From IMG/VR virus record IMGVR_UViG_3300025325_000038, positions 1 to 49,121 of that record: 49,121 nucleotides of DNA; one strand, written 5' to 3'. Both the position numbers and the translations under genes were made by a program. The notes under the pieces were generated by a model that worked only from the letters and a program-made list of their open reading frames with translations, was not told where the DNA came from and searched no databases. Of this stretch, positions 1 through 49,121 are shown piece after piece; positions within the stretch are counted from its first letter, which is position 1, and each line of letters begins with the position of its first letter. This DNA comes from a virus.

Positions 1-1
1 C

Positions 2-142
2 AGCTTCGCCCGCCGGCTCGAGACGATCGCCAACGGGATCGCCAAGGATCAGTACCCGCCCAACGGCCTCGAGAACGGGGCTTGTCGATACTGCCCGGTC
101 CGTCATGCCTGCCAGCCCTATGAGGAGTCGCTCGATGGGTAA
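2..142 (+). CDS. RecB/Cas4-like PD-(D/E)XK exonuclease, C-terminal end (partial)
   Basis: Only the last 46 codons are in the window; the reading frame is open from base 2 to a TAA at 140-142. The visible tail contains the cysteine pattern C-x2-C-x5-C (CRYCPVRHAC). This is typical of the C-terminal iron-sulfur cluster of Cas4/AddB/RecB-type phage exonucleases, whose fourth cysteine and catalytic residues would lie upstream of the window. The next gene is an ERF annealing protein starting 8 bases before this stop, which fits an exonuclease plus annealing-protein recombination pair. The family assignment rests on the cysteine motif and the neighbour, since no catalytic residues are visible. Confidence 0.6.
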   Translation, partial: SFARRLETIANGIAKDQYPPNGLENGACRYCPVRHACQPYEESLDG

Positions 143-1226
143 GCCACTCGAAGCCTATGATGAGGAGCCCGCCGTGCCCGCAAAGACGAAACCCACGCCA
201 GCCGTTACCGAGGAGTCGGGCAACGGCATCCCAGCCGAGCCGGAGATCACGTACGAGGAATACGAACTTCGCCGGAAGGAGCTGGTCGAGCGATTGCCGG
301 AGGTCGGGGCTCGACCCAAGAACCTCGTCGCCAAGCTCGCCCTCATCACCGGCCTCGTCGGCCAGATCCGAAAGTCCGGCGAGAACACCTTCCATCATTA
401 CCGATACGCCAAGGAGAGCGACCTCGTCGAGGCCATCCGGCCCCTGCTGAGCGAGCTCGGGATCTGGGTCTGGTGGTCGCTCTTTGCCGACCCAGAGAAG
501 GGCATCAAGCACCACGAACGCCTGAGCCAGACGAAGAAGGACCGCGATGGCAACATCACCGGAGAGGCGAACACGCTAACCGCCGTGGCTGCTCACTTCA
601 AGTTCATCGACGGCGACACGAAGGAAGAAACCGAGCCGCAGCTGATGATGGGCTACGGCGACGACAACAGCGACAAGGGTCTCTACAAGGCGCTCACCGG
701 CATGGAGAAGTACTTCCTGTTCAAGACGTTCCTCGTGTCGACGGGGGACGATCCCGAAGGCGACACCCGGGCAGACGCACGAGCCGCCCGACGCGAGGGC
801 CCTCCCGAGGTTCGCCGTTCGAGCTCGCAGGGTGGACGCTCACAGCCACAACGTGGTGGCCGCCAGCAGGAGGCCTCGTCGCCGCAAGTGCGCCAGCTCG
901 GCGAGCTGCTCCGCAAGGCCGGTCTCGCGAAGAGCTCCATCAAGACGCTTGAGTACTTCACAGAACAGCTCGGTCGTCCGTTCCCTGTCGAGGACGGGGA
1001 CCCGGCGACGACACTGCAGACAGCCCTGAGAACCATCAAGCCCGAGGAGATGGGCAAGCTGATCGCCAGCCTCCGGGCAAGTCAGGAGGAGGAACAGCCA
1101 GCGGCCGTAGAGGAGGCTCAAGATGTCGTCGGTGACAGCCCTGCTGGCGAAGACGTCGAAGCAGCTGGACCAGCAGCGACGGAAGTTGTCTCGGACGAAG
1201 AAGAGGACGCCGGCCCCATCGCCTGA
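135..1226 (+). CDS. ERF-family single-strand annealing recombinase
   Basis: This 363-residue protein anneals complementary single strands during phage recombination and replication. The central region (roughly residues 60-220) shows ERF-family hallmarks: a YRYAKESDLVEAIRPLL segment, then GYGDDNSDKGLYKALTGMEKYFLFKTFL and TGDDPEGD. The N-terminal 50 residues and the stretch after about residue 225 are low-complexity. A second small helical region (about 250-325) resembles the C-terminal domain of such proteins, and the end is very acidic. The ATG at 135 is chosen over the upstream in-frame ATG at 105 because it has a GAGGAG ribosome site at a good distance and overlaps the upstream nuclease stop by only 8 bases. 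Operonic with that nuclease. Confidence 0.88.
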   Translation: MGKPLEAYDEEPAVPAKTKPTPAVTEESGNGIPAEPEITYEEYELRRKELVERLPEVGARPKNLVAKLALITGLVGQIRKSGENTFHHYRYAKESDLVEAIRPLLSELGIWVWWSLFADPEKGIKHHERLSQTKKDRDGNITGEANTLTAVAAHFKFIDGDTKEETEPQLMMGYGDDNSDKGLYKALTGMEKYFLFKTFLVSTGDDPEGDTRADARAARREGPPEVRRSSSQGGRSQPQRGGRQQEASSPQVRQLGELLRKAGLAKSSIKTLEYFTEQLGRPFPVEDGDPATTLQTALRTIKPEEMGKLIASLRASQEEEQPAAVEEAQDVVGDSPAGEDVEAAGPAATEVVSDEEEDAGPIA

Positions 1227-1434
1227 ATGCTGGATCTGCGGTAAGCCGGCCATCGAAGGAGAGGGCCCGACGGCGCCATGTTGGGCCTGCCTCTATCGGA
1301 TCGTCGACGGCGTCAAGGACCCCGGTGTGCTCTCCGAGATGGAGCGCGTGCTCCTTCTGGAGGCACATGGTGAGACCGTCATCCTTGCCCGATACCGAGG
1401 CGTGTTGAGCTGGGTCCGCAGACCCGGCCGTTGA
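1123..1434 (+). CDS. small basic protein with CxxC zinc-ribbon pair, overlapping erf
   Basis: This 103-residue protein starts inside the acidic tail of the ERF gene, overlapping it by 104 bases in another frame. A strong GAGGAGG site sits just before its ATG. The first ~35 residues are Lys/Arg-rich, followed by CWICGKP...PCWAC, a two-knuckle (CxxC, CxxC) zinc-binding pattern. The rest has helical character. Function is unknown; a nucleic-acid binding or regulatory role is only inferred from the basic region and the zinc motif. The ribosome site and the intact zinc pattern argue that it is real rather than a shadow frame, though the size of the overlap lowers certainty. Confidence 0.6.
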   Translation: MSSVTALLAKTSKQLDQQRRKLSRTKKRTPAPSPECWICGKPAIEGEGPTAPCWACLYRIVDGVKDPGVLSEMERVLLLEAHGETVILARYRGVLSWVRRPGR

Positions 1435-1457
1435 TGTAGCATCGACCCGGACACGAC

Positions 1458-1499
1458 AGAAACGGCGGGCGCCATCCGAAAGGCCACACCGCCGTTTCT
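1458..1499 (+). terminator. perfect 11-bp hairpin between the zinc-ribbon gene and the primase gene
   Basis: AGAAACGGCGG at 1458-1468 pairs perfectly with CCGCCGTTTCT at 1489-1499 across a 20-base loop. The right arm itself supplies a short T-run, and the hairpin lies in the 91-base gap before the primase ATG. It could be an intrinsic terminator or a leader hairpin. The following sequence (CAAG) is not a long U-tract, so termination strength is uncertain. Confidence 0.5.
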
Positions 1500-1525
1500 C
1501 AAGTCCCCTGAGCAGGACGGTATCC

Positions 1526-2461
1526 ATGGTAGACGTTGCCACCGCAACTATGCAAGTCTCCCCCGGGCTCGAACAGGCCGCCGAGGTCTACGCGGCCACC
1601 TTCGCCGGCCGGCGGGACGCCTACAGTTTCTGGAATGGCGAACACTGGCAGGCGGTGCGCAAGCCCCTGACGTCGAAGGTCGTCCTCGATGCCTTCCTGT
1701 CCGGGGTCCCGATCAGTGCCTACGTCCTGACCTCGAAGTCGACGACGCACATCGCCGCGCTGGACATCGATCGAGATGATGGCTACGAGCTCGGTCTCAG
1801 GTTCGGGGAGAAGCTCTCAGGCCTCGGCGGCATCGGGTACATCGAACGCTCGGCGAGGGGCTGCCACTTCTGGATCCTGATCGACCAACAGCTTCCAGCC
1901 GTACTCGTACGTCGGGCGCTCAGGGCCCTCGTTCACGAGGCCGGATTGCCTGACGACAAGAAGATCGAGCTCCGCCCGGGAAGTGATCGCCTCAACGACG
2001 AGGACTCCCTCGGGCACTGCATCCGAATGCCGACCATGCCCCACCAGAGGACCCACAAACGGTACCGCCTCATCGCTACGACGGGAGAGATCCTACCCGG
2101 CAAGCTGACGGAGATGATGCTTGAGATTGAGTCCTGTCCTTCGGCCATCATCAGGGATGCAGCCGAGAGGGCGCCGCTCCCGCCGCTCACCAACAGCCCC
2201 AAGGATCTGCGCTTCCCGCACGGCGACCCACCGGCCTCCGACAGCGTCTCGGACATCCTGCGCGACCTGTGGGGTGTTCCCAATGCCCGTCCGGGGATCG
2301 CCGTCAAGTGCCCAGCCCATGACGACCGCCATCCGAGCCTGTCGATCGCCAAAGACGACCAACGGGTGTGGTGCAAGTCGGGCTCCTGCATCCTGTCAGG
2401 CAGTGGCGGCGAACAGGGCCTCGGAGCCTATCAGCTCACACAGCTGGCGCCCAAGCGATGA
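1526..2461 (+). CDS. archaeo-eukaryotic-type primase with C-terminal DnaG-like (CHC2) zinc finger
   Basis: The 311-residue protein reads as an AEP-superfamily primase. The metal-binding DxD is at D80-D82 (AALDIDRDDG), followed by a GCHFW motif with H114 and a later LGHCIRMP segment (162-169) matching the third AEP motif. Residues 262-288 form CPAHDDRHPSLSI followed by C-x4-C, the Cys/His arrangement of the CHC2 zinc finger normally found at the N-terminus of DnaG primases. Here that finger is at the C-terminus of an AEP domain. Expected role: primer synthesis in phage replication together with the RecA-fold ATPase encoded two genes downstream. Its stop overlaps the next gene's ATG (ATGA). Domain assignment is by motif only. 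Confidence 0.75.
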   Translation: MVDVATATMQVSPGLEQAAEVYAATFAGRRDAYSFWNGEHWQAVRKPLTSKVVLDAFLSGVPISAYVLTSKSTTHIAALDIDRDDGYELGLRFGEKLSGLGGIGYIERSARGCHFWILIDQQLPAVLVRRALRALVHEAGLPDDKKIELRPGSDRLNDEDSLGHCIRMPTMPHQRTHKRYRLIATTGEILPGKLTEMMLEIESCPSAIIRDAAERAPLPPLTNSPKDLRFPHGDPPASDSVSDILRDLWGVPNARPGIAVKCPAHDDRHPSLSIAKDDQRVWCKSGSCILSGSGGEQGLGAYQLTQLAPKR

Positions 2462-2700
2462 CCGGGCGCCATCCATTCCTCATCGTCGACACCTGCTACT
2501 GGCACCATGAATGGGAGATATGTGGCGTCTGCGGAAGGATGGATAAGCCGGACGAGCCAGAGCTGACGCTCCACGATCACCATGATGAGGCGATCGAAAA
2601 GGCACGGCAGGAGGCCCATCCAGAACACCCGGCGGAGATCGCCATGCAGGAGGGCGCCCCGGTCGAGTGGCTGCCCGGGGTCGGCTGGGTCGTGAAGTGA
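2458..2700 (+). CDS. small Cys/His-rich protein of unknown function
   Basis: This 80-residue protein starts at the ATGA that ends the primase gene. It contains C13, a following H-H pair and C-x2-C (CGVC), so a small zinc-binding fold is possible. An acidic/histidine-rich helix (LHDHHDEAIEKARQE) follows. I do not recognise a family. Its position between primase and helicase-like ATPase, with stop-start overlaps on both sides, implies translational coupling with the replication genes. An upstream in-frame ATG at 2368 is rejected because it would overlap the primase zinc finger by about 90 bases. Confidence 0.6.
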   Translation: MTGRHPFLIVDTCYWHHEWEICGVCGRMDKPDEPELTLHDHHDEAIEKARQEAHPEHPAEIAMQEGAPVEWLPGVGWVVK

Positions 2701-4139
2701 GCAGTGTCCCGTGGGTCCGCTACCCGAAGCTCCAGTTCTTCAAGAACGGCTCGACATGGCGGGTACGACACGAGGACGTTAGTTGGCCGATCACGCTCTA
2801 CGCTCGCGACATCTACTACGGCACCGGGCGCCTGCTGGCCACGCTGACGATCGACCGTCAGGACGCGGGCTCAGATAAGCCGACACGCATCCTGACGGGC
2901 AACGTCGACATGCTCACTGCCATCCAGCGGACCCGCTTCGCCGAAGAGGCCTCGAAGAGATTGTCGAGGACGAACGGTGCGACAGGTGACTTCGCCGTCC
3001 CGATCACGGCCATGATCGACGCCATGCTCGAGCGGCTACAGGAGTCGAAGTACGAGATCGACTCCGTCTGGCTGGGCGACGTCGAGGTCCCCAAGGACCT
3101 GACTCCGAAGTACGTCGTCTGGCCGATCGTCCCTGTCGCACGCCCGGGCATGCTTGTGGCGGCATCTGGCTCAGGGAAGTCGACGCTGGCGGCCATGATC
3201 GGCCTATCGGTGATCACTGGCGAAGAGATCCTGCCGGGCATCGAACCCCGGATACCGGGGCCCGTGATCTACATCGGACAGGAAGAGGACGAGGCACAGA
3301 TGCGCGTGCGCGTCGAGATGATGATGCGTGGCCATGAGATCAAGGCCGACCTTCACCGCTACCTGTTCATGAAGTTGCGTGGTGGCTCGCTCATCGACTC
3401 GGCCGAACTGATCGCCGAGAGGGCAGCTGAGATCAAGGCCTCGCTCGTCATCATCGACTCCGCTCAGGCGACGTGGGGCACCGAGGGCGATGCCGTGCGC
3501 GACTACGCGACGCGTTGGTTCAATGCTGTCGACATGCTCGGGGTCCCGACGCTCATCGTCGAGCATCCGAACCTCTTCGGGACCAAGAAGGACGACGGAG
3601 CTGGCTTCGCGGCAGGGACGTCAGTCAAGCGTGACCGTGCCGGTCACGTCTGGGGCGTCAAGAGCATCGAGATCCCAGCCGCCGAGGGTATGCCCTATCG
3701 CTACCACGTGACGCTCAAGGATGCCAAGCGCAACTACGTGGCCCGCCAGCCGGACATCATCTACGAGATCCTGATCCACGGGCATCAGTGGGCCCGCTTC
3801 CAGCCGGCCGAGGTCCTGACCGCCGAGTCAATCGTCGACCCCTCCCGACTCTTCGCTGCTCTGGCCTCGATCATGCGCGCTCCGGACGAGGAACATGAAG
3901 AGGGCTGGACAGCAGCCGAGCTCGCGGCACGCATGAAGGCGAAGGACGATCGACGGATCAGGGGTGAGCTCGGACTTGACCTCTGGCGTCAGGCGTCATG
4001 GGATCCAGACCTCGAAGTCAAGGCTCGGAAGGTGGCTGGCTCAGGCACCAAGGGTGACCCGGCTCGGTATCTCCTCGAGTCTCGGCCGAAGATGGATCTC
4101 CTCTTCCCGACTGAGGAAGTCGAAGGCCTGCTCAACTGA
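2697..4139 (+). CDS. RecA-fold (AAA_25/RepA-like) replicative helicase or ATPase
   Basis: The start is taken as GTG at 2697, overlapping the previous stop (GTGA); this gives 480 residues. The N-terminal ~135 residues are a separate, unassigned domain. Residues 156-163 form the Walker A motif ASGSGKST. IYIGQEEDEAQMRVR follows and resembles the RepA/AAA_25 pattern, and LVIIDSAQ (about 250-257) is Walker B. PTLIVEHPN and AGTSVKRDRAGHVWGVK resemble the downstream motifs of RecA-like hexameric helicases. The C-terminal ~110 residues look like a small winged-helix region. Phage proteins of this type often act as replicative helicase or loader; with the AEP primase in the same operon, a primase-helicase partnership is inferred. 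Confidence 0.72.
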   Translation: MSSVPWVRYPKLQFFKNGSTWRVRHEDVSWPITLYARDIYYGTGRLLATLTIDRQDAGSDKPTRILTGNVDMLTAIQRTRFAEEASKRLSRTNGATGDFAVPITAMIDAMLERLQESKYEIDSVWLGDVEVPKDLTPKYVVWPIVPVARPGMLVAASGSGKSTLAAMIGLSVITGEEILPGIEPRIPGPVIYIGQEEDEAQMRVRVEMMMRGHEIKADLHRYLFMKLRGGSLIDSAELIAERAAEIKASLVIIDSAQATWGTEGDAVRDYATRWFNAVDMLGVPTLIVEHPNLFGTKKDDGAGFAAGTSVKRDRAGHVWGVKSIEIPAAEGMPYRYHVTLKDAKRNYVARQPDIIYEILIHGHQWARFQPAEVLTAESIVDPSRLFAALASIMRAPDEEHEEGWTAAELAARMKAKDDRRIRGELGLDLWRQASWDPDLEVKARKVAGSGTKGDPARYLLESRPKMDLLFPTEEVEGLLN

Positions 4140-4378
4140 TGGCGAAGGCCACGACCTGTTCTCGCCCGGGGTGCGACCACGAGATCGACCGCGATTGGTA
4201 CGCCTGCAGACCATGCGCTGTGGCGCACATCCGAGAGATCCCACCCTATCTGGATCCCTGCCTCGAGTATGTCCGAGGGCCGTACTGGCCTCTCATGAAG
4301 ACGTGCTCCGAGTGCGGTTTCGACTCTGCTCGCCATCCCGGCAAGGGAACGATCGCCACCATGGTTTGGGTTCGGTAG
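4139..4378 (+). CDS. small multi-cysteine zinc-ribbon protein
   Basis: This 79-residue protein starts at a TGATG overlap with the helicase stop. It carries two cysteine clusters, CSRPGC...CRPC and CSECGF with a nearby His, so two zinc-binding knuckles are likely. No family is recognised. It is the last gene before the 325-base non-coding box array, closing the replication operon. A role as a DNA-binding or accessory replication protein is speculative. Confidence 0.6.
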   Translation: MAKATTCSRPGCDHEIDRDWYACRPCAVAHIREIPPYLDPCLEYVRGPYWPLMKTCSECGFDSARHPGKGTIATMVWVR

Positions 4379-4395
4379 GGTGGTTTCGTGCTCAG

Positions 4396-4661
4396 GTCCC
4401 CTAATCGATAGACCTCTATCAGGGGACGGAGTCAGGGGATGCTCGCGAGGCGCTCCCGCTACGCGCCCGCTGAGCATACCCGACCCTGTCAAGGGGTCAT
4501 ATCAAGCTCGACAAAATGAGGGGACATTAGGGGACGGATGGTTTGTCCCCTCATTCACGCTCAGTCGACGGATAGCTTGTCCCCTCATTCGACGAAAGAC
4601 GTTGGATAGACCTATGTCTCTGGATTGGGGGACGACAGGGGACGGCCGTTTGTCCCCTCAT
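4396..4661. repeat. array of GTCCCCT/AGGGGAC boxes (candidate origin or operator region)
   Basis: This lies in the 325-base gene-free stretch 4379-4703. Perfect heptamers GTCCCCT occur at 4396, 4545, 4579 and 4652, and their complement AGGGGAC at 4421, 4519, 4529 and 4637, with a near copy GGGGGAC at 4627. AATGAGGGGAC (4515-4525) and GTCCCCTCATT (4545-4555) form a perfect 11-bp inverted repeat. GATAGACCT is repeated at 4407 and 4605. Clustered direct and inverted boxes next to primase and helicase genes fit a replication origin (iterons). They fit equally well a multi-site operator controlling the promoter just downstream. The sequence alone does not separate these. Confidence 0.6.
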
Positions 4662-4668
4662 CTGGAGC

Positions 4669-4698
4669 GTGACAGCGTGTCACATCGGGTGGTACGCT
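4669..4698 (+). promoter_or_regulatory. putative leaderless promoter with palindromic operator
   Basis: GTGACA (4669-4674) and TACGCT (4693-4698) are separated by 18 bases and match -35/-10 elements. The ATG of the HNH gene begins at 4704, about where transcription would start, so the mRNA would be leaderless. No ribosome site precedes the ATG. The -35 lies within a perfect palindrome, GTGACA-gcg-TGTCAC (4669-4683), a plausible repressor or activator site. Confidence 0.5.
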
Positions 4699-4703
4699 GA
4701 AGT

Positions 4704-5015
4704 ATGAGCAGGAAGGACCGGGTACCACCTGAGCTAGCGATTGAAGTCCTGAAGGCGGATGGTGGCTGCGTCGCCCCGCAGATCGATCCATCCGAGCTCG
4801 GGAGGTGCTGGGGCCGCATCACCCTCGATCACATCAAGGCCAAGCAGAGGCTGGGCAAACGAGCCGAGCCGAGGAGCGACCGATTGGTCAGCCTCTGCCT
4901 TGGCCATACCGAGACCGGCATGAAGGCCGGCCACCAGTGGAACACGGCGCACCGACCGGAGCTCCGTGAGTGGATCGCCAAGCGAGAGGAGTCGAAGTGG
5001 ACGTCCAGACCGTAG
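4704..5015 (+). CDS. HNH endonuclease-like protein
   Basis: This 103-residue protein has C22 and C35 flanking the segment leading into TLDHIKA (D42-H43, the first HNH histidine). C65-x2-H68 (LCLGHTE) and H77...N80...H83 (HQWNTAH) follow. The Cys/His pattern fits a small phage HNH nuclease with a structural zinc site. It lies far from the terminase, so it may be a recombination, homing or anti-host nuclease rather than a packaging HNH. It is the first gene after the box array and the putative promoter, and begins a new transcription unit. Confidence 0.7.
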   Translation: MSRKDRVPPELAIEVLKADGGCVAPQIDPSELGRCWGRITLDHIKAKQRLGKRAEPRSDRLVSLCLGHTETGMKAGHQWNTAHRPELREWIAKREESKWTSRP

Positions 5016-5596
5016 CCATGGATCAGGAGGCAGCAGCCAAGGCGTTCCGTGAGTACCGCGCAGCCTTCATGGCCGACCGCAACCGCATCGACGGCGAGCT
5101 GATGCGCGGCTACAAGGCGCTCGCCGAGGGCAAGGTGCTCATCAGCCTGACGGAGGCCATCCGAACGGGCGGGCTCGATGATGTCGGTCGCCCCCGGTTG
5201 GCCATCGCACGTGCCGATGAAGCCCAGATCGAGATGGGGATCGAGGCTGATGGCAGCCTCACGTACACGCCCGTCTGGTGGGGCAACGTCCGGTCGGCCG
5301 ACCGGAAGTTCGACTTCCCGGCCGACACCGTCGCCCGCCCTCCGAGGCTGGTCACCAACGAGTGGCAAGAGGCGTGGGCTGGTCGCTGGGGCGCACAGCT
5401 GCCGTTCATCCCGCCGAAGTTCAGGCCTCCACTCATGCTGACCAACTATCACCTGCTCTGGGAGGCCGAATGGCGACGTGTCCGAGGCTCACAGCGCAAG
5501 GACCCGATGCTCCTTCGTCGTATCGGGGGCGATCTGTTCGCCGTCGTCGCCGCATGGGACCTGACCGAGATCGAGAAGCTGGTACTCGCCCGATGA
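4997..5596 (+). CDS. conserved-looking phage protein of unknown function
   Basis: I place the start at GTG 4997 because an AGAGGAG ribosome site lies just upstream; ATG 5018 is an alternative. The product is 199 residues. The N-terminal third is a helix rich in charged residues. A mixed region rich in Trp/Pro follows (TPVWWGNV, NEWQEAWAGRWG, YHLLWEAEWRRVRG), and a C-terminal hydrophobic helix ends the protein. No membrane segment or catalytic motif is evident, and I do not recognise a family. It overlaps the HNH gene by 19 bases and is followed by an ATGA overlap, so it is part of the same operon. Confidence 0.6.
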   Translation: MDVQTVAMDQEAAAKAFREYRAAFMADRNRIDGELMRGYKALAEGKVLISLTEAIRTGGLDDVGRPRLAIARADEAQIEMGIEADGSLTYTPVWWGNVRSADRKFDFPADTVARPPRLVTNEWQEAWAGRWGAQLPFIPPKFRPPLMLTNYHLLWEAEWRRVRGSQRKDPMLLRRIGGDLFAVVAAWDLTEIEKLVLAR

Positions 5597-5748
5597 GCAG
5601 GACTATGGCCAGCCTTCGACGAGAGATCATCGGCGACTCTGTCTATCGAGCCCGACTGCTCACCAAGCTCATCGCGCTCATTCGTGAGGACGAGAGACGA
5701 AAGGTGCTTGATGGCCTTGACCGAGCGTCTGCTCGGAAGGACCAATGA
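5593..5748 (+). CDS. 51-residue basic helical protein
   Basis: This short gene begins at the ATGA overlapping the preceding stop and ends in an ATGA that starts the next gene. The 51 residues are predicted to be mostly helix and strongly charged (RRE, REDERRK). No family is recognised. Support comes from tight coupling on both sides. Confidence 0.5.
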   Translation: MSRTMASLRREIIGDSVYRARLLTKLIALIREDERRKVLDGLDRASARKDQ

Positions 5749-6728
5749 GGGTCCTGCTGACCGGCATCGCGGGCTTCATCGGCTCCCACGTTGCCGAGCA
5801 CATCGCCATCAACCGCCCGGATTGGGAGGTTGTCGGTCTCGCGAGCTTCAGGCACCGTGGCGATCCCCTGCGACTCGACTCCGTACCTGCACGCTTCGAG
5901 ATCCACCACGCCGATCTAGCAAGCCCGCTCTCGCCCCGCCTGATCGATCGCATCGGGCCCATCGACCTGATCATCAACATGGCCAGCGAGAGCCACGTCG
6001 ATCGCTCTATCGAGGATCCCGTGCCGTTCATCGAGAACAACGTCAGTCTCATGCTGACGATGCTCGAATACGCTCGGATCGTGAGGCCGAGGATGTTCAT
6101 CCAGATCTCGACGGACGAGGTCTATGGGCCAGCGCACGACGATGAGCTCCATGCCGAATGGTCGACGATCCTGCCATCGAACCCGTACTCGGCCAGCAAG
6201 GCGGCGCAGGAGGCGATCGCCTTCAGCTACTGGCGGACCTATGGCGTCCCCGTCGTGATCACGAACTCGATGAACAACTTCGGGGAACGTCAGGATGCCG
6301 AGAAGATGATCCCGATGTGCATCTCTCGCATCGCCCGAGGTCAGAGGGTGACCATCCACGGCTCCCCGGGGCGGATCGGCAGTCGCTTCTACCTTCATGC
6401 CCGAAACCACGCAGACGCGCTCGTCTTCCTGTCTGAGTTCAGGCCGGACATCATGAGTGGCGGAAGCGGACGGCCCATCAGGGTCAACATCGTCGGCGAG
6501 CAGGAGGTCGACAATCTCGAGCTGGCCAAGAAGATCGCCCTCATCATCGGCAAGCCACTGGAGTACGAGCTCGAGGACTTCCACAAGACGAGGCCCGGTC
6601 ATGATCGTCGGTACGCACTCGATGGTGGACTGATGGCGACGTTCGGCTGGAGCCCTCCGCTCTCCCTCGATGAGTCTCTCGAGCGTACTGTGCGCTGGAC
6701 GCTCGACCACCCGGAGTGGATGCGATGA
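5745..6728 (+). CDS. RmlB-like dTDP-glucose 4,6-dehydratase (extended SDR)
   Basis: This is a 327-residue extended short-chain dehydrogenase/reductase. G7-x2-G10-x2-G13 (GIAGFIGSH) is the NAD(P)-binding loop and ASESHVDRSI (80-89) matches the RmlB signature. STDEVYG (122-128) carries the Thr-Asp-Glu catalytic set of dehydratases, and Y148-x3-K152 (YSASK) is the SDR catalytic pair. MNNFGERQDAEKMIP fits the substrate loop of this family. Known members convert dTDP-glucose to dTDP-4-keto-6-deoxyglucose. All key residues are intact, so activity is plausible. In a phage early operon it could feed glycosylation of virion, DNA or host surface; the GT4 gene at 32402-33619 is a candidate partner. Starts at an ATGA overlap. 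Confidence 0.82.
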   Translation: MRVLLTGIAGFIGSHVAEHIAINRPDWEVVGLASFRHRGDPLRLDSVPARFEIHHADLASPLSPRLIDRIGPIDLIINMASESHVDRSIEDPVPFIENNVSLMLTMLEYARIVRPRMFIQISTDEVYGPAHDDELHAEWSTILPSNPYSASKAAQEAIAFSYWRTYGVPVVITNSMNNFGERQDAEKMIPMCISRIARGQRVTIHGSPGRIGSRFYLHARNHADALVFLSEFRPDIMSGGSGRPIRVNIVGEQEVDNLELAKKIALIIGKPLEYELEDFHKTRPGHDRRYALDGGLMATFGWSPPLSLDESLERTVRWTLDHPEWMR

Positions 6729-7078
6729 AGGTCTACGTCCTCTTCCATGCGGACATCGAGGACGACCGCTACGTGCGCGGCGTCTATGCCACGGAGGCGC
6801 TCGCCGAGGAGGCGCTCGTCTGGGACGAATACACCGAGTACGACGGGCGTGGTTCGTGGCGGTACCACAGCACGTACTGCTGTGGCGTCGACGAGACGGA
6901 GCTCCTTGATCACGTCGTGCTGCCATTCCACGGGCCAGAGCAAGTTGAGCGCGACGAGGGCAGGGGTTGGCTCTTCTCACAAGCGATCGCCGATGAGATC
7001 ATGTCGCACCTGTTCGAAGAAGGCCCCATCAGGGTCATGCTCGTCGACTCCATGTCCGCTCTGCCGCCAGACCAGTGA
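6725..7078 (+). CDS. hypothetical protein, 117 residues
   Basis: It starts at ATG 6725, overlapping the dehydratase stop (ATGA); the ORF could extend to 6716 but that lacks support. An N-terminal beta-strand (MKVYVLFH) and acidic middle (EDDRYVRGVYATEALAEEALVWDEY) are followed by a CC pair and a C-terminal helix. The opening resembles small proteins that report elapsed or delayed values, but no family can be named. Part of the overlapping small-gene operon. Confidence 0.55.
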   Translation: MKVYVLFHADIEDDRYVRGVYATEALAEEALVWDEYTEYDGRGSWRYHSTYCCGVDETELLDHVVLPFHGPEQVERDEGRGWLFSQAIADEIMSHLFEEGPIRVMLVDSMSALPPDQ

Positions 7079-7533
7079 ATGTCGGCATCGTCGGCGGGCA
7101 ACAGGTCGGCGTCTGCTGGTGCGCCCCGAAGAACTTGGAGTGGATACGTTCAGCCGAAGGACTCCGGCATCGAGAGACGTGTGAGGCCCTGCGGGCCGTG
7201 AACAGAATGCGCGCCATCATCGGGCAGCTGCTCATCAAGCACGACGAGCTGAAGGTCTACTCTGGCGGCGCCAAGGGGGCAGATGCGATGGCAGCGACGA
7301 TCTGCCACGAGCTCGGGGTGGTCTGCGAGGAGATCAAGCCGGCGTCCGGGCCAGAGCCGTTCTGGTTTCGGGCCAAGGTTCGCAATCAGAAGATCGTCGA
7401 CCACTCCGAGATGCTGATCGCGATCTTCGCCCCGGGGCCACGCAGCCCGGGCACGAGCGATACCGTCCAACGGGCCCTCCAGAAGGGTATCCCAGTCCAC
7501 GTGTACGACAACGGAAGGTGGCTCGATCGATGA
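7075..7533 (+). CDS. SLOG/DUF2493-like nucleotide-binding protein
   Basis: The 152-residue protein starts at a GTG that overlaps the previous stop (GTGA). It opens with a Rossmann-type strand and glycine segment (NVGIVGGQQVGV). LKVYSGGAKGADAMAATICHELG is the hallmark of the SLOG superfamily (YspA/DprA/LOG-like, DUF2493), followed by a strand-helix element (ADMLIAIF-type, here HSEMLIAIFAPG) and a C-terminal strand. SLOG proteins bind nucleotides or nucleotide-derived ligands, and some hydrolyse them or act as sensors. A second SLOG-like gene lies at 9100-9564. Its exact ligand cannot be told from sequence. Confidence 0.7.
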   Translation: MNVGIVGGQQVGVCWCAPKNLEWIRSAEGLRHRETCEALRAVNRMRAIIGQLLIKHDELKVYSGGAKGADAMAATICHELGVVCEEIKPASGPEPFWFRAKVRNQKIVDHSEMLIAIFAPGPRSPGTSDTVQRALQKGIPVHVYDNGRWLDR

Positions 7534-7745
7534 AGTTCATCGTGCTTTGGCTCGGCGTCGCCGCTGCGGTCCTACTAGCCGTCGGTGGTGTCGCCCTCGT
7601 GATCGCCGGCGTCCAGTTCATCGCTGCCCAGCCCGGTCTCTGGTGGATCCCGGCCATCATCTTCGGGACGGCGCTGATCGCGACCGTTGTGACGGCGATT
7701 GACTACTTGTCTGAGAAGCGCCCGCCGAAGGCGCCCAAGCCATGA
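7530..7745 (+). CDS. small two-helix membrane protein
   Basis: The 71-residue product starts at an ATGA overlap (7530). It has two hydrophobic segments, roughly residues 4-30 (VLWLGVAAAVLLAVGGVALV) and 38-60 (LWWIPAIIFGTALIATVVTA), followed by a short basic tail (SEKRPPKAPKP). The topology is consistent with an inner-membrane protein. It could be a superinfection or accessory membrane factor or a holin-like protein, but it lies far from the lysis genes, so no role is claimed. Confidence 0.55.
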   Translation: MKFIVLWLGVAAAVLLAVGGVALVIAGVQFIAAQPGLWWIPAIIFGTALIATVVTAIDYLSEKRPPKAPKP

Positions 7746-7945
7746 ACCCGTGGTACCGCATCCGACGCTGGCTGCATCGCCATGGGCGCCATCGCCTCTG
7801 CCGTAAGGTCCTTGTGCCAGACAAGATCTCCTACGATCAAGAGTGGCTCCCTGCCGGTATTGACCCCGATACAGGCGAGAGGGTGCTGATTGACGTGACC
7901 TCGTGGTCGGGTCGTCCCATCTCATGGAAGACGATCCACGAATGA
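7742..7945 (+). CDS. hypothetical protein, 67 residues
   Basis: This small gene opens at ATGA with the previous one and closes at ATGA with the next. It has a strongly basic N-terminus (YRIRRWLHRHGRHRLCRK) and a mixed C-terminal half. The basic start would suit nucleic-acid or membrane-surface binding, but nothing more specific is visible. Confidence 0.5.
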   Translation: MNPWYRIRRWLHRHGRHRLCRKVLVPDKISYDQEWLPAGIDPDTGERVLIDVTSWSGRPISWKTIHE

Positions 7946-8151
7946 GGCGCTTCAATCTCGTCAGGAAGGAAGACAAGACCGGCGTCAGCGGAACGGGCAT
8001 CGTGGCCGAGGGCGTCCTGTTCAGCACGGGCAAAGTCGTCATCGCGTGGATCACGACCTATCGCAGCATCGCGGTCTATGACTCCCTTGCCGAGCTCATC
8101 GCGATCCATGGTCACGAGGGGACGACGGCCGTGTTCTGGGTCGACCAGTGA
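7942..8151 (+). CDS. hypothetical protein, 69 residues
   Basis: It starts at ATG 7942, overlapping the preceding stop. The sequence alternates short beta-like strands (FNLVRKEDKTGVSGTGIVAEGVLF, VVIAWITT), suggesting a small beta-barrel. I do not recognise a family. It is coupled to the downstream RusA-like gene by a GTGA overlap. Confidence 0.5.
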   Translation: MRRFNLVRKEDKTGVSGTGIVAEGVLFSTGKVVIAWITTYRSIAVYDSLAELIAIHGHEGTTAVFWVDQ

Positions 8152-8570
8152 GGTGGGACGCCGTCATCCCGGGCCAACCGGTAAGCCTGAATGACAGCAT
8201 CAGGATGGGCAAGCTCGGCGTCCAGCGCAAGGGACGACCGGTGCTCAACGTCGATGGTAGCCAGAAGGTCATCACGCGACCCGTCAAGACCGAACAGGCA
8301 AAGCGGTATCAGGCAGACGCTCAGCTCATCCTGCAGGCGGCCAAGCCTTCCCACTTCAGCCCAACCGGGCAACTCCGCGTCACCTTCGACATCGAGCTCG
8401 ACCACGACATGGACAGCGACAACATCGTCAAGCCACTGTGCGACGCCCTGAAGCGGGCGATCGTCTACGACGACATCCACTTCCTGCCGTGCGTCAGGTC
8501 CAAGAAGGCCGTGCGTGGCACACGGCTGCCGTTCGTCCTGATGACCATCGAAGAGGTTGAAGATGTCTGA
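8148..8570 (+). CDS. RusA-like Holliday-junction resolvase
   Basis: The 140-residue protein begins at GTG 8148. The central FDIELDHDMDSDNIVKPLCD segment has the D-x-D-N-x2-K pattern (D89, D91, N92, K95) followed by D99 and DD at 108-109. That arrangement is characteristic of RusA-family resolvases, which cut branched DNA in phage recombination. Length is close to the family norm of about 120-140. Its role fits with the ERF annealing protein and upstream nuclease in the same early region. All acidic metal-binding positions appear intact. Confidence 0.8.
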   Translation: MRWDAVIPGQPVSLNDSIRMGKLGVQRKGRPVLNVDGSQKVITRPVKTEQAKRYQADAQLILQAAKPSHFSPTGQLRVTFDIELDHDMDSDNIVKPLCDALKRAIVYDDIHFLPCVRSKKAVRGTRLPFVLMTIEEVEDV

Positions 8571-8829
8571 TGATCTCGACACCCGCGCGTATCAGGGTCC
8601 AGATGGGCTGGTTGTGCCATGGCGCGTCGGATACCGACCCCACCAAGGCCCATCCAAGCACGACGCAGAGATCATCGAACTGCAGACGCCCGAGCAGTTC
8701 GCCGCCTTGCCTGACGGCACGGTGCTGATCTCGATCTTTGGAGAGGAGAAGACGAAGGGCGTCGACTTGATTGACCTCGACACGCGCATGGGTCGCCTCG
8801 CATGGGGGCTCCCAGACAGGAGGGTCTGA
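8563..8829 (+). CDS. hypothetical protein, 88 residues
   Basis: It starts at ATG 8563 behind an AAGAGG ribosome site and overlaps the resolvase end by 8 bases. An extended N-terminal segment precedes a strand-rich core (LPDGTVLISIFGEEKTKGVDLIDLD). No family is recognised. Its stop is part of a TGATG overlap with the next gene. Confidence 0.5.
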   Translation: MSDDLDTRAYQGPDGLVVPWRVGYRPHQGPSKHDAEIIELQTPEQFAALPDGTVLISIFGEEKTKGVDLIDLDTRMGRLAWGLPDRRV

Positions 8830-9107
8830 TGCCTGACCCAAGGTTCGTACCCGTGGATCTGACCATGCTGCAGGACGAAGGCGTCCTGATGGCGGCCAAC
8901 GAAGCATTCTTCTGGCCGCTTGGGTTGGCGTTGACGTGGAGCTACGACTCCGACACCGGTCAGGCAAGCGATCTTCACGTTCGCCAGTGGGAGTTCGACG
9001 ATGGCCACCTTGAGAGGATCGATCTTGATCCCGGGGACCCAGTCGGGGCCGAACGCCGTGGGCGCTTCCAGAGCTGGCGAGGGGCACGACACATGGTCGA
9101 TGCCTGA
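8829..9107 (+). CDS. hypothetical protein, 92 residues
   Basis: The start at 8829 is supported by a clear AGGAGGG ribosome site and a TGATG overlap. The middle portion (EAFFWPLGLALTWSYDSDTGQASDLHVRQWEFDDG) looks like a small mixed alpha/beta fold. No recognised motif. Operonic with the SLOG-like gene that follows. Confidence 0.55.
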   Translation: MPDPRFVPVDLTMLQDEGVLMAANEAFFWPLGLALTWSYDSDTGQASDLHVRQWEFDDGHLERIDLDPGDPVGAERRGRFQSWRGARHMVDA

Positions 9108-9564
9108 TCCAACCGTCGTCATCGCTGGCAGCCGAGCGCTCCCGCAAGGGCAGGCAGCCCGCCTCCTGATCCGCTTCCTCGCCGCGCTGCCCGGTGGATC
9201 CCTGATCCTGATGCGCAGGGGCCTGTTCACATCACCCGGACACTTCGAGGCGCAAGTCGAGCACGTCATCGATCTGATCGGCCTTCGGCTCGAATGGTGC
9301 CAGCCTCAGCCCGGTGGCCGGCAGGAAGTCTTCGCCCGCGACCGTGAGATGGTCGAGCGAGCGGATCTCGTGCTGACCTTCATCAACGCCCACCAGATCG
9401 GAGACGAGGAGTCGGGCACCGTGGCTCTCGCCGACAAGGCCATGCTGGCCGACAAGATCGTCTACACATACGCCCTCAAGGAGGCCGGCGACGAGGTTCT
9501 CGTCGAGCGCGTCGGGGAGTGGGATCCAGAAGCTCGCTGGGAGCAACTTGTCCCATCCGTGTAG
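9100..9564 (+). CDS. second SLOG-like nucleotide-binding protein
   Basis: It starts at ATG 9100 and overlaps the previous stop by 8 bases; 154 residues. It opens with VVIAGSRALPQGQ, a strand-Gly-Ser-Arg beginning typical of YspA/SLOG proteins. ADLVLTFINAHQ and a serine/threonine/alanine helix (GTVALADKAMLADKIV) follow, the latter fitting the nucleoside-binding loop. The classical GGAxGxD motif is less clear than in the protein at 7075-7533, so the placement is weaker. The presence of two such proteins in one operon is noteworthy. Confidence 0.5.
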   Translation: MPDPTVVIAGSRALPQGQAARLLIRFLAALPGGSLILMRRGLFTSPGHFEAQVEHVIDLIGLRLEWCQPQPGGRQEVFARDREMVERADLVLTFINAHQIGDEESGTVALADKAMLADKIVYTYALKEAGDEVLVERVGEWDPEARWEQLVPSV

Positions 9565-9573
9565 GATGCCCGG

Positions 9574-10002
9574 GTGGCGATCGACATTCCGTTCCCGCCA
9601 GCCGCCCTGCAGGAGACGTTGTACTGGGGCAGGTTCTTCGCTGATGAGTGGCGTAGAGACCCGCCCCCGCAGATGATGCACTCAGCGAGCCTGACGGATG
9701 ACGGCACACCGCAATGGACGTCTGCCTTCGCCGGCTGGATCTCGAATGCGCCCGGGGAAGAGGAGCGCCATCGAACGACCGCCGTCATGCGGCGCCTTCG
9801 GCGTATCGCGCCCCGTGAGTTCGAGGTCCTCTGGCGGACACTGCTCCTCGGAGAGACGATCGAGCAGACCACGGACTGGCTCAACGAGCGAGCCAAGCGT
9901 AACGACATCCCGCTCCCGAATGGCCGGGAGGTTCACTATCGACTCAAGGACACCGTCGCCCTGATGATGGCAGGAGTCGGGTTCGCGCAGGCCTATTGGT
10001 AA
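9574..10002 (+). CDS. putative helix-turn-helix regulator
   Basis: This 142-residue protein starts at GTG 9574. The second half (RRLRRIAPREFEVLWRTLLLGETIEQTTDWLNERAKRNDIPLP and then a basic helix) reads like a sigma-region-4 or HTH-type DNA-binding fold in which a two-helix unit is followed by a recognition helix. Proteins placed at the end of a phage early operon often switch on late transcription, so a late regulator is a reasonable inference, but no named family is recognised. Confidence 0.45.
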   Translation: MAIDIPFPPAALQETLYWGRFFADEWRRDPPPQMMHSASLTDDGTPQWTSAFAGWISNAPGEEERHRTTAVMRRLRRIAPREFEVLWRTLLLGETIEQTTDWLNERAKRNDIPLPNGREVHYRLKDTVALMMAGVGFAQAYW

Positions 10003-10005
10003 GCC

Positions 10006-10638
10006 GTGCCCCCCGATCGCAGACGGTGGGTTGTCGCCGTCTGGACCGGCTGCATCACCTTGGGACTGATCCTTGGGTCGGTCATAGGCGCCCAGATTGA
10101 GCCTCAGGAGCCTGCGGGGCCCACCATACCGCCCTCTGCTCCCGCCACGAGCTCGGCGCCGCCGTCCCCATCACCGAGCCCCACCGTGGCTGTGGTTCGC
10201 CCAGAAGACCATCCAGAGACAATCGCCGAGCTCGAACGCCATACGGTGATCGAGCCGAAGGCGGAGAGGAGGCCGAAGCGCCAGCCTCCGCCCGAGATGT
10301 ATCCGATCCCAGCCGGGGCATACAGGCCATGGCGGACCTTCAGCGCCAATGTGGAAGCTGCTCGGCGCTATGCGCTCGCCCGCCTCGAGAGCGTCCAGTT
10401 CAACTGCCTCGATCGACTCTTCACCCGCGAGTCGGGCTGGCGGGTCCATGCGAGGAACAAGAGCTCCGGGGCGTACGGGATCCCTCAGGCCTTACCCGGC
10501 AGGAAGATGGCTTGGGCTGGCGACGACTGGCGGGACAACGCCACGACACAGGTGAGGTGGGGCATCCACTACGTGAACGTCCGCTACGGGTCGGCGTGCA
10601 GCGCCCTCCAGCACGCCTATCGAACGGGGTGGTACTGA
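10006..10638 (+). CDS. membrane-anchored lytic transglycosylase-like protein (lysis)
   Basis: The start is GTG 10006; 210 residues. A hydrophobic segment at about residues 9-30 is a signal anchor. A long Pro/Ser/Thr-rich linker (to about residue 110) leads to a C-terminal domain. That domain contains FTRESGWRVHARN, SSGAYGIPQALPG and ATTQVRWGIHYVNVRYGSACSAL, the E-S-G-W, G-A-Y-G-I-P-Q and W-G-x-x-Y elements of SLT/goose-type lysozyme-like transglycosylases. The glutamate in RESGW would be the catalytic acid. It is likely a cell-wall enzyme used in lysis. It is the last + strand gene, followed by a strong hairpin. Confidence 0.75.
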   Translation: MPPDRRRWVVAVWTGCITLGLILGSVIGAQIEPQEPAGPTIPPSAPATSSAPPSPSPSPTVAVVRPEDHPETIAELERHTVIEPKAERRPKRQPPPEMYPIPAGAYRPWRTFSANVEAARRYALARLESVQFNCLDRLFTRESGWRVHARNKSSGAYGIPQALPGRKMAWAGDDWRDNATTQVRWGIHYVNVRYGSACSALQHAYRTGWY

Positions 10639-10650
10639 CCGCATACGAAA

Positions 10651-10672
10651 GGCGGGCCCCGGGAGGCCCGCC
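10651..10672. terminator. bidirectional terminator between convergent operons
   Basis: GGCGGGCC (10651-10658) and GGCCCGCC (10665-10672) form a perfect 8-bp stem with a 6-base loop, preceded by GAAA and followed by CTTC. It lies between the end of the rightward early operon and the end of the leftward late operon, so it can serve both strands. Confidence 0.75.
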
Positions 10673-10697
10673 CTTCATGCCCGATGGAGGCCTAACC

Positions 10698-11033
10698 TCA
10701 AGGTGTCGAAGAGGACACCCTCTGGACAGTGTTGTGGACACCCATCGAGATCTGGGCGATGCCGTACCACGCGAGGAAGGCGGCAAAGGCGCCCTGAACG
10801 CTGATCGTTTCGGTTCCGCCAAGCTGCGTCAGCGTTGAGCCGTAGGCTCCGATGACGAGCAGGGCCGAGAGGACGAAGGCCACGATCGGCTCACGCGATG
10901 CATCGATCCATGCCCCAAGTCCGCCGAGCTTCTTGAGGATCCCGATGATCCCCGTGATGAGCGCAGCCCCGACGGTGGCACCAGCCGCCGTGAGGATCAG
11001 CGCCAGATTGATCGTGTCGAGATCGGTGGGCAT
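10698..11033 (-). CDS. holin-like membrane protein
   Basis: This 111-residue protein has a good GGAAGGAGAG ribosome site before its ATG. Three hydrophobic segments (about residues 8-34, 49-66, 81-100) and short charged loops give the size and topology of a class I-type holin, which would permeabilise the inner membrane. It is the last gene of the leftward late operon and sits near a cysteine peptidase-like gene and, on the other strand, the transglycosylase gene. Holin assignment is by topology and position only. Confidence 0.6.
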   Translation of the reverse strand: MPTDLDTINLALILTAAGATVGAALITGIIGILKKLGGLGAWIDASREPIVAFVLSALLVIGAYGSTLTQLGGTETISVQGAFAAFLAWYGIAQISMGVHNTVQRVSSSTP

Positions 11034-11045
11034 ATCTCTCCTTCC

Positions 11046-11180
11046 CTAGTTGTCTTCGGCCGCAGGGAGATCCTCGGCCGGTTCGGGCGTGTCTTCGATG
11101 CCGCCGGTAGCGTCCGGTACAGCATCCGGATCGTCGTCGATCTCGTCGATCTCGTCGACCGGCTTGAGCGGGTCGGTCAT
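11046..11180 (-). CDS. 44-residue highly acidic protein
   Basis: A short reading frame with an excellent GGAGGT ribosome site upstream of ATG 11180. About a third of the residues are Asp/Glu and several are Pro, with only two charged basic residues visible, so it is probably disordered. It lies between the holin-like and peptidase-like genes. No function is known; the strong ribosome site is the main support. Confidence 0.55.
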   Translation of the reverse strand: MTDPLKPVDEIDEIDDDPDAVPDATGGIEDTPEPAEDLPAAEDN

Positions 11181-11188
11181 GTTACCTC

Positions 11189-11815
11189 CTAGCCCGGTGG
11201 TCGCTTGTTGATGAATGTCGTCCTGTAGCTCAGCCGCTCGAAGCCGTCCCGCAGATCAGGGCCCCGGAGCCGAGAGTGCGGCGGGATCCTCGGCCGGCTG
11301 TCGCTGCCGAAGTCGGGGTCGGTCACGATGAACACGTCCGGGTCGGCCGATCTATCGATCGCCCAAGCCACAACGCTGTGCCCCGAGATGTACGTGTCGC
11401 TTCGTCCTCGGGCAGGAACGGTCCGGCTGTAGCTCCGACGACCGATCTTCGGGATGTCCCCATACCAGATCGCAAGCGCGCAAGGATGGCCCTTGTCGAG
11501 CTGGTCCTTGACTCCCTCCCAATCGAGTGCCGCATAGACGGCCGGGATGCCCCGAGCCCTGAGCTCGAGCGACATGCAGAAGTTGTCCCATCCATGAGGG
11601 ACGCCATTGACCACGGAACCGCAAACCGTGCCGGGGGTCGCGTTGCGATGACGAGTCCGCATCGACTTCCCAAGCGCAGACAGGTTGAGGATGACCTTGC
11701 CGGTGTAGCGCTGGATGATGCTGGCCGTTGAACACACGGCGCAACCGAGATACTGCCCTCCGACGATCGGCGGGTTCCGCTTGAACTCCGAGTAGACCGG
11801 ATACGGGTCAGCCAT
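11189..11815 (-). CDS. papain-like/C39-type cysteine peptidase domain protein (possible endolysin or virion peptidase)
   Basis: The 208-residue product contains GCAVCSTASIIQRY (Cys within a Gly-Cys-x2-Cys turn at the start of a helix). SGHSVVAWAI follows (a His preceded by SG), and then a DPDFG-type turn. This is the Cys...His...Asp order of C39/papain-like peptidases such as those in phage tail tips or endolysins. It is placed between a fibre gene and the holin-like gene. The likely role is peptidoglycan cross-link cleavage during entry or lysis. No signal peptide is evident, and the catalytic assignment rests on motif order, so other cysteine hydrolases remain possible. Confidence 0.55.
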   Translation of the reverse strand: MADPYPVYSEFKRNPPIVGGQYLGCAVCSTASIIQRYTGKVILNLSALGKSMRTRHRNATPGTVCGSVVNGVPHGWDNFCMSLELRARGIPAVYAALDWEGVKDQLDKGHPCALAIWYGDIPKIGRRSYSRTVPARGRSDTYISGHSVVAWAIDRSADPDVFIVTDPDFGSDSRPRIPPHSRLRGPDLRDGFERLSYRTTFINKRPPG

Positions 11816-11851
11816 TGGCCCTCCTCTCGGGCACCATCCTAACGTGCGTGT

Positions 11852-12430
11852 CTAGCCGACGAGCCGATAAGCGACCGCAGCAGGGACGTAGATGTTGGCG
11901 GGGCTGCCGGTTTTGGTCCCGATCACTTGAAGCTGCTTATAGGTCGCAGCGGAGAAAATGTCGTCAATCTCAACGGCCTTCGGAGTCCATGTTGAGGCTG
12001 AGTCGGCCGACGTGTTGAAGGACGCGACCGTCGTCGGTGAGTTGCCGGCCGTGTACTTCTTCAGTTCGATCGTCCAGTAGTTCGAGCCATCGTTCGTCCC
12101 GCTCACGAAGATCGTCGAGTAGAACGTTTCCAACCACAGGTCGGTCGCGCCCCAAGGCGTCATCCGTCCACTCGTGGTCGCGGAGACGGAGAGCGGCATG
12201 AGGTTGTCCGTGACCCCGAAGTCAGTCCGATAGAACGTCGTGCTCAGCCATCGCGTGCCGTTATATCGATACTCGAGGTCGCGATCGGTGCGATAGCAGA
12301 AGTCGCCACTGGCGGGCGAGCCCGGGAAGGCACTGCCGACTGTGTATGCGAAGCCCCCGAAAAGATGTGCCTCATCCCACTCTGGATCGCTGATCGGGCC
12401 CGGGCTCGGGGTGGCATGACTAATCGGCAT
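11852..12430 (-). CDS. tail fibre/virion protein with shared N-terminal module
   Basis: The 192-residue protein opens with SHATPSPGPISDPEWDEAH, nearly the same as the opening of the gene at 44275-45102 (THATPAAPGGISATEWDEVH). A beta-rich body without a known motif follows, with many Thr/Ser and aromatic residues, typical of phage fibres. This N-terminal segment may be a virion attachment peptide. The gene lies just after the tail-hub gene, as expected for a receptor-binding or accessory tip protein. Confidence 0.55.
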   Translation of the reverse strand: MPISHATPSPGPISDPEWDEAHLFGGFAYTVGSAFPGSPASGDFCYRTDRDLEYRYNGTRWLSTTFYRTDFGVTDNLMPLSVSATTSGRMTPWGATDLWLETFYSTIFVSGTNDGSNYWTIELKKYTAGNSPTTVASFNTSADSASTWTPKAVEIDDIFSAATYKQLQVIGTKTGSPANIYVPAAVAYRLVG

Positions 12431-12439
12431 CAGTTCTCC

Positions 12440-14041
12440 CTACACATCGAGCGTGCGTGCAGTCGCGTAGAGCCAGTCGACAGAGTTGGGCGCCGTGGTC
12501 ATCACGAACTCTCCGGCCTCTTGATCGCCCTCGGTCCAGTCGATGTCGAGGCGCTGGATGAGCCCTGACTTGAAGATCGACAGCGTGCCCGAGATGTACC
12601 CGAAGGGGATCGAGAATGTCGTCGTCGTGTCGTCCGTAGCCGGAGTCGGGGTGCCCTGATAGAAGGCCCCGTACGAGGTCTCGGTATCGGCGTCGGTGAC
12701 GACCTGCAGATTGATCGCGGCGACCTCAGGCTCGCGCTTGCGGAGGTACTTCCAGAGCAGGAACGGGTCCTCGTTTCGGAGGTCGAACATGCCCCTGAAC
12801 TCGACGTGGGCCTTCCCGTTCTTGGCTCCTGAGGGGAAAGAGATCTTGAGCGCCCGGAGGGGCAGGAACTTGTTGAACGGGGTGACGCCCCCATCTTCGC
12901 TGAAGGCCCACAACTGGATCGGTAGGATGTCACCCGGGTAGAGATGCCTCGGCACTCCGGCGATCGAGGGCACGTCCTTCGTGTGCCACATGAAGCTGTA
13001 TGCCCACTGCGGGAAGCGCAGGCCGCGCGGCCCCTCGCCGACGACTGAGCCCGGGCCAGATGGACTGCCCGGGTCGCCAGCAGCATTGCCGAAGACGATG
13101 ACGTTCGCCCGCTGGTCGACGGTCGCCTGCGTCTTGAAGTTGGTCTCGTTGAAGTGCGTTTCTGCTCGCTGCCAGCGGTCGTGGATGTCCTCGAGGTCGG
13201 TATCCGTAGCCCGCTTGAAGACCGTCGTCCCATCGGCCGCGAAGGGCGACCCGCCCCAGACGAAGGCATCGGTCACGAACTCGCTCCCGTCCTCGTCCGC
13301 GTTCAGCTCTCGGAAGCCCCAGTAGGCACCCTCGAAGCCACCAGAACCGACGATCGGGGCATGGTTCGGCTTGTCACTGAAACCCCATGGAGCCTCGACA
13401 TCTTGGATCGCGTGATAGTGGAACGCATCGTCAGGGCCGATGTAATAGATCGCGCCAGAGAGGTACGAGGACAGGCTCTCAGGGAGGAAACGGAGCTTCG
13501 AGCCCTGCTCTGGCCATGCCCAGCCCTTCGTTCCCTGACCGGTGATGACGTCGATCACATCGTCGATCTTCGTCGTCAGATCGAAGCCAGAGGGCATATC
13601 GAAGTACGTCGTGAGCGCTGTCCTGATGATCGCCCCATCCATCGTGCTCGAAGTGATGTTCGGGGGCGCATTGAGGTAGTCGGTCGTCCGCCTGAAGATG
13701 CGTTTGTCGAGCAGGATGTTGTTGTCGACAGCGTAGACGACGAACGATCGGACCTGCGTCTCATCCTTCCCGTCCCCAGCTGGGAAGAAGCTCGAGCGTC
13801 CGACGCGCAGCACGTATCCAGCCCACATTGCCTGCCCGTCGATCTTGAGCTTGAGCCTCGACCCTGTCACGAATGAGAGCTCTCGATCGGGATCTCGGAA
13901 GGTGACCTTTGCCATGGCCGGCATGGCGCCAGAGCTGACCTCGAACTCGGCCATCTTGATCACGGCGTGGCTGGCAAGATCGACTGTCGCCCCGCCCTTG
14001 GGTGTGACGAGAACCTCGACGTCGCTACCCTCGAAGCTCAT
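12440..14041 (-). CDS. tail hub/baseplate protein (paralog of part of the next gene)
   Basis: This 533-residue protein resembles the baseplate hub domain of siphophage tail proteins. The segment FITGSRLKLKI-like (here SFVTGSRLKLKIDG), followed by W/YxGYxLRVGR and then a DNNILLDKRIF motif, closely tracks residues 590-700 of the 1668-residue neighbour (FITGSRVRVDL, YSGYMLTAGR, ADINILFSKRVV). This indicates a duplicated domain. The C-terminal ~60 residues also resemble the C-terminus of that neighbour (SGTLSIFKSGLIQRLDIDWTE). It is likely part of the tail tip complex. It overlaps the neighbouring start by an ATGA. Confidence 0.65.
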   Translation of the reverse strand: MSFEGSDVEVLVTPKGGATVDLASHAVIKMAEFEVSSGAMPAMAKVTFRDPDRELSFVTGSRLKLKIDGQAMWAGYVLRVGRSSFFPAGDGKDETQVRSFVVYAVDNNILLDKRIFRRTTDYLNAPPNITSSTMDGAIIRTALTTYFDMPSGFDLTTKIDDVIDVITGQGTKGWAWPEQGSKLRFLPESLSSYLSGAIYYIGPDDAFHYHAIQDVEAPWGFSDKPNHAPIVGSGGFEGAYWGFRELNADEDGSEFVTDAFVWGGSPFAADGTTVFKRATDTDLEDIHDRWQRAETHFNETNFKTQATVDQRANVIVFGNAAGDPGSPSGPGSVVGEGPRGLRFPQWAYSFMWHTKDVPSIAGVPRHLYPGDILPIQLWAFSEDGGVTPFNKFLPLRALKISFPSGAKNGKAHVEFRGMFDLRNEDPFLLWKYLRKREPEVAAINLQVVTDADTETSYGAFYQGTPTPATDDTTTTFSIPFGYISGTLSIFKSGLIQRLDIDWTEGDQEAGEFVMTTAPNSVDWLYATARTLDV

Positions 14042-17000
14042 GCCTCACCGCCCGGGTCGATCAGGTAGCAGACCCTGATCGGCGTCCCTGCCGGGATCGT
14101 ATCGTCCACGAAGACGATCTGGTCCGGCAGGACCTCTGTGTACTCGGTGCCGAGGCGCTGAAGATTGCCGTCACGCCAAACGGTTGAGCTATTCGCGACC
14201 ATCGCACGCGATGTTCTCACGTAGACGCTGGCGATGATCTCGAGATCTTCGCAAACACGTCCCGAGATGACCGTTTCGCCCGGAATGATAGGCGTACATG
14301 GATCCCCTGTCGGCAGGATGGCCTCGATCAGGTCGAATGAGCGCGTCCCGCTACCAGCCGAACTCGCACCGCCTCGGACGAGGGCCCGCACGATCTCGCT
14401 GGCGGTCAGAGTGCCGAGTGCGAGTTGGGTTGGGTTCCAATCTGGCTCCGTCTCCGAGGCGAGCCAGACCTTCCCACGGATGATCTTCGTATCGAAGTCA
14501 GCCCGCACGGACACCCAGAAAGGGGTATCGTCGAGAGGCAACACGAACGTACCCCCGCCAGCAGCGAGCAGGATCTGCGTGATGCCATCCGGGCGTCCGT
14601 ATCTCAGTGAGGTCGGGTTTGTGGGGCCGTCGGTGTACCAGATCAGCCCACGGCTGAAGGCTGAGTTGTAGATCCCACCCAAGATGTTCGTGACAGTGGT
14701 CGAGACCAACCAGCGGATCTCGACCCAGTCCTTGCCCGTCGCGTAGGCCGACGTGACGAGGATCATGTCCGTGATCTGAGAACCACCCGTGGTCGAAAGT
14801 AGACCCTTGTCGCCATCGACTGACTCGGTAGTCGTCCCGGATACCGCCGTCTTCGACCACGCGTTACCAGATGAAGCCGTGCCCCAACCACTCCCAACAG
14901 TTCGATCGAAGTTGTCGATCACGACGGCCGGGTCGGTCGGTTCGTCACAACCGGGACATGGCTTGTCTTCATAGTCGAAGTCGATGTAGTCGAACTCGGC
15001 GCTGAACCCGGTCAGGTTCGTATTGCCGCTTATCTGGCACTGGATCATCGCCGTGGTCTCTACGTCGTCAGTGACCTCAACGTCCCATAGAGCTGGCTCG
15101 ATGTCCGTCGCTGGCCATGTCTTTGCCCGCATTGCGCCCGCCTCGACGCTGATCTTCAGGAAGAAGGGATCGGAGAAGTCGTGCCCGGAGTCTTGGGCGC
15201 CACTCCCGAAGTTGCCAATCTCAATCTGCCCGAGGTCCTGATACACACTGACCTGCCCAGCGGTGTCCTGACCTGTTCGGACCGTGACGCTTGGAGAGTT
15301 AGAACCGTCGTAGGCAGGCCAGTTCTTGGCGTTGATGAGTAATGTAGCTTCGACCGGCAGGGGGAATGGGAGATCGAAGATGCGCTGCTGGATGGTGCCA
15401 TTCGAGCCCGTGACTGTCAGCTTGCCGATCGTCCCGGTAACCGAGCTTGTGGCTCCCGAGACAGTGCCTGTGCCCCACGCCAGACCCGCGTCGCTCGTGC
15501 CCCAGCCGCTCGTGACCTCGCGGTAGAAGTTGTCGAAGCGGTCCTCTGAGCAGGCGTCGAGACCGGAGATATCGAGGTCATCGAGATAGGACGTGACCGT
15601 CCCAGAGATGGTCTTGTTGAAGCACTGGAACCTGAAACCGCCCTCGATTGGGTCATCACCCGGGCCATAGGCGCTGGAGAGCATCCAGCCCGACGGCTCT
15701 GGGTTGGAAGCTAGCCAGACATTGACACTCAGTTCGCCTGTCGGGTTGTCATAGAAGAGGTGGACCCGGTAATCCTCATTGGGCACCCAATCGAAAGCGA
15801 GCAAGCCAACGTCATCGTGGTCGATGTACCCATTCGGCTCGGAGAAGCCAAAGTTCGAGCCGGGCACGAGCGAGATAGTGCGGCTGGCAGTGAGATTGGC
15901 CCGCAGAAGGTCAAGATGGTAGACGGCATAACCGTCACTGCCACCATGCGTCCAGCCAGCCGCCCGGAACTGGAGCGTGATGTCAATGGAACCACTGGCG
16001 AGAGACTTGGCCAGATATCCGTATGGGGCACCGGACGACCACGCAACGATGCCCTCCAAGCCATTCGTTGACCATGCCCCGCCGCTGGTCACCAGCGTCC
16101 ATGGAATGCCTGCGTCGCTCGTGCCCCAGCCTCCTGAGATCGTCCGTGTGAAGGTGTCGGTGATGCCGCACTCGCACTCCTCCCCCACGACCCTTGGGTC
16201 TGGGATCTCGACCGGTGGGACTGGCGGGATGCTCGGCAACCCCGGATACGGGAGCTTGTCGAAGAGGCTCCAGTCGGCGTCGTAGTCGTGGGAGAGCTTC
16301 AGCTCGTAGCGAACGTCGCACGGGGTCGGGAAGGTCATCCGCATCGACCTGATCGGGAGCACATCATCGAAGTCATGGTACGAGTTGATGAAGCGGACCT
16401 TCTGGCCGACGCGGAGACCATTGGCGTGCGTCACGCATTCGATCTTGACCCTGTCGTCCTTGCGTCCGCGCTTCGAGCTCGGTGAGCCATTCACCACAGC
16501 GTCCGCGATGCGGTTGATCGTCGACTGCTTGTAGACGTCGAAGGCGACGCGAGCGTCCTGCCAGAGATCATGGAGGGCGATCGAGGCCGCACTCTGCTCA
16601 CGACTGAAGACGCCGTGATCGCGCCCCTTGCCGAACCCGAGCGCGAGGAAGTCGTTGACCATCAGATCGGCCGCGTGTTCGATCGTCGACTCCCGATAGC
16701 CACGCACCTCAGCCGGTCCTCCCCCCTCTCCGGGGCCGAGGTTCGAGAGGGCGAACGGGGCATCCTCGATGTCGACATCGGCATAGACCAGTCTTCGATC
16801 GGGATCGAGGTAGAAGATCGCGGCCGGCAACATGGCGATCGTCGCCATCGCCTGCCCCCAGTACATGCCAGCCTGCCATGGGTATGTCGGCTGCCCGTTC
16901 GTGGCTGTGATCTTGGCCACCTGATCGATCATCGAGCTCGTGTCGATGTCGTCGGCTGAGAGATCGAGCCAGTTGTCGACGAGGATCGCGATCGCCTCGT

Positions 17001-19044
17001 CGTCGTATGTTGGGTCGGTGAACGTCGGGCCCTCGACCGAGGCCGGGTTCGACTTCTTGTAGACCACCCGCTTGCTGAACAGGATGTTGATGTCAGCAAC
17101 CTGCAGGACCCATTGCCGTTGGAGGTTGTCGGGATCATCGACCGGGAACCAGAAACGTCGACCTGCGGTCAGCATGTAGCCCGAGTAGATCGGCGGGCCG
17201 ATACCCAGATCGACCCTGACTCGAGAGCCGGTGATGAACTCATCGGTCGTCTGGCCGATGTCACGAATGGTGATGAAGCTCGTGGCTGACGCGCCCTGTG
17301 CGACGGACTCGAGGTAGGTCTGCTTCCAGACCACGATCGAGGTGATGTCCCGGTCGCCGAGGAAGATACGGATGCACTGCGGTTGGCTGGAGGCCACGTC
17401 CGAAGTTGGGCCAAAGGCAGCTCCGATGCCCGAGGCGAGACCCGCGTTGACGCTCCAGTCGGTTGTCGTGAAGACCGTCGGACTGGGTGCTACCCCGGCC
17501 CCAGCTGCGAGCCCGGCACTCGGGGCTACGGATCGACCCGGCTGATACGCTGCCCCGGTCCCTGCCCCGACTCCAGCCCTTGGGGCCACGTTGATGCTCG
17601 CGTCGAGAGCTGACCCGGTCCCAGCGGCCAGCTCGGCTGGGGCGTTCGTCGAGACCCCCGTATCGACCGTGGCGTCGAATGCCGAACCTGTCCCAGACCC
17701 AGCTCCGGCTGGAGTCTCCACGGATGAAGCTGGACCGCCTGCGGCCCCAGATCCGGCCCCCACACCACCACTCGGGGCGAGGAGGATCGATGCCCCGCCG
17801 GCGCTACCGGTCCCAGCTGCTACTTCGGCATTCGCGTTGGTCGCCGAACCACCAGTGTTGACGGTCGCGTCGAATGCCCGCCCCTTCGCGTAGGTATCGA
17901 AATAGACGGGGTCAAAGAACTCCGGGTCATAGACCCCGGCCCCTGCGGTGTCGGCACTGGCGCCGATCGAGACCGATGGCTGGCGTGCGGTCCCCTTGGC
18001 GTACGTATCGAAGAGGTCTGGATCGAAGAGATCTGGATCGAAGAGCCCATCGCCTGCGGTCTCAGCACTGGCAGCGATCGAGACGGATGGGGCACCAGCT
18101 GAGCCAGCACCAGACGCCACCTCGGCGGCGGCATCGTGACCGGCCGAGGTCGTGGCGTCGAATGCGGCTCCGCCTCCAGAACCGACCCCGCCTGAGGTCC
18201 CAACATTCGAGCTTGGACCACCAGCTGAACCCGCCCCAGCCGCTGCGCCAGAGTTCGGCGCGAGCGATACCGATGCAGGTGAGGCTGTTCCAGCCCCGGT
18301 CGCCGCTTCGGCGTTCGCTGAAACGCCTGAAGAGACGCGGAGTCTGGTCATCCATGCGGACTTATAGGTCGTGAGCTCTGAAGTTGAGAGTGTTCCCGTG
18401 ACGGTGGCGGCACCGCTCGACGTGCCACTCAGGGCTAGCGCCGCGCCACCATCGGCTGCGCCGTCGTTGCCTGTCGTTGTCGAGATGGCAGCGGCAGGCG
18501 CCTCGATGATGGTGTCGAAGGTCACCCCCGGCTGGCTGATGCTGGGGACCGTGCAGGTCGTGTTGTCGGTGATGACGTAGAAGAAGTCGACCATGTCGCC
18601 GGCGACGACGCTGACGTGACTCTGGATAGGCGCTGTGATATCGGCGCTGTCCGCGCCCGTAGCCGCACCGCCGTCACCGACCGGGGTCTCCCACGTCTCG
18701 CCGCTATCCTTCATGTAGGACAGAGCGGAGTAGATCGTGGGGATCGAGTTCGAGCCGCCACCGACCGTCAGGGTCGGGTTCGTCTCGGAGGCGGAGGCAG
18801 CTTCCTTGTACCACGCCTGCACGCCGGTATCGCCGCTGCCCGCCCCACCGGCCACGCCGCCGGGACTGTCGAACTTCGCCGCGACCGCCGTCCAACCGTT
18901 GTCGAGCGAGTAGGTGTTGGTGTAGAGCTTTCCGCAGATACGGATGACAAGCATGTCCCCCGCCGCATGCGTCGGCAGGGGAATGGCGAGGGACTCTAGG
19001 GAGGTGTCAGCCCAGCCACTGTCGGCCCGAATATCGATGGGCAC
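14038..19044 (-). CDS. giant tail hub protein with Ala/Gly repeats and three jelly-roll modules
   Basis: The protein has 1668 residues. Residues 1-240 form a beta-rich N-terminal domain resembling that of the protein at 34823-36709 (a GDTWxT-type segment and similar order). Residues 241-553 are about 13 Ala/Gly/Ser repeats of ~20 residues, with an inserted FDPDLFDPDLFDT stretch and a second variant. Residues 556-930 match the hub domain of the 533-residue neighbour. Residues ~960-1160, ~1168-1360 and ~1378-1575 are three copies of a module beginning D/N-x-F-x-R...GWGTSxAGxxW, a LamG/concanavalin-like jelly-roll pattern probably binding glycans. The C-terminal ~90 residues resemble the neighbour's C-terminus. 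It likely forms the tail tip. Confidence 0.72.
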   Translation of the reverse strand: MPIDIRADSGWADTSLESLAIPLPTHAAGDMLVIRICGKLYTNTYSLDNGWTAVAAKFDSPGGVAGGAGSGDTGVQAWYKEAASASETNPTLTVGGGSNSIPTIYSALSYMKDSGETWETPVGDGGAATGADSADITAPIQSHVSVVAGDMVDFFYVITDNTTCTVPSISQPGVTFDTIIEAPAAAISTTTGNDGAADGGAALALSGTSSGAATVTGTLSTSELTTYKSAWMTRLRVSSGVSANAEAATGAGTASPASVSLAPNSGAAAGAGSAGGPSSNVGTSGGVGSGGGAAFDATTSAGHDAAAEVASGAGSAGAPSVSIAASAETAGDGLFDPDLFDPDLFDTYAKGTARQPSVSIGASADTAGAGVYDPEFFDPVYFDTYAKGRAFDATVNTGGSATNANAEVAAGTGSAGGASILLAPSGGVGAGSGAAGGPASSVETPAGAGSGTGSAFDATVDTGVSTNAPAELAAGTGSALDASINVAPRAGVGAGTGAAYQPGRSVAPSAGLAAGAGVAPSPTVFTTTDWSVNAGLASGIGAAFGPTSDVASSQPQCIRIFLGDRDITSIVVWKQTYLESVAQGASATSFITIRDIGQTTDEFITGSRVRVDLGIGPPIYSGYMLTAGRRFWFPVDDPDNLQRQWVLQVADINILFSKRVVYKKSNPASVEGPTFTDPTYDDEAIAILVDNWLDLSADDIDTSSMIDQVAKITATNGQPTYPWQAGMYWGQAMATIAMLPAAIFYLDPDRRLVYADVDIEDAPFALSNLGPGEGGGPAEVRGYRESTIEHAADLMVNDFLALGFGKGRDHGVFSREQSAASIALHDLWQDARVAFDVYKQSTINRIADAVVNGSPSSKRGRKDDRVKIECVTHANGLRVGQKVRFINSYHDFDDVLPIRSMRMTFPTPCDVRYELKLSHDYDADWSLFDKLPYPGLPSIPPVPPVEIPDPRVVGEECECGITDTFTRTISGGWGTSDAGIPWTLVTSGGAWSTNGLEGIVAWSSGAPYGYLAKSLASGSIDITLQFRAAGWTHGGSDGYAVYHLDLLRANLTASRTISLVPGSNFGFSEPNGYIDHDDVGLLAFDWVPNEDYRVHLFYDNPTGELSVNVWLASNPEPSGWMLSSAYGPGDDPIEGGFRFQCFNKTISGTVTSYLDDLDISGLDACSEDRFDNFYREVTSGWGTSDAGLAWGTGTVSGATSSVTGTIGKLTVTGSNGTIQQRIFDLPFPLPVEATLLINAKNWPAYDGSNSPSVTVRTGQDTAGQVSVYQDLGQIEIGNFGSGAQDSGHDFSDPFFLKISVEAGAMRAKTWPATDIEPALWDVEVTDDVETTAMIQCQISGNTNLTGFSAEFDYIDFDYEDKPCPGCDEPTDPAVVIDNFDRTVGSGWGTASSGNAWSKTAVSGTTTESVDGDKGLLSTTGGSQITDMILVTSAYATGKDWVEIRWLVSTTVTNILGGIYNSAFSRGLIWYTDGPTNPTSLRYGRPDGITQILLAAGGGTFVLPLDDTPFWVSVRADFDTKIIRGKVWLASETEPDWNPTQLALGTLTASEIVRALVRGGASSAGSGTRSFDLIEAILPTGDPCTPIIPGETVISGRVCEDLEIIASVYVRTSRAMVANSSTVWRDGNLQRLGTEYTEVLPDQIVFVDDTIPAGTPIRVCYLIDPGGEA
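17386..18324 (-). repeat. tandem ~60-bp (20-residue) Ala/Gly/Ser repeat region, copy set 1
   Basis: About 13 in-frame units inside the 1668-residue tail protein. Typical units are ASxxxAPNxxxAxGxGxAxx, with variants beginning PS or AT and a longer 24-residue form. This set contains two insertions of FDP-type sequence (residues 330-392). DNA copies are too diverged to be recent duplications. Confidence 0.7.
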
Positions 19045-19092
19045 GGCTGGCCTACCTTGTCAGGTCGCCGCTAAACGCACCGCGAGCGTTCA

Positions 19093-22000
19093 TCAACTTG
19101 CCAGCGAGAGCATGCCGGCCTTCCGGCCGATCTCCTCGATGACCTCGTCCTTGAGCCGGCGTACGAGCTTGGTGATGTCGCTGTCATCTCGGATCGAGTT
19201 ACCGGTGATCGTGATCGGCACGTTGATCGTCACGCTTCCACCGCCCACGGGCGCCATGGACCCGATGCGAGGGTTCTTGACGATCGCGATGCCCTCCTTG
19301 TTGGCCTCACCGAAGAGCGCCTGAGTCGGGCTGAGCGCCACACCGACGATGCCCTCGGCGTGTCCGCCGGTGGCCGTTGAGCTTCGTTCGTTCCCGCGAT
19401 TGATGGTGATGCCGAGCGCCTTCTCGATGTACCTCGTCGCCATCGCCACAGTGCCCGCGTACATGGCCGTGAAGCTCGCGGCCAGCTGGAGCTTGTTGTT
19501 GAAGTTGTTGGTGGCCTGACCGAAGAGCGACTGCGCGTCCTGCTGGAGCCGGGCTTGCTTCATGCCGAGGGCCACGATGTGCTTCTGGGCTGCGAGCTGT
19601 TCCTGCTCGAGCGCATGTGAGGCCTGCAGGATCTCTCGCTGGGCTTCCAGATCGGCGACCTGCCGGGTGGTCTGAATGCCGAAGGCCTGCCCCTCGAGAC
19701 CGAACTGCTTCTGGGCGATCGCGAGCAACGCTGTCGCGATGTCCTGCTGCTGCTGGGCGAACTTGGCCTCGGCCTTGGCCTCCTCCATCCGGGCAGCTCT
19801 CTCCTCGCCGCTGATGCCAACTGCTTGGAACCCGGCGAGCGCCGTCTGGAAGTTGATCTGGCGCTGGTTCATCGCCAGCGATAGACCTTGACTCTGGAGA
19901 CCAAGGGCGCCGGACTCCCGCCCGAGCTCGTACTGCCGCCGCTCGATGATGCCGAGCCTGCTCCCGCCGCCCATGCCGGCGAGCCCTCGTGCGTCTCGGA
20001 TGCTCCGGCTCAGGATCCGAAGCGACAGCCCGTACTGCATCGCGTTGACTTGAGCCTGCCGGTCGGCGAGGGCGGCATTGATATTGGCGATCTGCTGGCC
20101 GTACGCCTCGACCTGACGCATGTTCGCCCGGAACTGGTTGCCAGCGGTCATGCCACTGGGCTGGATCTCGGTGACATTCCGGTCGATGAACTTGGCCTGC
20201 TCCTCGACAGCGGCATGCGCTTCTGCTGTCAACTCCTTCTGGAGCCTGTTGATCTCGCCGAGGTCAGTGATAGTCGACTGGAAGCCCTTACCGGCATTGG
20301 CCAGCCCGGTCTCGGCAGGCGCGAATGGATTGGTGAGGATCTGTTGCCCGATGGCGCCCGGAATAGCGATGCCTCGCTCGAACTGGCCTTGCTCTTGTGC
20401 GAGCTGCTGCTGGGCGATGAGCTGCTGTCGGTTGGCCTTGAGGAAAACGTCCTTGGCCGGGATCGTGAGCCCCTGAGCCAGCTGGCTGGTCGCCTCGATG
20501 ATCTTCTTCGAGTCGGTGATCAGATTGCCGCGCGCATCGAGGAAGACCTCACCGGCTCCCGCGAGGTCCCGAATAGTCTGATCGAGCGCCTCATCGGCGG
20601 CGATCCGCTTGGCTCGTGCATCTTCCTCCCCGACGTTGACGAGCTGGGGCCCGGGTGTAATCAGACCTTGCGCTGTCCGCCCCCGGGCGATCGCCTCATT
20701 GACGTAGTCGATGGTCTCCCTCTGAACATCGGCCTGCTCTTGTGTTTGGGCAGGCTCTGGCCCAAGCAGTGAGCCAATCCCCTTGCCGCTCTTGTTCTGT
20801 TCGCGGAGCCACTGGGCGACCATGTCGCCGATGGGATCACTCGACCCAACAAGCGTCGGTGTCGTCGTCGCTTTGGCTGTTCCGGCGATGGTTTCGAGAA
20901 GGCCCCTACCACCGCCGAGCTGCTCGCCGAAGAGGGCGGAACCGAAGAGGCCGCCATACCCACCCAGCAGTCCCTGCGGGGCCCCTGTCCCGAGGGCGGC
21001 GCGGAAGAGCTCGTCGGCCGAAGCCGCCTTCTGGGCGCCAGCCTTGGCAAAGATGCCGCCACCAAGCTGTTGCTGCAGGAAACTGGCATTGCCACCGGAG
21101 AGACCAGCCTGAATGCCCACCTGACCGAAGAGCGTGCCGAGGGTTCCGGCCTGCGGGAGCTGCTCGGCAAGCCCCTTGCTGACGCGCGCGTTGACCGCCG
21201 TGAAGCCAGAGAGCCGATCGATGATCGGGGAGATCGACTTGACCGACAGATCGATCGCCGCCGAGACCGCCTGAGAGGCTGCGCTGTAGACGAAGCCTGC
21301 GGCCGTTAGGCTGGCGATGTTCGTCAGCGCTCCACTGGTCGCCTCACTGAAGGCCTTCGTGGCTTCCGCCTTGAGGCCCTCCTGCTTGACGATATCGCTA
21401 GCGGTGATATCGATCGCTCTGCTGACATCGGCGAGATCCTTCGAGAGGCTCTTGAACCGCTGCTGGCCCTTCTTCGTCGTCGTATCGAGACCAGAGATCT
21501 CGTTCTTGAGTGTCTCGCTGGTCTTCGTCAGAGCGCCGAAGGACGCGATCAGTCCGACGAGCGGACGCTCCTGCTCGAGGGCTTGGAACTGCTTCTCGTA
21601 GAACTCGCCTCGCTGCAGGGCCTCACGGCGTCGCTCGCCGCCGAAGAAGCCCCTGAAGAGTCCGCCGAGTCCCTGACGGGCGCTCAGTCCACGTTCAGTC
21701 GTCTGGAGACGCAGTCTGGCCTCTGCGAGGGCATTGTTCTGCTCTTCAAAGGTTGATAGATCGCCCAGCCCCCCACCGACAGCCGAGACCTGCGCTTGGG
21801 CGCCCCGGCTGAGGGCCGAGAGGCGCCTCGTCTCAGCGCTGGCTCGAGCTCGTCTGGCCCGTTCCCTCTCTGCTCTTCGTACCGCCTCCTCGGCCTCGAA
21901 GCCGGCCTCGAAGCCACCGTACATGCCCTCATATCCGCCCGGGGCCGCTCCACCTTGGGCCCTCGGGATCTTGTTCATGAGGTTGTTCGGGATGATCCAA

Positions 22001-24651
22001 CCATCGCTCGGGGCCTGCCAGACCATCGGCCCTCGACCGCCGATCTCCTGCATCCTGCCCGGGCCCGGTCGTGCGCTGCCGATCGCTCGGCCGCCCGGGA
22101 TCTTCTCCGCGACGTTCCGTGGGATCAGGTGCTCGAGCTCTGAAGGAACGAAGAGTTCCCGACCGAGCTCGGCGGTGATATACGTCCCGGCAGGGCCACC
22201 CTTCGCTCGTGCCCTGACGGTAGATGAACGCTCCTTGGCGCTCAGCTTGTCGAGGAAGGCGCCGAAGCCTTGCTTCCGGAACCGTTCAGCACCCGTGACT
22301 CCGCCCTCAACGCCGCTGAACAGCTCGGCGAACGCTTCACTCTTGAAGCCCTTGTTGGCATACGGAGAGAGCGAGCGAAGGTCGTAGAGATCAGTCTGGT
22401 AGCGCGGGCCAGTTCCATGCGTATAGTCGACCGCATGTCCGAACTCATGTCTGAAGACTCCGGCCAGTGAGGGATCGACGAGCGTCCGCTCGAGCATCTT
22501 CCTGATATCGGGGCCCCATCGAGCGGCGCGGTTCTGGAAGAGCATCCTCGAGCCGTATGAAGCCGGCGAACCCCTGACAACATCGAACGGACTCGAGCGA
22601 AGGCGAGCGATCGTTGTCTGCCCTTCTCGATCGACGCGCTCCGTCATCGGATCGAATGCGACAGCGCGCATGTTCTTCGCCGTCAGCGGATAGCGCTCAA
22701 CGAGTGGGCCAGCTGTATCAGCGATCTCCCTGAGGGCTTTCTCGCTGAACCGATCGAGCCGGATCTTGGCGTTGGGGAACATGCTCTGAATGGCATCGAT
22801 GGCACCGCCACGAGCAAAGCCGGGCAGCTTCATCTGGTTCGGTGCTGGGTCTCCTCGTCGGCGGATGGTCTCGATCTCTTCGCCAGCGCCGAGGTTATAG
22901 AAGGCCTGCTGCGCCTCCCGCCGAGAGAGGACCATGGCGGCCCTCTTGCGAGCTTCGACCTCGACCGGATTGAGATGGATGTTGCCCTCGCTCAGCCACG
23001 TGCCAGTGAACGGGGCACCCATCTTCTGGATGCGCCTGAAGCCCCTGATGAAGGAGAGGCGGTCCCCTGCCCCGATGATCTCTTCGCCTGCATTGAGGCC
23101 GACGGCATAGCCCCTCGAGGGCTGCTGCCCGCCGGGACCGAAGGTGCCGCCCCCCTGCTCGATCGTGCGTCGGTAAGCCTCAGCTCGCCCACCACGCCAG
23201 CGGGTCAGTCCCTGCCAGATCGGCCTCGGGCCGCCCTCTTCCTCGTCGAGCTGGGCGTAGTAGGCCTCGAGCTCGTCGTCTCCCGGGCGCATCATCCATG
23301 GCCGTCGACCTCGACCCCTGCGACCGAAGGTCGGCATGATCGCCTGCTGGTGGGTCCTAGTCCCGTAGTGCCTCGAGAACGATCCACGATACGGGTGGCC
23401 GAAGGCATCGACCTTGCCGCCGAGGCCAAACGGCAGCGGCATCTGTCCCGGAGCCTGACCAGCCTGCTCCTTCTCGAGGAGCCAGAGCGCAGCCTGATAC
23501 GGAGCATTCTGGGTTCCGTGTTCAGCTGCGGCCGTTCGCCACGAGCTCTCCATAGCGGATCGAAGAGACCTCGGCGGACTATCCAGTGCTCCCCTCGTGG
23601 TCGACCTCGTCGCCCATCGATCGAGGACGATGGCGTCGAGATCCCCAGACAGTCCGGCGTAGAACTGGCCCACCTTCGGTGACGATCTGAAGGCCGAGCT
23701 CGGGGGTTGCCCGCCGAGGATCGCTGCCGCCTTCCGATGGGCATCAAGGTTCGTCGAGTACGGGAACGGCTGGCCACCTGCATGGGCCGCGAGGACTCTC
23801 TCGAACTTCGTCCGGTTCGAGGTCCATGAGGTTCCAGCCGAGAGCGCAGCGAGGACGCCGAGTGCTTTCTCATCGGCCACCTTGTACTTGGCGGCTTGCG
23901 CTCGGCCGTATGCGCCAGCCTCGCGATACCAACGTTCTCCGCCCTCGATGTGACGAGGCTGAAGACGAGCGGCGGTTGCCCTGAGGTTGCCAGCGAAGTC
24001 GAGCTGCTCTGGCGTCAGGCGAGCGGCCACGCTCCTGCCACGAGCGGCATGCGGCAGCTGCTCGATCCGCCCCGCGACGGTCGGGCGAAAGATCTCATTG
24101 GGATGCACGATGTATGAGCCGGGAGGCGAGACGGAGCCCCCGGCGGCTCGTGATGGCAATCCAGCTCGCCCGGCCTGTGCAGCCACCGTCGGGCTGGCCA
24201 GCTGTCTGGCCGCCCGAACGATCGAGGCCGGATCGATCGTGACCTTGATCGGGACCTCGCCGATACCACGAGCGATCTCGCTACGAAGCTGGGCGTACGG
24301 GATCCGTGCGAGCTTGATCGGAACCCCGACGGCCTCACCTCGCGCCGACAGCGCACGCATCTGGGCGTTGATGTCGACACGCAGATCCCTGACCGCGCCA
24401 GCGGAGACTTGGAAACGAGGCGAGACACGCGGCTGAGCGCCGATGCCGGGCATCGCGACCGCCACACCCGGCGGCTGAACGCCACCCCCGCCACCGCCCC
24501 TCCCGGGAGCGACAGCGACACCGATGGTGATGTTCCGGGCGGCGTCCTGCAGGCTTTTCAGCTCTGACTTGGCTCGCGCGATGCCAGAGCTGAAGCCAGC
24601 CGTTTCCAGACGGAGGTCGAGTGCGATCCCGCTGACGTTCTCTTCGGCCAT
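19093..24651 (-). CDS. tail tape measure protein with embedded metallopeptidase-like domain
   Basis: At 1852 residues this is the longest gene. Its start VSGIALDLRLETAGFSSGIARAKSELK and its Ala/Gln-rich coiled-coil second half, with hydrophobic patches (for example near 1190), fit tape measure proteins that set tail length and span it. The C-terminal TINVPITITGNS and KDEVIEEIGRKAG segments are also typical. Unusually, residues ~210-390 read like a DUF7178-type helical domain (GQFYAGLSGDLDAIVLDRWA). Residues ~620-800 carry HEFGH (735-739) and SEAFAELF ~33 residues later, a gluzincin-like zinc peptidase pattern. TAELGRELFVPSELEHLIP is a common tape-measure segment. By the usual ~1.5 A per residue rule the tail would be under 280 nm. 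Confidence 0.8.
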   Translation of the reverse strand: MAEENVSGIALDLRLETAGFSSGIARAKSELKSLQDAARNITIGVAVAPGRGGGGGGVQPPGVAVAMPGIGAQPRVSPRFQVSAGAVRDLRVDINAQMRALSARGEAVGVPIKLARIPYAQLRSEIARGIGEVPIKVTIDPASIVRAARQLASPTVAAQAGRAGLPSRAAGGSVSPPGSYIVHPNEIFRPTVAGRIEQLPHAARGRSVAARLTPEQLDFAGNLRATAARLQPRHIEGGERWYREAGAYGRAQAAKYKVADEKALGVLAALSAGTSWTSNRTKFERVLAAHAGGQPFPYSTNLDAHRKAAAILGGQPPSSAFRSSPKVGQFYAGLSGDLDAIVLDRWATRSTTRGALDSPPRSLRSAMESSWRTAAAEHGTQNAPYQAALWLLEKEQAGQAPGQMPLPFGLGGKVDAFGHPYRGSFSRHYGTRTHQQAIMPTFGRRGRGRRPWMMRPGDDELEAYYAQLDEEEGGPRPIWQGLTRWRGGRAEAYRRTIEQGGGTFGPGGQQPSRGYAVGLNAGEEIIGAGDRLSFIRGFRRIQKMGAPFTGTWLSEGNIHLNPVEVEARKRAAMVLSRREAQQAFYNLGAGEEIETIRRRGDPAPNQMKLPGFARGGAIDAIQSMFPNAKIRLDRFSEKALREIADTAGPLVERYPLTAKNMRAVAFDPMTERVDREGQTTIARLRSSPFDVVRGSPASYGSRMLFQNRAARWGPDIRKMLERTLVDPSLAGVFRHEFGHAVDYTHGTGPRYQTDLYDLRSLSPYANKGFKSEAFAELFSGVEGGVTGAERFRKQGFGAFLDKLSAKERSSTVRARAKGGPAGTYITAELGRELFVPSELEHLIPRNVAEKIPGGRAIGSARPGPGRMQEIGGRGPMVWQAPSDGWIIPNNLMNKIPRAQGGAAPGGYEGMYGGFEAGFEAEEAVRRAERERARRARASAETRRLSALSRGAQAQVSAVGGGLGDLSTFEEQNNALAEARLRLQTTERGLSARQGLGGLFRGFFGGERRREALQRGEFYEKQFQALEQERPLVGLIASFGALTKTSETLKNEISGLDTTTKKGQQRFKSLSKDLADVSRAIDITASDIVKQEGLKAEATKAFSEATSGALTNIASLTAAGFVYSAASQAVSAAIDLSVKSISPIIDRLSGFTAVNARVSKGLAEQLPQAGTLGTLFGQVGIQAGLSGGNASFLQQQLGGGIFAKAGAQKAASADELFRAALGTGAPQGLLGGYGGLFGSALFGEQLGGGRGLLETIAGTAKATTTPTLVGSSDPIGDMVAQWLREQNKSGKGIGSLLGPEPAQTQEQADVQRETIDYVNEAIARGRTAQGLITPGPQLVNVGEEDARAKRIAADEALDQTIRDLAGAGEVFLDARGNLITDSKKIIEATSQLAQGLTIPAKDVFLKANRQQLIAQQQLAQEQGQFERGIAIPGAIGQQILTNPFAPAETGLANAGKGFQSTITDLGEINRLQKELTAEAHAAVEEQAKFIDRNVTEIQPSGMTAGNQFRANMRQVEAYGQQIANINAALADRQAQVNAMQYGLSLRILSRSIRDARGLAGMGGGSRLGIIERRQYELGRESGALGLQSQGLSLAMNQRQINFQTALAGFQAVGISGEERAARMEEAKAEAKFAQQQQDIATALLAIAQKQFGLEGQAFGIQTTRQVADLEAQREILQASHALEQEQLAAQKHIVALGMKQARLQQDAQSLFGQATNNFNNKLQLAASFTAMYAGTVAMATRYIEKALGITINRGNERSSTATGGHAEGIVGVALSPTQALFGEANKEGIAIVKNPRIGSMAPVGGGSVTINVPITITGNSIRDDSDITKLVRRLKDEVIEEIGRKAGMLSLAS

Positions 24652-24654
24652 GGC

Positions 24655-24864
24655 CTACCTTGGTCCGGAGATCGTCTCGATCGTGATGTTCGGGTGACCG
24701 CCCGTGCGGCGCTGCGAGCCATCTGGCCTTGGCGTGGCACCGACGATCTTCAGGTACTCACGCTGTATCTTGCGATAGTAATGGACGGGCCAAGCCCATA
24801 CGTGTTCAGGCCACCCGCCGAAGAAGGCCGCGATCCGCACGACCATCTCGGAGGTGGTCATCAT
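24655..24864 (-). CDS. tail assembly chaperone 2 (candidate frameshift partner)
   Basis: The 69-residue protein has FFGGWPEHVWAWPVHYYRKIQREYLKIVG, the aromatic/basic helix typical of the second tail-assembly chaperone that lies just upstream of tape-measure genes. Its ATG overlaps the preceding chaperone stop (ATGA). No good ribosome site is present; GGGGGAA precedes the junction. A -1 slip there would fuse the two products, as in phage lambda gpG/gpGT-type systems, or translation could simply reinitiate. The position immediately before the tape measure gene supports the call. Confidence 0.6.
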   Translation of the reverse strand: MMTTSEMVVRIAAFFGGWPEHVWAWPVHYYRKIQREYLKIVGATPRPDGSQRRTGGHPNITIETISGPR

Positions 24865-25229
24865 TCCCCCGGCTTGTCCTCTTCATCCTCCTCCTCAGGC
24901 TTCGGGACCGCGAGATCGGGTTCACGCTCGAAGTGCAGCTCCTGTACGGCCCGCCAGAGGCCACCGTAGAGTCGAACCCCAAGCTCGGCAGCCTTGACCC
25001 TCGGGGTCACACAGGCTGAGACCATGAGCCGCTGCTGGATCCGGTTGTCGACGTCCTCGACGATGGTCTCGTTGCCACCGGCATCCGTGATCGTCCGCTT
25101 CTGGGTCGACTTCTCGATGATCTCGTCGAACTCAGCGATCGAGAGCTCCCTGACCGTGTACTCGGTGCCACGGTAGTTCACCTTCTTTGTCAGGAACTCT
25201 TCCGACCGGCTTGCGGCCCGGGTCGCCAT
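24861..25229 (-). CDS. tail assembly chaperone 1
   Basis: The start is taken at ATG 25229 (MATRAASRSEEFLTKKV), giving 122 residues; upstream in-frame codons (to 25349) look non-coding. The sequence has a beta-rich opening (VNYRGTEYTVRELSIAEFDEII), a helical middle, and a very acidic end (EEEDEEDKPGE) that ends at the frameshift/stop junction with the next gene. Size, acidity and position fit the first tail-assembly chaperone (gpG-like). Confidence is moderate because such proteins diverge widely. Confidence 0.6.
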   Translation of the reverse strand: MATRAASRSEEFLTKKVNYRGTEYTVRELSIAEFDEIIEKSTQKRTITDAGGNETIVEDVDNRIQQRLMVSACVTPRVKAAELGVRLYGGLWRAVQELHFEREPDLAVPKPEEEDEEDKPGE

Positions 25230-25240
25230 GGGGCCCTCCT

Positions 25241-25600
25241 TCAGGGCTTGGGAACGATCTGCTCGACGAGCCTGACTCGTTCCATGATGAAGCTCCGGTT
25301 CTGCAGCACCATGCGCTGCTTGGGGCCGGGCTGTGACTCGAGGACCCATCTGCGTCTGGGGTTCTTCTTCTGCCAGACGGTCACGATCGGTTCGTAGTCC
25401 GGATCCTCGAGAAGAGCTTTCTGGACGAAACGAAGAACGGCGTGGAGATCGTAGTAGTTGCCCTCTGGGTCACGAGGGTTTCCTGCTACGTCCCCACGCC
25501 GCGTCAGCGTCGCTGTGACGAAGTCTCCGATATGGGCCCCGAGATCGGCGATGTCGATCCGGCCTTGAAGGCCGTCGATCCTCGAGTACAGATAGGGCAC
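25241..25600 (-). CDS. hypothetical tail-region protein, 119 residues
   Basis: The start codon is GTG 25600. The sequence begins with a hydrophobic/aromatic stretch (PYLYSRIDGLQGRIDIADLG) and continues with mixed strands, including DYEPIVTVWQKKNPRRRWVL and ERVRLVEQIV. It sits between the tail tube and chaperone genes, a position often filled by small tail assembly or chaperone-associated proteins. No family is recognised. Confidence 0.55.
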   Translation of the reverse strand: MPYLYSRIDGLQGRIDIADLGAHIGDFVTATLTRRGDVAGNPRDPEGNYYDLHAVLRFVQKALLEDPDYEPIVTVWQKKNPRRRWVLESQPGPKQRMVLQNRSFIMERVRLVEQIVPKP

Positions 25601-25619
25601 CCATTCACCCCGGTGGTTC

Positions 25620-25655
25620 GCCTAGCGAGCTGCCATTCGGCCCGTCCCGCTAGGC
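25620..25655. terminator. 8-bp hairpin downstream of the tail tube gene
   Basis: GCCTAGCG (25620-25627) and CGCTAGGC (25648-25655) form a perfect stem with a 20-base loop in the 75-base gap after the tail tube gene. Reduced read-through after a major structural gene is typical, so partial termination is plausible. No U-tract follows, so it may instead be an mRNA processing or stabilising structure. Confidence 0.4.
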
Positions 25656-25675
25656 TAGCACACCGTCAGTTAGGC

Positions 25676-26116
25676 TTACAGGCTCCCTGTCGAGAAGACC
25701 AGCCAGTTGCCGGACGCCCGGATCTGCCCGGACGCCTTGAGGGCATCCGTGTTGGACGCGGTGATCGCGGCATCGAGGAAGCCCGGGCCATAGGCCACGA
25801 GGAACTCGAGCCCGTCGCGGTCGTCCGCGTACAGGTAGATCGGGATGTCGTCGAGGTCGGCGGCATTGACGCCGATGTCACCTGACATGTCGAGGTTCCC
25901 GTTGTAGGAACCCGAGATGTCCTTGAGGCCGACGAGGTAGACCTTGTTGGTGTCTCCAAACGAGGTCACGTCGACGAAGTCGCGTGCCAAGGAGAGCGTC
26001 CACTCGGTCTTGACGGCCACCTTCTGCCCAGACCCGAAGCCGGTCCCGGGCTTGCCACCATTGATGTAGATAGCGCCGTTCTTGCCGTGCATGCGCACGC
26101 CGTCGCCAGCTGCCAT
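25676..26116 (-). CDS. major tail tube protein
   Basis: The 146-residue protein contains EWTLSLARDFVDVTSFGDTNKVYLVGLKDISGSYNGN, which matches the conserved core of siphophage tail tube proteins (W-T-L...D-V-T-x-F-G-D...G-L-x-D...S-G-S). Length is near the family norm of 140-180. A GAGGAGAAGG ribosome site precedes the ATG. It assembles into the tube around the tape measure protein. The tail terminator gene is next upstream and the chaperones lie downstream. Confidence 0.8.
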   Translation of the reverse strand: MAAGDGVRMHGKNGAIYINGGKPGTGFGSGQKVAVKTEWTLSLARDFVDVTSFGDTNKVYLVGLKDISGSYNGNLDMSGDIGVNAADLDDIPIYLYADDRDGLEFLVAYGPGFLDAAITASNTDALKASGQIRASGNWLVFSTGSL

Positions 26117-26191
26117 TCCTTCTCCTCACCGTCTCGCTCGCCATCTCGAGCGGGTTCACGGCGGAGATCGGTTGTCTGATCGACCGTGCGA

Positions 26192-26644
26192 TCAGGTGAT
26201 GGGCTGGACCGTCCTGATCCGGAAGGTCCCGCCACGATCGACGTAGTACCGCCCTTCGTCATCGCGATCCGGGCCCACGCCCGCAGATCCGACGCGCTGA
26301 CAGTACCAAACGGTTTGCCCGTCGACGAAGGCGTCCAGCGCCACCTCGGCGTCGGTGAACAGCCTGTCGATGAGCTGCGCGAGGGTTCCTGCATCGCGCT
26401 GCTTACTCGCGAGTGCCCGGATGTCGTACAACCCGTCGATCTCACGGGAGCCTTTGTCGCCTGTCCGGCCATTGTCGGTCCGGATCGGCGCTGAGACTTC
26501 CCCGTAGAGGATGTAGGGGTACGGCACCTGCCGCGAGGACAGCCCTTCATGGATCCCGCCATTGAGCAGGCCCGTGATCTCGGCTGACGAGCGGATCATC
26601 CTGACGATGCCCCGCAGTATGGCGCTGGAGTCGGTCAGAGCCAT
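26192..26644 (-). CDS. tail terminator/completion protein (DUF3168-like)
   Basis: The 150-residue protein has the fold pattern of tail completion proteins: LRGIVRMIRSSAEITGLLNGGIHEGL, VPYPYILYGEV, then an Ile/Leu helix (LAQLIDRLF) and a C-terminal strand (GTFRIRTVQP). That matches DUF3168-type terminator proteins that cap the tail tube. It is placed between the neck/minor tail gene and the tail tube gene, the usual position. An AGGAACGAGAG ribosome site lies before the ATG. Confidence 0.7.
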   Translation of the reverse strand: MALTDSSAILRGIVRMIRSSAEITGLLNGGIHEGLSSRQVPYPYILYGEVSAPIRTDNGRTGDKGSREIDGLYDIRALASKQRDAGTLAQLIDRLFTDAEVALDAFVDGQTVWYCQRVGSAGVGPDRDDEGRYYVDRGGTFRIRTVQPIT

Positions 26645-26653
26645 CTCTCGTTC

Positions 26654-27199
26654 CTACCGCGCCTTCATGGTGATGGTGGCCTCGATCCTGCCGCTCATAC
26701 GGGGCCTGATCGCCGCTGCGACGCTGGAGGCGACATCCGCCCGCAGCGCTTCACGACCTTCGTGGGCCGCCGGCCGCATGTACGGATGCGCCGGCGTCGA
26801 GCTCGTGCCGTACTCCTGATACTTCGAGTGGGGGGCCGGCGAGACGATCCTCGCGACGACCACCGATCCGTTCCGCTTGGCTGGTTCCATGTAGATGAGA
26901 TCCCGAAGGTGCCGACCCTGCGCGCGCATGGTCTTGACCTCATACCGACCCCTGCGCGTGAGCGTCTGCCCGGGAGCTCGAGGCGGGCGGAGCGTCGACA
27001 CGATCCGAGAGGTGCCCCTGATGTCTGGAGCGAGCGCAAGGCGTTCCCTGACCGGGCGATCGATCTCGATCTCCTCCTCAGAGACCCGCCGGTATGGGGC
27101 GAGTTCCTTGGCCCGAGCCATGGTCTGGGCAGCACCACGATCGATGGCCTCCATGGCCGCCGCGATGCCAGCTCGTTCGACGGCATCCCAGTCGATCAT
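26654..27199 (-). CDS. HK97 gp10-like minor tail/neck protein
   Basis: The start is taken at ATG 27199 because it overlaps the preceding stop (ATGA) and follows an AGGAGAT site; the product is 181 residues. The central YQEYGTSSTPAHPYMRPA motif is characteristic of HK97-gp10/putative tail-component proteins, which join the tail to the head. A basic, Arg-rich N-terminal half is common in this family. The order neck-connector, gp10-like, terminator, tube is standard for siphophages. Confidence 0.75.
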   Translation of the reverse strand: MIDWDAVERAGIAAAMEAIDRGAAQTMARAKELAPYRRVSEEEIEIDRPVRERLALAPDIRGTSRIVSTLRPPRAPGQTLTRRGRYEVKTMRAQGRHLRDLIYMEPAKRNGSVVVARIVSPAPHSKYQEYGTSSTPAHPYMRPAAHEGREALRADVASSVAAAIRPRMSGRIEATITMKAR

Positions 27200-27618
27200 T
27201 CCGATCTCCTGACCATGGCCTTCAGCCATTCGGGCCACGTGTCGTCCTCGTTGACGTCGATCACGAGGTAAGCAAGCTCAGGACTTGCTACCGGCTGCAG
27301 AAAGTCCTTCGGCCTCACGTCAGTGCCCACTGGCAGTCGGACGACATGGATGCTCTGAGTCGAGATGTCGATGTCAGCGTCGAACTCCGTCTGCAGCGGT
27401 CGTGAGACGAACCAGCCGTAGACGGTCTCGACCTCATCGGCCTGTTCGACGACATCGGGATCCACCACGGCATCGTCACCGTAGTCATACGCGGCATCGT
27501 ACTCCGCGCTCGAGACTGTGATTACGCTCGATCGAAGGATCTTGATCGGTGTCGTCATCATCGACACGCCGACATCCCTGATCTTATCGAGCTCCTCGGC
27601 GGAGAGGATCGGATCCAT
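27196..27618 (-). CDS. head-tail connector/stopper-like protein (DUF6093-like)
   Basis: The start at ATG 27618 (MDPILSAEELDKIRDVGV) gives 140 residues and overlaps the preceding stop by one base (TGATG). It shows repeated beta-strand pairs (GWFVSRPLQTEFDADIDI, SIHVVRLPVGTDV) and a closing acidic/aromatic section. Its size, strand pattern and place between the connector and gp10-like genes fit the head completion or stopper proteins of siphophages. The DUF6093 resemblance is from general pattern and position only. Confidence 0.5.
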   Translation of the reverse strand: MDPILSAEELDKIRDVGVSMMTTPIKILRSSVITVSSAEYDAAYDYGDDAVVDPDVVEQADEVETVYGWFVSRPLQTEFDADIDISTQSIHVVRLPVGTDVRPKDFLQPVASPELAYLVIDVNEDDTWPEWLKAMVRRSE

Positions 27619-28661
27619 CAGGGCGTGATCTCGAGACACGGGCCCCATGCGATTGCCCCTGTGCCAGCGAAGGTATCCCCGCTGTGCGTGCAGCCCACGG
27701 CGGCGCTCGTCACCCGAACGTGATAGCCGATGTGATCGATGAAGGCGTTGGCCCGGACCGAAACGTCATCGGCGTCCGTGATATTCAGGCCCGTCACGCT
27801 GCCCGTGAAGGTATTGCCCTCGACCAGCACATCGCTGGCCCGGCCCGAAGCACCTCCGTCGTGGACCACGATGCCGACCCCGTTGCTGCCCGAGCACTCA
27901 TCGCCCGAGTCGCAGGGCAGATAGCCACTGACCGAGTTGCCGCGAAGGATGACGGGCCCGTCAACCCCCTTGATGTCGACCGCGTTCTCCCCACCGGTCC
28001 AGCCCCCTGTCCGGGTGCCGCCCTCGTAGTTGAACACGTTGTCCTCGACCACCACGTTGCGCACGTTCCGCCCACCATCGGCCATCTGGATGCCGTCGGC
28101 CCCGATGTCGGTGAAGGTGTTGCCTCGGATGGTGATGTTATCGGCGAGGTTGATGCCCCTGATGGCGATGCCGTGCTGGCCCGTGCCCACGACCCCTGAG
28201 TGGATGTCGGCGAACGTGTTGCCCTCAATGAGGACGTTCTGGGCTCCATTCAGGACAATCGCGTGACTACCGACGATGTGGTCGAAGGTGCAGTCTCGGA
28301 TGACCTTCTGGACCGACGGATCTGCGTAGATGCCGCCGTCAAGTTTGATTGGGCTGGCGTTCAGGTTCCCGTCGCAGAGGATCAACCCTGAGCCCGATGG
28401 CGTCTGGGAAGGCGTGGCCACTGCCGTCGGTCCGGGTGAGGTGGTCGGCGATGGTGAAGGTGCCGGGGCGACTGTCGGGGACGCAGAAGGTAACGCCGTC
28501 GGGGAAGCTGAAGACGATGGTGATGGCGTTGGTGGAGGTACTGTTGAGGATGGCTTCGGCCTTCTCGTATGCCCTGCCCTGTGGTGGGCATCGGTGGTGT
28601 CTGACGCCAAGAGCATAATCCCGAGGAAGACGATGGCCAAGAGGGGGATCGCGAGCTTCAC
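27618..28661 (-). CDS. secreted right-handed parallel beta-helix protein
   Basis: This 347-residue protein begins at GTG 28661 (GTGA overlap). It has an N-terminal signal peptide (LAIPLLAIVFLGIMLL then a cleavage-like region) and a Pro/Ser/Thr-rich linker (~30-90). The remainder repeats N-x-x-I-x-G-N-x-F-x-D/G-I units (GNTFADI, GNTFTDIG, DNVFNYEG, GNSVSGY, GNTFTGSV), the PbH1 right-handed parallel beta-helix seen in NosD-like and pectate-lyase-like proteins. It is probably exported or a virion enzyme/adhesin with a linker, acting on surface polysaccharides. A secreted protein inside the neck gene order is unusual. Confidence 0.72.
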   Translation of the reverse strand: MKLAIPLLAIVFLGIMLLASDTTDAHHRAGHTRRPKPSSTVPPPTPSPSSSASPTALPSASPTVAPAPSPSPTTSPGPTAVATPSQTPSGSGLILCDGNLNASPIKLDGGIYADPSVQKVIRDCTFDHIVGSHAIVLNGAQNVLIEGNTFADIHSGVVGTGQHGIAIRGINLADNITIRGNTFTDIGADGIQMADGGRNVRNVVVEDNVFNYEGGTRTGGWTGGENAVDIKGVDGPVILRGNSVSGYLPCDSGDECSGSNGVGIVVHDGGASGRASDVLVEGNTFTGSVTGLNITDADDVSVRANAFIDHIGYHVRVTSAAVGCTHSGDTFAGTGAIAWGPCLEITP

Positions 28662-29602
28662 GCTGCAGACCAGTACTTGAAGCCCTGCAGCAGTTCGGCG
28701 GCTCGGGGTAGCGTCGTATCGAGGGAGGCGCCGAGCGCCTGTCGGACGGTCTCCTTCTGGATCGTGATCTCGCCTGCAGTGATCCTGCTGAGCCCGGTCA
28801 TGCCCTTCGCCACCAGCCTGCTAGCGCCGAGGAGATCGGCAGCGATGACCGAGGTCGCCCTCGGGATCTCGGCGTAGAGCTTATGCCAGTAGGTCGCACG
28901 CACGATCCCCGGAGGCGCCACCCTGAAGATGATCCGCCCCTCCTCACGATCGGCTGTCCAGTTGACGACGTCGGGGTCCGGCACGGTATCGATAGCCGGC
29001 ATGGCCGCCCCACCAACGGTCACCTCGAGCTCAGCCACGTCGGCAATATCGTCTGCCCAGAAGCCATGGGGCGCCTGATAGATGACGTCGCTCTGGCCGA
29101 CGGGGTAGAGGCGATCATTCGCCGGTAGGGCGTTCCCGTAGGTGTAGTCGAGTTCGGCGATCGGTTCCTGAAGCCCACCGAAAGGAACCACCCAGCCAGA
29201 GACGCCGAAGAGCCCGGATGAGCCAACGATCGAGGCGCTGGTCACCTCTACGAAGCGGCGCCCCTGCTCGATCACGAGCTGGTCAACCGGAAGATTGGCG
29301 ACCGCCTGTGCTCCGACGACGAGCCTGAAGGCCTCGATCGAGACGATCGGCCAATGCTTCGGCCAAACCCGCCGAGACCCAACGTCGAGCATGACCTCGG
29401 GGTACTGCGGGTATCGCCACTTGCGCTGCTCCCCGAGCACCACACCGCCGAGGAAGCTGTGGCCGTACGGGACCGTGCAATAGGCATCGACGACCGCAGT
29501 CGCGTCCTCGAGCACCTCGGCGAGGTCGAGGTCAGAGAGGCCCGTCAGGTTCGCCCCATGGCGCATCGTCTTGAAGCGCTCGGGCGTCAGATAGGCGCTC
29601 AC
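28658..29602 (-). CDS. head-tail connector (adaptor) protein
   Basis: The 314-residue product starts MSAYLTPERFKTMRHGANLTGLSDLDLAEVLEDATAVVDAYC, a helical opening characteristic of gp6-like/DUF head-tail adaptors. Beta-rich middle sections and a helical tail follow (ETVRQALGASLDTTLPRAAELLQGF). It lies directly downstream of the major capsid gene and upstream of the connector gene. It would bind the portal ring and help join head to tail. It is larger than many adaptors (~100-200), so an extra domain may be present. Confidence 0.6.
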   Translation of the reverse strand: MSAYLTPERFKTMRHGANLTGLSDLDLAEVLEDATAVVDAYCTVPYGHSFLGGVVLGEQRKWRYPQYPEVMLDVGSRRVWPKHWPIVSIEAFRLVVGAQAVANLPVDQLVIEQGRRFVEVTSASIVGSSGLFGVSGWVVPFGGLQEPIAELDYTYGNALPANDRLYPVGQSDVIYQAPHGFWADDIADVAELEVTVGGAAMPAIDTVPDPDVVNWTADREEGRIIFRVAPPGIVRATYWHKLYAEIPRATSVIAADLLGASRLVAKGMTGLSRITAGEITIQKETVRQALGASLDTTLPRAAELLQGFKYWSAA

Positions 29603-29623
29603 AGGTCCTCCTGATAGAGAAAC

Positions 29624-29655
29624 GGGGCGGAGCCCCAGTCCAAGGACTCCGCCCC
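29624..29655 (-). terminator. intrinsic terminator downstream of major capsid gene
   Basis: GGGGCGGAG (29624-29632) and CTCCGCCCC (29647-29655) form a 9-bp stem. On the minus strand the hairpin is followed by GTTTCTC. It sits in the 72-base gap after the capsid gene, a common place for partial termination so that capsid mRNA is enriched. Confidence 0.65.
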
Positions 29656-29674
29656 AACTTCAGCGTGGCTCCGG

Positions 29675-31048
29675 TTACGCGACCTTGACGCGCACCTTGT
29701 TGCTCCACGTCGGCGCATGGACGACCAGTCCGCCCATGAAGAAGACGATGAAGAGGTGCGTCAGCTGCCCGGTCACACCGATCGGGATCTCGAGGACCGT
29801 CGGGCCAGAGGCGCCGAGGTACGGGATCGCAATCGAGTCCTCGTCGAGGACGTAGACGTCTCGGACGGTGTTGTTCGAGTACGTGGCTGCCACATAACTC
29901 GAAACGGCACCACCCGGGACACCGTAGAACGGCAGAACGCCGGCGATCGTCTGGACCTTGGTGGCCCGGACACCGACCGTCTGGTCGCTGTCGTTCATGC
30001 CCATGATGATCCGGGTCTTCTCGTCCTGCTGCTCGTCGAAGGTGATCTGCTCGGCAGGAGCCCCGAAGAGGGCCGTCGGCGTGCCACCAGCCTCCGTGAT
30101 CGGCAGCACGGCGGCGTCGAACGCGCGCCGCAGGGAGCCGGTCGTGGTCGGAGCGGTGGCGGGGTCGACGTTCACGGCAGCTGCCGTGTTCTCGATGCCA
30201 CGGAGCCCATCGAACGAGTCGTCGTCGAACGGACCGATCTCGTTATTCAGGGTGCCCGTGTTGTCGGTCCAGTTGCCATGCAGGATGGTCTTCTGGTACC
30301 GACTCGACATTGCCCGCAGGCCAGCCTGCAGTTCGAGGCGCTCCGGGTTGAACCCGGCTCCGCCCTGCAGGACCGCGAACTGCGACTTGAGCGAGACGCC
30401 GCGCCGGGTGGCGAGGATGCCGACGTTCGTGAACTGACGAACGTAGGTCCCACGGTCATCCGTGACGGTGTCAAGCTCGCCGATCCAGTCGGCGTCGCCG
30501 TACGAGGTCATCTGGTTGTAGGCATGGACGAGGCCGTTCGCCGGGATCCTCGGGATCCGATCGAACAGCGGGAAGGTCCGCACGAACAGCTCGTACAGGA
30601 TGGGCTCGAGGTCCTGACGGATCAGGGCCGCAGCCGACGTGGTGTCGGCTGCCTTCTGGAGCTGGGGATCGAGCTGCCCCTGCAGCCCGCCGCCGGCGCC
30701 AGCGTAGCGCTCCTGCGCGCTGTAGCCGCCAGCCTGCAGCCAGCTGTGGAGGGGAACGCCCGTGTCCTGCCGCGAGGCCTGCTTTGCGAACAGCAGATGC
30801 AGCTCGCGAGAAGACTTCTTGTGCAGGGCCGTGCGGACGACCTCCATCTCCTCTTCATCCATGATCCTCTTCTGGATCATCGACTGCATCGGAGATGCAC
30901 CACCGGGCATGCCGTCACCCGGGGCCGCAAGGTCCTTGATGGCGAGGGACGATGGCGCCCCCTCGTTCAGGCGCGTGAGGATGGCGGTGAGCTGCTCGTG
31001 CGTCTCCCCGACGGACTTCTGCAGCTGCGCCAGAAGCTCTTCGCTCAT
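29675..31048 (-). CDS. major capsid protein (HK97 fold)
   Basis: This 457-residue protein starts with a coiled-coil-like N-terminal region (about residues 1-90). It continues with ADTTSAAALIRQDLEPILYELFVRTFPLFDRI, YGDADWIGELDTVTDDRG and the RQFTNVGILATRRGVSLKSQFAVLQ segment, typical of HK97-fold phage capsid proteins. The N-terminal part resembles a delta/scaffold region. It lies next to the prohead protease and before the head-tail connector and is followed by a terminator, exactly as expected for the major head protein. Confidence 0.85.
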   Translation of the reverse strand: MSEELLAQLQKSVGETHEQLTAILTRLNEGAPSSLAIKDLAAPGDGMPGGASPMQSMIQKRIMDEEEMEVVRTALHKKSSRELHLLFAKQASRQDTGVPLHSWLQAGGYSAQERYAGAGGGLQGQLDPQLQKAADTTSAAALIRQDLEPILYELFVRTFPLFDRIPRIPANGLVHAYNQMTSYGDADWIGELDTVTDDRGTYVRQFTNVGILATRRGVSLKSQFAVLQGGAGFNPERLELQAGLRAMSSRYQKTILHGNWTDNTGTLNNEIGPFDDDSFDGLRGIENTAAAVNVDPATAPTTTGSLRRAFDAAVLPITEAGGTPTALFGAPAEQITFDEQQDEKTRIIMGMNDSDQTVGVRATKVQTIAGVLPFYGVPGGAVSSYVAATYSNNTVRDVYVLDEDSIAIPYLGASGPTVLEIPIGVTGQLTHLFIVFFMGGLVVHAPTWSNKVRVKVA

Positions 31049-31054
31049 GGTCTC

Positions 31055-32398
31055 CTACTTCTTCAGCATCTTGATGACGTCAGCGTCGTAGACGCCTCCG
31101 GCGAGTCGATCAAGGGTCTCATCGGCCTTCTGGAGGTCAGGATCGGCGAACCGTCCGTCTTGTGTCTTGCGACCGACGGGCAGCTCGGCGAGCTTGCTCA
31201 CGATGGCTCGAGTCCCGTCGATGGACCGCTTGGCGATCTCGAGCGCAACGTCTCGCTCCTTGACGAGCTCGGCGTTCTCTGCCCGAGATGCGTTCAGCTG
31301 CCCAGTCAGGGCCTTGACCAGAGGATCCCCTGCATCGCTCGCAAGGGACTTCACGACTTCGCCAGCCTCGATGCTCGTAGGATCTCCGCCGTTCTCAGGG
31401 ATCGCCTGCGGGGTTAGGTCCTCGTCTGCCTTTGGCCTGCTTCGTCCGGTGTCGACCTCGACGACTTCCCCGCCCTCGCTGTCCTTCCAGACAGAGACTC
31501 GGGTCTTCTCGAGATCCTCGGGTGGATCGACCACGCTTTCCGTGGCCTCGTCTGATATCTCAGGCTCGGGCTCGTCTGCGACGAAGTCCTCTTCGTCTTC
31601 AGGCCCGGCCTTCTCGAGCTCAGTCGATGTGATAGCGGCTGCATGGAAGGCTTCCGCCTCCGGCGTCCCAGCCTTGGCGACGACCCGAGAGCTACCTTCG
31701 CCGTCGGAGGTCAGCTCGACCACGTCACCGAGCTCAGCCTGAACGAGCTCAGCCGGCTCGTCTTCGCCCATCTGCTTCAGAAGCTCCATGCGCTTGGCAA
31801 GGAGGAGCTGGCTGAAGCTGCCGTTCGGTCCCGGCTTGATGTCGGCCAGCGCCTTGACGGCATGATCGACCCAGCTCCGGCTGTTGGCCGGGAGGCTGAT
31901 GATCGAAGCCTCGACGAGGTCGGCATCATCGACGACGTATCGCCCTCCACCACTCTTGGCGAACGTCGCCCCGCCCTCTGGGACCATGGCGCCGACAGAG
32001 ATGCCGAGCTTGACCGCGTCTGACTCGATGAGCTCGAAGGTATCCACGGCGGTCTTGTTGGACTTCGCAACACGAACACCGATCCGCATGTCGTAGATCG
32101 GCTGCCCGGTGCGCTTATCGACCTCCCCGCTCTTGACGACCTTGGCTCGCTCGACGGTCCCGAAGACGTCCTGAGGGACTCGATACTCGTGGTTTAGGAA
32201 GATCGTCATGCCGACGGCCGATCCCGCCATCTTGCGGAGTGCCTTCTCGGTGATCTCGTCGCCGTGATGATCGCGGATCGTCGAGGATGCCACGCCCTCG
32301 ATCCTGAGCTGACCGTCGCTACCATCCGTTCTGGATGCGATCAGCCGTCCCTTCGTGAAGATCTTGAAGGTTGTCATCGCCTGAGCGATCTGATCCAT
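31055..32398 (-). CDS. prohead serine protease fused to scaffold region
   Basis: The 447-residue protein matures the procapsid. The N-terminal ~200 residues show the HK97/XkdF-type protease: SSTIRDHHGDEITEKAL, FLNHEYRVPQDVFG (catalytic His), LGISVGAMV (nucleophile Ser) and DLVEASIISLPANSRSW. The rest (about 205-447) is highly charged, with acidic and helical segments typical of a fused scaffold. It is followed by the major capsid protein. The fused layout, rather than separate genes, is common. Catalytic residue positions are read from motif context. Confidence 0.8.
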   Translation of the reverse strand: MDQIAQAMTTFKIFTKGRLIASRTDGSDGQLRIEGVASSTIRDHHGDEITEKALRKMAGSAVGMTIFLNHEYRVPQDVFGTVERAKVVKSGEVDKRTGQPIYDMRIGVRVAKSNKTAVDTFELIESDAVKLGISVGAMVPEGGATFAKSGGGRYVVDDADLVEASIISLPANSRSWVDHAVKALADIKPGPNGSFSQLLLAKRMELLKQMGEDEPAELVQAELGDVVELTSDGEGSSRVVAKAGTPEAEAFHAAAITSTELEKAGPEDEEDFVADEPEPEISDEATESVVDPPEDLEKTRVSVWKDSEGGEVVEVDTGRSRPKADEDLTPQAIPENGGDPTSIEAGEVVKSLASDAGDPLVKALTGQLNASRAENAELVKERDVALEIAKRSIDGTRAIVSKLAELPVGRKTQDGRFADPDLQKADETLDRLAGGVYDADVIKMLKK

Positions 32399-32401
32399 TC
32401 T

Positions 32402-33619
32402 CTAGGCCTCCGCTGGTATGCCCTCCTCCCGCTCCTGCGGCTTCGTGAGGGCTTCGATGTAGAAGTGGAAGCGGGCAGCCGCCTGATCCCACGAGAAGTT
32501 CTCTCTGACGTGTGCCAGCCCAGCCTCGGCGAGCTCCTTGCGCCGTTCCGGGTTCCTCGCCAGCAGCACCAGCTGCCCGGCCATGTCGTTCGCGTTGGTC
32601 AGGATCAGGTCGACCCCGTACGGGTTGGTCAGGAAGCTGATGCCCTCAACAAGGACACCGCCGGGGCCGACGACCTCGGTGATCGCAGAGCCAGATGTCG
32701 CGAGGATCGGTACCCCGCAGGCCATGGCCTCGGCGATGGTCAGCCCGAAGCCCTCTCCACGACTCGTGGTCAGGAAGAGGTCGAAGCAGTTCATGAGCGC
32801 CACGACATCTGGGATCGGCCAGTTATCGTCGTTGGTGACCATGTACTTCCCGCCACCACGAGAGATCAGCGCCTCGATATTCACCCCATGCTGGGGGGCG
32901 TTGATCTTGGTGTGGAAGACGGCGACCGTCTTACCTTCGACGAGACCCATCCGATAGGCGGTATCGATGACCCGCCACGTCGAGCCGTAGTCCTTCCGCC
33001 CGCTGTTCGTGTCGACACGCCCGATGACGAAGGCATCCTGCGGGATGTTGAAGGCCTCCCGGCAGCCAGCCTTGGAGTAGAGCGGACCGGCCACGATCGA
33101 CTCGATCGGGTGGTCATCGTCAACCGGATGGAAGACGTTCGTGTCGACGCCGTGGTAGACGAAGTGTTCGACTCCCATCATCTCGGCGCCGAACTGCGAC
33201 ATGGCGACGACGTTCGCGTACCGCTTGACGTCCAGCCACTCGGGCGGGATGCCGTATCCGTCGATCGGCAGGTAGGAGAGGACCGGCTGCTTCTGGGCCA
33301 ACTTCCCCTCGGTGTCGAAGCGATTGCCGAGGAGCCGCTTCCGAAGCTGTGGCGCGTCTTCGAGGGTGACCACTAGATCGGGCTCGAGGCGGTCGATCAG
33401 CTCGACGACCCTGTCGTATCCGAGCGGATGGCGAGCCTCGCCTGCGTTTGCCCGGTAGAGCTGAAGCGGTCCTGTGTATGGGTCAGCAGCTCCCCACAGG
33501 ACCGCCAGCGCATGGATCTCGTGCCCATATTGAGTGACGAGTCGTCCGCCGATCTCCTCGGCCACGCGCCCGAAGCCGGTCGGCGTTCCAGCGTCACCGA
33601 TCCAAAGTATCCGCGCCAT
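32402..33619 (-). CDS. GT4-family glycosyltransferase
   Basis: The 405-residue protein has the GT-B layout of family 4 glycosyltransferases: ARILWIGDAGTPTGFGRVAEEIGGRL at the N-terminus. IGRVDTNSGRKDYGS follows, and then SRGEGFGLTIAEAMACGVPILAT, the E-x7-E-type donor binding motif. The chain ends with a helical ENFSWDQAAARFHFYIEALT stretch. It lies in the structural operon between the protease and the fibre-like block. It may glycosylate virion proteins, as described for some phages that carry such genes near capsid genes, or a host glycan. The RmlB-like gene in the early operon could supply a sugar. Confidence 0.78.
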   Translation of the reverse strand: MARILWIGDAGTPTGFGRVAEEIGGRLVTQYGHEIHALAVLWGAADPYTGPLQLYRANAGEARHPLGYDRVVELIDRLEPDLVVTLEDAPQLRKRLLGNRFDTEGKLAQKQPVLSYLPIDGYGIPPEWLDVKRYANVVAMSQFGAEMMGVEHFVYHGVDTNVFHPVDDDHPIESIVAGPLYSKAGCREAFNIPQDAFVIGRVDTNSGRKDYGSTWRVIDTAYRMGLVEGKTVAVFHTKINAPQHGVNIEALISRGGGKYMVTNDDNWPIPDVVALMNCFDLFLTTSRGEGFGLTIAEAMACGVPILATSGSAITEVVGPGGVLVEGISFLTNPYGVDLILTNANDMAGQLVLLARNPERRKELAEAGLAHVRENFSWDQAAARFHFYIEALTKPQEREEGIPAEA

Positions 33620-33708
33620 GCGCCTCCTGAGGGACGGCGAGGCTCAGGTCTTCCGTCCCGTCCATTCGGGTGGGGGCCTTATCGGCCTCGCCTGAGTCCT
33701 GTATGAAG

Positions 33709-33750
33709 TTGCGGCGGCCTGCTCGTGCGCAGACTACCAGACCGCCGCAA
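33709..33750 (-). terminator. 9-bp hairpin downstream of the 33757-34398 gene
   Basis: TTGCGGCGG (33709-33717) pairs with CCGCCGCAA (33742-33750) across a 24-base loop in the 137-base gap before the glycosyltransferase gene. On the minus strand it is followed by CTTCATAC, so termination is plausible but weak. Confidence 0.5.
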
Positions 33751-33756
33751 GCGCTA

Positions 33757-34398
33757 TCAGCTGACCGTGATGTTCAGCGGTACGAGGATCTGAGAGCCAG
33801 CCTCAAGCTGATCCTCGTCGATCGTCTGGACATCGGCGACGTAGTCGCCAGCTGTCAGATGCAGGGGGCCGAAGACGAACGGTCCGCTGTCGGGCTCGAT
33901 CTCGGCGACCGTGACGGTCCCGGCACCACCGACGAGATCGGTATCGATGCCCTCGAGCGTCAGGTCATCCTTGCCTGACCACTTGCCCCCGATGAGGACG
34001 ACGAGCTGTCCGCCGACCTTCGAGATGGTCGTGTCAGTCCCGTCACCGAGGGCCTCGTTGATCGCGTCCGCGACCTCGTCGCTGTCGGGATAGAGGTAGT
34101 CAGGCGGGCCATCGTTGAAGTAGTAGATCGGATCGGTCGTGAAGTCTTCGTCATCCGTGTACAGGTAGAAGGAGACTTCGCCACTGTCGGCATCGATGTC
34201 GACGGTGAAGGCCTGTGGGCCTGTGCCAACCGGGCGCGGACCCTGAGAGAAGACCACGCTCTTCGCGCGCAGCTTGAAGGGAGAGGTGGCATCTCGCAGG
34301 GTCACCGCCGCCTGCGGATCGACTTCGCCCGTGACTGTGAACGTGATGCCCTTGAGTTCTGTCGGCGCGGCCGGCAGGTAGGTGAGCTTGGCCGTCAT
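33757..34398 (-). CDS. beta-rich virion-associated protein, unknown
   Basis: The 213-residue product is dominated by beta-like strands and acidic loops: GITFTVTGEV, SFYLYTDDED, GKDDLTLEGIDT, VTVAEIEPDSGPFVFGPLHL, LVPLNITVS. It resembles an Ig-like or beta-sandwich decoration/fibre protein. It lies beside the BppU-like gene (34452-34823) and repeat-bearing fibre genes, so it may be a capsid or baseplate accessory protein. I do not recognise a named family. Confidence 0.5.
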   Translation of the reverse strand: MTAKLTYLPAAPTELKGITFTVTGEVDPQAAVTLRDATSPFKLRAKSVVFSQGPRPVGTGPQAFTVDIDADSGEVSFYLYTDDEDFTTDPIYYFNDGPPDYLYPDSDEVADAINEALGDGTDTTISKVGGQLVVLIGGKWSGKDDLTLEGIDTDLVGGAGTVTVAEIEPDSGPFVFGPLHLTAGDYVADVQTIDEDQLEAGSQILVPLNITVS

Positions 34399-34451
34399 CA
34401 GGATCCTCCGTTCGGTTGGTTGCCGTTATCTGCGCGCATCCTACACCCGAC

Positions 34452-34823
34452 CTACACGCGCACAAGATCCCCCTCGATCACGAAGTCGCCGCCGGCAAGC
34501 GTGATCGTCTTGTCTGCAGAGTCCTTCCCCTGCAACCCCCATCGGTATGTGCCCGCCAGCCCATCGGTGTCGGCTGCCACGATCTCAACAGTCGCCATGC
34601 CCTTGTTGGCGACCTGATCGGGGTCGATGGTCACCCCACCCGGGTCGAGGGTCGTGTCCTTCTTGATGATCGCCAGCGCGTCAGCATCGTTGACGACCCG
34701 CTTGACGTAGAACCAGAGCGTCATGCCCGTCAGGTCGACCGGCACTGAAGGAGTCACGGACGTGTCGCTGACGAGGATGTCGAGCGTCCGATCGTCGCCC
34801 CTCGTGACCGTGAGCGTGCTCAT
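34452..34823 (-). CDS. BppU N-terminal-like baseplate/fibre protein
   Basis: The 123-residue product contains TVTRGDDRTLDILV, VPVDLTGMTLWFYVKRVV, GMATVEIVAADTDGLAGTYRWGLQGKDS and TLAGGDFVIEGDL. This is the strand order of the BppU/phage baseplate N-terminal beta-sandwich that links fibres to the baseplate. Its stop-start overlap (TGATG) with the repeat gene indicates coupled expression. Function is inferred from this resemblance. Confidence 0.6.
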   Translation of the reverse strand: MSTLTVTRGDDRTLDILVSDTSVTPSVPVDLTGMTLWFYVKRVVNDADALAIIKKDTTLDPGGVTIDPDQVANKGMATVEIVAADTDGLAGTYRWGLQGKDSADKTITLAGGDFVIEGDLVRV

Positions 34824-36709
34824 CAGGTGACCTCCGCCTCGATCTCCGGACGTACCTCGACTTCGCCCTCTGGTGCTGCCCGGACCGTCACATCGCCCTC
34901 CATCCCCCTGACTCCGACCGTGACCCCGCGATCATCTCGTACGGTGACGGCCGCGCTGATGGTCTCACGAACGGTGATGGTCGCGCGAGGTCGATGTGGG
35001 AAGAGCGCCGGGGGAATGGTCGAGATCCCGAACGCGGACCCAGCCCCAGAGGCAAGCCCAGCTCGTGGAGCAATCGAGAGTGAGGCCGGCGTTATGACCC
35101 CGGCCCCGATGGCGATCACGGCCAATGCCCCAACGCTCGAGCTCGGGCCACCGGCGGCCCCGGTCCCTGCGGCGGCACCGCTGTTCGTGATCAGGTCGGC
35201 AGAAAGTTGACCGGCCGATCCTGCCCCCGATGCTGTACTGCCACTCGACCCGACAGATGGCGATGCGCCACCGGCAGCGCCGGAACCAGATGCCAACCCG
35301 GCATTGACGCTGACGTTCTCGCTCGTTGAGATGGTCGCATCAAGAGCAGCGCCAGACCCTGTGGCGGCCCCAATCGTCGGCGAAACGGTGGACGTCGCCC
35401 CACCAGCGGATCCCGAGCCTGTCGCCGGATCGCCATTCGGCGCGAGCGACGCTGATGCATCAGGGGCCGTTCCTGCCCCGCTCGCCAGTGCTGGACTCGA
35501 CGCGATGGCGCTGGCGACCCCGAATGCTTCCCCAGAACCTGCAGCGGTGTCCCCATTCGGCGCGATCGAGGCTGAGGCATCGCTTGCGCCCCCCGATCCG
35601 GAGGCGAGACCAGCCTGAGCCTCAGTCGATGCCGCGACCGGGTTGCTGAAGGTCGCAGACCATGGGCCCCATGACGGAGCTCCGCCGCCAGTGTCAACGG
35701 ACGGATCGAGAGCAACACCGGAACCTGAGGCGAGGCCTGCATTGACGGCGACCGACGGCCCGGGGTCGCTGGCCACGCCGCTGCCGGTTGCATCTCCACC
35801 ACTCGTTTCGATGGCGGCGGTGATGGCGAGCGCAGAGCCTGTTCCGGCAGCATTGCTGGCCTCAGGCTGGACGTTGACCGAAGCGACAGACGCGGTGCCA
35901 GATCCAGCAGCGTGCTCAGCCGTTGGCGCGAGGCTGATGGCCGCTGTGTATGCTGCCCCGGTGCCCGCCGCCAGCTCGGCGTTGGCGTCCGTCGCGGGAG
36001 GGGCGGCATGGATAACGAGGAAGAGGGCATTGCCCGACTCGGCTGCCGAGAGGTCGCCATCCGCGTGGAGGGTGACCCCGGCTGCGCCCGTGGTCACGAA
36101 CCGGTGACCGAGGTCGCCTGAGGCGTCGAGGCCGGTCGTGCTGTTGTAGTGCGTCGCCGGACTCTCGACATAGTCGCCGTTCCACGTGATGAGGCCGCCC
36201 GTGTCGTCGATGGCATCGGTTGCCCGGCCCATCGTCGCGGAGTCGTCGCGGAACGAGACCATGCAGGCGACTGCGGCCCCATCAGGGATGTCTAGCGTGG
36301 ACTCGGCATCGACCGTGAATGGGTCGGCGGCGGCGATGGCGCCGACCGCGAAGACGGGCGTGGGCCACGTGTCGCCGGCTTCCTTCTGCCAGAGCATGAT
36401 GACGGCGTGCGCCTCGGTCGGCGCCGCCGACCAGTCAAGGCTCGGATCGCCATCACCCGACTGCCAGTCCCGGTACCATGCCGCCACCGACACCGAACCG
36501 CCGCCGTTGGTTGCGGCCGCCGTTCCGTCGGCGTCACTGTTGACGATGGGCGTCCAGCCCGACGGGTCCGAGACCGTGATGCTGAACGTCTTCCAGTTGG
36601 CGAACAGGAACATCCGGTCGCCAGCCGCGGGCGAACCGGGGATGGTGACGCTGGATGGGTCAGAGACGACCCGCGCCCATGCTCCTGCTGTCTTGAGTGA
36701 GGCGGTCAT
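34823..36709 (-). CDS. tail/fibre protein with Ala/Gly repeat region
   Basis: The start at ATG 36709 is a TGATG overlap, giving 628 residues. Residues 1-~238 form a beta-rich N-terminal domain (including SITVSDPSGWTPIV and GDTWPTPVF) that resembles the N-terminus of the 1668-residue tail protein. Residues ~240-561 are about 15 repeats of ~20 residues (such as ASASIAPNGDTAAGSGEAFG). The C-terminal ~67 residues are strand-rich with Val-Thr-Val-Arg repeats (AAVTVRDDRGVTVGVRG). This is likely an elongated surface fibre or decoration protein. Its N-terminal domain and repeats have relatives in two other genes. Confidence 0.65.
   Translation of the reverse strand: MTASLKTAGAWARVVSDPSSVTIPGSPAAGDRMFLFANWKTFSITVSDPSGWTPIVNSDADGTAAATNGGGSVSVAAWYRDWQSGDGDPSLDWSAAPTEAHAVIMLWQKEAGDTWPTPVFAVGAIAAADPFTVDAESTLDIPDGAAVACMVSFRDDSATMGRATDAIDDTGGLITWNGDYVESPATHYNSTTGLDASGDLGHRFVTTGAAGVTLHADGDLSAAESGNALFLVIHAAPPATDANAELAAGTGAAYTAAISLAPTAEHAAGSGTASVASVNVQPEASNAAGTGSALAITAAIETSGGDATGSGVASDPGPSVAVNAGLASGSGVALDPSVDTGGGAPSWGPWSATFSNPVAASTEAQAGLASGSGGASDASASIAPNGDTAAGSGEAFGVASAIASSPALASGAGTAPDASASLAPNGDPATGSGSAGGATSTVSPTIGAATGSGAALDATISTSENVSVNAGLASGSGAAGGASPSVGSSGSTASGAGSAGQLSADLITNSGAAAGTGAAGGPSSSVGALAVIAIGAGVITPASLSIAPRAGLASGAGSAFGISTIPPALFPHRPRATITVRETISAAVTVRDDRGVTVGVRGMEGDVTVRAAPEGEVEVRPEIEAEVT
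35027..35992 (-). repeat. tandem ~60-bp (20-residue) Ala/Gly/Ser repeat region, copy set 2
   Basis: About 15 in-frame units of the same repeat as in the 1668- and 859-residue proteins, with unit types such as ASxSIAPNGDxAxGSGxAxG. One segment is longer, with an added PSWGPWSATFSNP insertion, and another has the 24-residue type seen elsewhere. Confidence 0.7.
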
Positions 36710-39288
36710 CAGGTGCCTGCTCTGACGCGGCGGTACCACGTCGTTGCGGTGAGCGGTGTCTGGACGGTGTACCGAGCCTCATTGCCCGCGTATGCCTGCG
36801 GGACACCCGTCGGCGCGACGGCCTCCCATCCGGTCCCGTTCCAGAAGTCCCAGCCAGTCTGTGCGAGATCGCTCCTGATCTGTCGGAGATCGCCCGTGTC
36901 GAAGGACGGGGCCGTGTCGAGCTCGAGCTCGAAGAACAGCGCCGATCCCATGTCGGGCATCAGGAACTTCAGCTCAGGGCTGTCTTGGATCTGAACGGTA
37001 TCCGCAGGTGTCGTCCAGACGGGTGCATTCGTCGTGATATCGAAGGCAACGCCGGTGCCAGAGGCCACCTCAGCGTTGGCATTGACGGTCGGGCTCGTCG
37101 AGACGGTGGCATCGAAGGCGGCGCCCGAACCAGCCGCTGCCCCGATCGAAGCTTCGACGCTCGAGCTCGGACCACCAGCAGCACCCGAACCTGATGCTGC
37201 ATCTCCGTTTGGAGCGAGGTTGATCGAAGCATCAGCCGAGACACCCGACCCGGACGCCACCTCAGCGTTCGCCTCGACGTTGCTGCTCGTCGAGACGGTG
37301 GCATCAAGGGCGGCGCCTGCGCCAGAGGCAACCTCGATCGTTGGTGCGACGGAAGCCGAGAGCCCACCGGCCGATCCGGAGCCTGAGGCTGCGTCACCAT
37401 TCGGGGCGACATTCGATGAAGCCTGTTCCGCAGAGCCAGCGCCAGTCGCTGAACCGATGCTCGAGAGAACGGCCGATGAAGGCCCGCCTGCTGATCCAGT
37501 CCCCGATGCGGTCTCGACGTTGGTCGCGATCGTGATCGTGGCGGCGAAGGCCGATCCGGCCGCTTGAGCCGACTCCGCGTTCGGGGCGATGTTCGCCGAG
37601 GCCTGACCCGCCTCCGCTGATCCAGTCGCGGCGCCGATGGTCGGTGAGACGGTAGAGCTTGGACCGCCTGCCGAACCAGATCCAGAGGCGGGGTCACCAT
37701 TGGGGGCGAGATTGATGCTCGCCGCGCCAGCAGCTCCGGTGCCCGTCGCCGTCTCGGCGTTCGCATCCGTGTCACCTGCTGCTGTCTCGGCGGTGGCATC
37801 GAAGGCCGCACCCGTGCCGGCAGCGGTCCCTGAGTTGACGGCGATCGAGGCGCTCGAACCACCTGCCGCACCGGTTCCTGAGGAGACGTCGGCATTCGGG
37901 GCGACGCTTCCAGAGGCGTCCTGAGCAGATCCAGATCCAGTCGAGGTGCCGCTCGTCGGTGAGATGGCCGAGCTGGCATTCCCTGCGGACCCAGAACCAG
38001 CTGCATTGCCGCCTGTTGGGGCGACCGTCGACGTTGACCCGCCAGCAGCGCCCGTGGCGATCCCAACGTTTGCGTTTGGCTGCAGATTGATCGAGGCGTT
38101 CGGGGCTGCCCCAGACCCAGAAGCAACCTGAGAGGCAAGGCTGATCGTGCCGCCGGGATCGTAGGCGGCCCCCGCCCCAGCGGCGTTACCCCCACTGGCG
38201 CCGACGTTCGCGCTCGGATCACCCGCCGCTCCCGTGCCACTCGCGAGTCCAGCATTGACCGCCACCGACGCACTGGGGCCATGAGCGGCGCCCGTACCTG
38301 TGCCAGAACCTGCGGTCGGAGCGACCGTGGAGCTTGGACCACCTGCTGCACCAGTGCCTGTACCAACGTTCGCGCTCGGCTGGAGATTGATCGAAGCCTG
38401 ATTGGCAGCGCCAGAGCCTGTCGCAGCGCCGATGGTTGCCGAGACAGTCGACGTCGGACCACCCGAGGCTCCCGTCCCTGCGCTTGCCCCGGCATTCGGC
38501 TGCAGATTGATGGATGCGTTGCTGGCGGCCCCTGTCCCAGTCGACTGGTCACCGCTGGTGGCGATCGAAGTCGAGGGGTTATAGGCGGCCCCCGCTCCAG
38601 ATGCGACCTGTGCATTCGCATTCGTTCCGGCCGCTGGCGTGAAGATCCCGACGAAGCTGGCCGACCAGCGCCTGACATACCTTCGTGGAGCATGGATCTG
38701 TTTCGTGGTGAGGAACTGATCGATAGCGCCGATCCGACGACGCGCGACGATGGCTCCGGCCGGCGGAGGCGTGTAGGTAATCGTGACCCGGATGTAATCG
38801 ACTTGGATGTCGGTGTTGGCGGCGTCTGCCTGTACCGAGAGGAAGACCGCGAAACCGGCCGCATTGATCTGGGCGACGGTCAGACCGGCGTTCCAATCAT
38901 CGGCCGCACCCCCGTAGGTCGCCACGGCCGTAGCCGTCGGCCAGTCGAGGGCGGTGTCCGCCTTGTTGTCGCCGACCAGAGCGGCGAAAGTCGTCCCGGT
39001 CGCCAGTTGGACCCGGTTATCGCTCGCCGCCCCGGCGCTGTTCCGGCGATCGATCTCGACCGTGATCCCAAGGATGGTCGCGCCAGCCGGGATCGTGAAG
39101 CCGAAGCCCGACGCAACGAGGATCTCGCTGATGTCGGGCGAGTCGTACGTCGGGGCGGTGATCGTCGCTTCGGAGCCATCGTCGCCGCCGACGTTGGTCG
39201 GATTGACCCATCCCTCGGCGCTCTCGGACGTGCCGGCGTTCGAGAGAGAGGATGCGCTACTTGGGTATCGCGGTCCCTCTGAGGCCAT
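36709..39288 (-). CDS. tail/fibre protein with largest Ala/Gly repeat region
   Basis: The protein has 859 residues. Residues 1-~220 form a beta-sandwich N-terminal domain (GFTIPAGATILGITVEIDRR and VDYIRVTITYTPP). Residues 222-750 are about 26 repeats of ~20 residues (for example ASINLQPNAGASAGTGASGG, and 24-residue forms). A C-terminal ~109-residue beta domain (WTTPADTVQIQDSPELKF to WYRRVRAGT) resembles a fibronectin-like or carbohydrate-binding domain. Its stop is coupled by TGATG to the next repeat gene. It is probably a long virion fibre. The repeat arrangement in DNA is imperfect, so units have diverged. Confidence 0.65.
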   Translation of the reverse strand: MASEGPRYPSSASSLSNAGTSESAEGWVNPTNVGGDDGSEATITAPTYDSPDISEILVASGFGFTIPAGATILGITVEIDRRNSAGAASDNRVQLATGTTFAALVGDNKADTALDWPTATAVATYGGAADDWNAGLTVAQINAAGFAVFLSVQADAANTDIQVDYIRVTITYTPPPAGAIVARRRIGAIDQFLTTKQIHAPRRYVRRWSASFVGIFTPAAGTNANAQVASGAGAAYNPSTSIATSGDQSTGTGAASNASINLQPNAGASAGTGASGGPTSTVSATIGAATGSGAANQASINLQPSANVGTGTGAAGGPSSTVAPTAGSGTGTGAAHGPSASVAVNAGLASGTGAAGDPSANVGASGGNAAGAGAAYDPGGTISLASQVASGSGAAPNASINLQPNANVGIATGAAGGSTSTVAPTGGNAAGSGSAGNASSAISPTSGTSTGSGSAQDASGSVAPNADVSSGTGAAGGSSASIAVNSGTAAGTGAAFDATAETAAGDTDANAETATGTGAAGAASINLAPNGDPASGSGSAGGPSSTVSPTIGAATGSAEAGQASANIAPNAESAQAAGSAFAATITIATNVETASGTGSAGGPSSAVLSSIGSATGAGSAEQASSNVAPNGDAASGSGSAGGLSASVAPTIEVASGAGAALDATVSTSSNVEANAEVASGSGVSADASINLAPNGDAASGSGAAGGPSSSVEASIGAAAGSGAAFDATVSTSPTVNANAEVASGTGVAFDITTNAPVWTTPADTVQIQDSPELKFLMPDMGSALFFELELDTAPSFDTGDLRQIRSDLAQTGWDFWNGTGWEAVAPTGVPQAYAGNEARYTVQTPLTATTWYRRVRAGT
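37039..38625 (-). repeat. tandem ~60-bp (20-residue) Ala/Gly/Ser repeat region, copy set 3
   Basis: About 26 in-frame units, the largest of the three sets. The unit consensus is close to (A/P)S-x-(I/V/N)-x-P-N-x-x-x-A-x-G-(S/T)-G-x-A-x-x. Pairs such as ASINLQPN... and PSSTVxPTxG... alternate, as if larger 40-residue units had been copied. Confidence 0.7.
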
Positions 39289-39302
39289 TCGAGGGCCTCA
39301 GC

Positions 39303-39740
39303 CTATTCTTCCCAGACCCACGTGCAGTCGAGCACCTGACCCGTGCCAGTCGGGATCGTGATGCCGATGCCATTAGCCGTCCCGGGCGGGATGCGGAGAG
39401 GTTCGTCATCGAAGACCCAGATCACACCGGCCCCGATGGCCGCGCCGAGGAAAGCTCGGGCGATCTCGCCAGTCGTAATCGTCGGACCGCCGGAATGGGT
39501 CGTGAAGAGCGTCCCATTCGGGGCTGGCCCATCATCATCCCACTCGAGTTCCGTCTGGCCAGCTCCCTGCGTGCCTGCCGTGGTCAGCCTCCGGAGAGCC
39601 ACGACGACGGAGGTCGCAGTCGTGTTGTAGACGTGAACTTCACGCAGCAGAAGGCGAACGCCAGCGATCGCATACAGAGAGGCGGCAGGCAGGGTGTCGG
39701 ATCCGGTCCCGGTCCTGAAGGCTCCTGAGATCTTGGACAT
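39303..39740 (-). CDS. small virion/decoration-like protein
   Basis: The start at ATG 39740 is preceded by AGGAG at a good distance; 145 residues. The beta-rich sequence (RLLLREVHVYNTTATSVVVALRRL, ARAFLGAAIGAGVIWVFDDEPLRIP) is reminiscent of small head or tail decoration proteins. No known motif; its context is the fibre block between portal and protease genes. Confidence 0.5.
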   Translation of the reverse strand: MSKISGAFRTGTGSDTLPAASLYAIAGVRLLLREVHVYNTTATSVVVALRRLTTAGTQGAGQTELEWDDDGPAPNGTLFTTHSGGPTITTGEIARAFLGAAIGAGVIWVFDDEPLRIPPGTANGIGITIPTGTGQVLDCTWVWEE

Positions 39741-39749
39741 CACGGGCTC

Positions 39750-40958
39750 CTATCGTGTCCTGATCTTCCGCCGACGATTGACGAAGATGAACGCTGGACT
39801 CTCAGCGGGTGGTCCAGACGGGGAGAACTCCGCCTCCAGCATAAGCCCATCGAGGTAGGGGATGTCCGTCACGTCGGTCGAATAGCCCCACCGGGCCTTC
39901 AGGGCGTTGAACAGCGCTTGGGTCCAAACCGCTGTGGACGGAGCAACCGCGTAATGCGCCGCCGCCCAGAACAGCGTCACGTCACTGCAGTCGAGGTTCG
40001 TGTAGGCGTCGACCAGAGACGTTCCGTCGTCGTCCGTCAGCTTCAGCGTCTGCGTGTTCGCGCCGACGCCGGCCGCGTGCAGAGCGGCGACGAGCTCGAC
40101 CGCCCGAGGAGCACCCTTGTCGGTGTTCTCGAAGCCGACCTCAATGTATCCCGTCGACCGGATGACCTTCTGGCGGATGAGGTCGGCGGTGCCCGTCATC
40201 GCCTTGTCGTCGATGTACGTGTACACGTCGGTCGCTGAAGTCGCGACATCCCCGCCGGCCGTGTCGTACCCGAAGTCGCCGGCGGTGAACGAGTGCGTGC
40301 CGTCGACGTTCGGGCTGTACCCGTAGACCTCGCCCGACTGCTTGCCGTAGTCGCCCGAGGCATCCCAGACGGCTACGTCGTCAATCAGGAACTCGCCATA
40401 GCTTGAGCTGGCGCCGTTGGTGATGCCGAACTGGATGTTCGTACAGGTCGTGGCGACCTGCGCCAGCGTGACCTGAGTACCGTCGGTCCACGTGCCGCCG
40501 TTGAGGGAATAGGACCAGTCGAGCGTGTTCGGATTACTGGTTCCGTTGTACCGGCACTCGATCTCGACGATGTCATTGGTCGAGAGGGTCGGGCCGTTCT
40601 GGGTGTTGCCCCCAAACCGCGCCTGCAACACGGCGCCACTGGAGACTTGGATGCTGCAGGCACTCGTCGAAAGCTGGAACGAGCAGGTTCGGGCGAGCTG
40701 ACCAGACGGCAGGGTCAGGACCTTGAACCGGTAGCGGACAACGAGGATGTCCTTGCCGGTGATCCCCCTCGATGCCTGCATGTACGGGCCGGCAGCATCG
40801 CCGATGACCCGCAGGGACCGCGTCCCCGTTAGGGGCGCCGCAGTCTCAATCGTCAGGCCACCGGCCGTGCTCCTTGTGTTCCAGTGGCGAAACGTCGATG
40901 AGCCAGCTCCCTGCTGGTCCTGACCACACTCAAGCCCGCAGCAGAAGACTGGCGCCAT
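39750..40958 (-). CDS. fibre/adhesin-like protein with concanavalin-type domain
   Basis: The 402-residue protein has a Cys-rich N-terminus (FCCGLECG) and a long beta-sandwich resembling a LamG/concanavalin-like jelly roll. Segments such as SLRVIGDAAGPYMQASRGI, DIVEIECRYNG, LDWSYSLNGGTWTDG and GEFLIDDVAVW fit carbohydrate-binding modules. A second domain follows in the C-terminal half. It is located with other fibre-like genes and is likely a virion adhesin. No known catalytic residues are visible. Confidence 0.6.
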   Translation of the reverse strand: MAPVFCCGLECGQDQQGAGSSTFRHWNTRSTAGGLTIETAAPLTGTRSLRVIGDAAGPYMQASRGITGKDILVVRYRFKVLTLPSGQLARTCSFQLSTSACSIQVSSGAVLQARFGGNTQNGPTLSTNDIVEIECRYNGTSNPNTLDWSYSLNGGTWTDGTQVTLAQVATTCTNIQFGITNGASSSYGEFLIDDVAVWDASGDYGKQSGEVYGYSPNVDGTHSFTAGDFGYDTAGGDVATSATDVYTYIDDKAMTGTADLIRQKVIRSTGYIEVGFENTDKGAPRAVELVAALHAAGVGANTQTLKLTDDDGTSLVDAYTNLDCSDVTLFWAAAHYAVAPSTAVWTQALFNALKARWGYSTDVTDIPYLDGLMLEAEFSPSGPPAESPAFIFVNRRRKIRTR

Positions 40959-40964
40959 CCATGA

Positions 40965-41432
40965 TCACAGGGTGAACTGGATGATGCCGTTGGTGTGCCA
41001 GATGATCGTGAAGGTGCCCGATGTGACGCTGTTTGCGCCTCCGAAGTAGTTGAACGAGAGGCCCTGATCGGCAACTGGTGAAGCCAGCGTGTCGTTGTAG
41101 ACGAGCGTCCCATACGCGTTCGTCAGCGTCGTGGTCCCGTTCGCGGAGACCGTGTCGGCGGCATCGAAGGTGTAGACGTTCGAGGCGAAACCGCTGGTCA
41201 CCGAAAGGAGCTGACGACCGACGGCTGGCCAGCCCGAGGCATCGAACACACCGCCCGTAGCCCAGACGCCGGCGCCATAGGCAGTCGATGCCGAGGCGAC
41301 GGTCTGCGAGGGGGTGATGGTGTTGTCGAAGAGGGCGGCCTTGATGTTGTCAGCGTCGACGTTGAACGCCGCCGTGTCCTCGAGGGAGTCCTCGATCAAG
41401 GCCATGAAGATCTTGGAGTTGGTCCAAGCCAT
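40965..41432 (-). CDS. phage structural protein of common unknown type
   Basis: The 155-residue protein begins MAWTNSKIFMALIEDSLEDTAAFNVDADNIKAALFDNTITPS, a pattern I associate with small structural proteins in phages. Then follow strand-rich stretches such as GVFDASGWPAVGRQLLSVTS and GTFTIIWHTNGIIQF. It is probably a virion or decoration protein. It overlaps the downstream coiled-coil gene region by TGATG. Confidence 0.55.
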   Translation of the reverse strand: MAWTNSKIFMALIEDSLEDTAAFNVDADNIKAALFDNTITPSQTVASASTAYGAGVWATGGVFDASGWPAVGRQLLSVTSGFASNVYTFDAADTVSANGTTTLTNAYGTLVYNDTLASPVADQGLSFNYFGGANSVTSGTFTIIWHTNGIIQFTL

Positions 41433-41674
41433 CAGTCGAGTCCTTCCTGCGTGGCCCGCGCGACGGCGAGCGCTTCCTCAGCCGCAGCGAGCTGCTCACG
41501 GGCACGCTCGACCTTGGCCTCCGCTGCGGCCACGAGGGCCTCGGCATCTGCTCTGGCGGCAGCGCGACCTTGGGCCCTGCCCAATGCGAGCCGTTCCTCA
41601 TCCACGGGATCGCCGTCGGTCGCAGCGACCGTCGCGTCCCCGGCGGCGCCTACCCCGCCTGCGATCTCCTGCAT
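41432..41674 (-). CDS. small alanine-rich coiled-coil protein
   Basis: The 80-residue sequence is dominated by Ala/Glu/Arg, with the second half a single long amphipathic helix (AAARADAEALVAAAEAKVERAREQLAAAEEALAVARA). It is likely a dimeric or trimeric coiled coil and may be a small scaffold or stalk protein. No family recognised. The stop overlaps the start of the downstream structural gene. Confidence 0.5.
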   Translation of the reverse strand: MQEIAGGVGAAGDATVAATDGDPVDEERLALGRAQGRAAARADAEALVAAAEAKVERAREQLAAAEEALAVARATQEGLD

Positions 41675-41684
41675 CAGATCTCCT

Positions 41685-41996
41685 TCACGCTCTCGCTACC
41701 GCTGTCGGGGCGAAGACGATGATGTCCGTGCCATCCTCACGCTCCGTAGTCACCGACATGATCGGACGACCGTCCTCGTCCGTTCGCACGAGATCACTGC
41801 CGATGTAGTCCTCGCGCTCATGTGCTTCCACCTTGGCCTTCATGCCCTCCGGCAGCATCGGCGCCGTCAGCATACCGAGGCGAGGGCAGGTATGGAAGCG
41901 AGAATGTGGCCTGATCTCGCGGGTCACGTCTCGCGCACCACAGTTCGGGCAGTACCATCGATGTGTCGGCGGCTCGAGGATCGGAATGTTGCTCAC
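41685..41996 (-). CDS. zinc-ribbon protein next to portal
   Basis: The 103-residue product starts at GTG 41996 overlapping the portal stop (GTGA). It contains WYCPNCGARDVT and HTCPRLG, a CPxC...CP zinc-ribbon pattern, followed by a helix and beta-strand region. Similar small zinc-ribbon genes sit beside portal genes in some phages. Possible roles include binding to portal or nucleic acid; nothing definite. Confidence 0.6.
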   Translation of the reverse strand: MSNIPILEPPTHRWYCPNCGARDVTREIRPHSRFHTCPRLGMLTAPMLPEGMKAKVEAHEREDYIGSDLVRTDEDGRPIMSVTTEREDGTDIIVFAPTAVARA

Positions 41997-43435
41997 TCTG
42001 CGCTCCCAAAGGCATAGATCGGAGCCTTGATGTCGAGGATGACCGGATCGATCACCATCTCCCCGGCATCGTAGGTCTTGACCCTGCGGATACTAGCCCC
42101 TTCGGCCTCACCAGACGAGTCCTCTCCGTCAGATGGCTTGTTCTTGCGCATCGCGAGCTCATACGCCGAAGGGATCTTCTCGAGGGTCACGAGGCCCTGA
42201 GCCGTGTTCGCCATGAGCTGGTTGTACGGGTTCGACTCGTCCATCGGATCTCCGATGGGTGGCAGGCCGATCTCCTTGCGGGCCTCGTTGACCGTTTGGC
42301 TGGGCATCCCGGCAAGGGTCAGCCTGTGGGTTTGCGCCTTTTGGAGCGACTGCCGATCCGAGACGGCCCGGTAGCGGAAGGCGATGTTGTTGTCTCGTCC
42401 ACCCCAGCCCGGATCCCAGCAGATCTCGCTTGTGATGTAGTCCTGAACGGTGCCGAGGATGGTTCGCAGACCTCGATCCTCGGTGTTCTGCTGCTGGACC
42501 TCACCTGAAGCCCGGTTGACGTCGAAGGTCAGGCCGAGATCCTGCGGTTGGAGCTGGAGAACGGCGGCGATCTGGCGAACGAGGTAGATCGTCCACTCCA
42601 TCATCTGCATGTCGACGTTCGACTTGTGGAAGTCGATGAACTTGGCGTTCTTCGTCCCGCCCCAGAAGCTCATCATGCCCATGCCGGCGATCTCGGAGTC
42701 CCAGAAGGCCTTGAAGGCTTCGACCTGATCCGACCTCGCATTCTCGCCGAGGTCCATGACCCCATCAGGTGCTGCCTGCTTGACCGACCTCGCGTTGTAG
42801 AGCATGTTCGAGAGCTCGGCGTCGACTGTCATCCTGAGTGTCTCGAGGTAGCTGATCCCGACCGGGCTGTTCGAGCGGTTGTGGATCTTGATGTAGGTCA
42901 GATCGCTGTTGAGGAGCGGGATCTCGGTCTGTGGGTCAGGACAGAAGTAGTACCTCGCCACATTCGGGTTCCCCGGCCAGAGACGATCGACCTTGATCGC
43001 CCCGCCATCCGTGGGCCAGAGGTAGATGACCTCGCCCCTGACCATGCGCTCCTTCTCGATCGAACCGGCATCGAGGGACAGCATGTCCTCGGCGACGGCG
43101 GCGATGAAGGTTGCGAACGAAGGATCGCCGGGATTGGGCTGCTCGAGGACCTCCCTGATCCGGGCGACCTTGCCCCGGTCGGGCTTGGGTCGGTCCCTGT
43201 CGAAGGGGACGAGATCCCATTCGGCTCGCTGGAGCTGGCCAGAGCGGATGTCGAAGCCGGCCCGGATCCATGGGTTGTAGGTGGCCCAGTTCCGATAGAG
43301 CTCGGGGTTCGACTTGCCGATCCGCCTCGTCGAGTTGAAGCTCGCAAGGGCGGACGTTCCATTGGCCGGGCCAGCGACGCGCTTGACGAGCGCTGATGGG
43401 GCACGGGAGACGAGCGCGTTCGTGATGACGCCCAT
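41993..43435 (-). CDS. portal protein (HK97-like)
   Basis: The 480-residue protein forms the DNA entry ring at one capsid vertex. Sequence hallmarks are NPWIRAGFDIRSGQLQRAEWDLVP, EQPNPGDPSFATFIAAVAEDMLSLDAG and SNSPVGISYLETLRMTVDAEL. The C-terminal EARKEIGLPPIGDP segment is characteristic of HK97-type portals. It is near the terminase genes, with TGATG to the upstream small gene. Length matches typical portals (400-500). Confidence 0.85.
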   Translation of the reverse strand: MGVITNALVSRAPSALVKRVAGPANGTSALASFNSTRRIGKSNPELYRNWATYNPWIRAGFDIRSGQLQRAEWDLVPFDRDRPKPDRGKVARIREVLEQPNPGDPSFATFIAAVAEDMLSLDAGSIEKERMVRGEVIYLWPTDGGAIKVDRLWPGNPNVARYYFCPDPQTEIPLLNSDLTYIKIHNRSNSPVGISYLETLRMTVDAELSNMLYNARSVKQAAPDGVMDLGENARSDQVEAFKAFWDSEIAGMGMMSFWGGTKNAKFIDFHKSNVDMQMMEWTIYLVRQIAAVLQLQPQDLGLTFDVNRASGEVQQQNTEDRGLRTILGTVQDYITSEICWDPGWGGRDNNIAFRYRAVSDRQSLQKAQTHRLTLAGMPSQTVNEARKEIGLPPIGDPMDESNPYNQLMANTAQGLVTLEKIPSAYELAMRKNKPSDGEDSSGEAEGASIRRVKTYDAGEMVIDPVILDIKAPIYAFGSAE

Positions 43436-43650
43436 CAGCCGTACCTCGAGAGATGATCCCTGATCATGCCGTCGAAGGCCTGCCTGACGTACTGCCGACC
43501 GAGGAGCGGGCCGACCATCTTCATGGCGTCCTTGAACGTGAAGCGCTCAGGGTGTGAGTCGGTTATCTCGTTGATGGGGGCGACGTACACGCGGTCGACG
43601 ACGAACCGGCCATCCGCGAAGTCGATCTCGACGCCAAGGTCTTCCGCCAT
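43435..43650 (-). CDS. small hypothetical protein before portal
   Basis: The start is taken at ATG 43650; 71 residues. The sequence is acidic at the start and then has a helical basic C-terminal half (FKDAMKMVGPLLGRQYVRQAFDGMIRDHLSRYG). It overlaps the portal start by TGATG. There is no clear ribosome site upstream, only a possible -10 (TATCGT) nearby. Function unknown. Confidence 0.5.
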   Translation of the reverse strand: MAEDLGVEIDFADGRFVVDRVYVAPINEITDSHPERFTFKDAMKMVGPLLGRQYVRQAFDGMIRDHLSRYG

Positions 43651-43658
43651 CGACGCGC

Positions 43659-43664
43659 ACGATA
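43659..43664 (-). promoter_or_regulatory. possible -10 element upstream of the 43435-43650 gene
   Basis: TATCGT on the minus strand ends 8 bases before ATG 43650, which has no ribosome site, so the gene could be read from a leaderless transcript. The gap 43651-43802 otherwise contains a widely spaced CGCCCGAA/TTCGGGCG pair. No convincing -35 is seen at the expected distance. Confidence 0.25.
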
Positions 43665-43802
43665 CCACGACGCGAAACGCCCGAAAGATGGCTGGCCCGG
43701 ATGCCCAAACCGACTGATCCTTGCGGACTGGCCGGTGCTTCAGGCTCCTTGCCTACCACCCTTCGGGCGGACCGCGATAGTAGATCGATCGATCAGAGGC
43801 TG

Positions 43803-44054
43803 TCAAGCCCCCTCTTCGACCCCATCGACGGGCGTGATGTCGATCCAGAAGTCCTTGCCAAGCGCGTGCTCGAAGACCTCGGCCGCAAGCGGGTTCTTGA
43901 TCGTCAGTTTGAACGTCAGGGCGGGCGTGGCCAGCGACCAGACCTTGTTCTCCTCGCCCTTGGTCGACGCCTGAAACTCGACCTCGACCCCGCCTTCGTT
44001 CCATGCCCGCTTCGTGAGCGAAGCGATGTAACCCTTGGCTCGTACGACTGACAC
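43803..44054 (-). CDS. small hypothetical virion-region protein
   Basis: A near-perfect AAGGAGGT ribosome site 5 bases upstream marks GTG 44054 as the start; 83 residues. The sequence is beta-rich (VVRAKGYIASLTKR, GGVEVEFQAS, ALTFKLTIKN). No family recognised. It is isolated by intergenic gaps on both sides, and a possible promoter lies upstream at 44242-44271. Confidence 0.55.
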   Translation of the reverse strand: MSVVRAKGYIASLTKRAWNEGGVEVEFQASTKGEENKVWSLATPALTFKLTIKNPLAAEVFEHALGKDFWIDITPVDGVEEGA

Positions 44055-44168
44055 CGATGACCTCCTTGTGTTGGGAGGCCGAGTCAGCGACGCAGCCTCC
44101 ATCAAACGGACTGGCTGCGGCGACCTTCGGGGTCCAACCGACCGATGAACATGCTATCAGACGGAGAA

Positions 44169-44192
44169 ACCCCGGAGGGTGATCTCCGGGGT
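44169..44192 (-). terminator. 9-bp hairpin downstream of the fibre gene (or leader attenuator)
   Basis: ACCCCGGAG (44169-44177) and CTCCGGGGT (44184-44192) form a perfect stem with a 6-base loop, followed by TTCTCC on the minus strand. It may terminate transcription from the fibre gene at 44275. A promoter-like sequence (44242-44271) lies between that gene and the hairpin, so it could also act on a leader transcript. Confidence 0.6.
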
Positions 44193-44241
44193 CTCAATCC
44201 GACGTCCAGCCCACTGGAACGCCCGCATCCACGCAAGCTGG

Positions 44242-44271
44242 ACTTTAGGCCTCGTCGGCCTTCGGTGTCAA
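44242..44271 (-). promoter_or_regulatory. candidate sigma70-like promoter on minus strand
   Basis: On the minus strand a perfect TTGACA (complement of 44266-44271) and TAAAGT (complement of 44242-44247) are separated by 18 bases. A consensus -35 in a GC-rich genome stands out. It would drive the gene at 43803-44054 and portal genes further downstream. The hairpin at 44169-44192 would be in its leader. Confidence 0.5.
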
Positions 44272-44274
44272 GGA

Positions 44275-45102
44275 TCAGTTGCCAGCCCCGAGGTGCCATG
44301 GATTGCCGCTGCTAACACCCTGCAGAAAGCGGATGAACTCGAAGATCCCGATGCCTTCATCCGAGGCGTCGATGCCTCCGGCCGTCAGGGCGACGTGGCT
44401 GACTGCGCCATTGATGTCGAGCCCAGAATAGGTCGAGAGCAGAACCCAACTGAGGCCGTCGAGAGATGACCAAGCGGTGATCGCGTTGCTCGTCGCACAT
44501 GTCAGGGCGATGTAGAGCGTGCCGCTATGCCCGAAGGCTAAGGAAGTGACCGTGCCAGCCGATCCATTGTTGACCGAGAAGGCTCGGAGCTCGAAGTGGT
44601 CGCTGTCCCAACCAAGCTCGACGAGGATGCCGTCCACGGGGAAGTCCTGCGACGCGGTCGGGGTCGTGTTCTCGATGAAGAGCCTCGCCCGGAGTGTGTT
44701 GGCGCCCCCAGCGGCGAGTCGGATGAGACGAACCTTGGTAAAGACGGCCCAACGTGTGCCACTCGAGGGAGCGAACGACCGATAGCACTTCATCGTGTTG
44801 GCGCCCGATAGGGCCTGCATGACGAGCGCGCTCGGGATGTCGGTGTCGGCATTCCACGTCGGGTTACTGGGGTTCGCGCCTTCCTGCCATTCGCCGAGGG
44901 AGGCGTTCGTCGGGGATCCGCTCGAGGCTTGGAACGTCCAACCCGTCATCGATGCTGAGTCGAACTCCATGTTGATGGAGTCCGGGGAGGCTGGCGGCTC
45001 ATCCATCTTTGTCCACGACAGCCCGCCACCCAGATGGACCTCGTCCCATTCGGTTGCGCTGATACCGCCGGGGGCTGCCGGCGTGGCGTGGGTGATGCTC
45101 AC
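44275..45102 (-). CDS. virion fibre-like protein with shared N-terminal module
   Basis: The start codon is GTG 45102 (GTGA overlap). The 275-residue protein opens with THATPAAPGGISATEWDEVH, almost identical in pattern to the gene at 11852-12430. The body is a jelly-roll-like beta domain, with segments such as RWAVFTKVRLIRLA, DGILVELGWDSDHFELRAFSVNNGS and GTLYIALTC. It is likely a tail or head fibre that binds to the virion through its N-terminal module. Confidence 0.6.
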   Translation of the reverse strand: MSITHATPAAPGGISATEWDEVHLGGGLSWTKMDEPPASPDSINMEFDSASMTGWTFQASSGSPTNASLGEWQEGANPSNPTWNADTDIPSALVMQALSGANTMKCYRSFAPSSGTRWAVFTKVRLIRLAAGGANTLRARLFIENTTPTASQDFPVDGILVELGWDSDHFELRAFSVNNGSAGTVTSLAFGHSGTLYIALTCATSNAITAWSSLDGLSWVLLSTYSGLDINGAVSHVALTAGGIDASDEGIGIFEFIRFLQGVSSGNPWHLGAGN

Positions 45103-45395
45103 CAGCGTCTCGTCAGGTAGAGATACAGGAAGTAGAGCTGTGGGATCGCGAGGGCCGCGATCATGAGCAGAGAGAGAAGAAACAGGGTTTGTTCATCGAG
45201 CTGGTCGCGGGCGACGAACCTGATGTACCCGAGGACATAGAGCGTCGTCAGACCCATCGAGATACCAGCCCGCTCGCGGAGGACGCCGACCCCCCGATTG
45301 GAGATAGCCGCTACGAGGAGGATTGCTGTGACCATGATGGTCACGATCAGGCTGAGGGTCATCAGGCCGATGATGGCCGCCACTTCGAGGCTCAC
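45099..45395 (-). CDS. three-helix membrane protein
   Basis: The start is GTG 45395 overlapping the preceding stop (GTGA). The 98-residue protein has three hydrophobic segments: about 4-32, 47-60 (weaker) and 70-92. It may be a holin-like or accessory lysis or exclusion membrane protein; another holin-like gene is at 10698-11033, so it is unclear which is the holin. No further motif. Confidence 0.55.
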   Translation of the reverse strand: MSLEVAAIIGLMTLSLIVTIMVTAILLVAAISNRGVGVLRERAGISMGLTTLYVLGYIRFVARDQLDEQTLFLLSLLMIAALAIPQLYFLYLYLTRRW

Positions 45396-45565
45396 TTCCG
45401 TCTCTTCCCAGCCTGTTCGTATGCCTGAACGAGTGCCCCCTGATTGCCCTTCAGCACTTCGATCGCCCGCAGCGCCCTCGACTTGGTCTCGGCTGTCTTG
45501 GCCTTTTCTGCATCCACTTCGGACTTGAGTTGCGTTTCCTCTGACCGGTCAGGTGGGCGGCTCAT
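45392..45565 (-). CDS. 57-residue charged helical protein
   Basis: It opens at an ATGA overlap with the preceding gene and ends with a GTGA overlap. The sequence is a mostly helical, strongly charged stretch (SEETQLKSEVDAEKAKTAE, then SRALRAIEVLKG) ending in a basic tail. It is not recognised. It may act with the two membrane proteins on either side as part of one cassette. Confidence 0.5.
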   Translation of the reverse strand: MSRPPDRSEETQLKSEVDAEKAKTAETKSRALRAIEVLKGNQGALVQAYEQAGKRRK

Positions 45566-45855
45566 CTGCCTCGCCCCTCCCTTCGCCCCCGATCTCGCTC
45601 CCCTTGCTCTCGAAGCGTCCTGAGCGCCTCGGTGTCGAGCGTATTGCGCGTCTCGAGGGCCTCAGCCATCTTCTCGGTGGTCAGGTTCGCGTCACGCCAA
45701 CCCGCGAGCGCGGCTGCTGTCGCTGCCTTCTGATCTTCGAGCCTGCCACGAGGAATGATGCGCTCGGTGACGAAGAGCCACAAGAGCAGGACGGCCCCAA
45801 ACGTCAGACCGACGGGTCCGAGAAGGATGTCGAGCGAGGACGCATCGAACGGCAC
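45562..45855 (-). CDS. single-pass membrane protein with coiled coil
   Basis: The start is taken at GTG 45855 rather than an upstream in-frame codon, because the latter would lie within the terminase gene. The product is 97 residues. One hydrophobic segment (about residues 10-28: LLGPVGLTFGAVLLLWLFV) is followed by a long charged helix (RLEDQKAATAAALAGWRDANLTTEKMAEALE). This resembles small lysis accessory or spanin-like proteins, but no cleavage site or lipobox is visible. Confidence 0.55.
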   Translation of the reverse strand: MPFDASSLDILLGPVGLTFGAVLLLWLFVTERIIPRGRLEDQKAATAAALAGWRDANLTTEKMAEALETRNTLDTEALRTLREQGERDRGRREGRGR

Positions 45856-45868
45856 ATCGCCTAGCGTA

Positions 45869-47464
45869 TCACCGGTTCCTGAGCTTGCCGAAGAAGAAAC
45901 TGCCGCCACCGAGCTGCATCGAGAAGCCCTCGGCGTCGACGAGATCATCGTGTCCTTTCGGGAAGCCCATCTGCTCTCGCTCGAGGAGGCCATTCTTGAG
46001 TGAGGCATGGTGCCAGACCTTGTGGCCACGGTACTTCTCGGCGACCGCAGAAGCCCTCGTCCGCTTGTCGGAGTCCGTCTGGTACTTGACGACCGGGATC
46101 CGAGGATATTGGTCCATCATCTCGGCCACGATCGTCGACTGGAACTGGACCGACTCGATGGGCACAGAGCCGATGCCGGGTGTCTCCGAGTAGCGCATCG
46201 CGATGTAGTCCGAGTGTCCGGCGCCGATCTTGTCGCGGTGCTCGCGCATCACAAAGAAGTTCCCATCGCGGTCCTCAGCAGTCGTGATGGCTGCCGTGAA
46301 GTCGGCCCGCTCCTTGACCGAGCTCGCGAGGTCGATGCCCAATCGAGTCGTATATGACCGACCATCCGGAAGCTCCCCCCGTGGATCCCCATGCGGCGTC
46401 CCGTAGTACTGATACCAGTGGCGTTGGAAGAGGTCGCCGCTGATCACGCCAGTCGTGTCGTTCTGCATCGAGAGGTCGAAGAGCGAGGGGTTCTTGGCCC
46501 GCTCGGAGAGCAGGAACTCGACCGGCCAGAGCTCCTCCCAGTAGGAGATGAAGCCGTCCCGCCGAACGAGGACCGGACGCCCCTCGTCGTCATACTCGGA
46601 GACGTCTGGGCCTTCGTCTTCGATGAGGGCCTTCATGACGATGGTCTTGAAGCCATACCCGGGCTCACCGTTGTCCGTCAGCTGGCCGATAGGGGTCATG
46701 AGGATCTCGTAGAGATCGCCATCTGCCCAGCGGGTCCCGAAGACGATCGTCACGCCCTGAGCCACGACCCGTCGACTGAGCGGGTTGTCGAACCAGCTCC
46801 TGACTTTCTCTCTCTGGTCGAGCGTGTCCGTGTTGTCCTTGCCGAGAAGGTCGTCGCAGAGCAGGACATCGAAACGCTTCGAGGCGACCTGTCCGCCTGT
46901 GCCGCCGGCGAAGATGGTCAGATCCTTGCTGGCTGACCACTTGGAGTCCCGCCTGAGCCATTCGCCGGCCGTCCACCTCGAGCCGATGAGGTTGCCGAAG
47001 AGCTCGCGGAAGTGGTCGTTGGACTCATACGTCGCCATGATCGCCCGACTGAAGGCATCGGCGAACGGAGCCGTCTGGCTGAAGAGCCCGACGCGGACGT
47101 CCTTGAAGAGGGCAATCAGCCAGCTCAGGAAGATCGTGTTGCCCCACGTCGTCTTGGCTGAGCCTGCCGGCATCAGAATGAGCGTATTGGTCTTCGTGTA
47201 GATCGCGCTCAGGATCGCCCGGCACATCTCCACGTGATGCGCTTCCGGGCGGTAGCCGAAGACGTACTCACCGAAGGCGAGGAGTCCCTCGAGCGAGTTA
47301 GTTGGGGCGAGCGCCCTCAGCGTCTGGGAGTGAACCAGATCCCACTGTTCTGGCGTGAGCTGCTCTGGATCGGCCTCGAGAGATGCCAGCCAGTCGTTCG
47401 AGGACTGCAATGCCGAGGTCGGACTCTCCGTCGACGTTGACGTTGACGTTGGCGTTGGCGCCAA
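45869..47464 (-). CDS. terL: large terminase subunit (TerL)
   Basis: This 531-residue ATPase/nuclease packages DNA. Walker A is LMPAGSAKTT (a deviant form), Walker B is DVLLCDDLLG, GIDLASSVKERAD begins the RNase H-like nuclease domain, and GHDDLVDAEGF is a second metal-binding segment. The start is taken as TTG 47464 because a GAGGAGGG ribosome site lies 8 bases upstream; this overlaps the TerS gene by 167 bases. The N-terminal TPTSTSTSTES tract comes from a hexamer repeat read in the other frame as NVNVNV by TerS, so a later start cannot be excluded. Confidence 0.85.
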   Translation of the reverse strand: MAPTPTSTSTSTESPTSALQSSNDWLASLEADPEQLTPEQWDLVHSQTLRALAPTNSLEGLLAFGEYVFGYRPEAHHVEMCRAILSAIYTKTNTLILMPAGSAKTTWGNTIFLSWLIALFKDVRVGLFSQTAPFADAFSRAIMATYESNDHFRELFGNLIGSRWTAGEWLRRDSKWSASKDLTIFAGGTGGQVASKRFDVLLCDDLLGKDNTDTLDQREKVRSWFDNPLSRRVVAQGVTIVFGTRWADGDLYEILMTPIGQLTDNGEPGYGFKTIVMKALIEDEGPDVSEYDDEGRPVLVRRDGFISYWEELWPVEFLLSERAKNPSLFDLSMQNDTTGVISGDLFQRHWYQYYGTPHGDPRGELPDGRSYTTRLGIDLASSVKERADFTAAITTAEDRDGNFFVMREHRDKIGAGHSDYIAMRYSETPGIGSVPIESVQFQSTIVAEMMDQYPRIPVVKYQTDSDKRTRASAVAEKYRGHKVWHHASLKNGLLEREQMGFPKGHDDLVDAEGFSMQLGGGSFFFGKLRNR

Positions 47465-47927
47465 AGTTGATGCCCTCCTCAGGCGAACTGGATGCGCGAC
47501 CCATCAGGGCGCCCAAGCGATCGATCAGCGTCGAGACGTCGCGGATCCCGATCCGATACTTGCGCTCGAAGTGTGTCTTCCCATCGGGGCCCGCGACCTC
47601 AACGAGCAGCTTGGCCGTTTGGACTGCCGACAGGATCGCTTCGTCGATCAGATCGAGGGCATGATCGACGACATCGGCCTCCTTGACCCGGCGGGCGGCC
47701 TCTCTGTCGGCGAGAACGGTGATCACCTTGTTCGCGGAACGATCCTGAAGCTCGGCACGCTTGTCGTACCACGTGCGACCCTGACCATCCTTCTTTCTGG
47801 CCTGAAGGTGGAGCGAGCTCACGCGTTCCTGCGGAATGTCGTGCCTGCGAGCGAGCTCTCGGACCGACATCTTGCCGCGCACGAACTCCGTCTCGAGGGC
47901 GATGTAGTCGTACTTGAACGCTGACAT
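47298..47927 (-). CDS. terS: small terminase subunit (TerS)
   Basis: The 209-residue protein has an N-terminal HTH (EFVRGKMSVRELARRHDIPQERVSSLHLQARKK), a central helical oligomerisation region (VVDHALDLIDEAILSAVQTAKLLVE) and a C-terminal Asn/Val repeat (GANANVNVNVDGES) before a basic tail. This matches small terminase proteins that recognise the packaging site. It lies immediately upstream of TerL, as usual. Confidence 0.78.
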   Translation of the reverse strand: MSAFKYDYIALETEFVRGKMSVRELARRHDIPQERVSSLHLQARKKDGQGRTWYDKRAELQDRSANKVITVLADREAARRVKEADVVDHALDLIDEAILSAVQTAKLLVEVAGPDGKTHFERKYRIGIRDVSTLIDRLGALMGRASSSPEEGINFGANANVNVNVDGESDLGIAVLERLAGISRGRSRAAHARTVGSGSLPDAEGARPN

Positions 47928-47942
47928 GCGCGCAGGGTAGCA

Positions 47943-48143
47943 CTAGGCCCGGAGACTGACGACCTCATCGGCGATGCGCACATCATGACCTGAGATCCTG
48001 ATCCAGAGGAGATCGTGGGCCACCTGCTTGCGCGTCAGACCGGTCTTCTCCACGAGCCTGTCGATATGGATCGGCGCCTGCAGGCGGAGCGTCAGGAGGA
48101 CCAAGCTGGCCTCGAGGCGGGCTTCAAGGTCCGTCTTCGCCAT
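47943..48143 (-). CDS. small winged-helix-like DNA-binding protein
   Basis: The 66-residue product has a helical start (LEARLEASLVLLTLRLQ), then PIHIDRLVEKTGLTRKQVAHDLLWIR, which reads as helix-turn-helix with a recognition helix, and a C-terminal beta hairpin (GHDVRIADEVVSLRA). It may bind DNA as a regulator or as a packaging/replication accessory. It lies just upstream of TerS. Confidence 0.55.
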   Translation of the reverse strand: MAKTDLEARLEASLVLLTLRLQAPIHIDRLVEKTGLTRKQVAHDLLWIRISGHDVRIADEVVSLRA

Positions 48144-48351
48144 CTTCTTCTCCCGCTCCTAGCCTGTCCCATTGATCCAGCCTTTCGTTGTACCGCCAAT
48201 CGACAGTGACGTTCCCGAGGCCTGTCTTCGAGACGGTTCCGTCGCTGCGGCAGACGATGGCATCCCACTCGATGATCCCGAGCCAGAGAACGACCTCCGG
48301 CACCGAGCCAACGATAGCGTGTGCCCGGATCGGCTCACTGAACAAGCTCAT
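48124..48351 (-). CDS. hypothetical protein, 75 residues
   Basis: The sequence starts MSLFSEPIRAHAIVGSVPEVVLWLGIIEWDAIV and then has a beta-like stretch and an acidic C-terminus (GAGEEDGEDGP). It has one moderately hydrophobic stretch. Overlaps of 20 and 17 bases with its neighbours suggest a tight operon. No family recognised. Confidence 0.5.
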   Translation of the reverse strand: MSLFSEPIRAHAIVGSVPEVVLWLGIIEWDAIVCRSDGTVSKTGLGNVTVDWRYNERLDQWDRLGAGEEDGEDGP

Positions 48352-48700
48352 CGGTCACCTCCGGGGGCAGGCTGTCGGCAGCCGCATGGAGTGCCTGCCT
48401 GAGGGTTGCCCCATCACCAGCAGCAAGGAGTTCGCGATCCATCGTGTCGGTCTCGAGGTTCGGGATCAGGCCGTAGATCTTGATCCGCGTGAGCTTGGAG
48501 ATGCCCGGAACCTCGATCTCGACCGTTGCCTCGACGAACTGCCAGACCGTCAGTCGAACGGCATCCATGGCGTCGAGGACGAGCTCAACTCGGCTGACCT
48601 TCTCGAGCTTCTGGCCACCGATCTCGATGACCGTATTCTTGCCGTGTGGACCACCGGTGATCTTGGCCATCGGCCAACGGGTCTTGTCGATGACCTTCAC
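48335..48700 (-). CDS. hypothetical protein, 121 residues
   Basis: The start is GTG 48700, overlapping the preceding stop (GTGA); ATG 48670 is an alternative. The sequence has a beta-rich N-terminal part (ITGGPHGKNTVIEIGGQKLEKVSRVELVLDAMDAVRLTVWQFVEATVEIEVP) and a helical C-terminal part. This resembles small beta-barrel phage proteins, but no function is known. Confidence 0.5.
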   Translation of the reverse strand: MKVIDKTRWPMAKITGGPHGKNTVIEIGGQKLEKVSRVELVLDAMDAVRLTVWQFVEATVEIEVPGISKLTRIKIYGLIPNLETDTMDRELLAAGDGATLRQALHAAADSLPPEVTDELVQ

Positions 48701-48951
48701 TTCTTGACCACCCTTCTGAAGGCCGTGGGGCCGACATTGCCCTCGATCAGAGCGATGACGTCGCCCTTGGCGAAGAACGCCTTGCGAACCACCGCCCCGG
48801 CCTTGTTCAGCTCGTGGACTTCGATGAAGGCCTCGTTCGGCCTCGGCTGAAGCCAGTCAACAGAACCGCCGATGGACGACGTCTGCATGCGATGCGAACC
48901 GGAGGTCTCCCCGGTCCGATAGGTCACGTCGATGAAGTCTCCTCGAGCCAT
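48697..48951 (-). CDS. hypothetical protein, 84 residues
   Basis: The product begins MARGDFIDVTYRTGETSG and is mostly beta-like strands (NEAFIEVHELNKAGAVVRKAFFAKGDVIALIEG). It may be a small OB- or SH3-like fold. It has stop-start overlap with the downstream gene and is part of the run leading to the terminase genes. No family recognised. Confidence 0.5.
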   Translation of the reverse strand: MARGDFIDVTYRTGETSGSHRMQTSSIGGSVDWLQPRPNEAFIEVHELNKAGAVVRKAFFAKGDVIALIEGNVGPTAFRRVVKK

Positions 48952-48964
48952 CCTCGATCCTCCT

Positions 48965-49120
48965 TCAGTTGACCAGACCGTTCCGTATGGTCTGCTCGTA
49001 CTTGCTGTCCTCGATGTTGAAGTTGAGATCGACCAGCTTGCCGGGGTGGGCGTCTCGGTAGTGCGACATGGAAATGGCGGTCATGAGGGCGATCGCCTCA
49101 TCTTCCGATCGGCAGTTCTC
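48965..49120 (-). CDS. partial gene, C-terminal 51 residues
   Basis: The reading frame is open to the right window edge and ends with TGA at 48965-48967. The visible 51 residues show a helical start (EDEAIALMTAISMSHYRDA) and a basic/polar end. Its start and most of its sequence lie outside the window. It has no recognised motif. Confidence 0.5.
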   Translation of the reverse strand, partial: ENCRSEDEAIALMTAISMSHYRDAHPGKLVDLNFNIEDSKYEQTIRNGLVN

Positions 49121-49121
49121 G

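Follow-up and report, generated by a model that had tools for sequence, protein, structure and literature searches.

Arrays of a 20-residue Ala/Gly-rich repeat in predicted virion proteins of environmental phages are probably an extensible spacer or fibre shaft

The window analysed here is the whole of a 49,121-base IMG/VR record (IMGVR_UViG_3300025325_000038) with a GC content of 63.8%. Its structural module lies on the minus strand and runs in the order large terminase, portal, P0003, P0002, a phrog_1084 protein, glycosyltransferase, a protease-like gene, major capsid, major tail, tape measure, P0001 and a second hub-like gene, headed by a candidate terminase small subunit (47298-47927, by position only). 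The tape measure was assigned by length and position; the gene in that place (19093-24651) encodes a DUF7178 domain (residues 231-393, E 8e-24, phrog_3842) that is unexpected in a tape measure. A tail-spike-like protein with a Pro/Ser/Thr-rich N-terminus (27618-28661; phrog_2234, 3e-11) is encoded among the head-tail connector genes, the glycosyltransferase gene (32402-33619; phrog_2170) adjoins the structural genes, and 5745-6728 encodes a nucleotide-sugar epimerase-like protein (phrog_540). A second record, IMGVR_UViG_3300025327_000102, is 99.95% identical and joins the end of the window (49121) to its start (1) through ~23.2 kb, so that the phage map is ~72 kb and the window a fragment of it; the ~23.2 kb gap outside the window holds no further repeat arrays.

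Three long open reading frames of this module, P0001 (14038-19044), P0002 (34823-36709) and P0003 (36709-39288), all on the minus strand as are the features within them, carry arrays of a 20-residue repeat. Scanned with a gapless 20-residue matrix that was trained on P0003, the three proteins yield 51 clear units (11 in P0001, 14 in P0002 and 26 in P0003) against a mean of 0.25 and a maximum of 3 in 200 residue shuffles. The original prediction of one family in three genes is thus borne out, and its counts of 13, 15 and 26 units are reached once degenerate units are included. Autocorrelation peaks at 20, 40 and 60 residues in the proteins, with P0001 additionally high at 64 and 37, and at 60, 120 and 180 in the DNA. 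The P0003 array (residues 218-750; 37039-38637) has 26 units of 20 residues with three spacings of 24-25, while that of P0002 (residues 246-571 in GTG-start numbering; 35027-36004) has 14 clear units and degenerate ones besides. For P0002 itself the ATG start at 36709, as originally proposed, is preferred over the longer GTG start at 36739, since it overlaps the P0003 stop and a homologue in the relative L009 starts likewise. In P0001 the clear units span residues 237-545 in two parts, of four units (residues 237-318; 18091-18336) and seven units (residues 398-545; 17410-17853). The 24-residue variants noticed at the outset do occur in all three proteins, in the form [FY]DATVSTSxxTNAxAEVASGTGxA.

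The interruption of the P0001 array (residues 319-397; 17854-18090) contains two related 37-residue blocks of the type DPxxFDPxxFDTYAKG, GLFDPDLFDPDLFDTYAKG and GVYDPEFFDPVYFDTYAKG; other aromatic blocks (PGxxWRKHFQHPQQ) occupy comparable places in the arrays of the relatives L013 and L015. Synonymous codon use in the arrays (17410-18336, 35027-36004 and 37039-38637) is more even than in the other genes, with GC3 of 0.57 against 0.72 for Gly (p 7e-8) and of 0.61 against 0.74 for Ala (p 4e-4). Scrambling of codons to avoid DNA repeats is unsupported as an explanation, shared 12-mers being no fewer than in synonymous shuffles, and GC balancing is an alternative cause.

The domains that flank the arrays are varied. 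P0003 begins with a probable beta-sandwich, judged from its sequence (residues 1-217; 38638-39288), of which residues 54-172 are 45% identical to a stretch of MW202478 annotated as tail tubular protein A, and ends in a domain (residues 751-859; 36712-37038) shared with L009 (72% identity) and L060 (56% over 126 aa). The N-terminal domain of P0002 (residues 12-245; 36005-36706) is predicted by AlphaFold2 to be a beta-sandwich (pTM 0.65), and this model has no significant match in the PDB; its C-terminal tail (34826-34987) is, in translation, rich in TVR/VEVR. Arg/Glu-rich tails, short and periodic (TVRxxxx, RPWREP, SGREP), stand at array-adjacent protein ends here and in L044, L023 and L068. 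P0001 starts with a domain (residues 1-236; 18337-19044) homologous to the P0002 N-domain (E 3.7e-13), with further homologues in L060 and L074. The original prediction that the proteins carry differing domains around the repeats is therefore not true of all three, failing for this pair of N-domains. Beyond its array P0001 has a tail-hub-like domain (16162-17361), paralogous to the next gene (12440-14041; 28% identity, E 5e-23) and called hub from its position after the tape measure, followed by a C-terminal region (14041-16161) which may contain LamG-like repeats and has no sequence match in the PDB.

The same array joins exchangeable domains. In L060 a P0001/P0002-type N-domain leads through the array to a P0003-type C-domain, and in L009 a different N-terminal region is followed by about 17 units and again a P0003-type C-domain; a relationship of the L009 N-domain to window gene 39750-40958 was rejected (E 0.036). 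The array in L034 leads to a phrog_5313 protein, Apiosidase domains stand beside arrays in L013 and L044, Laminin_G_3 (LamG) in L076 and BppU_N-like domains, below the Pfam cut-off, in L022 and L045. The array ORF of L022 also bears a phrog_553 minor tail protein domain and a phrog_1084 domain, the latter fused to the repeats, while in the window the phrog_1084 protein is a separate gene directly after P0002 (34452-34823), its start overlapping the P0002 stop. The proposal of a modular spacer agrees with this placement of one array between differing domains, although its roles as a shaft and in tuning length would go beyond it.

Gene context, that is a structural module with recognised structural domains, marks the array proteins as predicted virion proteins. 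P0001 comes after the tape measure and carries the hub-like domain; P0002 and P0003 sit between the portal and major capsid genes, and could therefore be head rather than tail proteins. Searches around portal genes place arrays both upstream and downstream of them.

BLAST-type searches of isolated phages with the arrays drew a blank, as low-complexity filtering masks them, and IMG/VR was therefore scanned with a DNA pattern encoding N-A-x-x-A-x-G-x-G-x-A followed 20 residues on by A-x-G-x-G-x-A, which yielded 61 stretches. An HMM of the window units gave about 38 further non-redundant IMG/VR ORFs with arrays of 4 to ~40 units each, for a total of 569 units in 41 ORFs, window genes included. 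Shuffled arrays score about 0.1 units each by HMM, but the 20-mer HMM also scores reversed arrays (330 against 565 forward and 5 for shuffles) because AxGxGxA is nearly palindromic, and unit counts alone were therefore not taken as proof of homology. The arrays have no match in Pfam, NCBIfam or a PDB sequence search, and those of the window proteins none in PHROGs, in agreement with the earlier remark that the pattern is unlike collagen or common fibre repeats. One PHROG cluster, the unnamed and functionally unannotated phrog_23524, matches the array of L033 (2e-12), and to judge by this match the repeat already sits inside it. A stricter pattern, present in ~20 viral loci, gave a single match among genomes from 84,980 prokaryote species, and that was not a repeat; at this sensitivity the family looks virus-restricted. 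Matches in Microbacterium Alleb (a collagen-like protein) and Rhodococcus ReT1v-2 proved not to be relatives. A literature search found no description of the repeat. The family is real and apparently undescribed.

Across the 569 units a clear positional pattern is seen. Positions 12, 14, 16 and 18, whose consensus is A, G, G and A, hold A, G or S in 96-99%; T, S or A predominate at the intervening positions 13, 15 and 17; positions 7-10 read [AP]-N-A-G and positions 19-20 [YFN]-[DN]. Large hydrophobic or aromatic residues (V/I/L/M/F/Y/W) make up 72% at position 5, where V/I/L dominate, and 53% at position 11, where V/I/L are common; elsewhere Ala and Gly mostly prevail. Window units agree with one another at third codon positions at a rate of 0.26-0.30, no more than codon usage would give, and this saturation of synonymous sites indicates that the window units are old; the retention of positions 12, 14, 16 and 18 in spite of it indicates that the protein pattern is under selection. 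The same figure, together with a tandem-repeat finder (TRF) search of the window that returned no 60-nt array, gives no support to the suggested recombination among the three genes as a recent process: exchange of whole arrays between them, if any, could be ancient and invisible in the DNA.

Expansion and contraction of unit number are real within the family. The close relatives L026 and L059 share 99% identity along 6.6 kb, with array ORFs 97% identical, and L059 is shorter by exactly 186 nt, equivalent to three units (62 residues), so that repeat counts vary between relatives, here by whole units, in line with the expansion and contraction originally proposed. Recent duplications are also evident in exact DNA repeats of up to 94 nt in L056 and in further repeats in L033, L018 and L026, but not in the window genes. 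Between neighbouring units, 457 spacings fall between 17 and 26 residues, of which 318 are 20, 58 are 24, 29 are 22 and 16 are 18. Spacings other than 20 are even in 104 cases and odd in 35 (p 4e-9; 31 proteins against 6), a test weakened in that many proteins have inherited a single 24-residue variant. The additional two or four residues fall between the two predicted strands, at the hairpin tip, and are housed in the conserved long variant [FY]DATVSTSxxTNAxAEVASGTG. Length changes of an even number fit a hairpin because they keep the in/out alternation of both strands.

An AlphaFold2 model of seven units as a single chain, from 21 aligned sequences, is of moderate confidence (mean pLDDT 72, pTM 0.59), with hairpins mostly at pLDDT 67-79 and strands predicted at positions 2-8 and 11-18 of most units, in agreement with the positional pattern. 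One predicted face is nearly all Ala/Gly and the other Ser/Thr. One beta-hairpin per unit is thus the most likely fold on the model. The structure prediction proposed as a check accordingly yields more than disorder for seven units, whereas the three units included with the P0002 N-domain in a second model, built from five sequences, reach pLDDT values of 32-41 beside a beta-sandwich with pTM 0.65. These low values in a shallow alignment, an array composition suited to a flexible linker (A, G, T and S make up 67%) and the want of a fold match to solved structures are what might be expected if the arrays were intrinsically disordered Ala/Gly/Ser/Thr linkers tethering domains, with the pattern a by-product of the duplication of low-complexity units. 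We regard such linkers as unlikely, given the selection on positions 12, 14, 16 and 18, the mostly even-numbered length variants and the higher pLDDT of the seven-unit hairpins in the deeper alignment. Foldseek comparison of the seven-unit model with the PDB gave no match at E<=0.001 and none with a TM-score above 0.5, and a search of viral models gave only non-significant matches, among them A0A1B1INP9 with a TM-score of 0.78 and, ranked 16th, a minor tail protein of GodonK with E 0.75.

Known fibrous and repetitive folds offer several points of comparison. In the adenovirus fibre and reovirus sigma1 shafts, length is set by the number of repeats and an end domain binds. The triple beta-spiral, the fold of these shafts, pairs antiparallel strands through a tight Pro/Gly turn and uses 17 residues per 15 A (PMC7565637). 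The array likewise has short repeats with the order strand, turn, strand in its AlphaFold2 hairpins, a conserved P/N-A-G turn and domains at its ends, and might be a divergent member of that fold. This is improbable: compared as single chains, the array has an Ala/Gly-rich face with a conserved Gly-x-Gly and a hydrophobic core that looks far weaker, V/I/L predominating at position 5 alone; its period is longer, most often 20 and next 24 and 22 in place of ~15-17 residues; and it has no sequence or fold match to fibre shafts. The array is not filed under the triple beta-spiral. The Orsay virus delta protein similarly forms a repetitive beta shaft with its own short motif, but its beta-bracelet is pentameric, with about 8 residues per 15 A and a different sequence (PMC7565637). 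BACON domains also occur as tandem arrays in tail-associated proteins of crAss-like phages, with possible host binding and spread by duplication or horizontal transfer (PMC6949934), yet each is a whole carbohydrate-binding domain, whereas the present unit is 20 residues long and non-globular and its arrays have no Pfam match, whereas a globular BACON or Ig-like unit would be recognised by a Pfam model. Minor tail proteins of Gordonia phages (Phendrix gp92, GodonK 95/96, Pickett 27 and Moosehead 28) resemble the array proteins in having ~24-residue VATGTGxAPAGTV repeats beside beta-sandwich-like domains, but homology with them is unsupported, an HMM of the 24-residue units scoring them no higher than reversed and shuffled controls (Phendrix 6.4 bits against 7.8 reversed). 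Glycine lies at positions 14 and 16 of 20, with an autocorrelation peak at 20, and not at every third residue as in collagen-like GXY; and the predicted strands alternate as hairpin-like pairs, their direction read from the element pattern, and not as in a parallel beta-helix or solenoid, with no PDB match above a TM-score of 0.5.

The PDB matches to the seven-unit model are weak; the best are to an ice-binding protein and curli, and antifreeze proteins also appear. Together with the regular S/T ladder at positions 13, 15 and 17, they would suit an array that is itself a ligand-binding surface, a flat Thr-rich face like ice-binding or silk-like sheets, with the end domains just anchors. Those matches are non-significant (E >= 0.26, low TM-scores), and the lectin-like and glycosidase end domains are better candidates for binding, leaving a binding role for the array itself very unlikely.

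We consider it probable instead that stacked beta-hairpin repeats form a stiff rod, which gives virion proteins an extensible spacer or fibre shaft. Each unit would comprise a strand at about positions 2-8, a tight turn at about 8-10 rich in P/N-A-G, a strand at 11-18 and a second turn at 19-21, the hairpins stacking head to tail into the rod. The near-invariant Ala-Gly-Gly-Ala face probably packs against its counterpart, either on partner chains or on a sheet that folds back, leaving the Ser/Thr face exposed to solvent. Adhesive, enzymatic or anchoring domains would be held at the rod ends, away from the virus, where contact with the host may be made, and shaft length would be set by the number of units and altered in whole in-frame units. 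With strands running across the axis and ~9.5 A per unit, as derived from standard beta spacing, shafts of about 25 nm for P0003, 13 nm for P0002 and 10 nm for P0001 would result. A larger proposal, that the repeat represents a novel fibrous beta fold in which the Ala-Gly-Gly-Ala interface underlies an oligomeric shaft, tuned in length by the gain and loss of whole hairpins, and that many environmental phages use this shaft universally to connect domains for receptor binding and glycan degradation, we regard as conceivable rather than probable.

This compact repeat flags candidate fibre proteins in contigs of uncultured phages where sequence similarity otherwise fails, and its exchangeable end domains are candidate host-recognition parts. 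The family also presents the evolution of an apparently virus-restricted repeat in which length change is visible unit by unit. If the predicted fold is true, it would constitute a type of shaft built on Ala/Gly and not on a hydrophobic core, which would interest structural biology and work on protein materials.

What the first reader, a model, noticed from the sequence alone, without database searches (positions are those of the whole stretch)
22160..24651. Enzyme-like domains embedded in the tape measure protein
The N-terminal half of the 1852-residue tape measure protein contains a DUF7178-like segment (about 210-390) and a zinc-peptidase-like segment with HEFGH at 735-739 and a SEAFAELF follow-up. 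Tape measures reach the cytoplasm or cell wall on infection, so a peptidase there could cut a host factor, a defence protein, or the tape itself for DNA release.
Basis: partly seen in the sequence, partly recalled or inferred. Interest (0 to 1): 0.62.

Follow-up and report, generated by a model that had tools for sequence, protein, structure and literature searches.

The report
Phage tail ruler carrying swappable enzymes
The protein that sets tail length in this uncultured phage, and in its relatives, also carries a string of enzyme-like domains that are shuffled and swapped between viruses while the ruler part keeps its size, so the tail ruler probably doubles as a vehicle for enzymes that act on the host cell.

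Summary
Confirmed and enlarged. The 1852-aa tape measure protein (TMP; window 19093-24651, minus strand) has a true DUF7178 domain (Pfam E 8e-24) and a zincin metallopeptidase-like segment, HEFGH 735-739 with a conserved downstream glutamate (E772). Eighty contigs sharing its major tail protein show a pattern: 22 of 40 non-redundant TMPs (many truncated) carry recognisable enzyme-like modules: DUF7178, the 487-600 domain, zincin, GNAT-like, ParB-like, HPr, ART-like, JAB-like, HNH. Order, number and kind differ between relatives. In complete TMPs the C-terminal core is 854 +/- 45 aa, whereas the N-terminal side ranges from 747 to 1990. Whole modules are swapped, inserted or transferred: two 99%-identical genomes hold different DUF7178 types in one slot. 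Several modules are under purifying selection. The peptidase profile matches lethal-factor-type zincins (E 2e-5), the fold already reported for 'polyvalent' injected phage proteins. Best reading: a tape measure bearing polyvalent-type effector cassettes. Delivery to the cytoplasm, peptidase activity and targets are not shown. No earlier report of this arrangement was found in the open-access papers searched. New variant of a known kind.

The parts
19093..24651 (-). Tape measure protein with embedded cargo domains, 1852 aa
   Evidence: ORF; synteny with major tail protein and XkdN-like chaperone upstream; helical proline-poor C-terminal half; core shared with 19 other complete TMPs
24040..24651 (-). 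Conserved N-terminal region, residues 1-204, ending in a GG / beta-hairpin-like linker
   Evidence: 48% identity to L008 over residues 1-402; also aligned in L068/L070, L037, L007
23473..23961 (-). DUF7178 domain, residues 231-393; invariant K326 and conserved D344 spaced 18 residues
   Evidence: Pfam PF23802 E 8.2e-24; phrog_3842; all-helical model, pLDDT above 90 over most of the domain; K/D columns
22852..23193 (-).
   Evidence: Homologues in 10 other non-redundant TMPs; likely stand-alone relatives in Rhodococcus and Arthrobacter phages, weak hits
22252..22794 (-). Zincin metallopeptidase-like module, residues 620-800
   Evidence: Homologues in L007, L008, L030, L043; PDB lethal-factor-type zincins E 2.1e-5
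22435..22449 (-). HEFGH zinc-binding motif, residues 735-739
   Evidence: Invariant in five homologous TMP modules
22318..22338 (-). EAFAELF, residues 772-778; E772 is the probable third zinc ligand
   Evidence: E772, F774-F778 invariant in five modules; E772 aligned with the Glu of the corresponding lethal-factor helix
19093..21486 (-). C-terminal ruler core, residues 1056-1852
   Evidence: Homologous in 20 complete TMPs, length 854 +/- 45 aa
24861..25349 (-). Tail assembly chaperone-like ORF (XkdN-like)
   Evidence: phrog_389 E 2.7e-4; Phage_TAC_5 E 0.0019, below its cut-off
25676..26116 (-). Major tail (tube) protein, used to find related viruses
   Evidence: phrog_10528 E 6.3e-7; 62-64% identical in L007

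Best explanation
This is a tape measure protein whose N-terminal side is a cargo region. Between a conserved N-terminus and a constant-length helical ruler core it carries exchangeable effector cassettes of the kind known from 'polyvalent' injected phage proteins; here they are DUF7178, MID and a zincin peptidase. Shown by sequence: the modules, their homology to stand-alone phage proteins (DUF7178 clearly, MID weakly), their shuffling between viruses, purifying selection on some of them in relatives, and the constant core. Inferred: the protein is packed in the tail tube, enters the cell with or just before the DNA, and the modules refold and act there. The peptidase then either cuts the tape to free cargo domains or cleaves a host or defence protein (I lean slightly to an accessory effector), and DUF7178 probably acts on DNA.
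For: Domain calls (7, 8, 43, 78). Different module order and content in relatives with the same flanking regions. Core length 854 +/- 45 aa while the N-terminal side varies from 747 to 1990 aa. Cassette exchange: DUF7178 subtype swap between 99%-identical genomes, JAB-like insertion, and an ART-like cassette at 94.9% DNA identity in otherwise diverged TMPs. Purifying selection, dN/dS 0.02-0.23 for DUF7178, 0.18-0.20 for MID, 0.19 for GNAT. Curated Pfam hits in relatives to HPr, HNH and RamC_N, families whose known members act in the cytoplasm. Zincin domains are the commonest domain of polyvalent proteins (PMC5512222), and the DUF7178 model matches ART-PolyVal proteins in BFVD.
Against: No experiment; no isolate or host known. 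Folded domains must pass a narrow tail tube, so unfolding and refolding are assumed. The peptidase model has low confidence (pLDDT 51.5). No tape-measure profile matches the window protein. Selection could not be measured on the window protein itself. Several module names in relatives (GNAT, ParB, ART, JAB) rest on motif reading or sub-threshold hits.
Confidence: 0.6

Rival explanations
1. The peptidase is purely an autoprocessing enzyme: it cuts the tape measure during assembly or ejection, separating cargo half from ruler half, and has no host target.
For: Zincins of polyvalent proteins are proposed to autoprocess (P1 DdrB; PMC5512222). Tape measures of 80alpha are often seen fragmented (PMC11661146). 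In the window the module is the last one before the ruler region.
Against: The peptidase is absent from most module-bearing TMPs (recognised in 5 of 22), and its position varies (followed by other modules in L007, L008 and L043).
Confidence: 0.3
2. The modules act in the envelope: the peptidase opens cell wall or envelope proteins during entry, as peptidoglycan hydrolase domains of other tape measures do.
For: Known tape-measure enzymes are peptidoglycan hydrolases (TM4 motif 3, PMC1796659; S. aureus phage and T5 cases listed in PMC6116005). PPEP-like zincins, which cut surface proteins, are among the structural neighbours.
Against: No peptidoglycan hydrolase family was found in the window TMP or in the relatives scanned; co-occurring modules (HNH, HPr, ParB-like, GNAT-like) point to the cytoplasm.
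Confidence: 0.12
3. The domains are only structural filler: inactivated relics that lengthen the tape or stiffen the tail.
For: Tape measure length usually sets tail length (PMC1796659); the N-terminal side varies freely in length.
Against: Catalytic-type residues are retained (HEFGH/E772; K326 and D344) and dN/dS is low, below the rest of the protein in two of three pairs; length variation is not buffered by the core.
Confidence: 0.08
4. Assembly artefact: unrelated genes joined in one contig.
For: All module-bearing TMPs come from metagenomic contigs; none was found in the named phage records searched.
Against: Open in-frame architectures recur in many contigs from separate metagenomes, with low dN/dS and a clustered distribution on the tail-tube tree.
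Confidence: 0.02

Closest known systems
Polyvalent proteins of phages and conjugative elements (Iyer et al. 2017, PMC5512222)
   Same: Several unrelated enzyme-like domains in one virion-gene-linked polypeptide; zincin with HExxH, downstream Glu and Asp at +3; ART, GNAT and ParB-type domains; lethal factor named as a relative of their peptidase; DUF7178-like structures occur in ART-PolyVal proteins.
   Different: Those are separate, usually head-packaged proteins. Here the domains sit inside the tape measure beside a constant ruler. The paper's main text does not contain 'tape'.
Tape measures with peptidoglycan hydrolase domains (TM4 motif 3, PMC1796659; T5 pb2 and phiIPLA35, cited in PMC6116005 and PMC11445458)
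   Same: Enzymatic domain embedded in a tape measure.
   Different: Those act on the cell wall; here no such family was found and the modules are of intracellular-effector type, multiple and exchangeable.
Lethal-factor-type / PPEP-type zincins
   Same: HEFGH plus a Glu in the following helix; profile match E 2e-5; best structural neighbours.
   Different: Only the active-site half is matched; the remaining sheet is not modelled with confidence, and no substrate is known.
Stand-alone DUF7178 proteins of mycobacterial, Streptomyces and cyanobacterial phages (some annotated N-glycosylase)
   Same: Same domain; the two stand-alone rows aligned here keep the Lys and Asp; in Rhodococcus phage Madraxi it lies two genes from a stand-alone MID-like protein.
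   Different: Stand-alone accessory genes; none of the 60 listed matches lies in an annotated tape measure.

Membership tests
DUF7178 (PF23802) | Match above Pfam gathering score | tested here: met
   85 bits against 27
HhH-GPD DNA glycosylase | Significant sequence or fold similarity to known members | tested here: not met
   PDB profile best glycosylase E 0.58; Foldseek OGG1 E 1.8, not significant; hhalign to E. coli Nth probability 0.3%
HhH-GPD DNA glycosylase | Lys and Asp in the active-site arrangement | tested here: inconclusive
   K326 invariant, D344 conserved, spacing 18 as in Nth K120/D138 (numbering from memory); geometry not tested
Zincin metallopeptidase | HExxH motif | tested here: met
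   HEFGH 735-739, conserved in five homologous modules
Zincin metallopeptidase | Third zinc ligand (Glu) in the next helix | tested here: met
   E772 invariant and aligned with the lethal-factor Glu; by alignment only
Zincin metallopeptidase | Sheet plus active-site helices | tested here: inconclusive
   Model pLDDT 51.5; helices placed, sheet not modelled
Zincin metallopeptidase | Zinc binding and proteolysis | not testable with these tools
   Needs purified protein
Polyvalent protein | Two or more unrelated domains in one polypeptide, encoded next to virion genes | tested here: met
   DUF7178, MID and zincin in a tape measure
Polyvalent protein | Injected into the host with the DNA | not testable with these tools
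   Inferred only from tape measure biology
Tape measure protein | Large helical ORF directly after major tail protein and chaperone | tested here: met
Tape measure protein | Match to a tape-measure profile | tested here: not met
   None in Pfam or PHROGs; assignment rests on synteny and on the shared core
Tape measure with cell-wall hydrolase | Peptidoglycan hydrolase domain | tested here: not met
   No such Pfam hit in the window TMP or in the 27 relatives scanned

The most novel reading that the evidence does not exclude
The tape measure of this virus clade is a general protein-delivery platform: a fixed C-terminal ruler of about 850 aa with an N-terminal cassette array that recombines at short Gly-Gly linkers, loading interchangeable counter-defence or take-over enzymes into the tail so that they enter the cell together with the DNA.
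Probability: 0.4. Interest if true: 0.86.

Novelty: new variant of a known kind. Interest (0 to 1): 0.72.

Why it matters
It places an effector arsenal known from separate, mostly head-packaged polyvalent proteins in the tail ruler, and separates a constant ruler from variable cargo by sequence alone. If true, tape measures are a second, tail-based route for delivering proteins into bacteria. The question of which part of a tape measure sets tail length becomes testable by comparing relatives whose cores match but whose N-terminal sides differ by more than 1000 aa. It also gives DUF7178 and the MID domain a context.

Tried and rejected
Whole-TMP tblastn against named phages found nothing, and whole-TMP, MID and DUF7178 single-sequence scans of viral contigs found nothing; the tail-tube alignment opened the family. 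Peptidase hits to Vibrio phage pTD1 and a Clostridioides phage are weak (E 1 or more) and were dropped. The Tunturi_3 'portal protein' with DUF7178 is a 198-aa stand-alone protein, apparently misannotated. PADLOC: nothing. Rescanning viral contigs with the peptidase alignment returned only L007. The HEYGH segment of L037 aligns only at its motif. Foldseek against PDB gave no fold for DUF7178. The only bacterial-genome locus with a related capsid protein (L087, an Anaerolinea MAG contig) has an ordinary-looking tape measure start, cut by the locus end, with no module recognised by eye, so the host stays unknown. Linker test: GG-type motifs are about twice as dense outside modules as inside (1.49 vs 0.69 per 100 residues), suggestive only. 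DNA glycosylase membership for DUF7178 is not claimed.

Full report
OBSERVATION. The ORF at 19093-24651 (minus strand) is 1852 aa. It lies in a siphovirus-type gene order: terminase 45869-47464, portal 41993-43435, protease-like ORF and capsid protein, adaptor, Neck1, major tail protein 25676-26116, XkdN-like chaperone 24861-25349, then this ORF. Its C-terminal half is helical and nearly free of proline, while the other giant ORF (14038-19044) is not. It is therefore the tape measure protein by synteny and character, although no PHROG tape-measure profile matches it. DUF7178 is real (E 8e-24, residues 231-393).

THE PEPTIDASE SEGMENT. A scan of 2.9 million viral contigs found one direct relative, L007, which proved to be a tape measure of a related virus. 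Through the tail tube I fetched 80 related loci. Homologous peptidase modules occur in the TMPs of the window, L007, L008, L030 and L043; HEFGH and the helix E-x-FAELF are invariant. In window, L007 and L008 an Asp follows three residues after the motif, a feature described for a widespread zincin type of phage polyvalent proteins (PMC5512222). A profile of the five finds lethal-factor-type zincins in PDB at E 2.1e-5, aligning E772 with the Glu of the corresponding helix. The structure model is poor (pLDDT 51.5), yet its best structural neighbours by Foldseek probability are lethal factor and PPEP-1, none with a significant E-value. Activity is not shown.

DUF7178. The model of this domain has pLDDT above 90 over most of its length and is all-helical. 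It matches stand-alone DUF7178 proteins and 'ART-PolyVal' proteins of uncultured phages in BFVD, but no PDB fold significantly. In named phages only stand-alone copies were listed, some annotated N-glycosylase. Lys326 is invariant and Asp344 is conserved in all rows that reach it; their spacing of 18 equals that of Lys120 and Asp138 of endonuclease III (numbering from memory), and a statistically insignificant profile alignment to E. coli Nth puts them exactly there. I treat 'acts on DNA as a glycosylase' as a lead, not as membership.

A THIRD MODULE. Residues 487-600 form another domain, present in 11 of 40 non-redundant TMPs. Likely stand-alone relatives exist in actinobacterial phages (weak tblastn hits, E 0.02-0.04); in Rhodococcus phage Madraxi it is gp108, two genes from DUF7178 gp106. 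The window TMP thus joins domains that other phages encode as separate accessory genes.

THE WIDER PATTERN. Of 40 non-redundant TMPs (many truncated by contig ends) 22 carry at least one recognised module. Curated Pfam models confirm HPr (E 1.8e-18), HNH (1.9e-9), RamC_N (2e-10) and DUF7178 (2e-33) among relatives; home-made profiles add GNAT-like, ParB-like, ART-like, JAB-like and other modules whose names rest on motif reading. Orders differ: DUF7178-MID-peptidase in the window, DUF7178-peptidase-MID-GNAT in L008, DUF7178-ParB-peptidase-MID in L043. On the tail-tube tree all 20 rows in the window's half carry modules, though that split is weakly supported. In 20 complete proteins the C-terminal core is 854 +/- 45 aa, whereas the N-terminal side spans 747-1990 aa and accounts for nearly all length variation. 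The simplest reading is a ruler of fixed length plus optional cargo; note that TMPs without recognised modules still have about 750-1400 aa on the N-terminal side.

EXCHANGE AND SELECTION. L065 and L066 are 99% identical in DNA around and within the N-terminal TMP, yet hold different DUF7178 subtypes in the same slot. L044 has a JAB-like cassette of about 260 residues that L029 lacks (87-88% DNA identity on either side). L007 and L050 share a 660-bp segment holding an ART-like module at 94.9% DNA identity inside TMPs otherwise about 45% identical in protein, with RMAGGP-type linkers flanking the module. In three pairs of close relatives dN/dS is 0.02-0.23 for DUF7178, 0.18-0.20 for MID and 0.19 for GNAT; some modules are identical at every codon while flanks differ, a sign of recent transfer. 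These are simple pairwise estimates on recombining sequences. The window itself has no relative close enough for this test.

MECHANISM. In 80alpha the TMP N-terminus sits at the neck and the C-terminus at the baseplate, and the TMP is often seen fragmented (PMC11661146); in JBD30 the tape is thought to leave the tail and form a membrane channel (PMC11445458). By analogy, the cargo half here would lie head-proximal and leave last, next to the DNA. That the modules reach the cytoplasm is inferred from their chemistry (HNH, HPr, ParB-like, GNAT-like) and from polyvalent proteins. The peptidase could free cargo, cut the tape, or cut a host protein; its absence from most relatives argues against an essential role in ejection. 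How folded domains pass a tail tube is unsolved; extended packing and refolding would be needed.

NOVELTY. Enzymes in tape measures are known as peptidoglycan hydrolases (PMC1796659, PMC6116005), and multi-domain injected effectors are known as polyvalent proteins (PMC5512222), where tape measures are not mentioned. Nine full-text searches of open-access papers found no report of the combination; most subscription papers are outside that library. I rate it a new variant of a known kind.

Noticed in passing
window 34823-36739, 36709-39288 and 14038-19044 (-): Three large ORFs contain an imperfect short repeat (about 20-25 residues, of the type ...ASGSGAA..ASxSIAPNGD...), two of them between portal and capsid genes; no family match. 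Too diverged for the tandem-repeat tool.
   Followed up: partly
window 32402-33619 (-): Glycosyltransferase-like gene inside the head gene block (Glycos_transf_1, E 4e-11).
   Followed up: no
window 5745-6728 (+): Nucleotide-sugar epimerase/dehydratase gene (E 6e-45), possibly linked with the glycosyltransferase.
   Followed up: no
window 27618-28661 (-): Right-handed beta-helix protein with a Pro/Ser/Thr-rich linker between head-tail connector genes; no such ORF at this place in L007.
   Followed up: no
window 1526-2461 (+): TOTE-type archaeo-eukaryotic primase domain (E 2.5e-12), next to ERF-like and AAA genes.
   Followed up: no
related loci L034, L024, L066, L068, L095: HPr-like phosphocarrier domains inside tape measures (Pfam PTS-HPr up to E 1.8e-18, in 4 of 23 scanned); the motif holding the phosphorylatable His (LHMRPS / IHGRPS) is present.
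   Followed up: partly
L017 5084-8044: In-frame stop exactly at the boundary between N-terminal side and ruler core of the TMP; the core continues in the same frame.
   Followed up: partly
L003 5965-6561 (Tunturiibacter phage Tunturi_3 ORF111): Annotated 'portal protein' but is a 198-aa stand-alone DUF7178 protein: probable misannotation.
   Followed up: yes
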